Below are positions 1 to 38,929 of a DNA stretch of 38,929 nucleotides, in pieces; position 1 is the first letter of the stretch, and each line of letters starts with the position of its first letter. The DNA is from Lachnospiraceae bacterium. Lineage in GTDB: Bacteria > Bacillota > Clostridia > Lachnospirales > Lachnospiraceae. A program made the position numbers and the translations under genes. Under the pieces are notes generated by a model. It had not been told where the DNA came from, made no database searches, and saw only the letters and a program-made list of their open reading frames with translations. The stretch is taken from positions 1 through 38,929 of the forward strand of contig JAETON010000023.1 in the NCBI GenBank assembly GCA_021771695.1, written 5' to 3'.

Positions 1-40
1 AATCCGGAGACAGAACCATTTTACGGTTCTGAGCCGGATT
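1..40. repeat. Nested inverted repeat at the left edge
   Basis: Bases 1-7 (AATCCGG) pair perfectly with 34-40, and 11-17 (CAGAACC) pair with 25-31 around a 7-base AT-rich loop, giving a strong two-tier hairpin. It lies downstream of the minus-strand operon, after a second hairpin at 55-117. It has no long T-run on the minus strand, so it is not a textbook terminator. It could be the terminator of a gene outside the window, a tandem terminator, or a dispersed palindromic repeat. The window cannot decide between these. Confidence 0.5.
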
Positions 41-54
41 TTCTGATCATAAGG

Positions 55-117
55 AAAGGAGCTGTGCTCCAGCAGTGAAATCATTCAGATTTCACTGTGT
101 TTTGCAACAACTCCTTT
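55..117 (-). terminator. Hairpin downstream of the lipoprotein gene
   Basis: Immediately after the lipoprotein stop codon, 55-61 (AAAGGAG) pairs with 111-117, and an inner perfect 10-bp stem pairs 73-82 with 88-97 around a 5-base loop. On the minus strand the outer stem ends in CTCCTTTCCTT, which is only moderately T-rich. The position suggests the 3' end of the efp-to-lipoprotein transcript. Termination or mRNA 3'-end protection is inferred. Confidence 0.55.
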
Positions 118-990
118 TTATTTCAAAAGTTTTTTTAATTTTTTTATGTTCTTTGCTGACAATCTGTAAAAACTCTGCTGTCCTTCCTTATTTTCAACAC
201 ATATGACATCATCACTGCCGATTAAAACTTTTGTTAAAGTTCCATACGTATAAAACCGATATTCATTCCATTCATCCGTATGATCACTTATTTTCGCAAT
301 TTTTTCACTCTTCAAAAGAATTTTAGAAACTCGAATGGCAGTATCATTCAATTTCATCTTTTGATCAGATACAATAATCTGTGCATCACTGATTCTTTGT
401 ACAAAATTCTCATATTTTTTCTGAAGTTTGGCATCAATCAATCCGTCTCCTACAACTGACGCCTGATTGTAAGCATATACATTTGCTGGAATATCATCAA
501 AAACAATATAACTATTTCCATAAACTTTAAATTCATAAGTTGTATTGTCTTCATCAATTAACGCATAAGAATACACCTCATCATATTTCTTTTCCAAATC
601 ACTTGGTGTAATTCCAATCATACGATAACATCCTGCAACAATGCCTTTCACATAATCACATACGGGTATATTTGTCACTGCAAAACTCTGTTCTTTGACC
701 GCTTTTGATACAAAATTAACCTTCACAATATTGCTGTCTTCTACCCTCTTTTTATAATCAGCAAGTTTCTGATCACCGGATGTTTCATGAATTGCTTTAA
801 TTTTCTTATTTAGAGAATCATTTTCTTTCTGCTTGCTTTTCAATTGATTGGAAAGTTTTTCATTTTTTTCTTTTAACTCCTGATAATAATCAGATTCCAC
901 CACATCTTCTTTTGACGGCTTTAAACATCCTGCCGTTCCAAGTGAAATACAGAGAATGACTGCTGCCAGAATATATCTCTTTTTTCTCAT
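118..990 (-). CDS. Putative lipoprotein with N-terminal coiled coil
   Basis: This is a 290-residue protein of unrecognised family. The N-terminus has basic residues, a hydrophobic stretch and a lipobox ending L-G-T-A-G-C with Cys22, so it should be lipid-anchored on the outer face of the cytoplasmic membrane. Residues about 35-70 are rich in K, E, N, S and L with heptad spacing, typical of a short coiled coil. The remainder looks globular, with alternating beta-type hydrophobics and no catalytic motif I can name. The start is well supported by a GGAAAGGAAAAG ribosome site before ATG. It is the last gene of the efp operon, 20 bases after the hexapeptide acyltransferase gene. Its function is unknown. 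Confidence 0.75.
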   Translation of the reverse strand: MRKKRYILAAVILCISLGTAGCLKPSKEDVVESDYYQELKEKNEKLSNQLKSKQKENDSLNKKIKAIHETSGDQKLADYKKRVEDSNIVKVNFVSKAVKEQSFAVTNIPVCDYVKGIVAGCYRMIGITPSDLEKKYDEVYSYALIDEDNTTYEFKVYGNSYIVFDDIPANVYAYNQASVVGDGLIDAKLQKKYENFVQRISDAQIIVSDQKMKLNDTAIRVSKILLKSEKIAKISDHTDEWNEYRFYTYGTLTKVLIGSDDVICVENKEGQQSFYRLSAKNIKKLKKLLK

Positions 991-1010
991 ATGCTTTTCC
1001 TTTCCAGTAT

Positions 1011-1679
1011 TTAGTATTTTTCTGCAACTTCTCCTGCTTTTTTATAAATACTTTCTGGTTTAATATATCCACGGACCATAGACAACGGATATATATTCGT
1101 ATCATGCCCTACGATGGAACCCGGATTTAAGATAGTACCGCATCCTACTTCCACACGATCCCCTAAAACAGCACCAATTTTCTTTCTTCCGGTTTCGATT
1201 TGCTCATCGCCATTTTTAATGACAACATTTGTTTTATCAGATTTAACATTGGATGTAATAGATCCTGCTCCCATATGAGACTTATAACCTAAAATAGAAT
1301 CTCCTACATAATTATAATGAGGCACCTGAACATGATTGAATAAAATATCATTTTTAATTTCTGTAGAATTTCCAACCACACACCCTGCCCCAATCAACGC
1401 ATTTCCACGAATAAATGCACCCGGACGTACTTCTGTATCTGGTCCAATAATTGCAGGACCGCAAATCGTTGCTGTTTTGGCAATCGTTGCTGTTTTGGCA
1501 ATCCATACATTCTCATCCACCTGTTCATACTCATCCTTGGAAAGAGATGGTCCTGTCTTTAAAATAAAATCATGAATTAATGGAAGAATTTCCCATGGGT
1601 ATGTTGTCTGTTCAAACAATTCTCCTGCGATGGTCTGTGTCATATCCAAAAATAGGTTCTTATTTTTTAACTGTTCCAT
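1011..1679 (-). CDS. Left-handed beta-helix (hexapeptide repeat) acyl/nucleotidyl transferase-like protein
   Basis: The 222-residue protein consists largely of hexapeptide repeats from about residue 50 to 200 (I-A-K-T-A-T, I-C-G-P-A-I, I-G-P-D-T-E, V-R-P-G-A-F and onward), the signature of a left-handed parallel beta helix. It resembles the C-terminal acetyltransferase half of GlmU-type UDP-N-acetylglucosamine pyrophosphorylases, without the nucleotidyltransferase domain. The N-terminal 50 residues contain Y-P-W-E-I, often seen in this stand-alone family. The substrate is unknown; a sugar nucleotide or an amine is likely. A perfect 18-bp tandem duplication (1464-1499) encodes the repeated I-A-K-T-A-T hexad. 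The ribosome site GAAAGGAG supports the ATG start. It sits between cysK and the lipoprotein gene in one operon. Confidence 0.75.
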   Translation of the reverse strand: MEQLKNKNLFLDMTQTIAGELFEQTTYPWEILPLIHDFILKTGPSLSKDEYEQVDENVWIAKTATIAKTATICGPAIIGPDTEVRPGAFIRGNALIGAGCVVGNSTEIKNDILFNHVQVPHYNYVGDSILGYKSHMGAGSITSNVKSDKTNVVIKNGDEQIETGRKKIGAVLGDRVEVGCGTILNPGSIVGHDTNIYPLSMVRGYIKPESIYKKAGEVAEKY

Positions 1680-1709
1680 AATTTATAATACTCCTTTCAG
1701 AAAAACAGA

Positions 1710-2612
1710 TTAAAATAATCCAACACTAAAATAACGTTCTGCACGGTCTGGAAGAACCGTTGCGATTACTTTATCCTTTCCATATTTTTCTGCCATTTTT
1801 TTAGCAGTATAAATATTCGCACCAGATGAAGTTCCACATAAAATTCCCTGTACCCTTGCCAATTCTCTAGCAGTTCCTATTGCATCCTCATCCGCTACTT
1901 CTACCACTTCTGAAATCACATTTACATCCAAAATCGCCGGAATAAATCCGTCTCCAATTCCTTGAATCTGATGAAGCCCAGGCTCCTGCCCAAGAATTGC
2001 TGAAACTCCTTTCGGTTCTGCTGCAACAATCTTTGTATCCGGATTCTGCTCTAAAAGATATTTTGCAATCCCTGCCATCGTTCCTCCACTTCCAATTCCA
2101 GAAACAAAAATATCAACTTTCTGTCCGATTTGTTCACAAAGTTCTTTGGCTGTAGTTTTATAATGAGCCTCAGTATTTGCAATATTTTCAAACTGCTGCG
2201 GCATAAAATATTCATCGGAAGACTCTGCTATTTCCTGTGCTTTCTGTACAGCACCATCAACATTTTCTTTGGCAGGTGTCAGAATTAATTCTGCTCCCAA
2301 TGCTTTTATCAATTTTCTGCGTTCTTCACTCATATTTTCCGGCATTACGATAATCACTTTATATCCCATGCGGACTCCGCAGAATGCCAGTCCGATTCCG
2401 GTATTTCCAGATGTCGGTTCGATAATTGTCATTCCGGGTTTTAATTTTCCTTGCTTTTCTGCCTCTAAAAGCATATTCTTTGCCACACGGTCTTTGATAC
2501 TTCCTCCCGGATTCAAAAATTCTGCCTTGGCAAATATTTTATAACCCATGGTCTTCTCAAAACTAATTAATGGTGTATTACCAATCAAATCTAACATACT
2601 TTCTACATACAT
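1710..2612 (-). CDS. cysK: Cysteine synthase A (O-acetylserine sulfhydrylase)
   Basis: This 300-residue PLP enzyme of the fold-type II family makes L-cysteine from O-acetylserine and sulfide in the cytosol. The PLP lysine lies in G-G-S-I-K-D-R near residue 41. The substrate loop P-T-S-G-N-T-G follows near 66-72, and the phosphate-binding G-S-G-G-T near 172-176. G-I-G-D-G-F and C-G-T-S-S-G-A are the other CysK/CysM family blocks. The length is close to the usual 300-310. It has its own AGGAGG-like site and lies 13 bases after the preceding nuclease gene. A second sulfur-assimilation enzyme, MetY, is encoded at 24623-25930, so both cysteine and homocysteine routes of sulfide fixation appear present. 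Confidence 0.95.
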   Translation of the reverse strand: MYVESMLDLIGNTPLISFEKTMGYKIFAKAEFLNPGGSIKDRVAKNMLLEAEKQGKLKPGMTIIEPTSGNTGIGLAFCGVRMGYKVIIVMPENMSEERRKLIKALGAELILTPAKENVDGAVQKAQEIAESSDEYFMPQQFENIANTEAHYKTTAKELCEQIGQKVDIFVSGIGSGGTMAGIAKYLLEQNPDTKIVAAEPKGVSAILGQEPGLHQIQGIGDGFIPAILDVNVISEVVEVADEDAIGTARELARVQGILCGTSSGANIYTAKKMAEKYGKDKVIATVLPDRAERYFSVGLF

Positions 2613-2625
2613 ATCAGAAAGCCTC

Positions 2626-3699
2626 CTATTTTAATTTTATCTTTATTTGTACCGGATTGTGGTCACTGTTTTTAAAGTCTTCATTTAATGTCCGGACACT
2701 GGTCATCTCTACATTTGGCGACAAAATAAACCCGTCAATTACATAAAATTGTGTTTTCTTATCCTTTCGGTCATAGGGACGATTCAATAAACGACAGGTC
2801 GGAATCGAATCATCTGATGCAAATTTCCATCCTTTTTGGAAAACGGATTCATCTACGACTCCGGCTTGAAAATTTTCATCATCCCAAATCGGATATTTCT
2901 TTTGATCTACGGATTGAAATGTCTGATTAAAATCTCCTCCGGCAATGACATAGTTTCCTTTATCATACTCTTTTTGAAGAATTTTTGCCAGAAGTTTTGT
3001 TTGTCTTGCTTTACCACTCCCGTCATCATACGCTTCCAAGTGCAGATTAACAAAAACAACTTCTCTCCTGCTTCCCTCAATTGGAACTCTTTCCATCAGC
3101 AAGCATCTTTTTAGCTGGCAGATTCGGATTGGCCAGCTAAATGGTGTTGGAAGTGCATATCTCTGTGCGTCTGATACGTGAAACTGATTCATCATCATCA
3201 ATCCGGCATCTACCTGCCCAATCGTTGGCATAGGATATGGAATATAGTCGCACAAAAAATTTCTTACATAAGCTGTGTTCCCCTTCCACCCTTTTTTGAA
3301 AGCTGCTGCCTCATTATAATGATAAGAACGTTTAGAATCTTGATCTGTTTCCTGCAAAAAAACAACTTGAGAATCTGTTCTTGCGATCACTTTTCTCATC
3401 TGAGCAATATTGGTACGAATCAGATTTTCATAATCCGGACGCACTTTTTTACCGCCATCCATAAAGAAATCTTCTGTTTCACTTAAAGCACCATATCCTG
3501 TATTCCATGTCAAAACAGATATTTCTTGATTCTTTTGTATTTTTAATTTCGTATCATTATTTTGAACCTTTACATTTTCGATTTCTTTTGGCTTGTATTC
3601 ACGAACAGACAGATAAATAAACATTGCCGTAAACACAATGACAATACATGTTATTACTGCCGCAGCTCCAAACAATATTTTCCATATCACACTGCTCAT
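2626..3699 (-). CDS. Membrane-anchored endonuclease/exonuclease/phosphatase-family protein
   Basis: The 357-residue protein has one N-terminal transmembrane segment (about residues 7-30), then a domain carrying the metal-dependent phosphoesterase blocks of the DNase I/EEP fold in order: L-T-W-N-T-G-Y, F-L-Q-E-T-D, N-L-H-L-E, G-G-D-F-N-Q-T and S-D-H-N-P-V. The catalytic N, E, D, N, D and H residues are all in place, so it should be an active phosphodiesterase on the outer face. The substrate may be nucleic acid, phospholipid or another phosphodiester and cannot be told from sequence. It is adjacent to exonuclease III, which has the same fold, though the two share little beyond motifs. Confidence 0.82.
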   Translation of the reverse strand: MSSVIWKILFGAAAVITCIVIVFTAMFIYLSVREYKPKEIENVKVQNNDTKLKIQKNQEISVLTWNTGYGALSETEDFFMDGGKKVRPDYENLIRTNIAQMRKVIARTDSQVVFLQETDQDSKRSYHYNEAAAFKKGWKGNTAYVRNFLCDYIPYPMPTIGQVDAGLMMMNQFHVSDAQRYALPTPFSWPIRICQLKRCLLMERVPIEGSRREVVFVNLHLEAYDDGSGKARQTKLLAKILQKEYDKGNYVIAGGDFNQTFQSVDQKKYPIWDDENFQAGVVDESVFQKGWKFASDDSIPTCRLLNRPYDRKDKKTQFYVIDGFILSPNVEMTSVRTLNEDFKNSDHNPVQIKIKLK

Positions 3700-3710
3700 A
3701 AACTTCCTCC

Positions 3711-4463
3711 TTATTCAAAATCAAGTTCAATCGGACAATGATCGGAACCCATAACATCCGTCAAAATTTTTGCATCTTTTAAACAATTTTTCAAACATTC
3801 AGAAACAATAAAATAATCAATCCGCCATCCTGCATTATTCTTTCGGGCATTAAAACGATAAGACCACCAAGAATAAATACCCTCTTGATCCGGATAAAAA
3901 TATCGGAAAGTATCCACAAATCCGGCATCCAGCAAAGTGGTCATTTTCTCTCGTTCTTCATCGGTAAATCCAGCATTTTTACGATTGTTTTTTGGATTTT
4001 TTAAATCAATCTCTGTATGAGCAACATTAAGATCGCCGCAGAAAATGACGGGTTTCATCTCTTCTAATTTCTTTAAATATGCAAGAAAATCTTCTTCCCA
4101 TTTCATACGATAAGAAAGCCTCTTTAACTCATTTTGAGAATTCGGCGTATAAACGGTAATAAAATAGTAATCCTCAAACTCCAGTGTAATAACACGGCCT
4201 TCCTTATCATGTTCTTCGATTCCCATTCCATAAGAAACAGAAATTGGTTCTATTTTTGTAAATATACCTGTTCCGGAATACCCTTTCCTCTCGGCATAAT
4301 TCCAGTACTGATAATATCCATCTAAATCAAGATTCAATTGTCCTTCCTGCATTTTACTTTCTTGAATGCAGAAAATATCCGCATCTGTTTTTTGAAAAAA
4401 ATCCAAAAATCCTTTTTTCACACATGCTCGAATGCCATTGACATTCCAAGAAATAAATTTCAT
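3711..4463 (-). CDS. xth: Exodeoxyribonuclease III (AP endonuclease)
   Basis: A 250-residue cytosolic EEP-fold nuclease of the ExoIII/ExoA family that cleaves at abasic sites and removes 3' blocks during base excision repair. Motifs in order are S-W-N-V-N-G-I-R-A near the N-terminus, [21 protein letters not shown] and G-S-D-H-C-P-I-E-L at the C-terminus. Together they supply the metal-binding Glu, the catalytic Asp and the His. The length matches the family. Its ATG directly abuts the stop codon of the upstream transporter gene, and its ribosome site GGAGGAG lies inside that gene, which implies translational coupling. Confidence 0.93.
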
Positions 4464-5330
4464 TTACTCTCCTCCGCGGTTTTTATTGTATATAAACATA
4501 AATATTGCTGCTCCTACAATCGCCGCATATCCTAAAAAACTCCATCCATCCGGGACCTGTTCAAAAAAGAAAAATCCAAGAAGGGTTGAAAAAATAATCT
4601 GTGTATAGTCATAAACTGAAATTTCTTTTGCCGGCGCATAAGTATACGCAGCAGTAATTCCAAACTGTCCGCCTGCTGCTGCCAAACCAGTCAGCACTAA
4701 AAATACCATCTGTTGAGCTGAAATTGGCTGAAAATCAGCAATCATAAACGGAATACACGCTAACATAGAAAACGTCGAAAAGAAAAATACAATCATCGGT
4801 CCTCTTTCCCCACGCAGTCCTAATTTACGTACACATGCATAAGCAAGCCCTGCAAACATGCCTCCAAAAAAACCAATCATCGATGCTTCGAGGGATCCGG
4901 AAGCAAAGGATGGCTTTACAATAAACATACTGCCGATAAATGCTGTAATAACACAACACATCTGAGGCAGCGTGATTCGTTCCTTTAGAATTAAATAAGA
5001 AAAAACAATAACAAAAAACGGCGATAACTTATTTAAACAGGAAGCATCGGCAAGCAGCATATGATCTACAGCATAAAAGTTGCAGAAAATACCTAAGGTC
5101 CCAAATAGGGACCTTAAAATAAACCAATGTAAATTCTTTTTTTGAAGCTGAAACTTCTCACCGCTTCTCACCAGCATGAAAAATGCAATAATCGCAGCAA
5201 CAAGGTTCCGAAAAAAACTTTTCTCAATTGACGGCAGATCCCCTGCCAGATTTACGAAAAACCCCATTAAAGCAAAGGAAAATGCTGACAATATAATACA
5301 AACAATCCCTCGATTCTTCTGACTTTGCAT
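4464..5330 (-). CDS. EamA/DMT-family transporter
   Basis: The 288-residue protein has about ten hydrophobic helices arranged as two repeats of five, the layout of drug/metabolite transporters with two EamA domains. The first repeat contains S-F-F-R-N near residues 37-41, the second ends with F-F-F-F-E-Q-V-P and a terminal helix. The substrate is unknown; relatives export amino acids, purines or small metabolites. Its ATG overlaps the efp stop codon by one base (TAATG) and its own stop abuts xth, so the three genes are almost certainly cotranscribed and translationally coupled. Membership of the DMT superfamily is secure, but the role is not. Confidence 0.85.
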   Translation of the reverse strand: MQSQKNRGIVCIILSAFSFALMGFFVNLAGDLPSIEKSFFRNLVAAIIAFFMLVRSGEKFQLQKKNLHWFILRSLFGTLGIFCNFYAVDHMLLADASCLNKLSPFFVIVFSYLILKERITLPQMCCVITAFIGSMFIVKPSFASGSLEASMIGFFGGMFAGLAYACVRKLGLRGERGPMIVFFFSTFSMLACIPFMIADFQPISAQQMVFLVLTGLAAAGGQFGITAAYTYAPAKEISVYDYTQIIFSTLLGFFFFEQVPDGWSFLGYAAIVGAAIFMFIYNKNRGGE

Positions 5331-5887
5331 TAAACTCTAGAAGAATATTCCCCAGTTCTTGTATCAATCTTTAACGTATCGCCTTCGTTAACGAATAATG
5401 GAACCATAACCTGAGCACCTGTTTCTACGATACATGGTTTTGTAGCTCCCTGTGCTGTATTTCCTTTTACTCCCGGTTCACATTCTGTAACCAAAAGTTC
5501 TACGGAAATCGGCGGTTCTACCTGAAATGCATTTCCTGCATGGGAAACAATTGTAACATTCTCATTTTCTTTTACAAATTTTAAGGAATCTCCAATTACA
5601 TCCTGTCCAAGAGAAATCTGGTCAAATGTTTCGTTATCCATAAAATAGTATAATTCTCCATCATTATATAAATACTGCATTTCTTTACGTTCGATATGAG
5701 CATTTTCAAATTTTTCTGTTGGACGGAATGTCTTTTCTACAACTCCGCCGTTCTTGATATTCTTAATCTTACAGCGTACAAATGCCGCTCCTTTTCCAGG
5801 TTTTACATGCTGGAATTCAATAATCTGATAGATATTCCCTTCAAATTCTATTGTTAATCCGTTTTTAAAATCTCCTGCGGTAACCAT
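5330..5887 (-). CDS. efp: Translation elongation factor P
   Basis: The 185-residue protein is full length with the three beta-barrel domains of EF-P. It enters the ribosomal E site to rescue stalling at consecutive prolines. The tip loop reads [10 protein letters not shown] with Lys32, the residue modified in lysine-type EF-Ps. No epmA/epmB or deoxyhypusine-type modifier is seen nearby. The C-terminal signature around residues 150-180 ([13 protein letters not shown]) is complete. A GAAGGAGGACAAAT ribosome site precedes the ATG. It is the first gene of the seven-gene operon reading toward the left edge, behind a sigma-A-like promoter at 5920-5948. Confidence 0.97.
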
Positions 5888-5919
5888 TTATATTTGTCCT
5901 CCTTCAATAATCTTCTACT

Positions 5920-5948
5920 ATTTTATAATAAATATACAGTCGAAGCAA
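5920..5948 (-). promoter_or_regulatory. efp: Predicted sigma-A promoter of the efp operon
   Basis: On the minus strand TTGCTT (5943-5948) is separated by 17 bases from TAAAAT (5920-5925). The -35 starts directly after the alcohol dehydrogenase stop codon. The match is moderate and the assignment is by eye. Confidence 0.5.
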
Positions 5949-7133
5949 CTACTTATTTGCCAGTTTATAAATTTCATAAATGTCATTGATATCACATTTT
6001 TTGAAATTACCAATACTTCTTGTTCCTTCATAAGAACATCCATATGCCATTTTATGTACTTCCTCGTCTGTTTTTACTCCAATCTCTGCTGCTTCACTAA
6101 AGCATGTCGGCATATCCAAAGATTTAAAATATGCAACCGTTTTTTCAATAGCTTCTTTTCCTGCTGCATCTGCATCATCATTTTCAATTCCCCATACATT
6201 CTTGGCAAACTGTGCAAATCTTTCCGGTTTTGCAGGACGTACATATGATGCCCATGCACCCCATACTGCTGAAAGGCTTGCCCCATGTGCAATATCAAAT
6301 TTTGCACTTAACTCATGTCCTAACTGATGTACAGCAAAGTCTGTCACTGCTCCAAGTCCAGTCATGCCATTATGTGAAATACTTCCTGCCCACATAATTT
6401 CACTCATTGCGTTATAATCGTGGGAATCTTTGATTGCAATTGCACCGTTCTTAATCACTGTACGCAATAATCCTTCCGCAATAACATCTGTCATTTCGTT
6501 ATTTTCTGTCTGTGTGAAATAACGGTCCATTGTGTGCATCATAATATCTACAACGCCGCATCCAACCTGATATTTCGGCAATGTATATGTAAGTTCCGGA
6601 TTCATAATTGCAAATGCAGGGCGATTCAAGTCTGTAGAAAGTCCACGCTTGATCTGAGTTTCTTCATTTGTAAGAACCGCTGAATCACTGGTTTCACTTC
6701 CCGCTGCTGCCAATGTTAAAACAACACCAATCGGAATGGATGCAGGAACTGTCTGTTTTTTGCACCAATATTCCCAAATATCTGTGTCTGGATTTGCAAC
6801 ACCATGTGCTACAGCTTTCGCTGTATCAATTACACTTCCACCGCCGACTGCCAGTGAAAAATCTGCTCCAAATTCCTGTGCTTGTTTTACTGCCTCTCTG
6901 GCAAATGATAATCTAGGATTTGGCTGTACTCCCCCAAGAACTTTATATTCCAGTCCTGCTGCTTCTAATGATGCGGTTACACGGTCTAATAAGCCGCTGC
7001 GGACAACGCTTCCGCCTCCATAAACAACGAATACTTTTGATGCTTTGCACTGTTTTGCCAATTCACCTGCCTGGTTTTCCGTATCCTTACCAAAAACAAT
7101 CTTTGTTGGCATATACTGTGTAAATGAATGCAT
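5949..7133 (-). CDS. Iron-containing (butanol-type) alcohol dehydrogenase
   Basis: The 394-residue protein belongs to the group III metal-dependent alcohol dehydrogenases (BdhA/YqhD type). It interconverts aldehydes and alcohols with NAD(P)H, a usual redox outlet of fermenting anaerobes. The dinucleotide loop G-G-G-S-V-I-D-T-A-K-A lies near residues 97-107. Metal ligands are supplied by V-D-I-M-M-H-T-M-D and by the two His of H-Q-L-G-H-E-L-S and D-I-A-H-G-A-S-L. The length is typical. It lies 45 bases downstream of the chorismate mutase-shikimate kinase gene on the same strand. The physiological substrate is unknown. Confidence 0.92.
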   Translation of the reverse strand: MHSFTQYMPTKIVFGKDTENQAGELAKQCKASKVFVVYGGGSVVRSGLLDRVTASLEAAGLEYKVLGGVQPNPRLSFAREAVKQAQEFGADFSLAVGGGSVIDTAKAVAHGVANPDTDIWEYWCKKQTVPASIPIGVVLTLAAAGSETSDSAVLTNEETQIKRGLSTDLNRPAFAIMNPELTYTLPKYQVGCGVVDIMMHTMDRYFTQTENNEMTDVIAEGLLRTVIKNGAIAIKDSHDYNAMSEIMWAGSISHNGMTGLGAVTDFAVHQLGHELSAKFDIAHGASLSAVWGAWASYVRPAKPERFAQFAKNVWGIENDDADAAGKEAIEKTVAYFKSLDMPTCFSEAAEIGVKTDEEVHKMAYGCSYEGTRSIGNFKKCDINDIYEIYKLANK

Positions 7134-7178
7134 ATCTTATCCTCCATTCTGTTATAAACGTTTAAATATATATAAAAA

Positions 7179-7958
7179 TTAATTTTCTCTTGTTAGTTTT
7201 ACTACAATCTCTTCTGCAATTTCCTCTACAGTTTTTTTGTCCGTATTTACAATAACATCGGCTGCTGCTTCATATTTTGGACGGCGCTCATTCATCATCT
7301 TAGAAATAAATTCTGTATTTTTATTTCCTCGAAGCAGCGGACGTTCATCACTATCCTTTACACGTTCTAATATCACTTCCGGAGAAGCCGTCAATAAAAC
7401 AACTTTTCCATTCTTTTTCATTTCTTTTACATTTTCATCACGAAGTGCAACCCCGCCTCCGCAAGAGATAATCTGATTATTCCGTTTTTGAAGTTCAATC
7501 AAAAGGTTGGTTTCACAATTGCGAAAATATGTCTCTCCATATTCTTCAAAAATCTTGTTGATGGACATTCCTTCTTTCTTGACAATCTCCTCATCCATCT
7601 CTACCTGCGGCGACGCTAAAATCTTACTTAAATAGCTGGATACTGTACTCTTTCCTGCCCCCATAAACCCAATTAATAAAATATTATGTGTAAATAAAGT
7701 CTTTGCCTGAATACGGCGGCTGTTTTCAAGAATATAAGCAAAAATGTCTATAATTTCATCTTTATAGGTATTCTCACTTACATGAGTCAGCAGCATCTTC
7801 CGCTGTCTTTTTTCCTGTTCCGGCTGCAAAATCGGCAGCCCGTTTTCTTTTTTATAGACCATAATCTCTTTGATAATATCCATTCGTTCTTCTAAGACCG
7901 AAACAATCTTTTTATCGCAAAGATCCAGTCTTTCTCTGATTTCATCTAACTGGTTCAT
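7179..7958 (-). CDS. Chorismate mutase-shikimate kinase fusion protein
   Basis: The 259-residue protein joins two aromatic-pathway domains. Residues 1-88 resemble an AroQ-class chorismate mutase helix bundle, keeping Arg8, Arg25 and Lys36/37 in the expected positions. The usual D-x-x-R-E segment reads Q-P-E-Q-E, so the conserved Arg is missing. Residues about 92-259 are a complete shikimate kinase with P-loop G-F-M-G-A-G-K-S-T (97-105), E-M-D-E-E for shikimate/Mg binding, C-G-G-G-V-A and the lid R-P-L-L-R. Shikimate kinase activity is likely. The mutase domain may be weak, regulatory or an allosteric sensor. It is transcribed with the alcohol dehydrogenase and ends well before efp. Confidence 0.85.
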   Translation of the reverse strand: MNQLDEIRERLDLCDKKIVSVLEERMDIIKEIMVYKKENGLPILQPEQEKRQRKMLLTHVSENTYKDEIIDIFAYILENSRRIQAKTLFTHNILLIGFMGAGKSTVSSYLSKILASPQVEMDEEIVKKEGMSINKIFEEYGETYFRNCETNLLIELQKRNNQIISCGGGVALRDENVKEMKKNGKVVLLTASPEVILERVKDSDERPLLRGNKNTEFISKMMNERRPKYEAAADVIVNTDKKTVEEIAEEIVVKLTREN

Positions 7959-8014
7959 TGATAAGTTATTCCTTTTCTATTAGTCTCCCATGCTTTTTAC
8001 GGCAATCTCTGTTA

Positions 8015-8044
8015 AGTATATCATAATGTCCGGCTCAATTTCAA
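8015..8044 (-). promoter_or_regulatory. Predicted promoter of the chorismate mutase-shikimate kinase gene
   Basis: On the minus strand TTGAAA (8039-8044) and TATACT (8015-8020) are 18 bases apart. The -35 overlaps the stop codon of the upstream LysR gene. Assigned by eye. Confidence 0.45.
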
Positions 8045-8925
8045 ACCGAATAGTGATTTTTTACAAACGTAACAAAATCTTCTGCTACAGGTGCAAGATA
8101 TTTTTTCTTTCTAGTCACAAGATAAATATATCTTTGAATCTCTGGAGCTGAAATTGGCAGAATACAAACATTCATCGTATCCAAAAGCGGAATTTTGGGC
8201 ATAATGGCAATTCCAAATCCCGCTGCCACCAAACCAGCCACAGAAGAATCCTCTTCACATTCATAAGCAATTTTAGGCTGGCATTTTATTTTCGCAAACA
8301 AACGGTCAATGACTGGACGCAGTCCGCTGCTTTTTGAAAAGTATACATAATCATAATCTGTTGTTTCCGCTAAATGAATGGATTCTTGATTTGATAACGG
8401 ATGCTCTTTCGGTGTAATAAGGACTAATTCTTCTTCTGCCACCGGAAAAAACTCCAAATCATCCTCTCCCCTTATAAAGGAAGAAAATACAAAATCATAT
8501 TTCCCATTTTTTAACTCCTTAATTACCTGACTCGTCGTTCCCTGTCCGAAAGAAAACTTAATTTTGTTCTCTCCTTTCTTTTTCATATAATCATTGATGA
8601 TCTGCGGGATAAAATGACTTCCCAATGTATAAATATATCCAATATCTAAAAAACCTCCATTTAATCCCGAAGACTCCGTGAGAATTCGTTTTCCTTCATC
8701 CAGCATTGCCAGCGATTGTTCTACATATCGAAGAAACAATGCTCCATATTTTGTTAATCTGGCATTCCGGCCATGTTTTTCAAACAATTTCAATCCCAGT
8801 TCACTTTCCAAGCACGAAATCGCATGACTGAGACTTGGCTGTGTAATCGACAACATCTCTGCCGTTTTGGTATAATGTTCTTCTTTTGCAAGTGCACGGA
8901 AGTAATATAAATGATTCAAATTCAT
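8041..8925 (-). CDS. LysR-family regulator (next to flavoenzyme 1)
   Basis: A 294-residue LysR-type transcription regulator. Residues 1-60 form the winged helix-turn-helix (A-E-M-L-S-I-T-Q-P-S-L-S-H-A-I recognition region). The linker helix and a two-lobe effector domain of the GltC/CynR type follow to the end. It is transcribed divergently from the flavoenzyme gene at 9053, and a palindromic T-N11-A box lies between them, so that gene is its most likely target. It resembles the second LysR protein (19000-19890) in overall design and opening sequence (M-N-L-N-x-L-Y-Y-F), suggesting a duplicated regulator-enzyme pair. The effector is unknown; a cyclohexene or cinnamate-like carboxylate is a reasonable guess. 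Confidence 0.92.
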   Translation of the reverse strand: MNLNHLYYFRALAKEEHYTKTAEMLSITQPSLSHAISCLESELGLKLFEKHGRNARLTKYGALFLRYVEQSLAMLDEGKRILTESSGLNGGFLDIGYIYTLGSHFIPQIINDYMKKKGENKIKFSFGQGTTSQVIKELKNGKYDFVFSSFIRGEDDLEFFPVAEEELVLITPKEHPLSNQESIHLAETTDYDYVYFSKSSGLRPVIDRLFAKIKCQPKIAYECEEDSSVAGLVAAGFGIAIMPKIPLLDTMNVCILPISAPEIQRYIYLVTRKKKYLAPVAEDFVTFVKNHYSV

Positions 8926-8941
8926 AGGCTTTCCTCCACGA

Positions 8942-8964
8942 ATTCATAATTTTTCTTTATGAAT
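8942..8964. promoter_or_regulatory. LysR box upstream of flavoenzyme 1
   Basis: ATTCATAA (8942-8949) and TTATGAAT (8957-8964) form a perfect inverted repeat around 7 bases and satisfy T-N11-A (T8947, A8959). The centre lies about 65 bases before the start predicted from the promoter at 8983-9011, the standard LysR recognition-site position. Confidence 0.75.
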
Positions 8965-8982
8965 AGTATAACATATTCTTCA

Positions 8983-9011
8983 TTGCATTTGTATACACAC
9001 TTTGCTATAAT
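8983..9011 (+). promoter_or_regulatory. Sigma-A promoter of flavoenzyme 1
   Basis: TTGCAT (8983-8988), a 17-base spacer and a perfect TATAAT (9006-9011). Transcription should start near 9018, leaving a short leader with the GGAGG ribosome site before the ATG at 9053. Confidence 0.75.
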
Positions 9012-9052
9012 TATGTAAGAAAAGATTATTTAAAGTTGGAGGAAAAATAAAT

Positions 9053-11041
9053 ATGGCAGCAAAGAATTTCCGTAAATTATTTGAACCGTATACAGTAAAA
9101 TCCATGACAGTAAAAAACAGAATTGTTATGACTCCGATTGGAACAAATTTTGCTGAACATACTGGAGAAGTAAACGAAAAAATCATTGAATATTATAAAC
9201 AGCGTGCAAAGGGCGGCGCTGGTTTAATTGTTATTGAAGGAGCAAGTGTTTATTCGCCTCAGGGAGCATCTGGATCTTATCAGCTCCGTATTGACCATGA
9301 CACCTATATTCCGGGACTTTACAGACTTTGTGAAACTGTTCATGGATATGGTTCTAAAATCAGCATCCTGTTAAATCATGCAGGTGCATCTGCAAATGGA
9401 ACCTTGACAAATATTCAGCCGGTTTCTGCATCTGATATTCCATCCAAAGCCGGCGGAGATATTCCAAGACCTCTGACAAAGGATGAAATTCTTATCATTG
9501 TTGATAAATTTGCACAAGCTGCACGCCGTGCTGTCACTGCCGGTTTCGATTCTGTTGAGATTCAAGCAGGACATGGATATTTGTTAAATCAGTTCCTTTC
9601 TCCGCTAACCAATGACCGTACCGATGAATTCGGCGGTTCTAAAGAAAACCGTGCACGTTTCTTGACGATGGTATTAAAAGCCGTTCATGAAACTGTTGGT
9701 GAAAACATCCCTATTTTCTTAAATATCAGTGCAGATGAATTGGCAGAAGGTGGAAATACACTGGAAGATACTTTAGAAATTATTGAATACTTTAAAGAAT
9801 ATGTTGACGTTTTCAGCGTATCTGCCGGATTAACATGTTCTATCCAATATCAAAATGATGCAGATTATCTCCCAGACGGCTGGAAGTCCTACATGGCAAA
9901 AGCAATCCGTGAAAAGACCGGAAAACCATGTCTGACCAGCGGAAATATCCGTGAACCTGAAATTGCAAACCGTATTTTGGAAGATGGAGAAGCCGATTTT
10001 ATTGCCATCGGACGCGGTTTGATCGCTGATCCGGAATGGGTAAATAAAGTACAGTTTGGAAATACCGATGATATTAACCGCTGTATTTCTTGTAACAATG
10101 GATGTACGGCTACATTAAGTGATGAACCAATCCGCTGTACAATTAATCCATCTATCGTATCTGGAGAATATTATAAGAAAAATTCTTTAAAGAAGCCTTG
10201 CAACGTTGTTGTTATCGGCGGTGGAACTGCCGGACTGGAAGCTGCATGTACTGCTGCAGAAGTTGGATGTGCAACTGTCTTAATTGAAAAAACAGGAAAT
10301 CTTGGCGGACTTGCAAGACGCGTCGGACAGATGCCAAACAAACGCCGTCTTGGTTATTTCCCGAAATATTTAGAACACCGTGCAGCCGGACTTAAAAATT
10401 TATTCGTCTGCAAAAATACTGAAGCTACCGTTGAACTGGTGGAAGGATTCAAACCAGATATTGTAGTAAATGCAACAGGTTCTAATCCTCTTCTTCCAGA
10501 TATTAAAGGATTAAAAGAAAACTTAGCAAAAGGAAATGTTTCTACTATTTTTGACTTGGTAGATAATGTAGATTCTTATCCGGAAGATTTAAGCGGCAAA
10601 AAAGTCGTTGTTATCGGAGGAGGTAACGTTGGATTAGACGTTGTAGAATTCTTTGCTCCAAGAAAAGCAGATCTTACCATCGTGGAACAAAAATCTCACT
10701 TTGGTGAAACTCTTGACTTTATTACAAGAACCGGTTCTATTGCCATGTTGAATAAATATAAAGTAAAACAGTATCCAAATGCTTCTCTTTTGGAAGTAAA
10801 AGAAGATAAATTTATTGTCAGACATGATTATAGAGACTTGGAACTGGATTTCGATTACGGATTTATCTGCCTTGGAATGGAATCTGCAACTCCGGCACTG
10901 AAAGAATTATACGATCACTTCATTTATGAAGGTATCGAAGTATTAAACATTGGAGACAGTGCAAAGACACGCCGTATGATTGAAGGTGTCAAAGAAGGAC
11001 GAGATATTTTAGTTGCTCTGGAAAGACAAAATTTCATCTAA
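9053..11041 (+). CDS. 2-enoate reductase/2,4-dienoyl-CoA reductase-like flavoenzyme 1
   Basis: The 662-residue cytosolic protein has the three-part layout of 2-enoate reductase, 2,4-dienoyl-CoA reductase and BaiCD/BaiH. Residues 1-330 are an FMN TIM barrel of the old yellow enzyme family (N-R-I-V-M-T-P near 23-29, Q-F-L-S-P-L-T-N-D-R-T-D-E-F-G-G after 180). A 4Fe-4S site uses Cys344, 347, 351 and 362. Two Rossmann regions for FAD and NAD(P)H follow (G-G-G-T-A-G-L-E near 391, G-G-G-N-V-G-L-D near 522). Such enzymes reduce C=C bonds conjugated to a carboxylate, thioester or ketone. At the usual substrate-binding His-x-x-His/Asn site it has Gln171-Ala-Gly-His174, unlike its paralogue at 20023. 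The substrate is unknown; the neighbours point to a shikimate-like acid. Confidence 0.9.
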   Translation: MAAKNFRKLFEPYTVKSMTVKNRIVMTPIGTNFAEHTGEVNEKIIEYYKQRAKGGAGLIVIEGASVYSPQGASGSYQLRIDHDTYIPGLYRLCETVHGYGSKISILLNHAGASANGTLTNIQPVSASDIPSKAGGDIPRPLTKDEILIIVDKFAQAARRAVTAGFDSVEIQAGHGYLLNQFLSPLTNDRTDEFGGSKENRARFLTMVLKAVHETVGENIPIFLNISADELAEGGNTLEDTLEIIEYFKEYVDVFSVSAGLTCSIQYQNDADYLPDGWKSYMAKAIREKTGKPCLTSGNIREPEIANRILEDGEADFIAIGRGLIADPEWVNKVQFGNTDDINRCISCNNGCTATLSDEPIRCTINPSIVSGEYYKKNSLKKPCNVVVIGGGTAGLEAACTAAEVGCATVLIEKTGNLGGLARRVGQMPNKRRLGYFPKYLEHRAAGLKNLFVCKNTEATVELVEGFKPDIVVNATGSNPLLPDIKGLKENLAKGNVSTIFDLVDNVDSYPEDLSGKKVVVIGGGNVGLDVVEFFAPRKADLTIVEQKSHFGETLDFITRTGSIAMLNKYKVKQYPNASLLEVKEDKFIVRHDYRDLELDFDYGFICLGMESATPALKELYDHFIYEGIEVLNIGDSAKTRRMIEGVKEGRDILVALERQNFI

Positions 11042-11047
11042 ACATAT

Positions 11048-11092
11048 AAAAAACAAATGCCGGAAGCTGAGTGTTTCCGGCATTTGTTTTTT
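11048..11092. terminator. Bidirectional terminator between flavoenzyme 1 and yqeG
   Basis: A perfect 18-bp stem (11048-11065 with 11075-11092) with a GC-rich core GCCGGAA and a 9-base loop ends in T-runs on both strands. It serves the converging flavoenzyme and yqeG genes. Confidence 0.92.
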
Positions 11093-11098
11093 ATTCAT

Positions 11099-11602
11099 TT
11101 ATTTATTTTTTCTTTTTCGATATCTCCAGAGAACTACTTTTTCCAGATATCGTTTCAAAACAATCTGTATCTCTTCTTTTGGATTCATTGGTTTTACCAA
11201 AATACTGTGAATTCCTGTACGATTTGCCCCATAAACATCTGTAAACAGCTGATCCCCTACAAAAAGAGTATTTTTCTTATTGGTTTCCATCAGTCTCATC
11301 GCTTTTTCATAGCCTTTGGTACTTGGCTTATTTGCCTTATATATGTAATAACACCCGCCGACATCCTGACAAAACCTCCGAACTCTTGGCTCTTTATTAT
11401 TGCTGGTAAAACAAAATTCATATCCGATTTTCTTTAATCTCTGGAATAACTTTTTCGCTCTTTGATCTGCTGGAGCATCATGCGGCACCAATGTATTATC
11501 TACATCAAAAATGATACCACGATAACCTTTCTGATAATATTCTTCAAAATCAATATCATAGGTGCTTTGAATGTCTTCTGACGGATAAAACTTTTGAAAC
11601 AT
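11099..11602 (-). CDS. yqeG: YqeG-family HAD IIIA phosphatase
   Basis: The ATG at 11602 is chosen because GGAG lies 7 bases before it and the 167-residue product matches the family length (about 170). A longer reading from 11674 adds a basic stretch with no similarity. HAD motifs are visible in order: D-V-D-N-T-L-V (nucleophile Asp), F-T-S-N-N, the Lys in N-K-P-S-T-K-G-Y and G-D-Q-L-F-T-D. The substrate is not established; a bacterial relative of PTPMT-type or phosphatidylglycerophosphate phosphatases has been proposed for the wider family. In Bacillus it neighbours yqeH and aroE. Here it stands alone, convergent with flavoenzyme 1 and divergent from the unknown gene at 11787. Confidence 0.88.
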   Translation of the reverse strand: MFQKFYPSEDIQSTYDIDFEEYYQKGYRGIIFDVDNTLVPHDAPADQRAKKLFQRLKKIGYEFCFTSNNKEPRVRRFCQDVGGCYYIYKANKPSTKGYEKAMRLMETNKKNTLFVGDQLFTDVYGANRTGIHSILVKPMNPKEEIQIVLKRYLEKVVLWRYRKRKNK

Positions 11603-11786
11603 CTTCAATCTCCATTCCTTTTTTCTCTTTTTTATTTTATAACAGCCTGCCTTTTTGTGCAACACGAAATTCACAGGATGATTTTTTGTTTCTCTCTTTC
11701 ATTTTTATATATTTTAATGTATAATATAAATAATTGAATTATTATTTTCATATTTACCTTCACCTCACAGGAAAGGGGGGAATTTC

Positions 11787-12860
11787 TTGAATCCATATCA
11801 TGTTACAAGTGCTCATATTGATACTATTGTCGAACGTAAGATTGAAGAAATGTCAAAAAACCCGGAAGCTGTTCTGCAGGCTTTGATGATGCATTCTCAT
11901 CGCTTTTTGTCCAGTCGTTTTCAGGCACCTGTTTTTTCGATCATCCGGCATCTTCTCACAAATGAAGACAGCCAATACCACTTTATGATCCAACGGCTGT
12001 TAAAACAAACTTCCCACTCCGCCATTAAGAATCTCGGCATTAATTTAGGATACAATTCATGGACTTATGGTGCTCAAACTATCCGCAGCACTATGCAGAA
12101 AACAGGATACTGCATTCCTTGGAATATTATATTCCGCTGGAATCCGGCAGATTCTGATGGATTGAATTTAAAATCCATCCATCAATTTATTTGTGAAGGA
12201 AACCGCATAGGTATTTTTTCTTTCTGCATTCGACAGGAAACTGCCCATCCAATCTCTGGTGAGATTTTTAACTTATTTGCTTCCCATCCAGATAACACAT
12301 TTTTCTGGTTTCTTCCAGACCAGCTCCTTGCACCTATTTATATTAATATGCTGCAAAGATATGAAAATGTCGTAGCTGTTTTGGATTCTGACAGTTCCTG
12401 CTGTCTCCGGAATATATCTTTGTTAAAGAATAGGAAAATCTTATACGGCATCTATCACACATATACCTCTGCCGATTCAAACCATCCAATCACTGATGAA
12501 TGGATTGATTATTTTTCTACTTACGACAGTGCTTTCGTGATTTTAATGGCAGATGATTCATGCAGCCAAGAATATCAAGCCCAAATAGCAGATTATGTTT
12601 ATAATGCCAGGTATTTTCAAAAATTCCCATTTATCCTTTTAGACTTCTACTCAGACATTATACGAATCAACCACTTAATTTCCGGAAAAAACAGCCTCTT
12701 AGAAATCAATTCCGATTACAGTATGATACATCCCAAAAATTCAGATGCAATATTTTGCCCTGGTACATCTTTAGGGCTGTATTTGGCATCATCCATGCCT
12801 GCCGCTAAGAATCCGCCATATGAAAATCCAGATTTCTGCATGATAAAACCCTGTTCTTAA
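11787..12860 (+). CDS. Unrecognised 357-residue protein
   Basis: The reading frame starts at TTG, 6 bases after a very strong GAAAGGGGGG ribosome site, so it is genuinely translated. I recognise no family. The N-terminal 100 residues look helical and end with N-L-G-I-N-L-G-Y-N-S-W-T-Y-G. The rest alternates short beta strands and helices (I-F-R-W-N-P, F-W-F-L-P-D, V-V-A-V-L-D-S-D, A-F-V-I-L-M, F-P-F-I-L-L-D-F-Y), which suggests a TIM-barrel-like or alpha/beta fold. Cysteines are scattered without the C-x3-C-x2-C cluster of radical SAM proteins. There is no signal peptide or membrane helix. It is divergent from yqeG, with a TATAAT at 11720-11725. Confidence 0.7.
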   Translation: MNPYHVTSAHIDTIVERKIEEMSKNPEAVLQALMMHSHRFLSSRFQAPVFSIIRHLLTNEDSQYHFMIQRLLKQTSHSAIKNLGINLGYNSWTYGAQTIRSTMQKTGYCIPWNIIFRWNPADSDGLNLKSIHQFICEGNRIGIFSFCIRQETAHPISGEIFNLFASHPDNTFFWFLPDQLLAPIYINMLQRYENVVAVLDSDSSCCLRNISLLKNRKILYGIYHTYTSADSNHPITDEWIDYFSTYDSAFVILMADDSCSQEYQAQIADYVYNARYFQKFPFILLDFYSDIIRINHLISGKNSLLEINSDYSMIHPKNSDAIFCPGTSLGLYLASSMPAAKNPPYENPDFCMIKPCS

Positions 12861-12874
12861 TCTATAACTATACT

Positions 12875-12917
12875 AAAAGTGGTTCAAAACATATTTTATA
12901 CATCTTGAACCACTTTT
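12875..12917. terminator. Bidirectional terminator between the unknown gene and dctP
   Basis: The perfect 13-bp stem AAAAGTGGTTCAA (12875-12887) pairs with 12905-12917 around a 17-base loop, with T-runs on either strand. It serves both the plus-strand unknown gene and the minus-strand TRAP operon. Confidence 0.85.
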
Positions 12918-12931
12918 TTCCAATTTATATT

Positions 12932-13939
12932 TTATTTTTGTAAATAAGAATCCACCAAATTTTTTCCTACTTTTTGTTCAATTTCTTCATAAATTGGTTC
13001 AGAAGCTTTTTGAATCGCTTTTTGTGTTTTCTCATCCAAAGATACAATCTTCGTTCCACTATCTTTAATAATTTTCATACGATCTGCAATTCGCTCATCC
13101 GATGCATTTCTTGCATACTCTTTTGCTGTTGCAGCAGCTTTTGTAATGATTTCCTGCTGCTCCTTCGATAAATCATGAAAAAAATCGTCACTTACAATGA
13201 GAGAAATATAATGTGGTAAATGATTCGTCTCTACAACGTAATCCTGCTGCTCATATAATTTGCTGGATACAATCACTTCATATGGATTTTCCTGTGCATC
13301 AATGGTCCCCTGCTGAAGCCCAATATATACTTCGCTAAAAGTCATTGGGGTTGGATTCGCCTTAAGAGCTTTCCAAAAATCCAAATGATAACTATTTTCC
13401 ATCGTACGGATTTTCTGTCCTTTAAAATCACGGAAGTCTTTTACTTCTTTATTGGTTGACATGACACGAAATCCTTGATCCGCATATCCAAGCAGTTTAT
13501 ACCCGCCCTTTTGATATACCTTTTCCATTTTCTGATAAAAATTCGGATTATCTACAGCTTTTCTAACTTCCTCAATATCAGTAAACGCGCTTGGAAGATC
13601 AAAGACCGCTGTTTCCGGTAAAAATGTTACCTGTGGTGCGGTATTTTGCACAACAAAAGGGATATCTCCGTCTTTACAGCTTTCCAAAAGTTCCCGGTCA
13701 CCGCCCAATGTACTATTTGGATAAACTTCAATTTTCATTTTTCCATGACTCAGCCGTTTCACTTCTTTGGCAAATTTTTCAGCATAGATCTGTGTTACCG
13801 TATCTTCCGGGCTAGATGTACCGAGCGGCCACGCATATCTTTGCACTTCATCCTTGGACTGCTTTTTCTTACATCCTGTCATTCCAAAAACCATAGCTGC
13901 AACACAGACAAGTACAAGTCCTTTTCTCCATTTTATCAT
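12932..13939 (-). CDS. dctP: TRAP transporter solute receptor (DctP family lipoprotein)
   Basis: The ATG at 13939 is preferred (335 residues): GGGAGG lies 8 bases before it, whereas the GTG at 13948 overlaps that site. The N-terminus is a lipoprotein signal ending G-M-T-G-C, so the receptor is tethered outside the membrane. The family blocks Y-P-N-S-T-L-G-G-D-R-E-L-L-E and G-Q-K-I-R-T-M-E-N are present. The Arg of the latter normally forms the salt bridge with the carboxylate of the ligand. The ligand is an organic acid; the shikimate/quinate genes next door suggest which. It starts one base after the dctM stop, as the last gene of dctQ-dctM-dctP. Confidence 0.92.
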   Translation of the reverse strand: MIKWRKGLVLVCVAAMVFGMTGCKKKQSKDEVQRYAWPLGTSSPEDTVTQIYAEKFAKEVKRLSHGKMKIEVYPNSTLGGDRELLESCKDGDIPFVVQNTAPQVTFLPETAVFDLPSAFTDIEEVRKAVDNPNFYQKMEKVYQKGGYKLLGYADQGFRVMSTNKEVKDFRDFKGQKIRTMENSYHLDFWKALKANPTPMTFSEVYIGLQQGTIDAQENPYEVIVSSKLYEQQDYVVETNHLPHYISLIVSDDFFHDLSKEQQEIITKAAATAKEYARNASDERIADRMKIIKDSGTKIVSLDEKTQKAIQKASEPIYEEIEQKVGKNLVDSYLQK

Positions 13940-13940
13940 T

Positions 13941-15239
13941 TTATGCACCTCCCAATAATACCAGACTAATCTGTGGAATGAATGTAATCAAAAGCAATGC
14001 AATCAAAAAACATAGAATCAAAGGCATTGCCTTTTTTGCAATTTCCATTACCGGAATATCTGTTAATGAAGATGCCACAAATAAGTTGACTCCTATCGGC
14101 GGAGTTACAAATCCAATGGCAAGATTTACTACCATCATAATTCCAAAATGCGTTGGATTCATCCCAATTGCTGTTGCAATCGGCAGTAAAATCGGTGTCA
14201 AAATTAAGATAGCAGGTGTTGTATCCATCACCATTCCTACAAATAAAAGGAAAAGATTAATTACAATTAAAATAACTACACTATTGCTGAAATTACTTAA
14301 AATCCACTGGCTGACAGACTGCGGAACTCTCATCAGCGTCAATACTCTTGAGAAAGCTACCGATGCGGCCAAAATAAATAAAATTGGGGCATACGTGCGA
14401 ACTCCCTCTACCATAACCTGCCACAAATCTCTTATTTTAATAGATTTGTATACAAACAGACTAACTGCCACAGAATAAAATACAGAAATCACTGCCGCCT
14501 CTGTTGGTGATGCAACACCGGAATAAATACATCCAAGAATAATCACTGGACTTAACAGTGCAAAAAAGCTTTCTTTAAATACTTGAAAAAACCCTTTTTT
14601 ATGAAGTTCATCTACTGCCTGATAAATTTTCTCTTTATCTTCTCCATGTTTCTTACAATAAAATACTGCATAAATCATTAAGAGCAATCCAATAAAAACT
14701 CCAGGGACAATTCCTGCAATAAATAAATCACTGACGGATTCACCAGAAGCCATTCCAAACATAATAAATGGAATACTTGGTGGAATAATTACCCCCAGAC
14801 CGCCTGCTACTGCTACAATGGATGTGGCAAAAACTTTATCATATCCTAATTTTATAAGAATCGGTATCGTCATGCTTCCCACAGCTGCTACTGTAGCAGG
14901 TGCAGATCCTGAAATCGCCCCGTAAAATAAGCAGGTTACAATGACTGCACACGGCATTCCTGCTGTGAGTTTTCCAATAAAATATACAAATACATCAAAT
15001 ATCTTTTTTGAAATACCGCCTTTTGCCATGATCATTCCAGACAAAACAAACATTGGTACTGCTAACAAAGGAAAACTATCAATACCTCCCAGCATAGAAC
15101 GGATTACAAATTGTCCGCTTGCTGTAAAAGAGGGATCAAAAGCTCCCGGAAGTACAGATACAATCCCTAATCCAATGGAAATTGGTATTGCAATGATTAA
15201 ACATACAAAAAAGATAAAGAATACAACTAATGCTGACAT
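13941..15239 (-). CDS. dctM: TRAP transporter large permease (DctM)
   Basis: The 432-residue polytopic protein has about 12 transmembrane helices and the DctM signatures P-M-F-V-L-S-G-M, G-A-I-S-G-S-A-P-A-T-V-A-A-V-G-S and I-P-P-S-I-P-F-I-M-F-G. It forms the ion-coupled translocation channel and uses a sodium or proton gradient to import the acid delivered by the receptor. It has its own GAGGAGGAGAAG ribosome site and overlaps dctQ by 13 bases. The length is standard for the family. The operon order Q-M-P, with the receptor last, differs from the textbook P-Q-M order but is common. Confidence 0.95.
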   Translation of the reverse strand: MSALVVFFIFFVCLIIAIPISIGLGIVSVLPGAFDPSFTASGQFVIRSMLGGIDSFPLLAVPMFVLSGMIMAKGGISKKIFDVFVYFIGKLTAGMPCAVIVTCLFYGAISGSAPATVAAVGSMTIPILIKLGYDKVFATSIVAVAGGLGVIIPPSIPFIMFGMASGESVSDLFIAGIVPGVFIGLLLMIYAVFYCKKHGEDKEKIYQAVDELHKKGFFQVFKESFFALLSPVIILGCIYSGVASPTEAAVISVFYSVAVSLFVYKSIKIRDLWQVMVEGVRTYAPILFILAASVAFSRVLTLMRVPQSVSQWILSNFSNSVVILIVINLFLLFVGMVMDTTPAILILTPILLPIATAIGMNPTHFGIMMVVNLAIGFVTPPIGVNLFVASSLTDIPVMEIAKKAMPLILCFLIALLLITFIPQISLVLLGGA

Positions 15240-15727
15240 ATCTTCTCCTCCTCATCTTTTCCTATGACAATTCTAAATTCAATAATCCATCTTTGAATAA
15301 TCCGAAAGGCAACCAAAACAAAACTAAATAATGGCGCTGCCTGAATATAATACATTGGAATTCCGCAGGCAGGACTTACCTGGCCGCTGTCAATGGCACT
15401 CTTTAAATAAAGAAATGCATATGGAATCAAATAAAAGAATAAAGCAAGTTCCAACGTATGATTTACTACCTTAAATACTGCCTTTCCTCTCCTTGGAAAC
15501 ATGGCAACAAACTGTTCAATTTTTATAGAAATACACTTTCTTGTACAATAACTTACACTGATAAACCCAGACCATATAAATAAGTATCTGGTGATTTCCT
15601 CTGACCATGACAGAGATGCACCAAGGGCATATCGTGCAAAAACCTGAATTCCCATAATCAATGTCATTGCAATTAACAATGACACCATAAGGAACTCTTC
15701 TAAGTTTTCATCCAGCCATTTTAACAT
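15227..15727 (-). CDS. dctQ: TRAP transporter small permease (DctQ)
   Basis: The 166-residue protein has four hydrophobic helices and the family motif S-L-S-W-S-E-E-I-T-R-Y between helices one and two. It pairs with DctM to form the membrane complex. It is the first gene of the TRAP operon, behind a sigma-A-like promoter at 15787-15815 and a pair of 14-bp direct repeats at 15821-15856. The C-terminal tail is charged and cytosolic. Family assignment is secure; the substrate is inferred only from neighbours. Confidence 0.92.
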   Translation of the reverse strand: MLKWLDENLEEFLMVSLLIAMTLIMGIQVFARYALGASLSWSEEITRYLFIWSGFISVSYCTRKCISIKIEQFVAMFPRRGKAVFKVVNHTLELALFFYLIPYAFLYLKSAIDSGQVSPACGIPMYYIQAAPLFSFVLVAFRIIQRWIIEFRIVIGKDEEEKICQH

Positions 15728-15786
15728 GATTAACCTCTTTTCACCTTTGTTACATTTACGTTATTTTTTTAACAACACCTTTTATA

Positions 15787-15815
15787 ATTATACTTTACCT
15801 ATACCTATTCAACAA
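15787..15815 (-). promoter_or_regulatory. dctQ: Predicted promoter of the TRAP operon
   Basis: On the minus strand TTGTTG (15810-15815), 17 bases, and a perfect TATAAT (15787-15792). The leader before dctQ is about 50 bases. Confidence 0.65.
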
Positions 15816-15820
15816 ATGCT

Positions 15821-15856
15821 TTTTATCTATCAATTCCATAAATTTTATCTATCAAT
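15821..15856. repeat. Pair of 14-bp direct repeats upstream of the TRAP promoter
   Basis: TTTTATCTATCAAT occurs at 15821-15834 and 15843-15856, 22 bp apart, about two helical turns, directly upstream of the -35. T-T-T-A-T with A-T-A-A-A 11 bases later (15822-15842) also fits a LysR-type T-N11-A pattern. The position suits an activator-binding site. The regulator is unknown; one of the two local LysR proteins is the simplest candidate. Confidence 0.6.
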
Positions 15857-15876
15857 CATAAGTGGGGAATATCAAA

Positions 15877-15911
15877 AGAAAAAGCAGTTTCAAAAAGAAA
15901 CTGCTTTTTCT
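15877..15911 (-). terminator. Terminator of the aroE-MFS-aroD operon
   Basis: The perfect 15-bp stem AGAAAAAGCAGTTTC (15877-15891) pairs with 15897-15911 around a 5-base loop, 8 bases after the aroD stop. The flanking A/T runs let it work in both directions. Confidence 0.9.
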
Positions 15912-15919
15912 GAATGCTT

Positions 15920-16681
15920 TTATAAGCTCTTATGCAGTAACTGAAGAACTGTCTGTAAATCATCGACTCCCATCTGTCCTGGTGCAGAGGCTTTCTTTGC
16001 TGCACCAAAAGTCAGAGCAGAACCAAAGACTTCTCCACAAAGACGGCTGATAACTCCTGTTCCTGCCATAGACATAGTAATAATTGGACGATCTGCATAC
16101 TCTGATGCCATTTCTTCTGTTGCAGATAACAATGTCAAAACATCTTTTTTATTCTGCGGCATCACTGCAATCTTTGGAATATCTGCTCCCAAATCCTGCA
16201 TTTTACGCAATCTTCCTACAATATCATCTTTTTCTGGAGTTTTATCAAAATCATGATTTGATGCCACAACTTTTACACCGCATTCATGAGCTGCTGCAAC
16301 AATTTCTTTTACAATATCATCTCCTGTGAAAACTTCTACATCCACAAGATCCACATATCCTGTTTTTGCCGTATTGATATTTAATTCTTTGTAAAGCTCT
16401 GCTTCAATTGCCTTTTCTCCACCCTCTTTGGATGTGCGGAAAGTAAAGAGAATTGGAGTTTCCCCTAATGCTTCTCTTAAATCTTTCAGAACATCTTCTA
16501 CTTTATCAAACTCAAAAACACCTTCAAACCAGTCTACGCGCCATTCCACAACGTCTACCGGAATGCTGTCAAAAGTTTTTGCTTCTGCGATAATTTCCTC
16601 TTTTGTTACACCAACGATTGGTACACAAATTTTTGGTACTCCTTCACCGATTTTAATATTTCTTACTTCTACTGGATTCAT
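15920..16681 (-). CDS. aroD: 3-dehydroquinate dehydratase, type I
   Basis: The enzyme dehydrates 3-dehydroquinate to 3-dehydroshikimate through a Schiff base. The ATG at 16681 is preferred over the TTG at 16687, because AGGAGG is 9 bases from the former and only 3 from the latter. With this start the catalytic residues fall at His143 (S-N-H-D-F) and Lys170 (I-P-K-I-A), the same numbers as in the enteric AroD enzymes, and the length is 253. K-E-G-G-E and S-A-P-G-Q are also present. It ends the aroE-MFS-aroD operon, separated from a biosynthetic context and next to transporters, so a dissimilatory role is at least as likely as aromatic amino acid synthesis. Confidence 0.96.
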   Translation of the reverse strand: MNPVEVRNIKIGEGVPKICVPIVGVTKEEIIAEAKTFDSIPVDVVEWRVDWFEGVFEFDKVEDVLKDLREALGETPILFTFRTSKEGGEKAIEAELYKELNINTAKTGYVDLVDVEVFTGDDIVKEIVAAAHECGVKVVASNHDFDKTPEKDDIVGRLRKMQDLGADIPKIAVMPQNKKDVLTLLSATEEMASEYADRPIITMSMAGTGVISRLCGEVFGSALTFGAAKKASAPGQMGVDDLQTVLQLLHKSL

Positions 16682-16711
16682 CGACAATTTCCTCCTATTG
16701 TCTGCTGCTTA

Positions 16712-17902
16712 TTATTTTGCTGCTTCCTCTGCATTTTTTAATAAAGTTCCGTATCTCATATTTACAAAAAGTGCTAATAAAACACCAATAACTGTGATAA
16801 CGATATTCATTGTAATTACCTGGGTTGATGTCATTTTGGCTGCTGCACTTAAAATTGTATAATTACATAAGCTGGATGCAATCATAACAAGACTTGTAAT
16901 GGTACCTTTAATTTTAGGGAACAAGTCATTGACTACTGCAGTTGCCATCTGGAGCACTCCTCCTGCTGCTGCATAACCAATAACGAAAGCTCCTATATAA
17001 CATATCATAGGTGTCTTTGTTATGTAAACCAGTACCAGCATGACCGCAGAAATTGCCGGATAAATTACTAAGAATCTTACCTGCTTAAATTTTGTGATTA
17101 ATAAACTTGTTACAAACAATGCAACCATCGTTCCAGCAGAATAATATGTCTGCATCATGGATACACTTTCTGATGGAATTCCAGCAACTTCTGTTCCAAA
17201 TGTCTGAGCACAGTTTAACCATAACTGGAAAGTTGCTGTACTTGTAAATCCAATCAGGATTAAAGCTACACTTTCGATTGAAAAATGTGCATTTTTTAAA
17301 TTGTCTAAGAAAGATTCTGATTTTCCACTTTCAGATGCTGCTGGGAATGGTGCAAAAACTGCTAATACTCCAAGAACTGCAATTGCAATACCTGCTGCCA
17401 ATGGAAGCATCAAATAAGACATAGAAGTTCCTGCCACAACACCTAAGAAGAATGGCATTAATAACTGTGCAACAGAAATAAATAATTTAATTCCCATGGT
17501 TGCAATACCTGTAAATTTATAAATAATTTCTGCCACTGCCGGATATGTTGCTGTATCAAGAAAAGAGTTTGCAATGCCGCCTAAAACTGCTGCCACATAA
17601 GCAACGGTTGTATTTGGTGAAAATGCGATTCCTACAAAGAAAATCACATAAGATGCACATCCGATTAATACAGAAAGACGACGTCCTAATTTGTCAGATA
17701 AAGGTCCTGCAAACGGAAGAGAAATCAAACGTCCCAGTCCCAATGCTGCTGCAATCGATGTAACTGCCATAACGTCAGACAATCCCCACTGCGCAGCTAA
17801 CATTTCCTTTACAACCTGTTGACTTAAAATAGAACATCCAATTCCATGGATAAAATAATTCAAATAAAGAATTAATGCACTTGGTAAATATTTTTTATTC
17901 AT
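16712..17902 (-). CDS. MFS transporter, YdiN/YdiM-like
   Basis: The 396-residue protein has 12 predicted transmembrane helices. The MFS loop 2-3 motif G-P-L-S-D-K-L-G-R-R lies near residues 66-75. Features shared with Escherichia coli YdiN as I remember it are Y-F-I-H-G-I near the start, L-G-L-G-R-L-I-S, G-I-A-N-S-F-L-D-T, and G-A-F-V-I-G-Y-A-A-A-G-G-V-L-Q. The enteric ydiN gene also sits with ydiB and aroD, so this operon conserves the association. The likely cargo is quinate, shikimate or their dehydro forms, but direction and substrate are not proven. The spacing is 28 bases from the dehydrogenase gene and 30 to aroD, each with its own ribosome site. Confidence 0.87.
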   Translation of the reverse strand: MNKKYLPSALILYLNYFIHGIGCSILSQQVVKEMLAAQWGLSDVMAVTSIAAALGLGRLISLPFAGPLSDKLGRRLSVLIGCASYVIFFVGIAFSPNTTVAYVAAVLGGIANSFLDTATYPAVAEIIYKFTGIATMGIKLFISVAQLLMPFFLGVVAGTSMSYLMLPLAAGIAIAVLGVLAVFAPFPAASESGKSESFLDNLKNAHFSIESVALILIGFTSTATFQLWLNCAQTFGTEVAGIPSESVSMMQTYYSAGTMVALFVTSLLITKFKQVRFLVIYPAISAVMLVLVYITKTPMICYIGAFVIGYAAAGGVLQMATAVVNDLFPKIKGTITSLVMIASSLCNYTILSAAAKMTSTQVITMNIVITVIGVLLALFVNMRYGTLLKNAEEAAK

Positions 17903-17930
17903 TTTGTTTTCCTCTCAATATATCTCTCTT

Positions 17931-18806
17931 TTATTCGTATTTAATATCCAAAACATCTTTCATATGATCAATTGGCATATGTTTTCCTGTCCATAAATGG
18001 AAAGCTGCATCTCCTTGGAATAACATCATTCCAAGACCATTCATTGTTTTACATCCAACTTCTTTTGCCATTTTTAATAATGCTGTTTCTCTTGGTGCAT
18101 AAATGGTATCTGTTACAATCAGATCCGGACGGAAGAATGATTTATCTGGAACAACAGACTGTCCTTCTAACGGTTTCATTCCAACACCTGTTGCCTGTGC
18201 AAATAAATAGCTGTCTGCAATTTCTTCTCTTAATTTTTCTTTATCATCCAAATCATAAAGATTTACGATACAATCTGTATTTTCACGGATTTTTTCTACT
18301 GTCTTTTCTGCATTCTCCCAGAATTTATCTTTGATATTAAAGATTGACATTTCTTTTACACCATCTAAAGCAGCTTGGATTTCAATTGCTGTTGCAGCTC
18401 CGCCTGCTCCTGTAATTGTCATTTTTTTACCAATTACATCAATATCATTATCTTTTAAAGACTGCATATAACCAATTCCATCGGTAATATGTCCAATCAA
18501 TTTTCCATTTTCATTTACGATTGTATTGACTGCTCCCGCCATTTTTGCTGCTGGTGAAAGTTCATCCAAATACTGTCCAACCACTGTTTTATTCGGCATA
18601 GATACATTGGAACCTACCAATTTCAAAGCACGAAGGCCTTTTACTGCATCCTCTAATGTATCATTGTCAACTTCAAATGCAAGATATGCATAGTCTAGTC
18701 CTAATGTAGCAAATGCTTCATTATGCATTGCCGGTGAGCTGGAATGTCTGATTGGATATGCCATTAATCCAATTAATTCTGTATGTCCTGTGATTCTTTC
18801 TGCCAT
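17931..18806 (-). CDS. aroE: Quinate/shikimate dehydrogenase (YdiB-like AroE family)
   Basis: The 291-residue enzyme interconverts shikimate and 3-dehydroshikimate, and probably quinate and 3-dehydroquinate. The catalytic pair is Lys73 (S-M-P-N-K) and Asp109 (I-T-D-G-I-G). S-S-S-P-A near 22-26 binds the substrate carboxylate. The nucleotide-binding loop is G-A-G-G-A-A. The segment after it reads I-F-N-I-K-D-K-F rather than the N-R-T motif of NADP-specific AroE. V-G-M-K-P-L-E and L-W-T-G-K also match YdiB, which uses NAD and accepts quinate. That argues for a catabolic or bidirectional enzyme. It is the first gene of its operon, divergent from a LysR gene. Confidence 0.92.
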   Translation of the reverse strand: MAERITGHTELIGLMAYPIRHSSSPAMHNEAFATLGLDYAYLAFEVDNDTLEDAVKGLRALKLVGSNVSMPNKTVVGQYLDELSPAAKMAGAVNTIVNENGKLIGHITDGIGYMQSLKDNDIDVIGKKMTITGAGGAATAIEIQAALDGVKEMSIFNIKDKFWENAEKTVEKIRENTDCIVNLYDLDDKEKLREEIADSYLFAQATGVGMKPLEGQSVVPDKSFFRPDLIVTDTIYAPRETALLKMAKEVGCKTMNGLGMMLFQGDAAFHLWTGKHMPIDHMKDVLDIKYE

Positions 18807-18880
18807 TTTATTTCTCCTTACATTAAATTTTGTTACGTTGCGCCACCCAAAAGTTAATTTTTTAACAACCTTATGTCTGT

Positions 18881-18886
18881 ATTATA
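18881..18886 (-). promoter_or_regulatory. aroE: -10 element of the aroE operon
   Basis: A perfect minus-strand TATAAT lies within GCGTTATAATAC. No good -35 lies 17 bases upstream, which is typical of activator-dependent promoters. The start is expected near 18877. Confidence 0.65.
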
Positions 18887-18930
18887 ACGCAGTTCTATTG
18901 ATACTTCTAATATATCTTTTGTTAATTTTT

Positions 18931-18947
18931 AATAGCTTTTTGCTATT
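18931..18947. promoter_or_regulatory. LysR box between aroE and its regulator
   Basis: The perfect palindrome AATAGC-N5-GCTATT fits T-N11-A. Its centre (18939) is about 62 bases upstream of the predicted aroE start and also close to the divergent LysR gene, suiting both activation and autoregulation. Further short GTTA/TAAC inverted pairs lie at 18853-18866 and 18954-18964. Confidence 0.75.
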
Positions 18948-18999
18948 ATTCGTGTTAAAATAACTTCAGAAAAAAATATATAATAAGGAAAGCAGATAT

Positions 19000-19890
19000 A
19001 TGAATTTAAATCAATTATACTATTTTCAAAAAATTGCTCAGCTTGAACATTATCATCAAGCTGCAAAAGAATTAAATATTTCACAGCCAAGTTTGAGCCG
19101 TTCTATGTCAAATTTGGAGGAAGAATTAGGAATTCAGCTGTTTAAACGAATTGGAAGAAATATCGAACTAACTAAATACGGTCAGGTTTTTTTGGAACAC
19201 GTCAATCGAATTCTTGAAGAGGTAAAAATTGCAAAAACCAAAATGAAATCCTTATCCAACGCCTCTGGCGGCCACATAGATATCGGTTATGTATTTCCTT
19301 TAGCAAAATCGTATATCCCCCACATGGTACGGAATTTTTTAAACTCAGGCTGTAATCAAAATATTACCTTCTCCTTAAATCAAGATATTACAAATAAACT
19401 GATTACCAATTTAAAATCAGAGAAATATGATATTGTTTTTGGTTCTTATGTACCAGATGAACCAGACATCGAATTCATTCCCATCATCAATCAGGAAATG
19501 GTAATAATCACTCCGCTGGAACACCCTTTAAAGAAAAAGAAACCTCTTGTCTTAGAGGATTTAATGGATTATCCCGTAATTGGATACGACAAAACTTCTG
19601 GTCTTGGGCAGTATACAGCTTCTATCTACAAACAAAATCATATTTCTCCTTCCATAGCTTTTGAAACGCCAGATGAAAATGCCATTGCCTCTCTTGTTGC
19701 TGAAGATTTTGGAATTGGGTTTGTAGCCCATGTAGAATCTCTTAGGGAATATGACGTTGAAATTCTGCATTTAGATAATGTAAAACCGTATCATACGGTT
19801 TATATGGCATATTTAAAAGATTCTCCAATAATTCCTGCGGTTTCCAAGTTTATTCAATTCGTAAAAGAAACCATAGATAAATTTTATTGA
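19000..19890 (+). CDS. LysR-family regulator (next to aroE and flavoenzyme 2)
   Basis: A 296-residue LysR-type regulator. The winged helix-turn-helix occupies residues 1-60 (A-K-E-L-N-I-S-Q-P-S-L-S-R-S-M), followed by the linker helix and the effector domain. It is divergent from the aroE-MFS-aroD operon, shares a palindromic T-N11-A box with it, and lies 132 bases before the second flavoenzyme gene on the same strand. It therefore probably controls both sides in response to a pathway intermediate. It is similar in arrangement and opening residues to the LysR at 8041-8925. Translation starts at ATG after an AAGGAAAG ribosome site. Confidence 0.92.
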   Translation: MNLNQLYYFQKIAQLEHYHQAAKELNISQPSLSRSMSNLEEELGIQLFKRIGRNIELTKYGQVFLEHVNRILEEVKIAKTKMKSLSNASGGHIDIGYVFPLAKSYIPHMVRNFLNSGCNQNITFSLNQDITNKLITNLKSEKYDIVFGSYVPDEPDIEFIPIINQEMVIITPLEHPLKKKKPLVLEDLMDYPVIGYDKTSGLGQYTASIYKQNHISPSIAFETPDENAIASLVAEDFGIGFVAHVESLREYDVEILHLDNVKPYHTVYMAYLKDSPIIPAVSKFIQFVKETIDKFY

Positions 19891-19909
19891 TTTTTCTAAA
19901 AATATCAAT

Positions 19910-19938
19910 TTGTTAAATATTTGACTGGGTGTTATAAT
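19910..19938 (+). promoter_or_regulatory. Predicted promoter of flavoenzyme 2
   Basis: TTGTTA (19910-19915), 17 bases and a perfect TATAAT (19933-19938). An AT-rich inverted repeat AAATAT/ATATTT (19900-19905, 19917-19922) overlaps the -35 and also fits T-N11-A. A second repeat, TGGGTGTT (19926-19933) with AACACCCA (19955-19962), brackets the expected start and looks like an operator. Confidence 0.55.
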
Positions 19939-20022
19939 AAACTCATCATTAAAAAACACCCAAATTATAATGATAACAGCCTCAACAGAAAACAAGATTT
20001 TATTTTTGGAGGTTTCAATTCT

Positions 20023-22020
20023 ATGAAATGTAATTATAAAAACATTTTCTCCCCATTGACAATTAAGAACATGACAATGAAAAACCGTGTCATGATGACT
20101 CCTATGGGAACAAACTATGGTGAACAAACTGGTGAAATGAGCTTTTTGCATATTGATTATTATAAAGAAAGAGCAAAAGGCGGTGTTGGTCTGATTATGG
20201 TAGAAAATGCCAGTGTAGACTCCCCTCTTGGTTCTAATGGTACAACTCAGATTCGTATTGACCATGATAACTACATGCCTCGTTTCTTCAAACTTTGTGA
20301 AACGATCCATTCCCATGGAGCATGTATTGGACTTCAGTTAAACCATGCTGGTGCTTCTGCTCAATCCAAAAGAACGAATATGCAGCCAGTTTCTGCATCC
20401 AATATTCCTTCCAAAGCCGGCGGAGAAATTCCCCGCCCATTGGAAAAAGATGAAATTTATACAATTGCAAAAAAATATGGAGAAGCTGCAGCACGTGCAC
20501 AAGCTGCAGGATTTGACTGTGTTGAAATCCATGCCGGACATTCTTACTTAATCAGCCAATTCCTTTCTCCAACTACCAATAGAAGAACGGACGAATTTGG
20601 TGGATGTCCGGAAAACCGTGCCCGTTTTGCAAAGATGGTAATCGAAGAAGTTCGGAAAAATGTCGGACCAATGTTCCCAATTTTTGTTCGTATCAGTGCA
20701 GATGAATTTGTAGAAGGTGGAAATACTTTAGAAGATACGTTAGAACTTCTCTCTTATTTCCAAAATGAAGTTGACGCATTTGATGTATCTGCCGGATTAA
20801 ACAGTTCTATCCAGTATCAGATTGATGCAAATTACTTAAAAGATGGATGGCGTTCTTACATGGCAAAAGCTGTCAGAGAAAAATTTGAAAAACCTTGTGT
20901 AACGATGGGTAATATTCGTGATCCTCGTATCGCAGATGATATTTTAGGACGCGGTGATGCAGATATCATCGGTATGGGCCGTGGATTAATCGCTGATCCT
21001 CACTGGGTAAAGAAAGTTGCATCCGGACGTGAAGATGAAATCCGCAAATGTATTTCCTGCAACATTGGATGTGCCGGAAACCGTATCGGAGTCAACCGTC
21101 CAATCCGCTGTACCATCAATCCAACCATTAACTCTGGATTTGACTATAAAAAGAAGAAAGTGAATAAACCATGTAACGTTATTGTTATCGGCGGAGGAAC
21201 TGCTGGACTGGAAGCTGCATGTACTGCTGCAGAGGTTGGATGTACAACTTTCTTATTTGAAAAAAATAAACATTTAGGCGGTTTATCTGTAGAAATCTCT
21301 AAGATTCCAGATAAAAAACGTCTGGCTGATTTCCCAACTTATTTGGTAAATCGTGCTTCTAAGTTATCAAATTTATTTATATTTAAAGGTCAGGAAGCAA
21401 CTCTGCCATTCATTAAGGCACTGCATCCAAATATTATTGTCAATGCAACTGGTTCCAATCCTTTACTTCCTCCAATTAAAGGACTCCATGACCATATTGA
21501 TAAAGAAGGCTCTAAGGTTGCATCTATCACTGGAATGATCAACAACCTTTCTGCATATCCAGAAGACTGTTCTGGAAAGAAAGTCGTTGTTATCGGCGGT
21601 GGTGCAGTAGGTCTTGATGTTGTAGAATATTTTGCTCCAAAAGGTGCAGATGTCAGCATCGTAGAAATGATGCCTCAGATTGGAAAAGAATTAGATCCTG
21701 TTTCAAAATCCGGAACCACTGCATTGATGAACAAATACAGCGTAAATCAGATGCCAAACACTGCTCTTTGTGAAGTAAAAGCTGACTGTTTCGTTGTAAA
21801 AGCAGATGGCAAAGAAAAGGAACTGCCGTTTGATTATGGATTTGTATGTCTTGGAATGAGAGCTAACGCTCCTATCCTTGATGAAGTACGCGACGCATTC
21901 TCCGACAGTGATGTAGAAATTCTAAACATTGGTGACAGCGTCCGTGCTAGAAGAATTATTGACGGTGTACAGGAAGGTCATAATATTTTAAGCACTCTTG
22001 CAGACCTTGATTATCTGTAA
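20023..22020 (+). CDS. 2-enoate reductase/2,4-dienoyl-CoA reductase-like flavoenzyme 2
   Basis: The ATG at 20023 follows GGAGG by 10 bases and gives 665 residues that align end to end with flavoenzyme 1; the upstream in-frame extension is not needed. The layout is an FMN old-yellow-enzyme barrel, a 4Fe-4S cluster (Cys343, 346, 350, 363), then FAD and NAD(P)H Rossmann regions (G-G-G-T-A-G-L-E, G-G-G-A-V-G-L-D). Here the substrate-site motif is His170-Ala-Gly-His173, with His where flavoenzyme 1 has Gln. The spacing between the third and fourth cluster cysteines is two residues longer. It should be a soluble C=C reductase for an unsaturated acid or its derivative. It lies downstream of the LysR gene that faces aroE. 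Confidence 0.9.
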   Translation: MKCNYKNIFSPLTIKNMTMKNRVMMTPMGTNYGEQTGEMSFLHIDYYKERAKGGVGLIMVENASVDSPLGSNGTTQIRIDHDNYMPRFFKLCETIHSHGACIGLQLNHAGASAQSKRTNMQPVSASNIPSKAGGEIPRPLEKDEIYTIAKKYGEAAARAQAAGFDCVEIHAGHSYLISQFLSPTTNRRTDEFGGCPENRARFAKMVIEEVRKNVGPMFPIFVRISADEFVEGGNTLEDTLELLSYFQNEVDAFDVSAGLNSSIQYQIDANYLKDGWRSYMAKAVREKFEKPCVTMGNIRDPRIADDILGRGDADIIGMGRGLIADPHWVKKVASGREDEIRKCISCNIGCAGNRIGVNRPIRCTINPTINSGFDYKKKKVNKPCNVIVIGGGTAGLEAACTAAEVGCTTFLFEKNKHLGGLSVEISKIPDKKRLADFPTYLVNRASKLSNLFIFKGQEATLPFIKALHPNIIVNATGSNPLLPPIKGLHDHIDKEGSKVASITGMINNLSAYPEDCSGKKVVVIGGGAVGLDVVEYFAPKGADVSIVEMMPQIGKELDPVSKSGTTALMNKYSVNQMPNTALCEVKADCFVVKADGKEKELPFDYGFVCLGMRANAPILDEVRDAFSDSDVEILNIGDSVRARRIIDGVQEGHNILSTLADLDYL

Positions 22021-22053
22021 ACCTTCAATACATATAATATTCATCGTTTCTCT

Positions 22054-22087
22054 AAAAAAGGACATGACAAAAAATCATGTCCTTTTT
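22054..22087 (+). terminator. Terminator of flavoenzyme 2
   Basis: AAAAAGGACATGA pairs with TCATGTCCTTTTT (22055-22067 with 22075-22087) around a 7-base A-rich loop, followed by T-rich sequence. Confidence 0.92.
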
Positions 22088-22105
22088 CCATTTATAAATT
22101 TCTTC

Positions 22106-22134
22106 TTGACCTATTACTCTTTTTATTTTATAAT
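22106..22134 (+). promoter_or_regulatory. Sigma-A promoter of the marR-yczE pair
   Basis: TTGACC (22106-22111), a 17-base spacer and a perfect TATAAT (22129-22134). It is one of the best promoters in the window, with the start expected near 22141. Confidence 0.8.
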
Positions 22135-22145
22135 AGCAAAAGCAG

Positions 22146-22176
22146 ATAATTAGAATTCTAATTATTAGTTTTCTAA
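22146..22176. promoter_or_regulatory. Tandem MarR-type operator
   Basis: A perfect 20-bp palindrome (22146-22165) contains TTAGAATTCTAA. It is followed at 22165-22176 by TTAGTTTTCTAA, so the unit TTAG-N4-CTAA occurs twice at a 15-bp pitch, just downstream of the predicted transcription start and before the marR gene. This is the expected place for autorepression. Confidence 0.75.
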
Positions 22177-22193
22177 CATTAAAAGGGGTTCTT

Positions 22194-22619
22194 ATGAATT
22201 ATACTTATCACTTTCTTCTCATGGCAAATCATATGATGCTTCAAAAAGATTTGCTGGCATTATTAAAAGATACCGAACTATCTCTCGGGCAGCCAAAAAT
22301 TTTAGATTATTTAAAAGATCATGACGGTGCCGGACAAAAAGAAATCGCATCTGCATGTCATATTGAGCCTGCATCTTTAACTTCTGTTTTAAACCGTATG
22401 GAAAAACAAAAACTGATTGAGCGAAAAAATCTGAATGGAAACCGCCGTTCCCTCTATGTTTTTCTAACCCAAAAAGGACAAAACTTATCACATATTGTTT
22501 CAGATTCTTTTGAAATTTTGGAATCTGAAATATTTGAAAACATTCCTGACGACCAAAAATCTGCGTTTATGAATACATTTGCAAAAATATATGAAAATAT
22601 GACTAGAAGGAGACAATAA
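22194..22619 (+). CDS. MarR-family transcription regulator
   Basis: A 141-residue winged helix protein. It has the MarR core from about residue 30 to 100: Q-P-K-I-L-D-Y-L, then K-E-I-A-S-A-C-H-I-E-P-A-S-L-T-S-V-L for the recognition helix, then the wing with R-K-N-L-N-G-N-R-R-S. Such dimers repress genes for efflux or stress and are released by small ligands. It sits 2 bases before the membrane protein gene at 22622 and downstream of a tandem palindromic operator, so it most likely represses itself and that gene. The ribosome site AAAAGGGG supports the start. Confidence 0.92.
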   Translation: MNYTYHFLLMANHMMLQKDLLALLKDTELSLGQPKILDYLKDHDGAGQKEIASACHIEPASLTSVLNRMEKQKLIERKNLNGNRRSLYVFLTQKGQNLSHIVSDSFEILESEIFENIPDDQKSAFMNTFAKIYENMTRRRQ

Positions 22620-22621
22620 AA

Positions 22622-23275
22622 ATGCAAGAAAAACTAAAACCATACCTTATTTTCTTTATTGGATTATTTATTAATTCTTTGGGAGTTGCTATGATTACAA
22701 AAGCAAATCTCGGCACCTCTCCAATCTCATCTATTCCTTATGTATTAAGCCTTAATTTCTCATTTACATTAGGTGAGTTTACAATTTATTTCAGCTTACT
22801 GCTGATTTTACTTCAACTATTCATTCTTCGGAAAAATTTTAAATTAGAACATTTCCTTCAGATTCCAATTTCCATTGCCTTTGGATATTTTATTGATTTA
22901 TCTATGATACTCTTAAATTTCGTAACTCCAATATCTTATCTGTCTAAATTTTTTTATTTATTAATTGGGTGTGCGATTCTCGGTTTTGGCGTTTATGCAG
23001 AAGTTTTCGCAAATGTTGCAATGCTTCCCGGAGAATCTTTTGTCCGTGCAGTCGTCTTTGTTTGGCACACAGAATTTGGTGTAACCAAAATTATCTTTGA
23101 TGTATCCATGACTATCCTCGCAGGACTTCTGTCTTTCATATTTGCAGGACAACTCCTCGGTGTAAGGGAAGGAACTATTATTGCCGCCCTGTTTGTAGGT
23201 TTCATTGCACGGCTGCTTGGACACTGGCTGGCCTTTTTAGATCCAATCTTCTTTCCAAAATATAAAAGTGAATAA
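22622..23275 (+). CDS. YczE/YitT-type membrane protein
   Basis: The 217-residue protein has about five or six transmembrane helices and no signal cleavage site. The opening F-F-I-G-L-F-I-N-S-L-G-V-A-M, then A-N-L-G-T-S-P-I-S-S-I-P-Y and the later G-V-R-E-G-T-I-I-A-A-L-F-V-G are typical of the YczE/YyaS/YitT group, whose function is not established. One Bacillus member affects lipopeptide production. It is cotranscribed with marR and faces a broken nitroreductase gene across a weak hairpin. It may be a small transporter or export accessory. Confidence 0.82.
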   Translation: MQEKLKPYLIFFIGLFINSLGVAMITKANLGTSPISSIPYVLSLNFSFTLGEFTIYFSLLLILLQLFILRKNFKLEHFLQIPISIAFGYFIDLSMILLNFVTPISYLSKFFYLLIGCAILGFGVYAEVFANVAMLPGESFVRAVVFVWHTEFGVTKIIFDVSMTILAGLLSFIFAGQLLGVREGTIIAALFVGFIARLLGHWLAFLDPIFFPKYKSE

Positions 23276-23281
23276 ACTTAC

Positions 23282-23299
23282 CGGCAGTATGCCGCTTTT
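23282..23299 (+). terminator. Weak hairpin after the YczE-type gene
   Basis: CGGCA (23282-23286) and TGCCG (23290-23294) enclose 3 bases and are followed by CTTTTA. The stem is only 5 bp, so termination is uncertain. Confidence 0.35.
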
Positions 23300-23821
23300 A
23301 CGTTAAACTATCATAAGAAACCAATTCTCCTATCGGAATTCTCATGTTACGATGCCGGTCAGGTGCTGCTGCCTTTTCATTACTGTATCCTATCGCCAAA
23401 ATATTAATCGGCTCCCACTCTTCTGGAATACAAAATTCTTTTTTTAACACATCTGGTTTAAAATAACAAATCCACACACTCCCCAAACCAAGTTCTGTTG
23501 CTTCCAGCATCATATGATCTGTAAGAATGGATGCATCAATGTCACCAGTCTGTTTTTGATCAAACGGTCTTGTCCAAGTCTTTGTATGGTCTGCGCATAC
23601 AACAATTGCCAATGGTGCATCATACACATTTGCCGCTTTGGAGAGCTTTTGCATTCCCTCTCTTTCTCTTGAATCACCAAAAGACGTATCGGCTGCAAAT
23701 TTGCTGCTGTTGGTGCGATATGTGCAGCTTCTAATATTTTCTGTACCTTTTCTGCTTCTACTTTTTTGTCTTGATAAGAACGAACAGAATATCTTTGCTT
23801 TGCAATATCTAAAAATTCCAT
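23298..23821 (-). pseudogene. Frameshifted nitroreductase-family gene
   Basis: Translation from the ATG at 23821 (good AAAGGA site) gives a nitroreductase N-terminus with R-Y-S-V-R-S-Y, an FMN-binding motif. The frame then changes near 23658-23664, after L-L-V-I-Q-E-K-E. The remaining two thirds continue in another frame, starting at M-Q-K-L-S-K-A and including the family block E-A-T-E-L-G-L-G-S-V-W-I. Removing two bases (one AG of an AGAGAG run) would restore a 173-residue protein of normal length. The domain is otherwise undamaged, so the shift is recent, a sequencing error, or a reversible slippage switch. Intact members reduce nitro, quinone or flavin substrates with NAD(P)H. Confidence 0.85.
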
Positions 23822-24000
23822 TTCTAAATCCTTTCTATCATAAATTATAAGTTCTAATTTCCCTGCAGGCAGGAATGAATTTATCACCCTGAAATAATCA
23901 TAACATTTTGTTCATTTTTCACAAGTACGCACTTTTTTCATAGAAAGTATCCCAAAATATACCTAATACACTATTTTATACTGTATTTCTCGAAAGAAAA
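23822..24000. other. Intergenic region upstream of the nitroreductase gene
   Basis: It holds a plausible minus-strand promoter (TTGTGA, 16 bases, TATGAT) and an imperfect leader hairpin near 23861-23877. No small reading frame with a convincing ribosome site was seen. Confidence 0.35.
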
Positions 24001-24546
24001 TTAGTCTTGAAATGTTTTTAATGCGTCAATGGATCTTTGTATTAATTCTTCCAATGTCCATCCGAGCATATCAGCTCCCCGCTGTATGACTTCCCTATCA
24101 CAGCCTGCTGCAAAATTTTTGCTTTTATACTTCTTCTTGACAGATTTCACTTTTAAATCCTGCACACTTTTTGACGGACGCATTAAAACAACTGCTCCAA
24201 TCAATCCTGTCAACTCATCCACCGCATATAATACTTTTTCCATTTCATGCTCTGGTTGAATATTTACTGTAATTGCATATCCATGACTAGCTGTTGCATG
24301 AATGATTCGTTCATCAATTCCACGATCTCTCATTATTTCCTGTGATTTGATACAATGTTCTTCTGGATATTGCTCAAAATCCAAATCATGAAGTAATCCT
24401 ACGATTCCCCAGAATTCCTCTTCCTCTTTATATCCTAATTCTCTGGCAAAATATCTCATTGTATTTTCTACAATCTGTGCGTGTTGTAAATGAAATTCTT
24501 CTTTGTTATATTCCGTTAAAAATTCCCATGCTTCTTCTCTTGTCAT
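24001..24546 (-). CDS. HD-domain hydrolase
   Basis: A 181-residue soluble protein. The ATG at 24546 follows AAGGA by 9 bases and is preferred to the TTG at 24555. The metal-binding HD pair is in G-L-L-H-D-L-D-F-E, with an earlier His in F-H-L-Q-H-A and a later His in A-T-A-S-H-G-Y, as expected for a single HD phosphohydrolase domain. These enzymes hydrolyse nucleotides or phosphate esters; the substrate here is unknown. The C-terminal half has the K-S-V-K-K-K-Y-K-S-K-N-F-A-A-G stretch often seen in clostridial members annotated only as HD family. It lies downstream of metY behind a terminator. Confidence 0.85.
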   Translation of the reverse strand: MTREEAWEFLTEYNKEEFHLQHAQIVENTMRYFARELGYKEEEEFWGIVGLLHDLDFEQYPEEHCIKSQEIMRDRGIDERIIHATASHGYAITVNIQPEHEMEKVLYAVDELTGLIGAVVLMRPSKSVQDLKVKSVKKKYKSKNFAAGCDREVIQRGADMLGWTLEELIQRSIDALKTFQD

Positions 24547-24577
24547 ATCTTCCAATCCTTTCTTTAAAAAATACCAA

Positions 24578-24597
24578 AGAGCGGGAATACCCGCTCT
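24578..24597 (-). terminator. Terminator of metY
   Basis: AGAGCGGG (24578-24585) pairs with CCCGCTCT (24590-24597) around 4 bases. On the minus strand it is followed by TTGGTATTTTTT. Confidence 0.85.
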
Positions 24598-24622
24598 CTA
24601 AAATTTATGTAATTACTTGCTC

Positions 24623-25930
24623 TTACTGAAGAGCTTTAAATGCTTCCTCTAAATCCTGAATAATGTCATCAATATTTTCTGTACCAATGGATAAACGAAT
24701 GGTATTTGGCTTGATTCCCTGATCTAATAACTCTTCTTCCGTGCACTGACTGTGTGTTGTTGTGGCTGGATGAATCACTAAAGATTTTACATCTGCTACA
24801 TTTGCCAGCAAAGAGAAAATTTCAAGATTATCAATAAATTTATGTGCCTCTTCCTGCCCGCCTTTGATTTCAAATGTGAAAATACTCGCTCCTCCATTTG
24901 GAAAATATTTTTCATATAAAGCATGATCCGGGTGATCCGGCAGAGAAGGATGATTTACATGCTCAACCAATGGATGACGTACCAAATATTCTACGACTTT
25001 CTTTGTATTTTCATTATGACGGTCTAAACGAAGAGAAAGTGTCTCTGTTCCCTGTAACAGAATAAATGCATTAAATGGAGAAATCGTTGCCCCTGTATCG
25101 CGCAGTAAGATTGCACGAATATAGGTTGCAAATGCTGCCGGACCTGCTGCCTCTGTAAAACGCACTCCATGATAACTTGGATTTGGCTCAGAGATCCAAG
25201 GATATCTTCCACTTGCTGCCCAGTCAAAGGTACCACCGTCAACAATCACGCCGCCAAGAGATGTTCCATGTCCTCCAATGAATTTTGTTGCAGAATGAAC
25301 GACAATATCTGCGCCATGTTCTATTGGACGAATTAAATAAGGTGTACCAAATGTATTATCAACTACAACCGGAAGTCCATGTTTGTGAGCAATTTCAGCA
25401 ATCGCATCCAGGTCAGGAATATCACTATTGGGATTTCCAAGAGTTTCTAAATAAATTGCTTTCGTATTCTCTTGAATTGCACCTTCTACTTCTTCCAGAT
25501 TATGTGCATCTACAAATGCAGCACGAATTCCATACAAAGGAAGTGTATGAGCCAAAAGATTGGATGTTCCGCCATAAATTGTTTTCTGAGCTACAATATG
25601 TTCTCCCTGTGCAGCCAATGCCTGAATGGTATATGTGATTGCTGCCGCACCTGAAGCCACTGCAAGACCTGCAGCACCGCCCTCCAAAGCTGCAATTCTA
25701 TCTTCAAATACGCCCTGTGTAGAGTTTGTAAGTCTTCCATAAATATTTCCTGCATCTGCTAAACCAAAACGGTCTGCTGCATGCTTAGAATTACGGAATA
25801 CATAAGATGTTGTCTGATAAATCGGAACTGCTCTGGCATCACTTGCCGGATCTGGTGTTTCTTGTCCTACATGCAGCTGCAATGTTTCAAATTTTAGATT
25901 TCTATTCTCTCTTGAAATTTTTTTACTCAT
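24623..25930 (-). CDS. metY: O-acetylhomoserine sulfhydrylase
   Basis: The 435-residue PLP enzyme of the Cys/Met metabolism family makes homocysteine directly from O-acetylhomoserine and sulfide. The PLP lysine is in H-S-A-T-K-F-I-G-G-H-G near residue 218. The N-terminal blocks F-E-T-L-Q-L-H-V-G-Q and I-Y-Q-T-T-S-Y-V-F and the length of about 430 distinguish MetY from shorter cystathionine enzymes. The C-terminal R-L-S-I-G-T-E-N-I-D-D-I is the usual end. It is preceded by a LysR gene on the same strand, with a LysR box and a sigma-A-like promoter between, indicating control by sulfur or methionine status. Confidence 0.95.
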   Translation of the reverse strand: MSKKISRENRNLKFETLQLHVGQETPDPASDARAVPIYQTTSYVFRNSKHAADRFGLADAGNIYGRLTNSTQGVFEDRIAALEGGAAGLAVASGAAAITYTIQALAAQGEHIVAQKTIYGGTSNLLAHTLPLYGIRAAFVDAHNLEEVEGAIQENTKAIYLETLGNPNSDIPDLDAIAEIAHKHGLPVVVDNTFGTPYLIRPIEHGADIVVHSATKFIGGHGTSLGGVIVDGGTFDWAASGRYPWISEPNPSYHGVRFTEAAGPAAFATYIRAILLRDTGATISPFNAFILLQGTETLSLRLDRHNENTKKVVEYLVRHPLVEHVNHPSLPDHPDHALYEKYFPNGGASIFTFEIKGGQEEAHKFIDNLEIFSLLANVADVKSLVIHPATTTHSQCTEEELLDQGIKPNTIRLSIGTENIDDIIQDLEEAFKALQ

Positions 25931-25965
25931 ATTATCATTCTCCTTTTCTATTTTTATTTCATTTA

Positions 25966-26013
25966 TTTCCTATCTGTTTACAAGGATATATTATCATAAC
26001 TTTTCCTATCTGT
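25966..26013. repeat. 12-bp direct repeats in the metY promoter
   Basis: TTTCCTATCTGT occurs at 25966-25977 and again at 26002-26013, 36 bp apart. One copy overlaps the -35 region and the other lies just after the predicted start, an arrangement typical of repressor operators. Confidence 0.5.
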
Positions 26014-26017
26014 CTAA
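25990..26017 (-). promoter_or_regulatory. metY: Predicted metY promoter
   Basis: On the minus strand TTAGAC (26012-26017), 16 bases and GATAAT (25990-25995). The start is expected near 25983. Confidence 0.55.
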
Positions 26018-26034
26018 TATGAAATAAACAATAC

Positions 26035-26059
26035 CTGCTATAGGTTTTAATTATAGCAG
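26035..26059. promoter_or_regulatory. LysR box or hairpin upstream of metY
   Basis: CTGCTATA (26035-26042) and TATAGCAG (26052-26059) form a perfect inverted repeat around 9 bases, with T-N11-A centred at 26047. It overlaps the last codons of the LysR gene and lies about 64 bases upstream of the predicted metY start. Confidence 0.65.
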
Positions 26060-26965
26060 ACATTCCATACTTTGATATTTTTTTATTTCTTCCAGATATT
26101 TTTTTCCCAATGAGCTGATTGCAATTCCTTTTCGTTTCAAATATCCAATGGTCATTTTCTCCTCTGATTTTAATTTCACAGCACAATAATCTGATCCATT
26201 AAGACTTTCACAAATAATGCCGGAACACAAAGTAAATCCATTCAATCCAACCATTAAATTCAGCACTGTTGCACGGTCATTTGCTTTAATCAAACGTTTA
26301 TAATCATAGGTACTCAGCACTTCTTCTGCAAAATAAAAAGAATTATAATTTCCCTGTTCAAAGGACAGACACGGGTAATCTGCCAGTTCCTCAATAGAAA
26401 TTTCCTCTTTTTCTGCTAATGGATGCCCTTTCCACATATAAACATAAATACCGCATTCTAATAATGGATGAAATTCTAAATCTAATTCATGAAATAATTT
26501 CATCAATACCTTTCTGTTAAAATCATTCAAATACAAAATCCCAATCTCACTGCGAAAATTTTTCACATCTTCAATTACTTCATACGTTTTCGTTTCCCGA
26601 ACTGCAAATTCATATTCATCCATTCCAAATTGTTTGACCATCTCTACAAAAGCATTCACTGCAAATGTATAGTGCTGCATGGAAACGCCAAACTTCTTCT
26701 TGACATTTTTCTTGTCAATATAATGAGACTCAATAAGCTGATACTGTTCTACAACTTGTCTTGCATAACTTAAAAATTCAGTTCCTTCTAAAGTTAAAGA
26801 TACCCCACGGTTGCTTCTCCGAAATAACTCTACTCCTATTTCCTCTTCCAAATCCTTCACAGATAAAGAAAGACTCGGTTGAGAAATAAATAACTTCTTT
26901 GCCGCCTCATTCATGGAACCTGTATCTGCTATGGTAATTACGTATCTTAATTGTGTTAATGTCAT
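26051..26965 (-). CDS. LysR-family regulator of sulfur metabolism (inferred)
   Basis: A 304-residue LysR regulator. The helix-turn-helix lies in the first 60 residues (A-A-K-K-L-F-I-S-Q-P-S-L-S-L-S-V). A C-terminal effector domain follows, with the block S-F-E-Q-G near 230. It differs clearly from the two LysR proteins of the shikimate block. It lies 120 bases upstream of metY on the same strand, and a LysR box between them is at the classic distance, so it most likely activates metY in response to O-acetylserine, O-acetylhomoserine or a related signal. That ligand is inferred from context, not visible in the protein. Confidence 0.9.
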   Translation of the reverse strand: MTLTQLRYVITIADTGSMNEAAKKLFISQPSLSLSVKDLEEEIGVELFRRSNRGVSLTLEGTEFLSYARQVVEQYQLIESHYIDKKNVKKKFGVSMQHYTFAVNAFVEMVKQFGMDEYEFAVRETKTYEVIEDVKNFRSEIGILYLNDFNRKVLMKLFHELDLEFHPLLECGIYVYMWKGHPLAEKEEISIEELADYPCLSFEQGNYNSFYFAEEVLSTYDYKRLIKANDRATVLNLMVGLNGFTLCSGIICESLNGSDYCAVKLKSEEKMTIGYLKRKGIAISSLGKKYLEEIKKYQSMECLL

Positions 26966-27037
26966 CCTTCTGCTCCTTCATGCTAATTCACGTCAATGCA
27001 CTTATTGTATTCTTTTCCAAAATATTTGTCAAAAAAT

Positions 27038-27066
27038 ATGGCAGCGGATCAAACATCTACTGCCAT
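27038..27066 (-). terminator. Terminator of sigK
   Basis: ATGGCAG (27038-27044) pairs with CTGCCAT (27060-27066), and a run of six T follows on the minus strand. The loop is 15 bases. Confidence 0.8.
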
Positions 27067-27072
27067 TTCTGT

Positions 27073-27690
27073 TTACATCTTCTTTTTTAATAATGCAATC
27101 GCCTTTTTCTCAATTCGACTGACATAAGATCTGGAAATTTCAAGTTTTGCGGCAACTTCTTTCTGTGTCATTGGATTTCCTCCATACAATCCATAACGCA
27201 TAATCAAGGTATCCTTCTCTCTGGACGATTCCATTTCTCCCAAAACTTTATATATTTTTTTTATTTTTTCCATTTGATCCATCTTTTGTATCACATCAAT
27301 TTCATCTGCACCCAAAATATCTAATAAATGTATCTCATTTCCCTCTTTATCCACTCCAATGGGTTCATATAACGACGTATCTTTGGCTGTTTTCCGCTCC
27401 TGACGAAGCATCATTAAAAGCTCATTTTCAATACACCGCGAGGCGTAAGTTACCAGCCGATGCCCCTTCTCTACATTATACGTATTGATCGCTTTAATCA
27501 GCCCAATGGTCCCTACGGATATCAAATCATCTTTATCCCGGTCAAAATTATGATATTTTTTCACAATATGTGCAACTAAACGAAGATTATGCTCCACCAA
27601 CAGATTCCGTGCTTCCATATCTCCTTGATGGCTTAGCTTCAAATAGTGTCGTTCTTCTTCCGGTGATAATGGTTCCAGAAATGCTTGCAA
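27073..27690 (-). CDS. sigK: Sporulation sigma factor SigK without pro-sequence
   Basis: The 205-residue sigma-70 family factor matches SigK of the mother-cell compartment. Region 2 contains [14 protein letters not shown] and [14 protein letters not shown]. The linker holds [17 protein letters not shown]. Region 4.2 ends [13 protein letters not shown]. The gene is continuous, with no skin-type insertion. The start is TTG at 27690. An in-frame TAG lies seven codons upstream, so the 20-residue inhibitory pro-sequence of Bacillus pro-SigK cannot be encoded. Its ribosome site GAAGGG lies in the right arm of a strong hairpin. It should direct late mother-cell genes. Confidence 0.92.
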
Positions 27691-27692
27691 AA

Positions 27693-27754
27693 GAAAAGCA
27701 CCCTTCTAAGCCTTTTTACCATACTATGATAACAAACCTAGAAAAGTGCTTTTC
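27693..27754 (-). terminator. Terminator-like hairpin covering the sigK ribosome site
   Basis: On the minus strand the 18-nt arm 27754-27737 (GAAAAGCACTTTTCTAGG) pairs with 27710-27693 (CTTAGAAGGGTGCTTTTC), including three G-U pairs, around a 26-nt loop. TTTT follows. It directly follows the trhP stop and ends three bases before the sigK TTG, so it can both end trhP transcripts and hide GAAGGG in read-through RNA. Confidence 0.75.
27721..27748 (-). promoter_or_regulatory. sigK: SigE/SigK-like promoter inside the hairpin loop
   Basis: Minus strand CATAGTAT (27728-27721) fits the CATA-N3-T -10 element of mother-cell sigma factors. CACT (27748-27745) fits the short AC-type -35 about 16-17 bases upstream. 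Transcripts would start near 27712, after the left arm. Confidence 0.55.
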
Positions 27755-28978
27755 CTATTCTTTTCTTCTCAACAAATATCCTTCTTTAATTTCTTCCCCA
27801 AAATCTACATAAATCATCTGTTTTGGATGTGGTGCAGATTCCATTGGATTTCCTTTTTCATCTTCAATGGCTTTGACAACCACATCTCTATTGGTTCCAT
27901 CTGGAATCATCACTTCTATAGTTTCTCCTACAGAGAACTTATTCTTCTGCTCCAATAAAGCATATCCCTTATCACTATGTCCCTGTACAATTCCAATATA
28001 AGTATAATTCTTAATATAAGTATTGCTGTCATATATCTGAGAATTTTCATCGGTTTTTCCAAAATAGAATCCTGTCGTAAATTGACGATAAGTACATTTT
28101 GCAATTTCCTCTTTATAATAGTCCATATTTGCCCTATATTTCTCTACAGACTCTTTACAGTCATCAATGGCTCTGCGGTATGTTCTGGCAACCGTAGCAA
28201 CATACAATGCAGTTTTCATACGTCCTTCAATTTTCAGACTATCAATCCCTGCATCTATAATCTGATCAATATATTCTATCATACATAAATCTTTGGAATT
28301 GAAAATATAAGTTCCCCGCTCATTTTCATAAACCGGCATGTATTCTCCTGGTCTTGTTTCTTCCATTACCGCATATTTCCATCGGCATGGATGCGTACAT
28401 TCTCCGCTGTTGGCATTTCTTCCAGTGAAATAGTTGCTCAAAAGACAGCGTCCGGAATGAGAAATACACATAGCCCCATGGATAAAGGATTCAATCTCCA
28501 TATCCTCTGGAATATGAGCACGAATATCTTTGATTTCTTCCAAAGATAACTCTCTGGCTGATACAACACGAGAAGCTCCCTGCTCATACCAAAAATTATA
28601 AGTTGCATAATTTGTACTATTCGCCTGGGTGCTGATATGACGCTCAATCTCCGGGCATACTTCTTTGGCAGTCATAAATACTCCCGGATCAGAAATGATC
28701 AAACCATCTGGTTTGATTTCCTTTAATTCTTGGAAATATTCTCGAATCCCTTCCATATCTCCGTTATGTGCCACAATATTTGCTGTAATATATACTTTTA
28801 CTCCATGGGTATGTGCAAATGCGATTCCTTCTTTTACATCTTCCATAGAAAAATTCTTTGCTTTTGCTCGTAATCCATACATTTCGCCGCCGATATATAC
28901 CGCATCTGCGCCATATAAAACAGCCACCTTTAATACTTCCAGATTACTTGCAGGAATCAATAATTCAATCTCTCTCAT
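27755..28978 (-). CDS. trhP: U32 family protein, tRNA uridine-34 hydroxylation (TrhP-like)
   Basis: The 407-residue protein has a TIM-barrel front with H-I-S-T-Q-A-N near residue 94, then the U32 signature E-S-F-I-H-G-A-M-C-I-S-H-S-G-R-C-L-L-S. More Cys follow in G-E-C-T-H-P-C-R, which may bind an iron-sulfur cluster. The length and C-terminal beta domain match Bacillus YrrO/TrhP2. TrhP makes 5-hydroxyuridine at the wobble position from prephenate, and TrmR then methylates it to mo5U. The trmR gene here overlaps it by 14 bases, which strongly supports that role over a peptidase. A hairpin follows its stop codon. Confidence 0.88.
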   Translation of the reverse strand: MREIELLIPASNLEVLKVAVLYGADAVYIGGEMYGLRAKAKNFSMEDVKEGIAFAHTHGVKVYITANIVAHNGDMEGIREYFQELKEIKPDGLIISDPGVFMTAKEVCPEIERHISTQANSTNYATYNFWYEQGASRVVSARELSLEEIKDIRAHIPEDMEIESFIHGAMCISHSGRCLLSNYFTGRNANSGECTHPCRWKYAVMEETRPGEYMPVYENERGTYIFNSKDLCMIEYIDQIIDAGIDSLKIEGRMKTALYVATVARTYRRAIDDCKESVEKYRANMDYYKEEIAKCTYRQFTTGFYFGKTDENSQIYDSNTYIKNYTYIGIVQGHSDKGYALLEQKNKFSVGETIEVMIPDGTNRDVVVKAIEDEKGNPMESAPHPKQMIYVDFGEEIKEGYLLRRKE

Positions 28979-29627
28979 TGGTTTCTCCTGTTTTTATACT
29001 TATTGCCACTCCATCTCCAACTGGAAGAATCGTCGTTTCCAGCTGTGGATGATTCTTAATTGTATACAAAAAATCTCTCATTCTTTTGTGAATGGTGCGG
29101 TCTCTCCGTTCAATGGCATATCTGGATTTTGCAATATCCCCATCCTGTAAAACATTATCAGACACCAATAGTCCATCTGGTGCAAGAAGCCTTAAAACAT
29201 CATCCAAAAAATGAATATACTGGCCTTTTGCCGCATCCACAAAAATAAAATCAAAAGTTGTGTCAAGCTCTTTTAGAATTTCAATTGCATCACCTTCTAA
29301 AAGCTCAACCTCTCCTTCTTTTTGCATCATCTGAATATTTTCTCTTGCTTTTCCTATTCTTTTTTCATTCCGCTCAATGGTTACGACTGTTCCGCCTTCC
29401 GGCTGGTATTCATTCATATAAAGAGAAGAAAATCCTACAGCTGCTCCAACTTCCAGGATTTTCATCGGTTTTTTTAAGAGAACCAGCGTTTTTAATAATT
29501 CTTTTGTCTCTGGTTTTACAATCGGTATATGATTTTGTCTGGCCTCATATTCAATTTTTCTTAAATGATTCTTCTCTTCTTTCATCAATGAGCGGATATA
29601 ATCAGTAATATTCTGATCCACAATCAT
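28965..29627 (-). CDS. trmR: tRNA 5-hydroxyuridine methyltransferase (O-methyltransferase family 3)
   Basis: The 220-residue SAM-dependent enzyme is of the catechol/caffeoyl-CoA O-methyltransferase type. Motif I is L-E-V-G-A-A-V-G-F-S-S near residue 60, then T-I-E-R-N for the SAM ribose, F-I-F-V-D-A-A-K-G for the metal-binding Asp, and V-S-D-N-V-L. In Bacillus the orthologous yrrM (trmR) also lies between mltG (yrrL) and the U32 genes, and converts wobble ho5U to mo5U in tRNAs. Here the same order holds: it overlaps the MltG-like gene by 4 bases (ATGA) and trhP by 14. Translational coupling is evident. Confidence 0.88.
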   Translation of the reverse strand: MIVDQNITDYIRSLMKEEKNHLRKIEYEARQNHIPIVKPETKELLKTLVLLKKPMKILEVGAAVGFSSLYMNEYQPEGGTVVTIERNEKRIGKARENIQMMQKEGEVELLEGDAIEILKELDTTFDFIFVDAAKGQYIHFLDDVLRLLAPDGLLVSDNVLQDGDIAKSRYAIERRDRTIHKRMRDFLYTIKNHPQLETTILPVGDGVAISIKTGETNERD

Positions 29628-30025
29628 TGCATGGTCTCCTTTACATCATGATCCCCACAGAGGGTTCCCATAATATCATCCATCCCCTGTGCCTGCGTAA
29701 ACTCATATTCTCCAGGGATAAAGGATCGATCTTTGTATTTTGAAAAATATTTCCGAATCCGAAAACGATAAGTCCCATAAATCAATTCTTTTTCTTTTAA
29801 TTGTTCCGCTATATCTTCCTCCGAGTCAGAAGATGTCACTGTAATCGTTATCTTTTGATGTCTTTTGACATCATATGCCGGATTAGAAAATGTCTGCTCC
29901 GCCATAAAATAGGCACCGTAAAACACACAAAAAACTGCACAAATAATCAGCACTCTTATCATTGTTTTAAAAAACAACTGCCATGATTCCGATTTATAAA
30001 ACTTTTTATCTTCGGCATTACACAT
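29624..30025 (-). CDS. MltG-like membrane protein lacking the transglycosylase domain
   Basis: The 133-residue protein has a cytosolic start, one transmembrane helix (about residues 20-43), and an outside segment with I-T-I-T-V-T-S-S-D-S-E-E-D-I-A-E-Q-L and I-P-G-E-Y-E-F. These match the membrane helix and the LysM-like N-terminal module of MltG (YceG). The large C-terminal catalytic domain with its essential Glu is absent, because the frame ends at the trmR start. The position between RNase J and trmR matches mltG in Bacillus. It may be a regulatory remnant that binds glycan or septal partners. Orthology by position is good; function is uncertain. Confidence 0.75.
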   Translation of the reverse strand: MCNAEDKKFYKSESWQLFFKTMIRVLIICAVFCVFYGAYFMAEQTFSNPAYDVKRHQKITITVTSSDSEEDIAEQLKEKELIYGTYRFRIRKYFSKYKDRSFIPGEYEFTQAQGMDDIMGTLCGDHDVKETMQ

Positions 30026-30031
30026 ATTTTT

Positions 30032-31840
30032 CTACACCTCGGTAATAATCGGCAGAATCATTGGATTACGTTTTGTATTCTTCCAAATGTAATTACTCAA
30101 TGCTTCTTTAATGCTTGTTTTAATTCTTGCCCAGTCCGAAATATTTCGTTCCAAACATTCTTCTACTGCCTCCAAAACAACCTCTCTGGCACCTTCCATT
30201 AAAGTTTCAGATTCTCTTACATATACAAATCCTCTGGAAACAATATCCGGTCCTGCAAGAATCTGGCTTGCATGTCTCTGTAAAGTTACGGTAGCAATAA
30301 TCAAGCCATTTTGTGATAGCAATTTACGGTCATTTAATACGATATTTCCTACATCGCCAACTCCAAGTCCGTCTACCAGAATGCCTCCTGCCTGTACCTT
30401 CCCAGTTACTTTTCCCTGCCGTTTATTTAATTCCAGAACATCTCCTTCTTCCAGTACAAAGGCATTTTCTTTTGGGATTCCCATTTCCATTGCCAGCTCT
30501 CTGTGACGCATTAAATGTCTGTATTCTCCATGAACAGGGATCGCATATTTCGGCTTCGTCAGTGCATATATCAAGCGCAGTTCTTCACGGCAGGCATGAC
30601 CTGATACATGTGTATCTTCAAATACAACTTTTGCACCTTTTACTGCCAGTTCATTCATAATTTTTGAAACATTTTTTTCATTCCCCGGAATCGGGCTGGA
30701 ACTAAAAATGATCGTATCTGATGGTACAATCGATACTTTTCTGTGAGTTGAGTTTGCCATACGGGATAATGCTGCCATAGTTTCTCCTTGGCTTCCCGTC
30801 GTAATTAAAACAATCTGATCGTCCGGATAATTTTTTATTTGATCCGTTTCAATTAATGTGTTCTTTGGAATTTTAATATATCCCAATTCTGAAGCAGTGG
30901 ATATAATATTTACCATGCTTCGTCCTTCGACTGCTACTTTTCGTCCATATTTATGTGCAGAATTAATAATATGCTGCACACGGTCTACATTGGAAGCAAA
31001 AGTTGCAATGATCATACGTCCTCTTAAATGTTCCGCAAAAAGACTGTCCAAGCGTTTCCCTACATTCTTCTCAGAGAGAGTATACCCTTGGCGTTCTGCA
31101 TTGGTACTGTCTGCCATCAATGCAAGAACTCCTTTGCTTCCCAATTCTGCAAATCTGGCAAGATCAATGGCTTCTCCAAACAGCGGGGTATGATCCACTT
31201 TAAAGTCTCCCGTATGGATAATAACACCAGCTGGCGTTGTAATCGCCAATGCTGCTGCATCTGCAATACTATGGTTTGTTTTGATAAATTCCACTTCAAA
31301 AACACCCAGTTTTACTTTATCTCCATGAGTTACAATATTTTTTGTTACTGTATTGGAAATTCCATGCTCCTTTAATTTATTATCAATCAATGCCATCGTA
31401 AGTTTTGTTGCATAAATTGGAACATTAATTTCTTTTTCAAAATATGGAATAGAACCAATATGATCCTCATGTCCATGAGTAATTACCAGTCCGCGTATTT
31501 TTTGGGCATTCTCTTTTAAATATGTGATATCCGGAATTACCAAATCAATTCCCAGCATATCTTCATCTGGAAATGCTAAGCCGCAGTCTACAATCAAAAT
31601 CTGATTGTTACACTCAAACGCCGTGATATTCATTCCGATCTGTCCCAGTCCCCCTAACGGAATAATCTTTACAGAATTCGGTTTCTTACGGGGCATCTGT
31701 CCACGCCGTCCTTTCATCTGATAACTATTTCTGCTGTATGATCTTCTATCATTTGTAATACTGTCTCTTTTTGCTCTCACTTGTTGTCTTTGTTGATTGT
31801 CTCTCAAATTTCTTCCTCCATTTTCTTTCATTTCCGACAA
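30032..31840 (-). CDS. rnj: Ribonuclease J
   Basis: The 602-residue metallo-beta-lactamase/beta-CASP ribonuclease acts in mRNA decay and rRNA maturation as a 5' exonuclease and endonuclease. The catalytic H-G-H-E-D-H lies at 122-127, followed by N-H-S-I-A-D-A, H-T-G-D-F-K-V-D and the beta-CASP block G-H-A-C-R-E-E. Compared with Bacillus RNase J1 it carries about 50 extra N-terminal residues rich in Arg, Asn, Gln and Ser. The exact start is doubtful: TTG at 31840 and ATG at 31831 both lack a good ribosome site, and ATG codons at residues 42 and 49 are alternatives. It follows DUF1292 by 23 bases. Confidence 0.92.
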   Translation of the reverse strand: MSEMKENGGRNLRDNQQRQQVRAKRDSITNDRRSYSRNSYQMKGRRGQMPRKKPNSVKIIPLGGLGQIGMNITAFECNNQILIVDCGLAFPDEDMLGIDLVIPDITYLKENAQKIRGLVITHGHEDHIGSIPYFEKEINVPIYATKLTMALIDNKLKEHGISNTVTKNIVTHGDKVKLGVFEVEFIKTNHSIADAAALAITTPAGVIIHTGDFKVDHTPLFGEAIDLARFAELGSKGVLALMADSTNAERQGYTLSEKNVGKRLDSLFAEHLRGRMIIATFASNVDRVQHIINSAHKYGRKVAVEGRSMVNIISTASELGYIKIPKNTLIETDQIKNYPDDQIVLITTGSQGETMAALSRMANSTHRKVSIVPSDTIIFSSSPIPGNEKNVSKIMNELAVKGAKVVFEDTHVSGHACREELRLIYALTKPKYAIPVHGEYRHLMRHRELAMEMGIPKENAFVLEEGDVLELNKRQGKVTGKVQAGGILVDGLGVGDVGNIVLNDRKLLSQNGLIIATVTLQRHASQILAGPDIVSRGFVYVRESETLMEGAREVVLEAVEECLERNISDWARIKTSIKEALSNYIWKNTKRNPMILPIITEV

Positions 31841-31863
31841 TCGATTGTTTTATACTCTTTTTT

Positions 31864-32142
31864 CTACAAACTCACTTCAAAATCTTCTACTAATTCATTA
31901 AAAATATTTGAAATCATCTTCAGTTCTTCGTCATCTTCTACGATTTCATAAGATACAAAATCGTCTTCCAGACTGATTTCTTTCATAATCATGACAACAC
32001 CATCATCCTCTATGGAATCAGCCACTAAAAGATAATTCTTTCCAGCAAGTGTCGTCTGCTCCAAAACGAAAAACTCGATTTCTTCTCCATCATTGCCCAG
32101 ACAAAGAATTGTATTATTCTTTTCTTTCATTCCGTTCTTCAT
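31864..32142 (-). CDS. DUF1292 family protein (YrzB-like)
   Basis: A 92-residue acidic protein of the DUF1292 family: D-G-E-E-I-E-F-F, then G-K-N-Y-L-L-V and a C-terminal acidic stretch, the usual pattern of two short beta repeats. The function is unknown. It follows ruvX with an ATGA overlap of 4 bases, exactly as yrzB follows yrrK in Bacillus. A second ATG at 32130 is better spaced from the AAGGA ribosome site and may be the true start, giving 88 residues. Part of the ireB-ruvX-DUF1292 set. Confidence 0.88.
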
Positions 32143-32564
32143 CCTTCCCGGCGGGAATCTAAATATCCCTGTAAAATAAAAGACGCTGCAATCTGATCGA
32201 TCACTTTTTTACGGTTTTCACGTCTCACACCACTTTCCATCAATACCTTCTCTGATGCAACAGTTGTAAGCCTCTCATCCCAAAGAATAACTTCTGCTTT
32301 CGTACGACGCACTAAAGCATCGCGGAAATCCATTGTTTCATTTCCCCGTTCGCCGATTGTATTATTCATATTCTTTGGGAAACCAAGAACAATAGTTTCT
32401 ATGCCGTATTCACGGATGATCTCCTCAATTCTTGCATAAGTCTTGCGAAGTTTATTCGCATCCTTTCTGGTAATCGTCTCCAATGGCTGCGCAGTAATCC
32501 CAAGCTCATCACTTACTGCTACTCCTACTGTTCTTGTCCCATAATCTAACCCTAATATTCTCAT
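32139..32564 (-). CDS. ruvX: RuvX/YqgF Holliday junction resolvase-like nuclease
   Basis: The 141-residue RNase H-like nuclease has the motifs [13 protein letters not shown] (first catalytic Asp), V-L-G-F-P (strand 4), and W-D-E-R-L-T-T (Glu). It also has the [10 protein letters not shown] block near the C-terminus. It is linked to 16S rRNA 3'-end processing and recombination in different bacteria. The length is typical. It lies between ireB (11 bases upstream) and DUF1292 (overlap), an order conserved through the Firmicutes. Confidence 0.95.
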
Positions 32565-32575
32565 AACAGCCTAAT

Positions 32576-32830
32576 CTACTTTAACTTTGTCTCAATGTAA
32601 TTTTCAAACAAAGCTTCAATGATTTCATCACGTTCTACTTTGTTGATAATGCTTCTTGCATTCTTATGGCTGGTAATATACGTAGGATCTCCTGACATAA
32701 TATATCCTACCATCTGATTTACAGGGTTATATCCTTTTTCTTGTAACGCTTCGTATACACGTTCTAAAATCATGTATACATCTAACTCTTCTTTTACAAC
32801 TGAAAAATGTTGTGTACGATTATTATCCAT
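32576..32830 (-). CDS. ireB: IreB-family regulatory phosphoprotein (DUF965)
   Basis: The 84-residue protein matches the IreB/YrzL family almost throughout: [19 protein letters not shown], then [10 protein letters not shown] and the C-terminal [10 protein letters not shown]. In Enterococcus the protein is phosphorylated on N-terminal threonines by the PASTA kinase IreK and affects cell-wall stress resistance. One threonine (Thr6) lies in the corresponding N-terminal tail here. It is the first gene of the set that leads to ruvX, DUF1292 and RNase J, behind the promoter at 32858-32886. Confidence 0.94.
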
Positions 32831-32857
32831 ATTATCACGTCCCTTTCATGTAGTTTC

Positions 32858-32886
32858 ATTCTAATATAAAATCTTTAAAATAGCAA
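32858..32886 (-). promoter_or_regulatory. ireB: Predicted promoter of the ireB operon
   Basis: On the minus strand TTGCTA (32881-32886), 17 bases and TAGAAT (32858-32863), followed by an AAAGGGACG ribosome site. Confidence 0.6.
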
Positions 32887-32912
32887 TGGTAAACCCAAAA
32901 TTTCACCTGTTC

Positions 32913-34247
32913 TTAACATATTTCCATCGTTGGAACTATCTTTCCTTCCACAAATCCATCCTCAGAAACAGCCGTTAATTCAGCCGGAATTATATGGTTT
33001 TCCAATGGCTTTTCACTATAAACCGCTGTCTTTATATATTCTCTGGTATGTCCGGTATATATATTTTCTTTTTTATCTGCTGCTTCTTCAATGAGAATTT
33101 CTTTCACCATACCTAACTGTTTTTCCTCAAATTCCCGTTGATGTCTTTTGGACATTTCCAAAAGAATATTGCTGCGTTTTGTTTTCGTTTGATCATCAAT
33201 TTGATGTTCCATAACGGCAGCTTTCGTCCCTTTTCGGATTGAATATTTGAATACATGCATTTCGTATAAATTAATTTCTTCCAAAAATGCTCTGGTCTGT
33301 TCAAATTCTTCTTCTGTCTCTCCCGGAAATCCCACAATAATATCTGTTGTCAATGCCGGAAGTTCAAAATATTTTCTTATCAAACTACACTTTCTGCGGA
33401 TTTCCCCAGTCGTATATTTACGATTCATACGTTTTAAAGTTGTATCGCACCCGCTTTGCAGTGATAAATGAAAATGCGGACAAAAACTCTCTATTTTCCT
33501 TAACCGCTCCACCACACCTTCCGTAATAAATCCAGGTTCCAAAGAGCCGAGACGAATCCGCTTCACCCCATCAATTTTTGCAATGGATTCCAATAAATCT
33601 ATCAACGTGATATTTCCAAAATCTGTACCGTAAGATGTTACATGAATTCCTGTAATGACAAACTCCTGACATCCGTTTTTGCAAAGATTTCTGATTTCAT
33701 CCAAAATATCTTCCTGTTTTCTGCTTCTGACTCTTCCTCTGGCATAAGGAATAATACAATAAGAACAAAACTGATTGCATCCATCCTGCACTTTAATATA
33801 AGCTCTGGTGTGTTCATTTAAATGTTCGATATGAAGCGTTTCGTATTCTTTATCTTTTGCAATGTCCAAAACTTCCGGCTGCAATTTTTCGTCAGGGAAA
33901 TATTCTTCCAAAATGTGAATCAGCTCTTTCTTTTTATTATTCCCAATAATTAAATCAATATTTTCATCTTTTTTCAGCTCATCTTTTCCTACCTGAGCAT
34001 AACATCCTACAGCAGCCACAACAACATTGGGATTCTTCTTTTTTGCTCGATGCAGCATTTGTCTGGATTTTCGTTCTGCCATATTCGTTACAGAACAGGT
34101 ATTCACAATGTAAATATCCACTGCCTCTCTGGGTGTTACTCTTTCGACACCTGCCTCAAGAAGCATTCCCCACATGGCATCTGTCTCGTACTGATTCACT
34201 TTACATCCAAGTGTCACAATTGCTGCTTTTTTTCCACGTAAGTTCAT
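32913..34247 (-). CDS. mtaB: tRNA t6A37 methylthiotransferase MtaB
   Basis: The ATG at 34247 follows AAAGGAAAG closely; a 14-residue extension upstream is unlikely. The 444-residue radical SAM enzyme adds a 2-methylthio group to t6A37 of tRNAs reading ANN codons. The N-terminal MTTase domain begins I-V-T-L-G-C-K-V-N-Q and has further Cys in V-N-T-C-S-V-T and A-V-G-C-Y-A. The radical SAM cluster is D-G-C-N-Q-F-C-S-Y-C, and a TRAM-like domain forms the C-terminus. The G-C-K-V-N-Q variant distinguishes MtaB from MiaB. It lies between ireB and a divergent HPr-like gene. Confidence 0.94.
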   Translation of the reverse strand: MNLRGKKAAIVTLGCKVNQYETDAMWGMLLEAGVERVTPREAVDIYIVNTCSVTNMAERKSRQMLHRAKKKNPNVVVAAVGCYAQVGKDELKKDENIDLIIGNNKKKELIHILEEYFPDEKLQPEVLDIAKDKEYETLHIEHLNEHTRAYIKVQDGCNQFCSYCIIPYARGRVRSRKQEDILDEIRNLCKNGCQEFVITGIHVTSYGTDFGNITLIDLLESIAKIDGVKRIRLGSLEPGFITEGVVERLRKIESFCPHFHLSLQSGCDTTLKRMNRKYTTGEIRRKCSLIRKYFELPALTTDIIVGFPGETEEEFEQTRAFLEEINLYEMHVFKYSIRKGTKAAVMEHQIDDQTKTKRSNILLEMSKRHQREFEEKQLGMVKEILIEEAADKKENIYTGHTREYIKTAVYSEKPLENHIIPAELTAVSEDGFVEGKIVPTMEIC

Positions 34248-34261
34248 AGCTTTCCTTTCTA

Positions 34262-34290
34262 TTGACTTTTCCTTTAAATGCGAGTACACT
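34262..34290 (+). promoter_or_regulatory. Promoter of the HPr-like gene
   Basis: TTGACT (34262-34267), 17 bases and TACACT (34285-34290). Transcription should start near 34297. Confidence 0.7.
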
Positions 34291-34311
34291 GTCCTTAACT
34301 ATTACGAATGG

Positions 34312-34336
34312 ATGCCTGCGGCATTTTTGTATTTTT
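34312..34336 (+). terminator. Terminator-like hairpin in the leader of the HPr-like gene
   Basis: ATGCC (34312-34316) and GGCAT (34320-34324) enclose 3 bases and are followed by TTTTGTATTTTT. The stem is short. It lies between promoter and ribosome site, so it could attenuate expression. Confidence 0.4.
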
Positions 34337-34350
34337 AAGGAGATGATCCT

Positions 34351-34584
34351 ATGTGTTACGCACTGATAAAATTAAATTCGGTGAAAGATCTTCATTCTTT
34401 CGTCGATATAATGAACAAATTTCCCGGTAATTATGAGATTATTGATGGGCAGTTTACCCTTGATGCAAAATCACTGATGAGTATGCTCAGTCTGAACCTA
34501 TCCCAGCCTTTCCGTTTAATTTTAGATTCCGAACAAGCTGACGAAGTTCTTCATTCCATTCAGCCGTTTATTTCACATGAATAA
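34351..34584 (+). CDS. Small HPr-like protein without the catalytic histidine
   Basis: A 77-residue protein with an AAGGAG ribosome site. From Lys23-Phe24 on it aligns without gaps to HPr, including D-A-K-S-L-M-S-M-L-S-L, which matches the K-S-I-M-G-V-M-S-L block of HPr. Ser41 therefore sits where HPr carries the regulatory Ser46. The segment that normally holds G-I-H-A-R-P reads L-N-S-V-K-D, placing Ser10 at the position of phosphorylatable His15. It cannot act as a normal PTS phosphocarrier and recalls Bacillus Crh, a regulatory HPr with no His15. Its 3' end overlaps the thiI stop by 17 bases on the opposite strand. Confidence 0.8.
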   Translation: MCYALIKLNSVKDLHSFVDIMNKFPGNYEIIDGQFTLDAKSLMSMLSLNLSQPFRLILDSEQADEVLHSIQPFISHE

Positions 34585-35746
34585 CTTCTGTGGAATCAAT
34601 AGCCTCTTTCATCAAATCATCAATCACATCGTTTAGATGCTCCTCTGATTTCCTGATTCGTTTTAAATTACCTTTTGTCACCGGATGTTTTGCAACAAAA
34701 ATCGTACAGCAGTCTTCAAACGGCTGAATTGATGTTTCAAAGGTTCCAATCTTTTCTGCAATATCTACGATTTCCTGTTTGTCCATTCCAATACATGGAC
34801 GGAATACCGGCATACCGCACACCTCATTGGTAATGGCAAGATTATGAATTGTCTGGCTTGCTACTTGTCCAATACTTTCTCCTGTAATCAATGCCAAATC
34901 ATTGTTTTCATTTGCAAAATGTTCTGCAATTTTCATCATATATCTTCTCATAATAATTGTCAGCTCATCATGCGGGCATTTTTCATAAATTGCCAGCTGA
35001 ATATCTGTAAAGTTAACTACATGAAGATCAATCGGTCCTGCATATTTCGCAACGATTTTTGCCAAGTCTACGACTTTTTGTTTTGCACGTTCACTGGTAT
35101 AGGGAGGTGCATGAAAATAAGTAGCATCAATCCTTACTCCACGTTTTGCAATCATATATCCTGCAACCGGACTGTCAATTCCGCCGGATAACAAAAGCAT
35201 CGCTTTTCCATTGGTTCCAACCGGCATTCCTCCCGGTCCTTTTATTTCCTGAGAATAGATATAAATGTATTTTCTTACTTCAATATTTACCATAACATCC
35301 GGATTATGAACATCCACCTTGACACCGTCAAATGCTTCTAGTATTTTTTCTCCAATATCCATATTAATTGCCATGGAATTCATTGGAAATTCTTTATCCC
35401 CTCTTCTTGCATGGACTTTGAAAGTAAAATCTTTTACTGGATATTGTTCATCAATAAAAGTAAGCACTGTTTTTCTCACATGTTCAATATCTTTTGTTTT
35501 TTCAATCACCATTGGGCAGATTCCCACAATACCAAAAACTTTCTGCAGTGCTTCTACCGCTTCATCATAGTCAAACTCACTGCGTCCTTCCACAAACATA
35601 CGTCCGGACTCTTTTCTTACTTCAAATTCACCTACCGGATTCATAGCAAAACGAATCTGCTTCATCAGCGCATCTTCAAACATATATCGGTTTTTCCCCT
35701 TAATACCGATTTCCCCGTATTTTATTAAAAAGGCTGTTACCTGCAT
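34568..35746 (-). CDS. thiI: tRNA 4-thiouridine synthase ThiI
   Basis: The 392-residue enzyme inserts sulfur at U8 of tRNA and may also feed thiamine thiazole synthesis. A ferredoxin-like N-terminal region and THUMP domain cover residues 1-165. The PP-loop ATPase motif is L-L-S-G-G-I-D-S-P-V-A-G near 181-192. F-E-D-C-C-T-I-F near 345 holds the Cys used for sulfur transfer. The C-terminal rhodanese domain of the enteric enzyme is absent, as in Bacillus, where a dedicated cysteine desulfurase supplies persulfide. Such a desulfurase gene lies 15 bases upstream here. Confidence 0.96.
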   Translation of the reverse strand: MQVTAFLIKYGEIGIKGKNRYMFEDALMKQIRFAMNPVGEFEVRKESGRMFVEGRSEFDYDEAVEALQKVFGIVGICPMVIEKTKDIEHVRKTVLTFIDEQYPVKDFTFKVHARRGDKEFPMNSMAINMDIGEKILEAFDGVKVDVHNPDVMVNIEVRKYIYIYSQEIKGPGGMPVGTNGKAMLLLSGGIDSPVAGYMIAKRGVRIDATYFHAPPYTSERAKQKVVDLAKIVAKYAGPIDLHVVNFTDIQLAIYEKCPHDELTIIMRRYMMKIAEHFANENNDLALITGESIGQVASQTIHNLAITNEVCGMPVFRPCIGMDKQEIVDIAEKIGTFETSIQPFEDCCTIFVAKHPVTKGNLKRIRKSEEHLNDVIDDLMKEAIDSTEVIHVK

Positions 35747-35761
35747 CTTTTTTCTCCTTTT

Positions 35762-36907
35762 TTATCTCCTTACAAATCTCCGAAGCATTGGAACCAGTTC
35801 CTTTAATGCTTCGATGGTTTCATCAACTTCTTCTTTTGTATTTTCTATGGAAAAACTAAATCTTAATGTTCCATCTTTATAATCATTTGAAATTCCAATG
35901 GCATTTAAAGTGCCGCTGACAGCTTGTTTTTTATTAGAAGAACATGCAGAACCGGAAGATACATAGATTCCTTTATCCTCCAGTGCATGAAGCAGCACTT
36001 CGCTTCGCAGCCCCCGAAAACTAATACTCGCTATATGCGGTGCCTGCCCGGAATTGTCTTTGATATTTTCAATTTCATTGATTCTCTCTTGAAAATATTC
36101 TTTTACTTGACAAATTTTTTTGGCGTTTTCATAATGTTTTCCAATCATTCTTTTACATGCACAAGAAAGACCTGCTATTCCCGGCACATTTTCTGTTCCG
36201 GAACGTATTCCTTTCTGCTGTCCTCCGCCAAAAATAATCGGCTGAATTTTTGTTCCTTCTTTGACATATAAAAATCCAATCCCTTTTGGTCCATGAATTT
36301 TATGTCCGCTCATAGAAAGCAAATCTACCTTCATATTTTTAGGGACTGCCGGAAGCTTTCCATATGCCTGAATTGCATCCACATGAAAAATGGTATCTGG
36401 ATTCACGCTTTTTATTATCTTTCCAATTTCTTCAATGGGCTCTACAGCACCAATCTCATTATTTACCATCATACATGATACAAGAATGGTATCCGGGCGG
36501 ATTGCATCTTTTAACTGTTCAAGCTGCACGATTCCATGACTGTCTACATCCAGATAAGTAATTTCAAATCCCATACTTTCCAAATAATACATCGGTTCAT
36601 AAACAGAAGCATGTTCAATTTTCGTAGTAATCACGTGCTTTCCTTGTCTCTGATTTGCCATGGCAGTTCCAATAATTGCTGTATTGTTGGATTCTGTTCC
36701 TCCAGACGTAAAGAAAATTTCCTTTGGTTTTGCCCTCAAAGTTTTTGCAATCGTTTCTTGTGCTTCTTTTATAATATTTTCTGCTTCTAATCCTTTTATA
36801 TGCTTTGCAGACGGATTTCCATAGGTAACTTCCATAGCTTCCTGCATAACAGCCAACACCTCTGGAAATACTTTTGTTGTTGCCGCATTATCAAAATAAA
36901 TGCTCAT
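35762..36907 (-). CDS. Cysteine desulfurase (NifS/IscS family), probable ThiI partner
   Basis: The 381-residue PLP enzyme takes sulfur from cysteine. It opens Y-F-D-N-A-A-T-T. The PLP lysine is in S-G-H-K-I-H-G-P-K-G near 205. The catalytic cysteine is in the loop S-S-G-S-A-C-S-S near 325-332, of the short group I type. Adjacent to thiI, it matches Bacillus NifZ, which charges ThiI for s4U synthesis. A general iron-sulfur role cannot be excluded, as no iscU is seen in the window. It overlaps rsmE by 4 bases. Confidence 0.93.
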   Translation of the reverse strand: MSIYFDNAATTKVFPEVLAVMQEAMEVTYGNPSAKHIKGLEAENIIKEAQETIAKTLRAKPKEIFFTSGGTESNNTAIIGTAMANQRQGKHVITTKIEHASVYEPMYYLESMGFEITYLDVDSHGIVQLEQLKDAIRPDTILVSCMMVNNEIGAVEPIEEIGKIIKSVNPDTIFHVDAIQAYGKLPAVPKNMKVDLLSMSGHKIHGPKGIGFLYVKEGTKIQPIIFGGGQQKGIRSGTENVPGIAGLSCACKRMIGKHYENAKKICQVKEYFQERINEIENIKDNSGQAPHIASISFRGLRSEVLLHALEDKGIYVSSGSACSSNKKQAVSGTLNAIGISNDYKDGTLRFSFSIENTKEEVDETIEALKELVPMLRRFVRR

Positions 36908-37674
36908 ATTGTTTCCTCCAAATGATCAGACATTTTTTCCTCTTCTAATGTAAACATTAAAATAGACAGCATCGTCATGCCTGCAGTTTCTGTCCGAAGA
37001 ATCCGCTTTCCAAGTGTCATCGTTTCCCCGCCAATTTCTCTGGCTGCATCAATTTCTTCTTTTTCAAAACCGCCTTCCGGTCCAATCATAATTCCTATAG
37101 ATTTTTGCTTTTTCGCTTTTTCAAGGAGTTCTCTGGAATAAGCAATTCCTCTGGCTTCTTCGTAAGGAACCAAAAGGAGATCCAGCCCCTGAGCTTCCTT
37201 TAATGCTTCATTGTAATTTTTTATCATAGATACTTCTGGAATAATCCCTCTCTTTGCCTGCTTTGCTGCACTTAACGCAATGGCATTCCAACGGTCTGTC
37301 TTCTTTTTTGCTTTCTTCTCATCCAGCTTCACCACGCAGCGTTTCATACGAATGGGAACAATTCTAGTAACGCCAAGTTCCACTGCCTTTTGAATGATAA
37401 ATTCCATCTTATCCCCTTTGGGAAGTCCTTGATACAAAATAATTTTTGTTCCAAGTTCTGTTTCCATTCCATGAACATCTAAAATTCTGGCTTTTATCTT
37501 ATCCGAAGCAAAGTCTTCCAAACTGCACTCATATTCCAAATCATTTTCACAGCTTAAAAATACTTTTTCTCCCACTTTCATACGCAGAACATTTTTTATA
37601 TGATTTACATCATCTCCATAAATCCATGCGTATCCATCGCGTATTTGATCTTCCGCAATAAAAAAACGATACAT
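36904..37674 (-). CDS. rsmE: 16S rRNA m3U1498 methyltransferase
   Basis: The 256-residue SPOUT-fold methyltransferase methylates N3 of U1498 in the decoding region of the small subunit. The N-terminal PUA-like domain (M-Y-R-F-F-I and H-I-K-N-V-L-R-M) is followed by the SPOUT knot with I-G-P-E-G-G-F and L-G-K-R-I-L-R-T-E-T-A near residues 200-235. The length is typical. It begins 3 bases after prmA and overlaps the desulfurase gene, so the three genes are translated from one message. Confidence 0.95.
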   Translation of the reverse strand: MYRFFIAEDQIRDGYAWIYGDDVNHIKNVLRMKVGEKVFLSCENDLEYECSLEDFASDKIKARILDVHGMETELGTKIILYQGLPKGDKMEFIIQKAVELGVTRIVPIRMKRCVVKLDEKKAKKKTDRWNAIALSAAKQAKRGIIPEVSMIKNYNEALKEAQGLDLLLVPYEEARGIAYSRELLEKAKKQKSIGIMIGPEGGFEKEEIDAAREIGGETMTLGKRILRTETAGMTMLSILMFTLEEEKMSDHLEETI

Positions 37675-37677
37675 CTT

Positions 37678-38637
37678 TTACCTCTTTCTTGCAGTCATAG
37701 AAACCCAGTCTTTCATTTTTCTTGTCTCAAGAATCTCGAAATCATAAGATTTTAACTTCTCTGCAATCTCCTTCTCTTTTGTATCAATAATTCCGGAAAT
37801 AACAAAAACTCCATCTTCTGTTAAAAACTGATCCACAATTTCAATCAATGGCGAAATAACATCTGCCAGAATATTTGCCACAACAACCGGATAACATTTT
37901 TCACCAAGAGATTTTGCAAATGCTTCATCCTCCAATATATTTCCTTGGTATACTTCATAACAATCTTTCGGCAAATGATTTACTTCAAAATTTTCTTCTG
38001 CTGCTGTAATTGCATGAGGATCAATATCTGTCAGCACTGCATGTCCGGCACCAAGTTTCATGGCAATAATTGATAGAATACCGCTGCCGCATCCCACATC
38101 CAAAACTTTTGTATTTTCTTTTATATAAGGTTTCATCCCTTCAATACAAAGTTTTGTCGTCTCATGGGATCCGGTTCCAAAAGCGGTTCCCGGATCAATT
38201 TCTATAACAATCTTATCATTTTTAGGATTTTTAATCGTTTCCCATGTAGGTTTTATAACAATCTGATCATCTAATTGAATTGGCTTAAAAAACTTCTTCC
38301 AATTATTTACCCAGTCTTCTTCTTTGGTTTTATCAAAAGAAATCGTACCCGGTCCTACATCCATAAATTCACTTAACCGATGAAGCATCTCTTGAATTTT
38401 TAGAGTGATTGCTTCTAAGTTCTCCTGTTCATCAAAATAACAGTGAATCTTCGCTGTTCCATCATCCGGGGCAATATCATCCGGCAGAAGATCCACATAC
38501 ATCACTTTCATCTCTTCTTCTGTCAAAGATACATGATCCTCTACCTCAACGCCCGAAGCTCCCAATTCTGTCAGCTCATAGCTGATCATATCTTCTGCAG
38601 AGGTCAGTGTATCTATCGTAATTTTATTCCATCCCAT
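37678..38637 (-). CDS. prmA: Ribosomal protein L11 methyltransferase
   Basis: The 319-residue SAM-dependent enzyme trimethylates L11. An N-terminal substrate-recognition domain (W-N-K-I-T-I-D-T at the start) precedes a Rossmann methyltransferase with K-V-L-D-V-G-C-G-S-G-I-L-S near 176-188. G-T-G-S-H-E-T-T and V-V-A-N-I-L-A-D-V-I are PrmA hallmarks. The AAAGGAG site supports the start. It is the first gene of the prmA-rsmE-desulfurase-thiI operon, behind the promoter at 38690-38718. Confidence 0.95.
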   Translation of the reverse strand: MGWNKITIDTLTSAEDMISYELTELGASGVEVEDHVSLTEEEMKVMYVDLLPDDIAPDDGTAKIHCYFDEQENLEAITLKIQEMLHRLSEFMDVGPGTISFDKTKEEDWVNNWKKFFKPIQLDDQIVIKPTWETIKNPKNDKIVIEIDPGTAFGTGSHETTKLCIEGMKPYIKENTKVLDVGCGSGILSIIAMKLGAGHAVLTDIDPHAITAAEENFEVNHLPKDCYEVYQGNILEDEAFAKSLGEKCYPVVVANILADVISPLIEIVDQFLTEDGVFVISGIIDTKEKEIAEKLKSYDFEILETRKMKDWVSMTARKR

Positions 38638-38689
38638 GAAATAACAACTCCTTTAAAAGTTTCGTGAAATCAAAATATATCAATTTAAA

Positions 38690-38718
38690 AGTGTATCATA
38701 AAAGAAGATTTGAAACAA
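38690..38718 (-). promoter_or_regulatory. prmA: Predicted promoter of the prmA operon
   Basis: On the minus strand TTGTTT (38713-38718), 17 bases and TACACT (38690-38695), within an extended TATGA context. The leader is about 45 bases. Confidence 0.6.
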
Positions 38719-38774
38719 GATATTTATATGTTTTCTTTGTTTTAATTATAAGCCATTTTTGATAATGTCCTAAT

Positions 38775-38807
38775 ATACCACAAGGGAAAATGTCCCAAAT
38801 GTGGTAT
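38775..38807. repeat. Inverted repeat near the right edge
   Basis: ATACCACA (38775-38782) pairs with TGTGGTAT (38800-38807), and inside GGGA (38784-38787) pairs with TCCC (38793-38796). It is not next to a recognised gene in the window. It could be an operator, the end of a mobile element or an RNA structure. Confidence 0.5.
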
Positions 38808-38852
38808 CATAGTCTCGGTAGTTTGACAGCCTAACTTCACTCAAGACTTCCC

Positions 38853-38878
38853 AAAGCCTTTACTGGCTTTATTTTTTT
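38853..38878 (+). terminator. Plus-strand terminator without an identified gene
   Basis: AAAGCC (38853-38858) and GGCTTT (38865-38870) enclose 6 bases and are followed by ATTTTTTT. No plus-strand gene precedes it in the window, so it may end a short RNA, an antisense transcript, or be a remnant. Confidence 0.7.
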
Positions 38879-38898
38879 GTCAATTTTCAAATTTACGC

Positions 38899-38927
38899 TT
38901 GCACGTTACTTATAGATACTGTATAAT
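38899..38927 (+). promoter_or_regulatory. Strong sigma-A promoter leading out of the window
   Basis: TTGCAC (38899-38904), 17 bases and a perfect TATAAT (38922-38927), at the right edge. It must serve a plus-strand gene or RNA beyond 38929. Confidence 0.75.
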
Positions 38928-38929
38928 AT

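Follow-up and report, generated by a model that had tools for sequence, protein, structure and literature searches.

A candidate quinate/shikimate module with ene-reductase-like flavoenzymes in Anaerostipes

Introduction

What might an anaerobe gain from a locus that joins a quinate/shikimate dehydrogenase, a dehydroquinate dehydratase and two transporters to large flavoenzymes? Shikimate and quinate, the latter from coffee and fruit esters, are plant acids plentiful in the diet. That anaerobes reduce them is long-established biochemistry, with lactic acid bacteria reported in the 1950s to convert quinate into dihydroshikimate; to our knowledge, no gene has been assigned to the ring reduction. 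We analysed a stretch of 38,929 nucleotides (the window; contig JAETON010000023.1 of assembly GCA_021771695.1) from the butyrate-forming genus Anaerostipes, in which a preliminary description had proposed an island for reductive quinate/shikimate use. All genes named there were present at the positions given in Table 1.

Results

Layout of the locus

AroE, the MFS transporter and AroD follow one another with gaps of 28 and 24 bp, in agreement with the YdiB-type dehydrogenase, YdiN-type transporter and type I dehydratase described as lying together, and the TRAP carboxylate transporter adjoins this run as proposed (15727-12932, minus strand). The terminator-like hairpin 3' of AroD suggests two transcripts, one for the TRAP genes and one for AroE-MFS-AroD. 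As GC content is even across the window (0.348-0.381), nothing marks it as recently acquired; on this ground, and with two OYE matches in 11 of 11 genus genomes, a recent foreign island was rejected. The shikimate kinase, whose extra N-terminal part looks like a chorismate mutase, probably has a biosynthetic role. The HAD phosphatase gene, which we take to be yqeG-like, had no NCBIfam match at 1e-30. For orf357, Pfam and NCBIfam gave no family match; its homologues, at 54-56% identity, turned up in 4 of the 7 Anaerostipes loci that were searched.

Table 1. Genes and sequence elements of the locus, in window coordinates
Feature	Position	Strand	Evidence or remark
Shikimate kinase with extra N-terminal part	7179..7958	-	161.8 bits, under model cut-off 204
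LysR1, Lmo0488(QuiR)-like regulator, divergent from OYE1	8041..8925	-	Pfam LysR; PDB 5ted
OYE1 promoter-like element, TTGCAT-17-TATAAT, spacer holds TGTATACA	8983..9011	+	kept in genus
OYE1, 662-aa FMN/4Fe-4S/FAD ene-reductase-like protein	9053..11041	+	Pfam/NCBIfam searches, alignment
Terminator-like hairpin 3' of OYE1	11048..11092	+	
YqeG-like HAD phosphatase	11099..11674	-	probably unrelated housekeeping gene
357-aa ORF (orf357)	11787..12860	+	without Pfam/NCBIfam match
DctP, TRAP solute-binding protein	12932..13948	-	TIGR00787, 220.6 bits vs cut-off 175
DctM, TRAP large permease	13941..15239	-	TIGR00786, 408.7 bits vs 268
DctQ, TRAP small permease	15227..15727	-	weak YiaM match (NCBIfam), 32.9 bits vs cut-off 260; position
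Operator-like palindrome 5' of DctQMP, 1 mismatch	15760..15773	.	
Terminator-like hairpin 3' of AroD	15877..15911	-	
AroD, type I 3-dehydroquinate dehydratase, TTG start	15920..16687	-	TIGR01093
MFS transporter	16712..17902	-	32% to E. coli YdiM, 30% to YdiN
AroE/YdiB-like quinate/shikimate dehydrogenase	17931..18806	-	NF001313, 523.7 bits vs 431
Operator-like palindrome GTTAATTTTTTAAC, AroE/LysR2 intergenic, perfect	18853..18866	.	
LysR2, second Lmo0488-like regulator	19000..19890	+	PDB 5ted
Operator-like palindrome, 1 mismatch, overlaps likely -35 of OYE2	19912..19925	.	
OYE2, 665-aa (from ATG) FMN/4Fe-4S/FAD ene-reductase-like protein	20023..22020	+	

Two flavoenzymes that are not equivalent

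Both OYE1 and OYE2 matched Oxidored_FMN (PF00724) and Pyr_redox_2 (PF07992) in Pfam. Of 119 proteins, 107 entered the alignment once those sharing their last 600 residues with another had been dropped, and the four Fe-S cysteines (Cys 344, 347, 351 and 362) were invariant in 107 of 107 relatives. The earlier account of two FMN/4Fe-4S/FAD reductases of about 660 residues, each with its own LysR gene, is borne out. By description, they share the three-domain architecture of clostridial 2-enoate reductases (EC 1.3.1.31) of the FldZ type, for which the excerpt of PMC5882074 gives an FMN barrel, four Fe-S cysteines, an FAD/NADH domain and a subunit of ~73 kDa; the genomic partners of the FldZ type differ from those in the window. 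The earlier label '2-enoate-reductase-like' thus holds for domain architecture and does not extend to the substrate. The fold of a predicted OYE2 model fits the same FMN/Fe-S/FAD architecture, with a VIA-align structure list as a second look, in which families missing from the list may still be kin of OYE2.

The best-scoring curated NCBIfam models for both proteins were BaiCD, BilR and mycofactocin OYE. These identities were rejected, as the scores fell far under the cut-offs (OYE2: 476.8/825 for BaiCD, NF041087, 355.3/750 for BilR and 417.3/793 for mycofactocin OYE; OYE1: 467.3 for BaiCD). The HGDR motif, named as the hallmark of the bilirubin reductase BilR in the excerpt of PMC10769871, occurred in 0 of 107 aligned rows, which places these proteins outside BilR. 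2-Naphthoyl-CoA reductase (28% identity) differs in acting on CoA esters, and the position of dienoyl-CoA reductase Tyr166 aligned with HSYL in OYE2 and HGYL in OYE1. Because the ene-reductase family is broad, spanning bile acids, bilirubin, cinnamates and enoyl-CoA, active-site residues do not fix the substrate.

The two flavoenzymes had been treated as alike, a view that we rejected. In OYE1, the first His of the OYE His-His pair is replaced by Gln (11/11), making a substrate other than that of OYE2 likely. Among the relatives examined, this paralogue was found only in Anaerostipes, and its upstream region lacks the palindrome found at other genes of the locus; a distinct promoter-like element is present there, with small changes, in 11 of 11 genus genomes. 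In contrast, it is OYE2 that stays with AroE/AroD as their conserved partner.

AroE, AroD and the TRAP transporter

AroE is of YdiB-type kinship (49% identity to E. coli YdiB) and scored above the curated shikimate dehydrogenase cut-off of NF001313, narrowly missing that of the quinate/shikimate model NF009390 (345.1 vs 349). Its best PDB match was 3tnl, which we take to be a Listeria structure. AroD is a type I dehydratase (TIGR01093, 254.6 bits vs 139.3) and aligned over its full length with the solved type I enzyme 3js3 (residues 5-255, E 8.3e-98). As it is the sole dehydroquinate dehydratase found in the genome (one type I, no type II), it presumably also serves aromatic biosynthesis, and its presence alone proves no catabolism. 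A purely catabolic AroD was therefore rejected, and the set, previously read as a catabolic island, is probably not purely so.

The P, Q and M subunits of the TRAP transporter adjoin one another, with DctQ assigned by a weak match and its position. DctP matched 7bbr best in the PDB. Most of the solved proteins near to it are annotated as TRAP binders whose acid is either unspecified or a different one, with sialic-acid binders frequent among them, so homology does not settle the ligand.

Regulators and a shared palindrome

Both LysR proteins show QuiR-type kinship, as the Lmo0488 effector domain (5ted) was their top match among solved structures (LysR1: E 2.7e-57, 197.5 bits vs 94.7 for the next; LysR2: E 4.5e-39, 138.2 vs 81.7). 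We take Lmo0488 to be QuiR, with shikimate as effector.

A common operator-like palindrome lies 5' of AroE, the TRAP genes and OYE2, and not 5' of OYE1. It was first spotted by eye and counted later with a rough shuffle of our own. Three sites are at chance level in number (2.16 expected; 3 or more in 42 of 100 shuffles), and a longer pattern gave 6 matches at ≤2 mismatches against 3.06 expected, a count that 9 of 100 shuffles reached. The weight of these sites lies in their places and conservation, not in their number. With AroE, DctQ and AroD matches required to have at least 60% identity and upstreams to span at least 150 bp, the palindrome was missing at this stringency from 32/65 AroE, 60/72 OYE2 and 47/54 DctQ upstreams; the counts for AroE and LysR2 refer to the same single intergenic region. 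Removing identical upstreams shifted the number of upstreams that have the palindrome only for DctQ (6/51) and AroD (2/60), and with a 45% limit and 260 bp the palindrome was present in 28/69 for AroE, 13/72 for OYE2 and 8/58 for DctQ.

Conservation of the neighbourhood

An OYE2 relative was present in 13 of 150 Lachnospiraceae genomes, with a type I AroD within 5 kb in 9 of the 13. In the other four, AroD was 133 kb or 186 kb away or on another contig, or the OYE was broken and AroD missing; the second OYE of a Hespellia-related genome (G443) also stood alone. AroE and AroD were both present in 66, and DctM in 56, of 80 relatives' loci, which are close relatives because the scan patterns came from the window's own proteins. 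The neighbourhood of OYE2, AroE and AroD is thus beyond chance, and in this survey of co-occurrence, which the preliminary description had called for, the flavoenzymes and aroD/aroE were often rather than rarely neighbours. With its conservation, common palindrome and two Lmo0488-like regulators, the set is a conserved and, it seems, co-regulated quinate/shikimate-type module, as first supposed.

Related loci in Listeria and E. coli

Listeria lmo0488-lmo0489 resembles the locus described here, as seen in the best matches of both LysR proteins and of AroE. The name QuiR, its regulon and the gene order of lmo0488-lmo0489 are given here as we presume them to be; the likeness rests on the proteins. 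In the excerpted sources, lmo0489 appears as an NADH oxidase of 664 residues (PMC13082608), and the reaction that Lmo0489 catalyses and its substrate specificity are described as still to be elucidated (PMC10269891). The present locus differs in having a TRAP transporter, a pair of regulators and one flavoenzyme more.

In the E. coli stretch ydiM-ydiN-ydiB-aroD-ydiF-ydiO, MFS, YdiB and AroD genes are likewise neighbours, and ydiN-ydiB-aroD do lie together as the preliminary description said (identities: AroD 57%, MFS 30-32%). However, its 11 annotated features include neither a flavoenzyme of this kind nor TRAP genes, and YdiF/YdiO suggest a CoA-dependent way instead. A congener (G007) has one expanded island with two type I AroD, two YdiB-like AroE and a type II enzyme, plus a CoA-transferase 60% identical to E. 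coli YdiF. The gene set is thus related to the Listeria and E. coli loci, and its parts have precedents, which qualifies the earlier remark that no pathway with exactly these parts was known. Among the papers listed by searches of open-licence PMC literature, mostly judged from titles and the openings of abstracts, none assigns a flavoenzyme to quinate or shikimate; 'dihydroshikimate' in the excerpt of PMC8706239 apparently means dehydroshikimate.

Discussion

From the gene content, its conservation and co-localization, the shared palindrome, the predicted fold and the conserved residues, we infer with moderate confidence an inducible module with which the anaerobe uses acids of the quinate/shikimate type; with the corrections above, reductive use is the best reading of the sequence. 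Quinate or shikimate would be imported by the TRAP and/or the YdiM/YdiN-like MFS transporter. NAD+-dependent oxidation by the YdiB-like AroE would yield 3-dehydroquinate from quinate (or 3-dehydroshikimate from shikimate), and AroD would dehydrate 3-dehydroquinate to 3-dehydroshikimate, whose C=C bond should be activated by ketone and carboxylate. OYE2 could then pass electrons from NADH via FAD, 4Fe-4S and FMN to this ring bond. If the ketone were reduced in turn, giving a dihydroshikimate-type acid, a net one NADH would be consumed per quinate or shikimate. The two Lmo0488/QuiR-like proteins would control the set via the common palindrome, and OYE1, a diverged paralogue beside its own LysR gene, would probably have another enoate, or an intermediate further along, as its substrate. 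The conserved OYE2 offers one enzyme on which to test ring reduction; if the reading is true, it hints at what Listeria Lmo0489 acts on and at an electron sink of dietary origin for gut bacteria such as Anaerostipes.

The flavoenzymes might instead reduce caffeate-type side-chain C=C bonds in a hydroxycinnamate (chlorogenate) module, in which quinate esters are cleaved and AroE/AroD handle the quinate; FldZ-type enzymes reduce 2-enoates in this way. The FldZ-like architecture fits this explanation, a BD-FAE-type esterase occurs in some clusters, and the altered OYE1 pocket would permit a different enoate. However, the search of 101 sequences turned up an esterase in 8 but none in the window, and OYE2 keeps with AroE/AroD without one and has their palindrome, so we regard this explanation as unlikely.

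Imported shikimate or quinate could also be scavenged for aromatic amino-acid synthesis via the adjoining shikimate kinase, the flavoenzymes detoxifying unrelated enoates. Consistent with this are the single dehydroquinate dehydratase of the genome, the lack of type II enzymes from 9 of the 11 Anaerostipes genomes, a nearby shikimate kinase in 28 of 80 loci, and the 3-dehydroquinate synthase and shikimate kinase among the aromatic-synthesis genes of the genus in the excerpt of PMC12888040. Yet the genome has a second, separate AroE, the expanded G007 island seems beyond biosynthetic need, and the linkage of OYE2, AroE and AroD with their common palindrome would be left unexplained, which makes scavenging quite improbable. 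Least credible, and very improbable, is an aromatising route from 3-dehydroshikimate to protocatechuate with the flavoenzymes on later or side products: Listeria qui work reportedly might point to it, and a TIM-barrel protein matching Lmo2234 (2g0w, E 5.8e-98), at a guess a dehydroshikimate dehydratase, shares its neighbourhood in L038 with a third flavoenzyme, AroE and MFS and has relatives in L119 and L127, but of the 101 sequences searched, 3 had the gene and the window had none, and the L038 flavoenzyme is of a distant clade (31-33% to OYE2).

Returning to reductive quinate/shikimate use, we consider it a tentative possibility, on the doubtful side, that the cluster forms the first half of a full anaerobic hydroaromatic acid fermentation in which no aromatic ring ever arises. 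OYE2 would saturate 3-dehydroshikimate to a cyclohexanone polyol acid, and an IolN-type 1,3-diketone hydrolase would open the ring. IolN was found in 0 of 11 Anaerostipes genomes; without this second half, Anaerostipes would excrete the reduced acid. In three relatives, inositol-type ring-cleavage genes stand in the same gene run (two IolM-like zinc dehydrogenases, an IolN-type hydrolase and an HMG-CoA-lyase-like aldolase), hinting at the full fermentation: in L123, a contig of G443, and L125 (G555) they are on one strand with OYE, AroD, MFS and TRAP genes, and in Robinsoniella peoriensis (L021) they accompany AroD, with the OYE divergent alongside.

Gene content of the locus

The window spans an entire contig (38,929 bases); the genome to which it belongs measures 2.85 Mb and has a completeness of 99.96%. 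The nearest named relatives are Anaerostipes species, and OYE1 identity to them is 79–88% across seven loci. The preliminary description had named here a YdiB-like AroE, an MFS transporter, a type I AroD, a TRAP transporter, two flavoenzymes (OYE1 and OYE2) and two LysR regulators, and all were found within one stretch (see table). AroE, MFS and AroD are separated by intergenic gaps of 24–28 bp, and the Dct genes overlap. OYE1 and OYE2, which are 59% identical, are the only two PF00724 matches in the genome. Pfam and NCBIfam searches with a 357-aa ORF of the same stretch gave no match; its homologues (54–56% identity) occur in four of the seven Anaerostipes loci searched.

Coordinates of the locus and of its sequence elements in the window
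Feature	Position	Strand	Remark
Gene array	8041–22090		LysR1(−), OYE1(+), YqeG-like(−), unassigned ORF(+), DctP-DctM-DctQ(−), AroD-MFS-AroE(−), LysR2(+), OYE2(+)
Promoter-like element	8983–9011		precedes OYE1
357-aa ORF	11787–12860	+	TTG start
GTTAA-N4-TTAAC	15760–15773		upstream of DctQ
Terminator-like hairpin	15877–15911		between TRAP set and AroE-MFS-AroD set
GTTAA-N4-TTAAC	18853–18866		upstream of AroE/LysR2
GTTAA-N4-TTAAC	19912–19925		upstream of OYE2, overlapping promoter-like TTGTTA-17-TATAAT

Conservation of the OYE2-AroD-AroE neighbourhood

We searched 150 Lachnospiraceae genomes (one per genus, own genome included) with OYE2 and type I AroD. OYE2 relatives (E 1e-140 or better) were detected in 13 genomes and type I AroD in 87. 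By coordinates, AroD lay within 5 kb of OYE in nine of the 13 (genomes G000, G545, G443, G509, G555, G525, G531, G473 and G417), against ∼0.3–0.4% expected by chance per OYE by our own arithmetic, given a single AroD per 3-Mb genome; the proposed grouping of flavoenzyme and AroD is thus borne out. Of the other four, G511 and G492 have the two genes 133 kb and 186 kb apart, G552 has them on different contigs, and in G412 OYE is broken (locus L133) and there is no AroD. G443 carries a second, isolated OYE away from AroD. An AroE search (E 1e-95) matched 31 of the 150 genomes, only six of them at 66% identity or more, and OYE2 is present in five of these six. In the class containing L059, OYE2 was found in 4 of 395 genomes.

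A pattern scan of species genomes retained the best 80 of 161 relatives' loci (77 contigs), each spanning up to 10 kb either side of OYE and many clipped by contig ends. Among these 80, AroE was present in 71 (any tblastn match at 1e-20 was accepted, so that housekeeping copies may be included), AroD in 67 and both in 66, along with LysR (73), MFS (68), DctM (56) and a shikimate kinase fusion (28). Eight had neither AroE nor AroD (L009, L010, L019, L027, L037, L062, L074 and L083); L009 and L010 are Anaerostipes OYE1 copies, and four of the eight are contigs under 7.3 kb. Some loci, among them L016, L017, L022 and L058, differ in gene order and strand, so the association of OYE with AroE and AroD outlasts rearrangement. 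In Blautia hansenii (L013, 6023–6901) AroE is divided between two ORFs; this and the broken OYE of G412 might mean that certain lineages are losing the module.

In G492 and G552 (L120 and L121), a LysR1-OYE pair adjoins shikimate kinase and a YqeG-like gene, distant from AroD, a layout resembling the OYE1 arrangement of Anaerostipes. A distant flavoenzyme clade also occurs with AroE and MFS (L038, 14880–19776; L119, 1993–8601; L127, 966–5925; L140, 17083–19857, a stretch that stops within the flavoenzyme). In L038, L119 and L127, this flavoenzyme adjoins a TIM-barrel homologue of Lmo2234 (2g0w).

Regulators and promoter-like elements

For both LysR proteins, the best solved-structure match was the effector domain of Listeria Lmo0488 (5ted), at 197.5 bits for LysR1 (next structure 94.7) and 138.2 bits for LysR2 (next structure 81.7). 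We take Lmo0488 to be QuiR, a shikimate-sensing regulator.

The palindrome GTTAA-N4-TTAAC has three sites in the window at up to one mismatch, each in a promoter gap of the module, a number at chance level (2.16 expected). Across relatives' upstream regions, with expectations from a rough dinucleotide shuffle, it was found before AroE in 33 of 65 (4.2 expected), LysR2 in 32 of 56 (4.7; gap partly shared with AroE), OYE2 in 12 of 72 (1.6) and DctQ in 7 of 54 (0.9). Counts were 2 of 41 for LysR1 and 2 of 62 for AroD (0.7 each), 10 of 479 for other flanking ORFs (5.2), and none for OYE1 (0/7), MFS (0/68) or shikimate kinase (0/28). Judged by this distribution, AroE appears to be under common control with TRAP and OYE2, for which the signal is weaker, whereas OYE1 does not. 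OYE1 is instead preceded by its own promoter-like element, TTGCATTTGTATACACACTTTGCTATAAT, in which the palindrome TGTATACA sits between the likely −35 and −10. This element, which differs from the palindrome shared by AroE, TRAP and OYE2, is strongly conserved with small changes in 11 of 11 genus genomes (L086–L096).

A proposed reductive pathway

Against E. coli proteins, AroE has 49% identity to YdiB, AroD 57% to AroD, and the MFS transporter 32% to YdiM and 30% to YdiN. According to one report (PMC8788726), ydiN deletion raised shikimate yield ∼1.3-fold, which fits shikimate transport by the YdiN-type family, the precise function of YdiN being called unknown there. Acting in series, AroE and AroD would convert quinate or shikimate to 3-dehydroshikimate, whose ring C=C stands in conjugation with both a carboxylate and a ketone, the arrangement an OYE-type enzyme would require. 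By the chemistry of these families, reduction of the ring C=C and then of the ketone would cost a net one NADH for each quinate or shikimate molecule. This agrees with work of the 1950s in which lactic acid bacteria reportedly reduced quinate to dihydroshikimate. Listeria Lmo0489 is given as a 664-residue NADH oxidase in PMC13082608. Among the matches listed in our literature searches, which covered open-licence papers, there was no paper assigning such a flavoenzyme to quinate or shikimate.

Type I AroD is present once in the genome and a type II dehydroquinate dehydratase is absent, so AroD presumably serves biosynthesis too, which argues against a straightforward catabolic role; in E. coli the single aroD has such a biosynthetic part. 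A second AroE of the genome lies on another contig. Type II enzymes occur in 2 of 11 Anaerostipes genomes (G007 and G003). In the G007 island (L137–L138), the type II gene is accompanied by two copies each of type I AroD and YdiB-like AroE, three MFS, a ketopantoate-reductase-family (PanE) gene, a CoA-transferase with 60% identity to E. coli YdiF and, by our reading, a MaoC-like gene. Biosynthesis can hardly explain such an expanded island.

Variant clusters

Of 101 sequences searched, 8 (on 6 contigs) have a BD-FAE-type esterase, a candidate quinate-ester (chlorogenate) hydrolase, and 7 (on 5 contigs) have a GntP-family permease. Clusters bearing them come from A. butyraticus, A. avistercoris, Roseburia inulinivorans, a Mediterraneibacter and others; in L006, L011, L025, L045 and others, they are inserted between AroD and DctQ.

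In L123 (5259–17145) and L125 (4443–16555), TRAP, MFS, AroD and OYE share one gene run, all on the same strand, with a TIM-barrel protein, a pair of zinc dehydrogenases, an IolN-type hydrolase and an HMGL-like aldolase. L021 (12327–18269) has the same AroD-to-HMGL run, with MFS, TRAP and a divergent OYE beside it. IolN acts on 3-dehydro-scyllo-inosose, a cyclic 1,3-diketone, and ring-saturated dehydroshikimate, once oxidised, would likewise be one. The runs could encode a full hydroaromatic fermentation with ring opening by the IolN-type hydrolase. Alternatively, an inositol pathway may just share the gene run. The L123 hydrolase scored 532.8 bits against an IolN cut-off of 245; besides the copy in the run, none of the three genomes has a match above this value. 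The two zinc dehydrogenases scored 179.6 and 183.7 against an IolM cut-off of 450.
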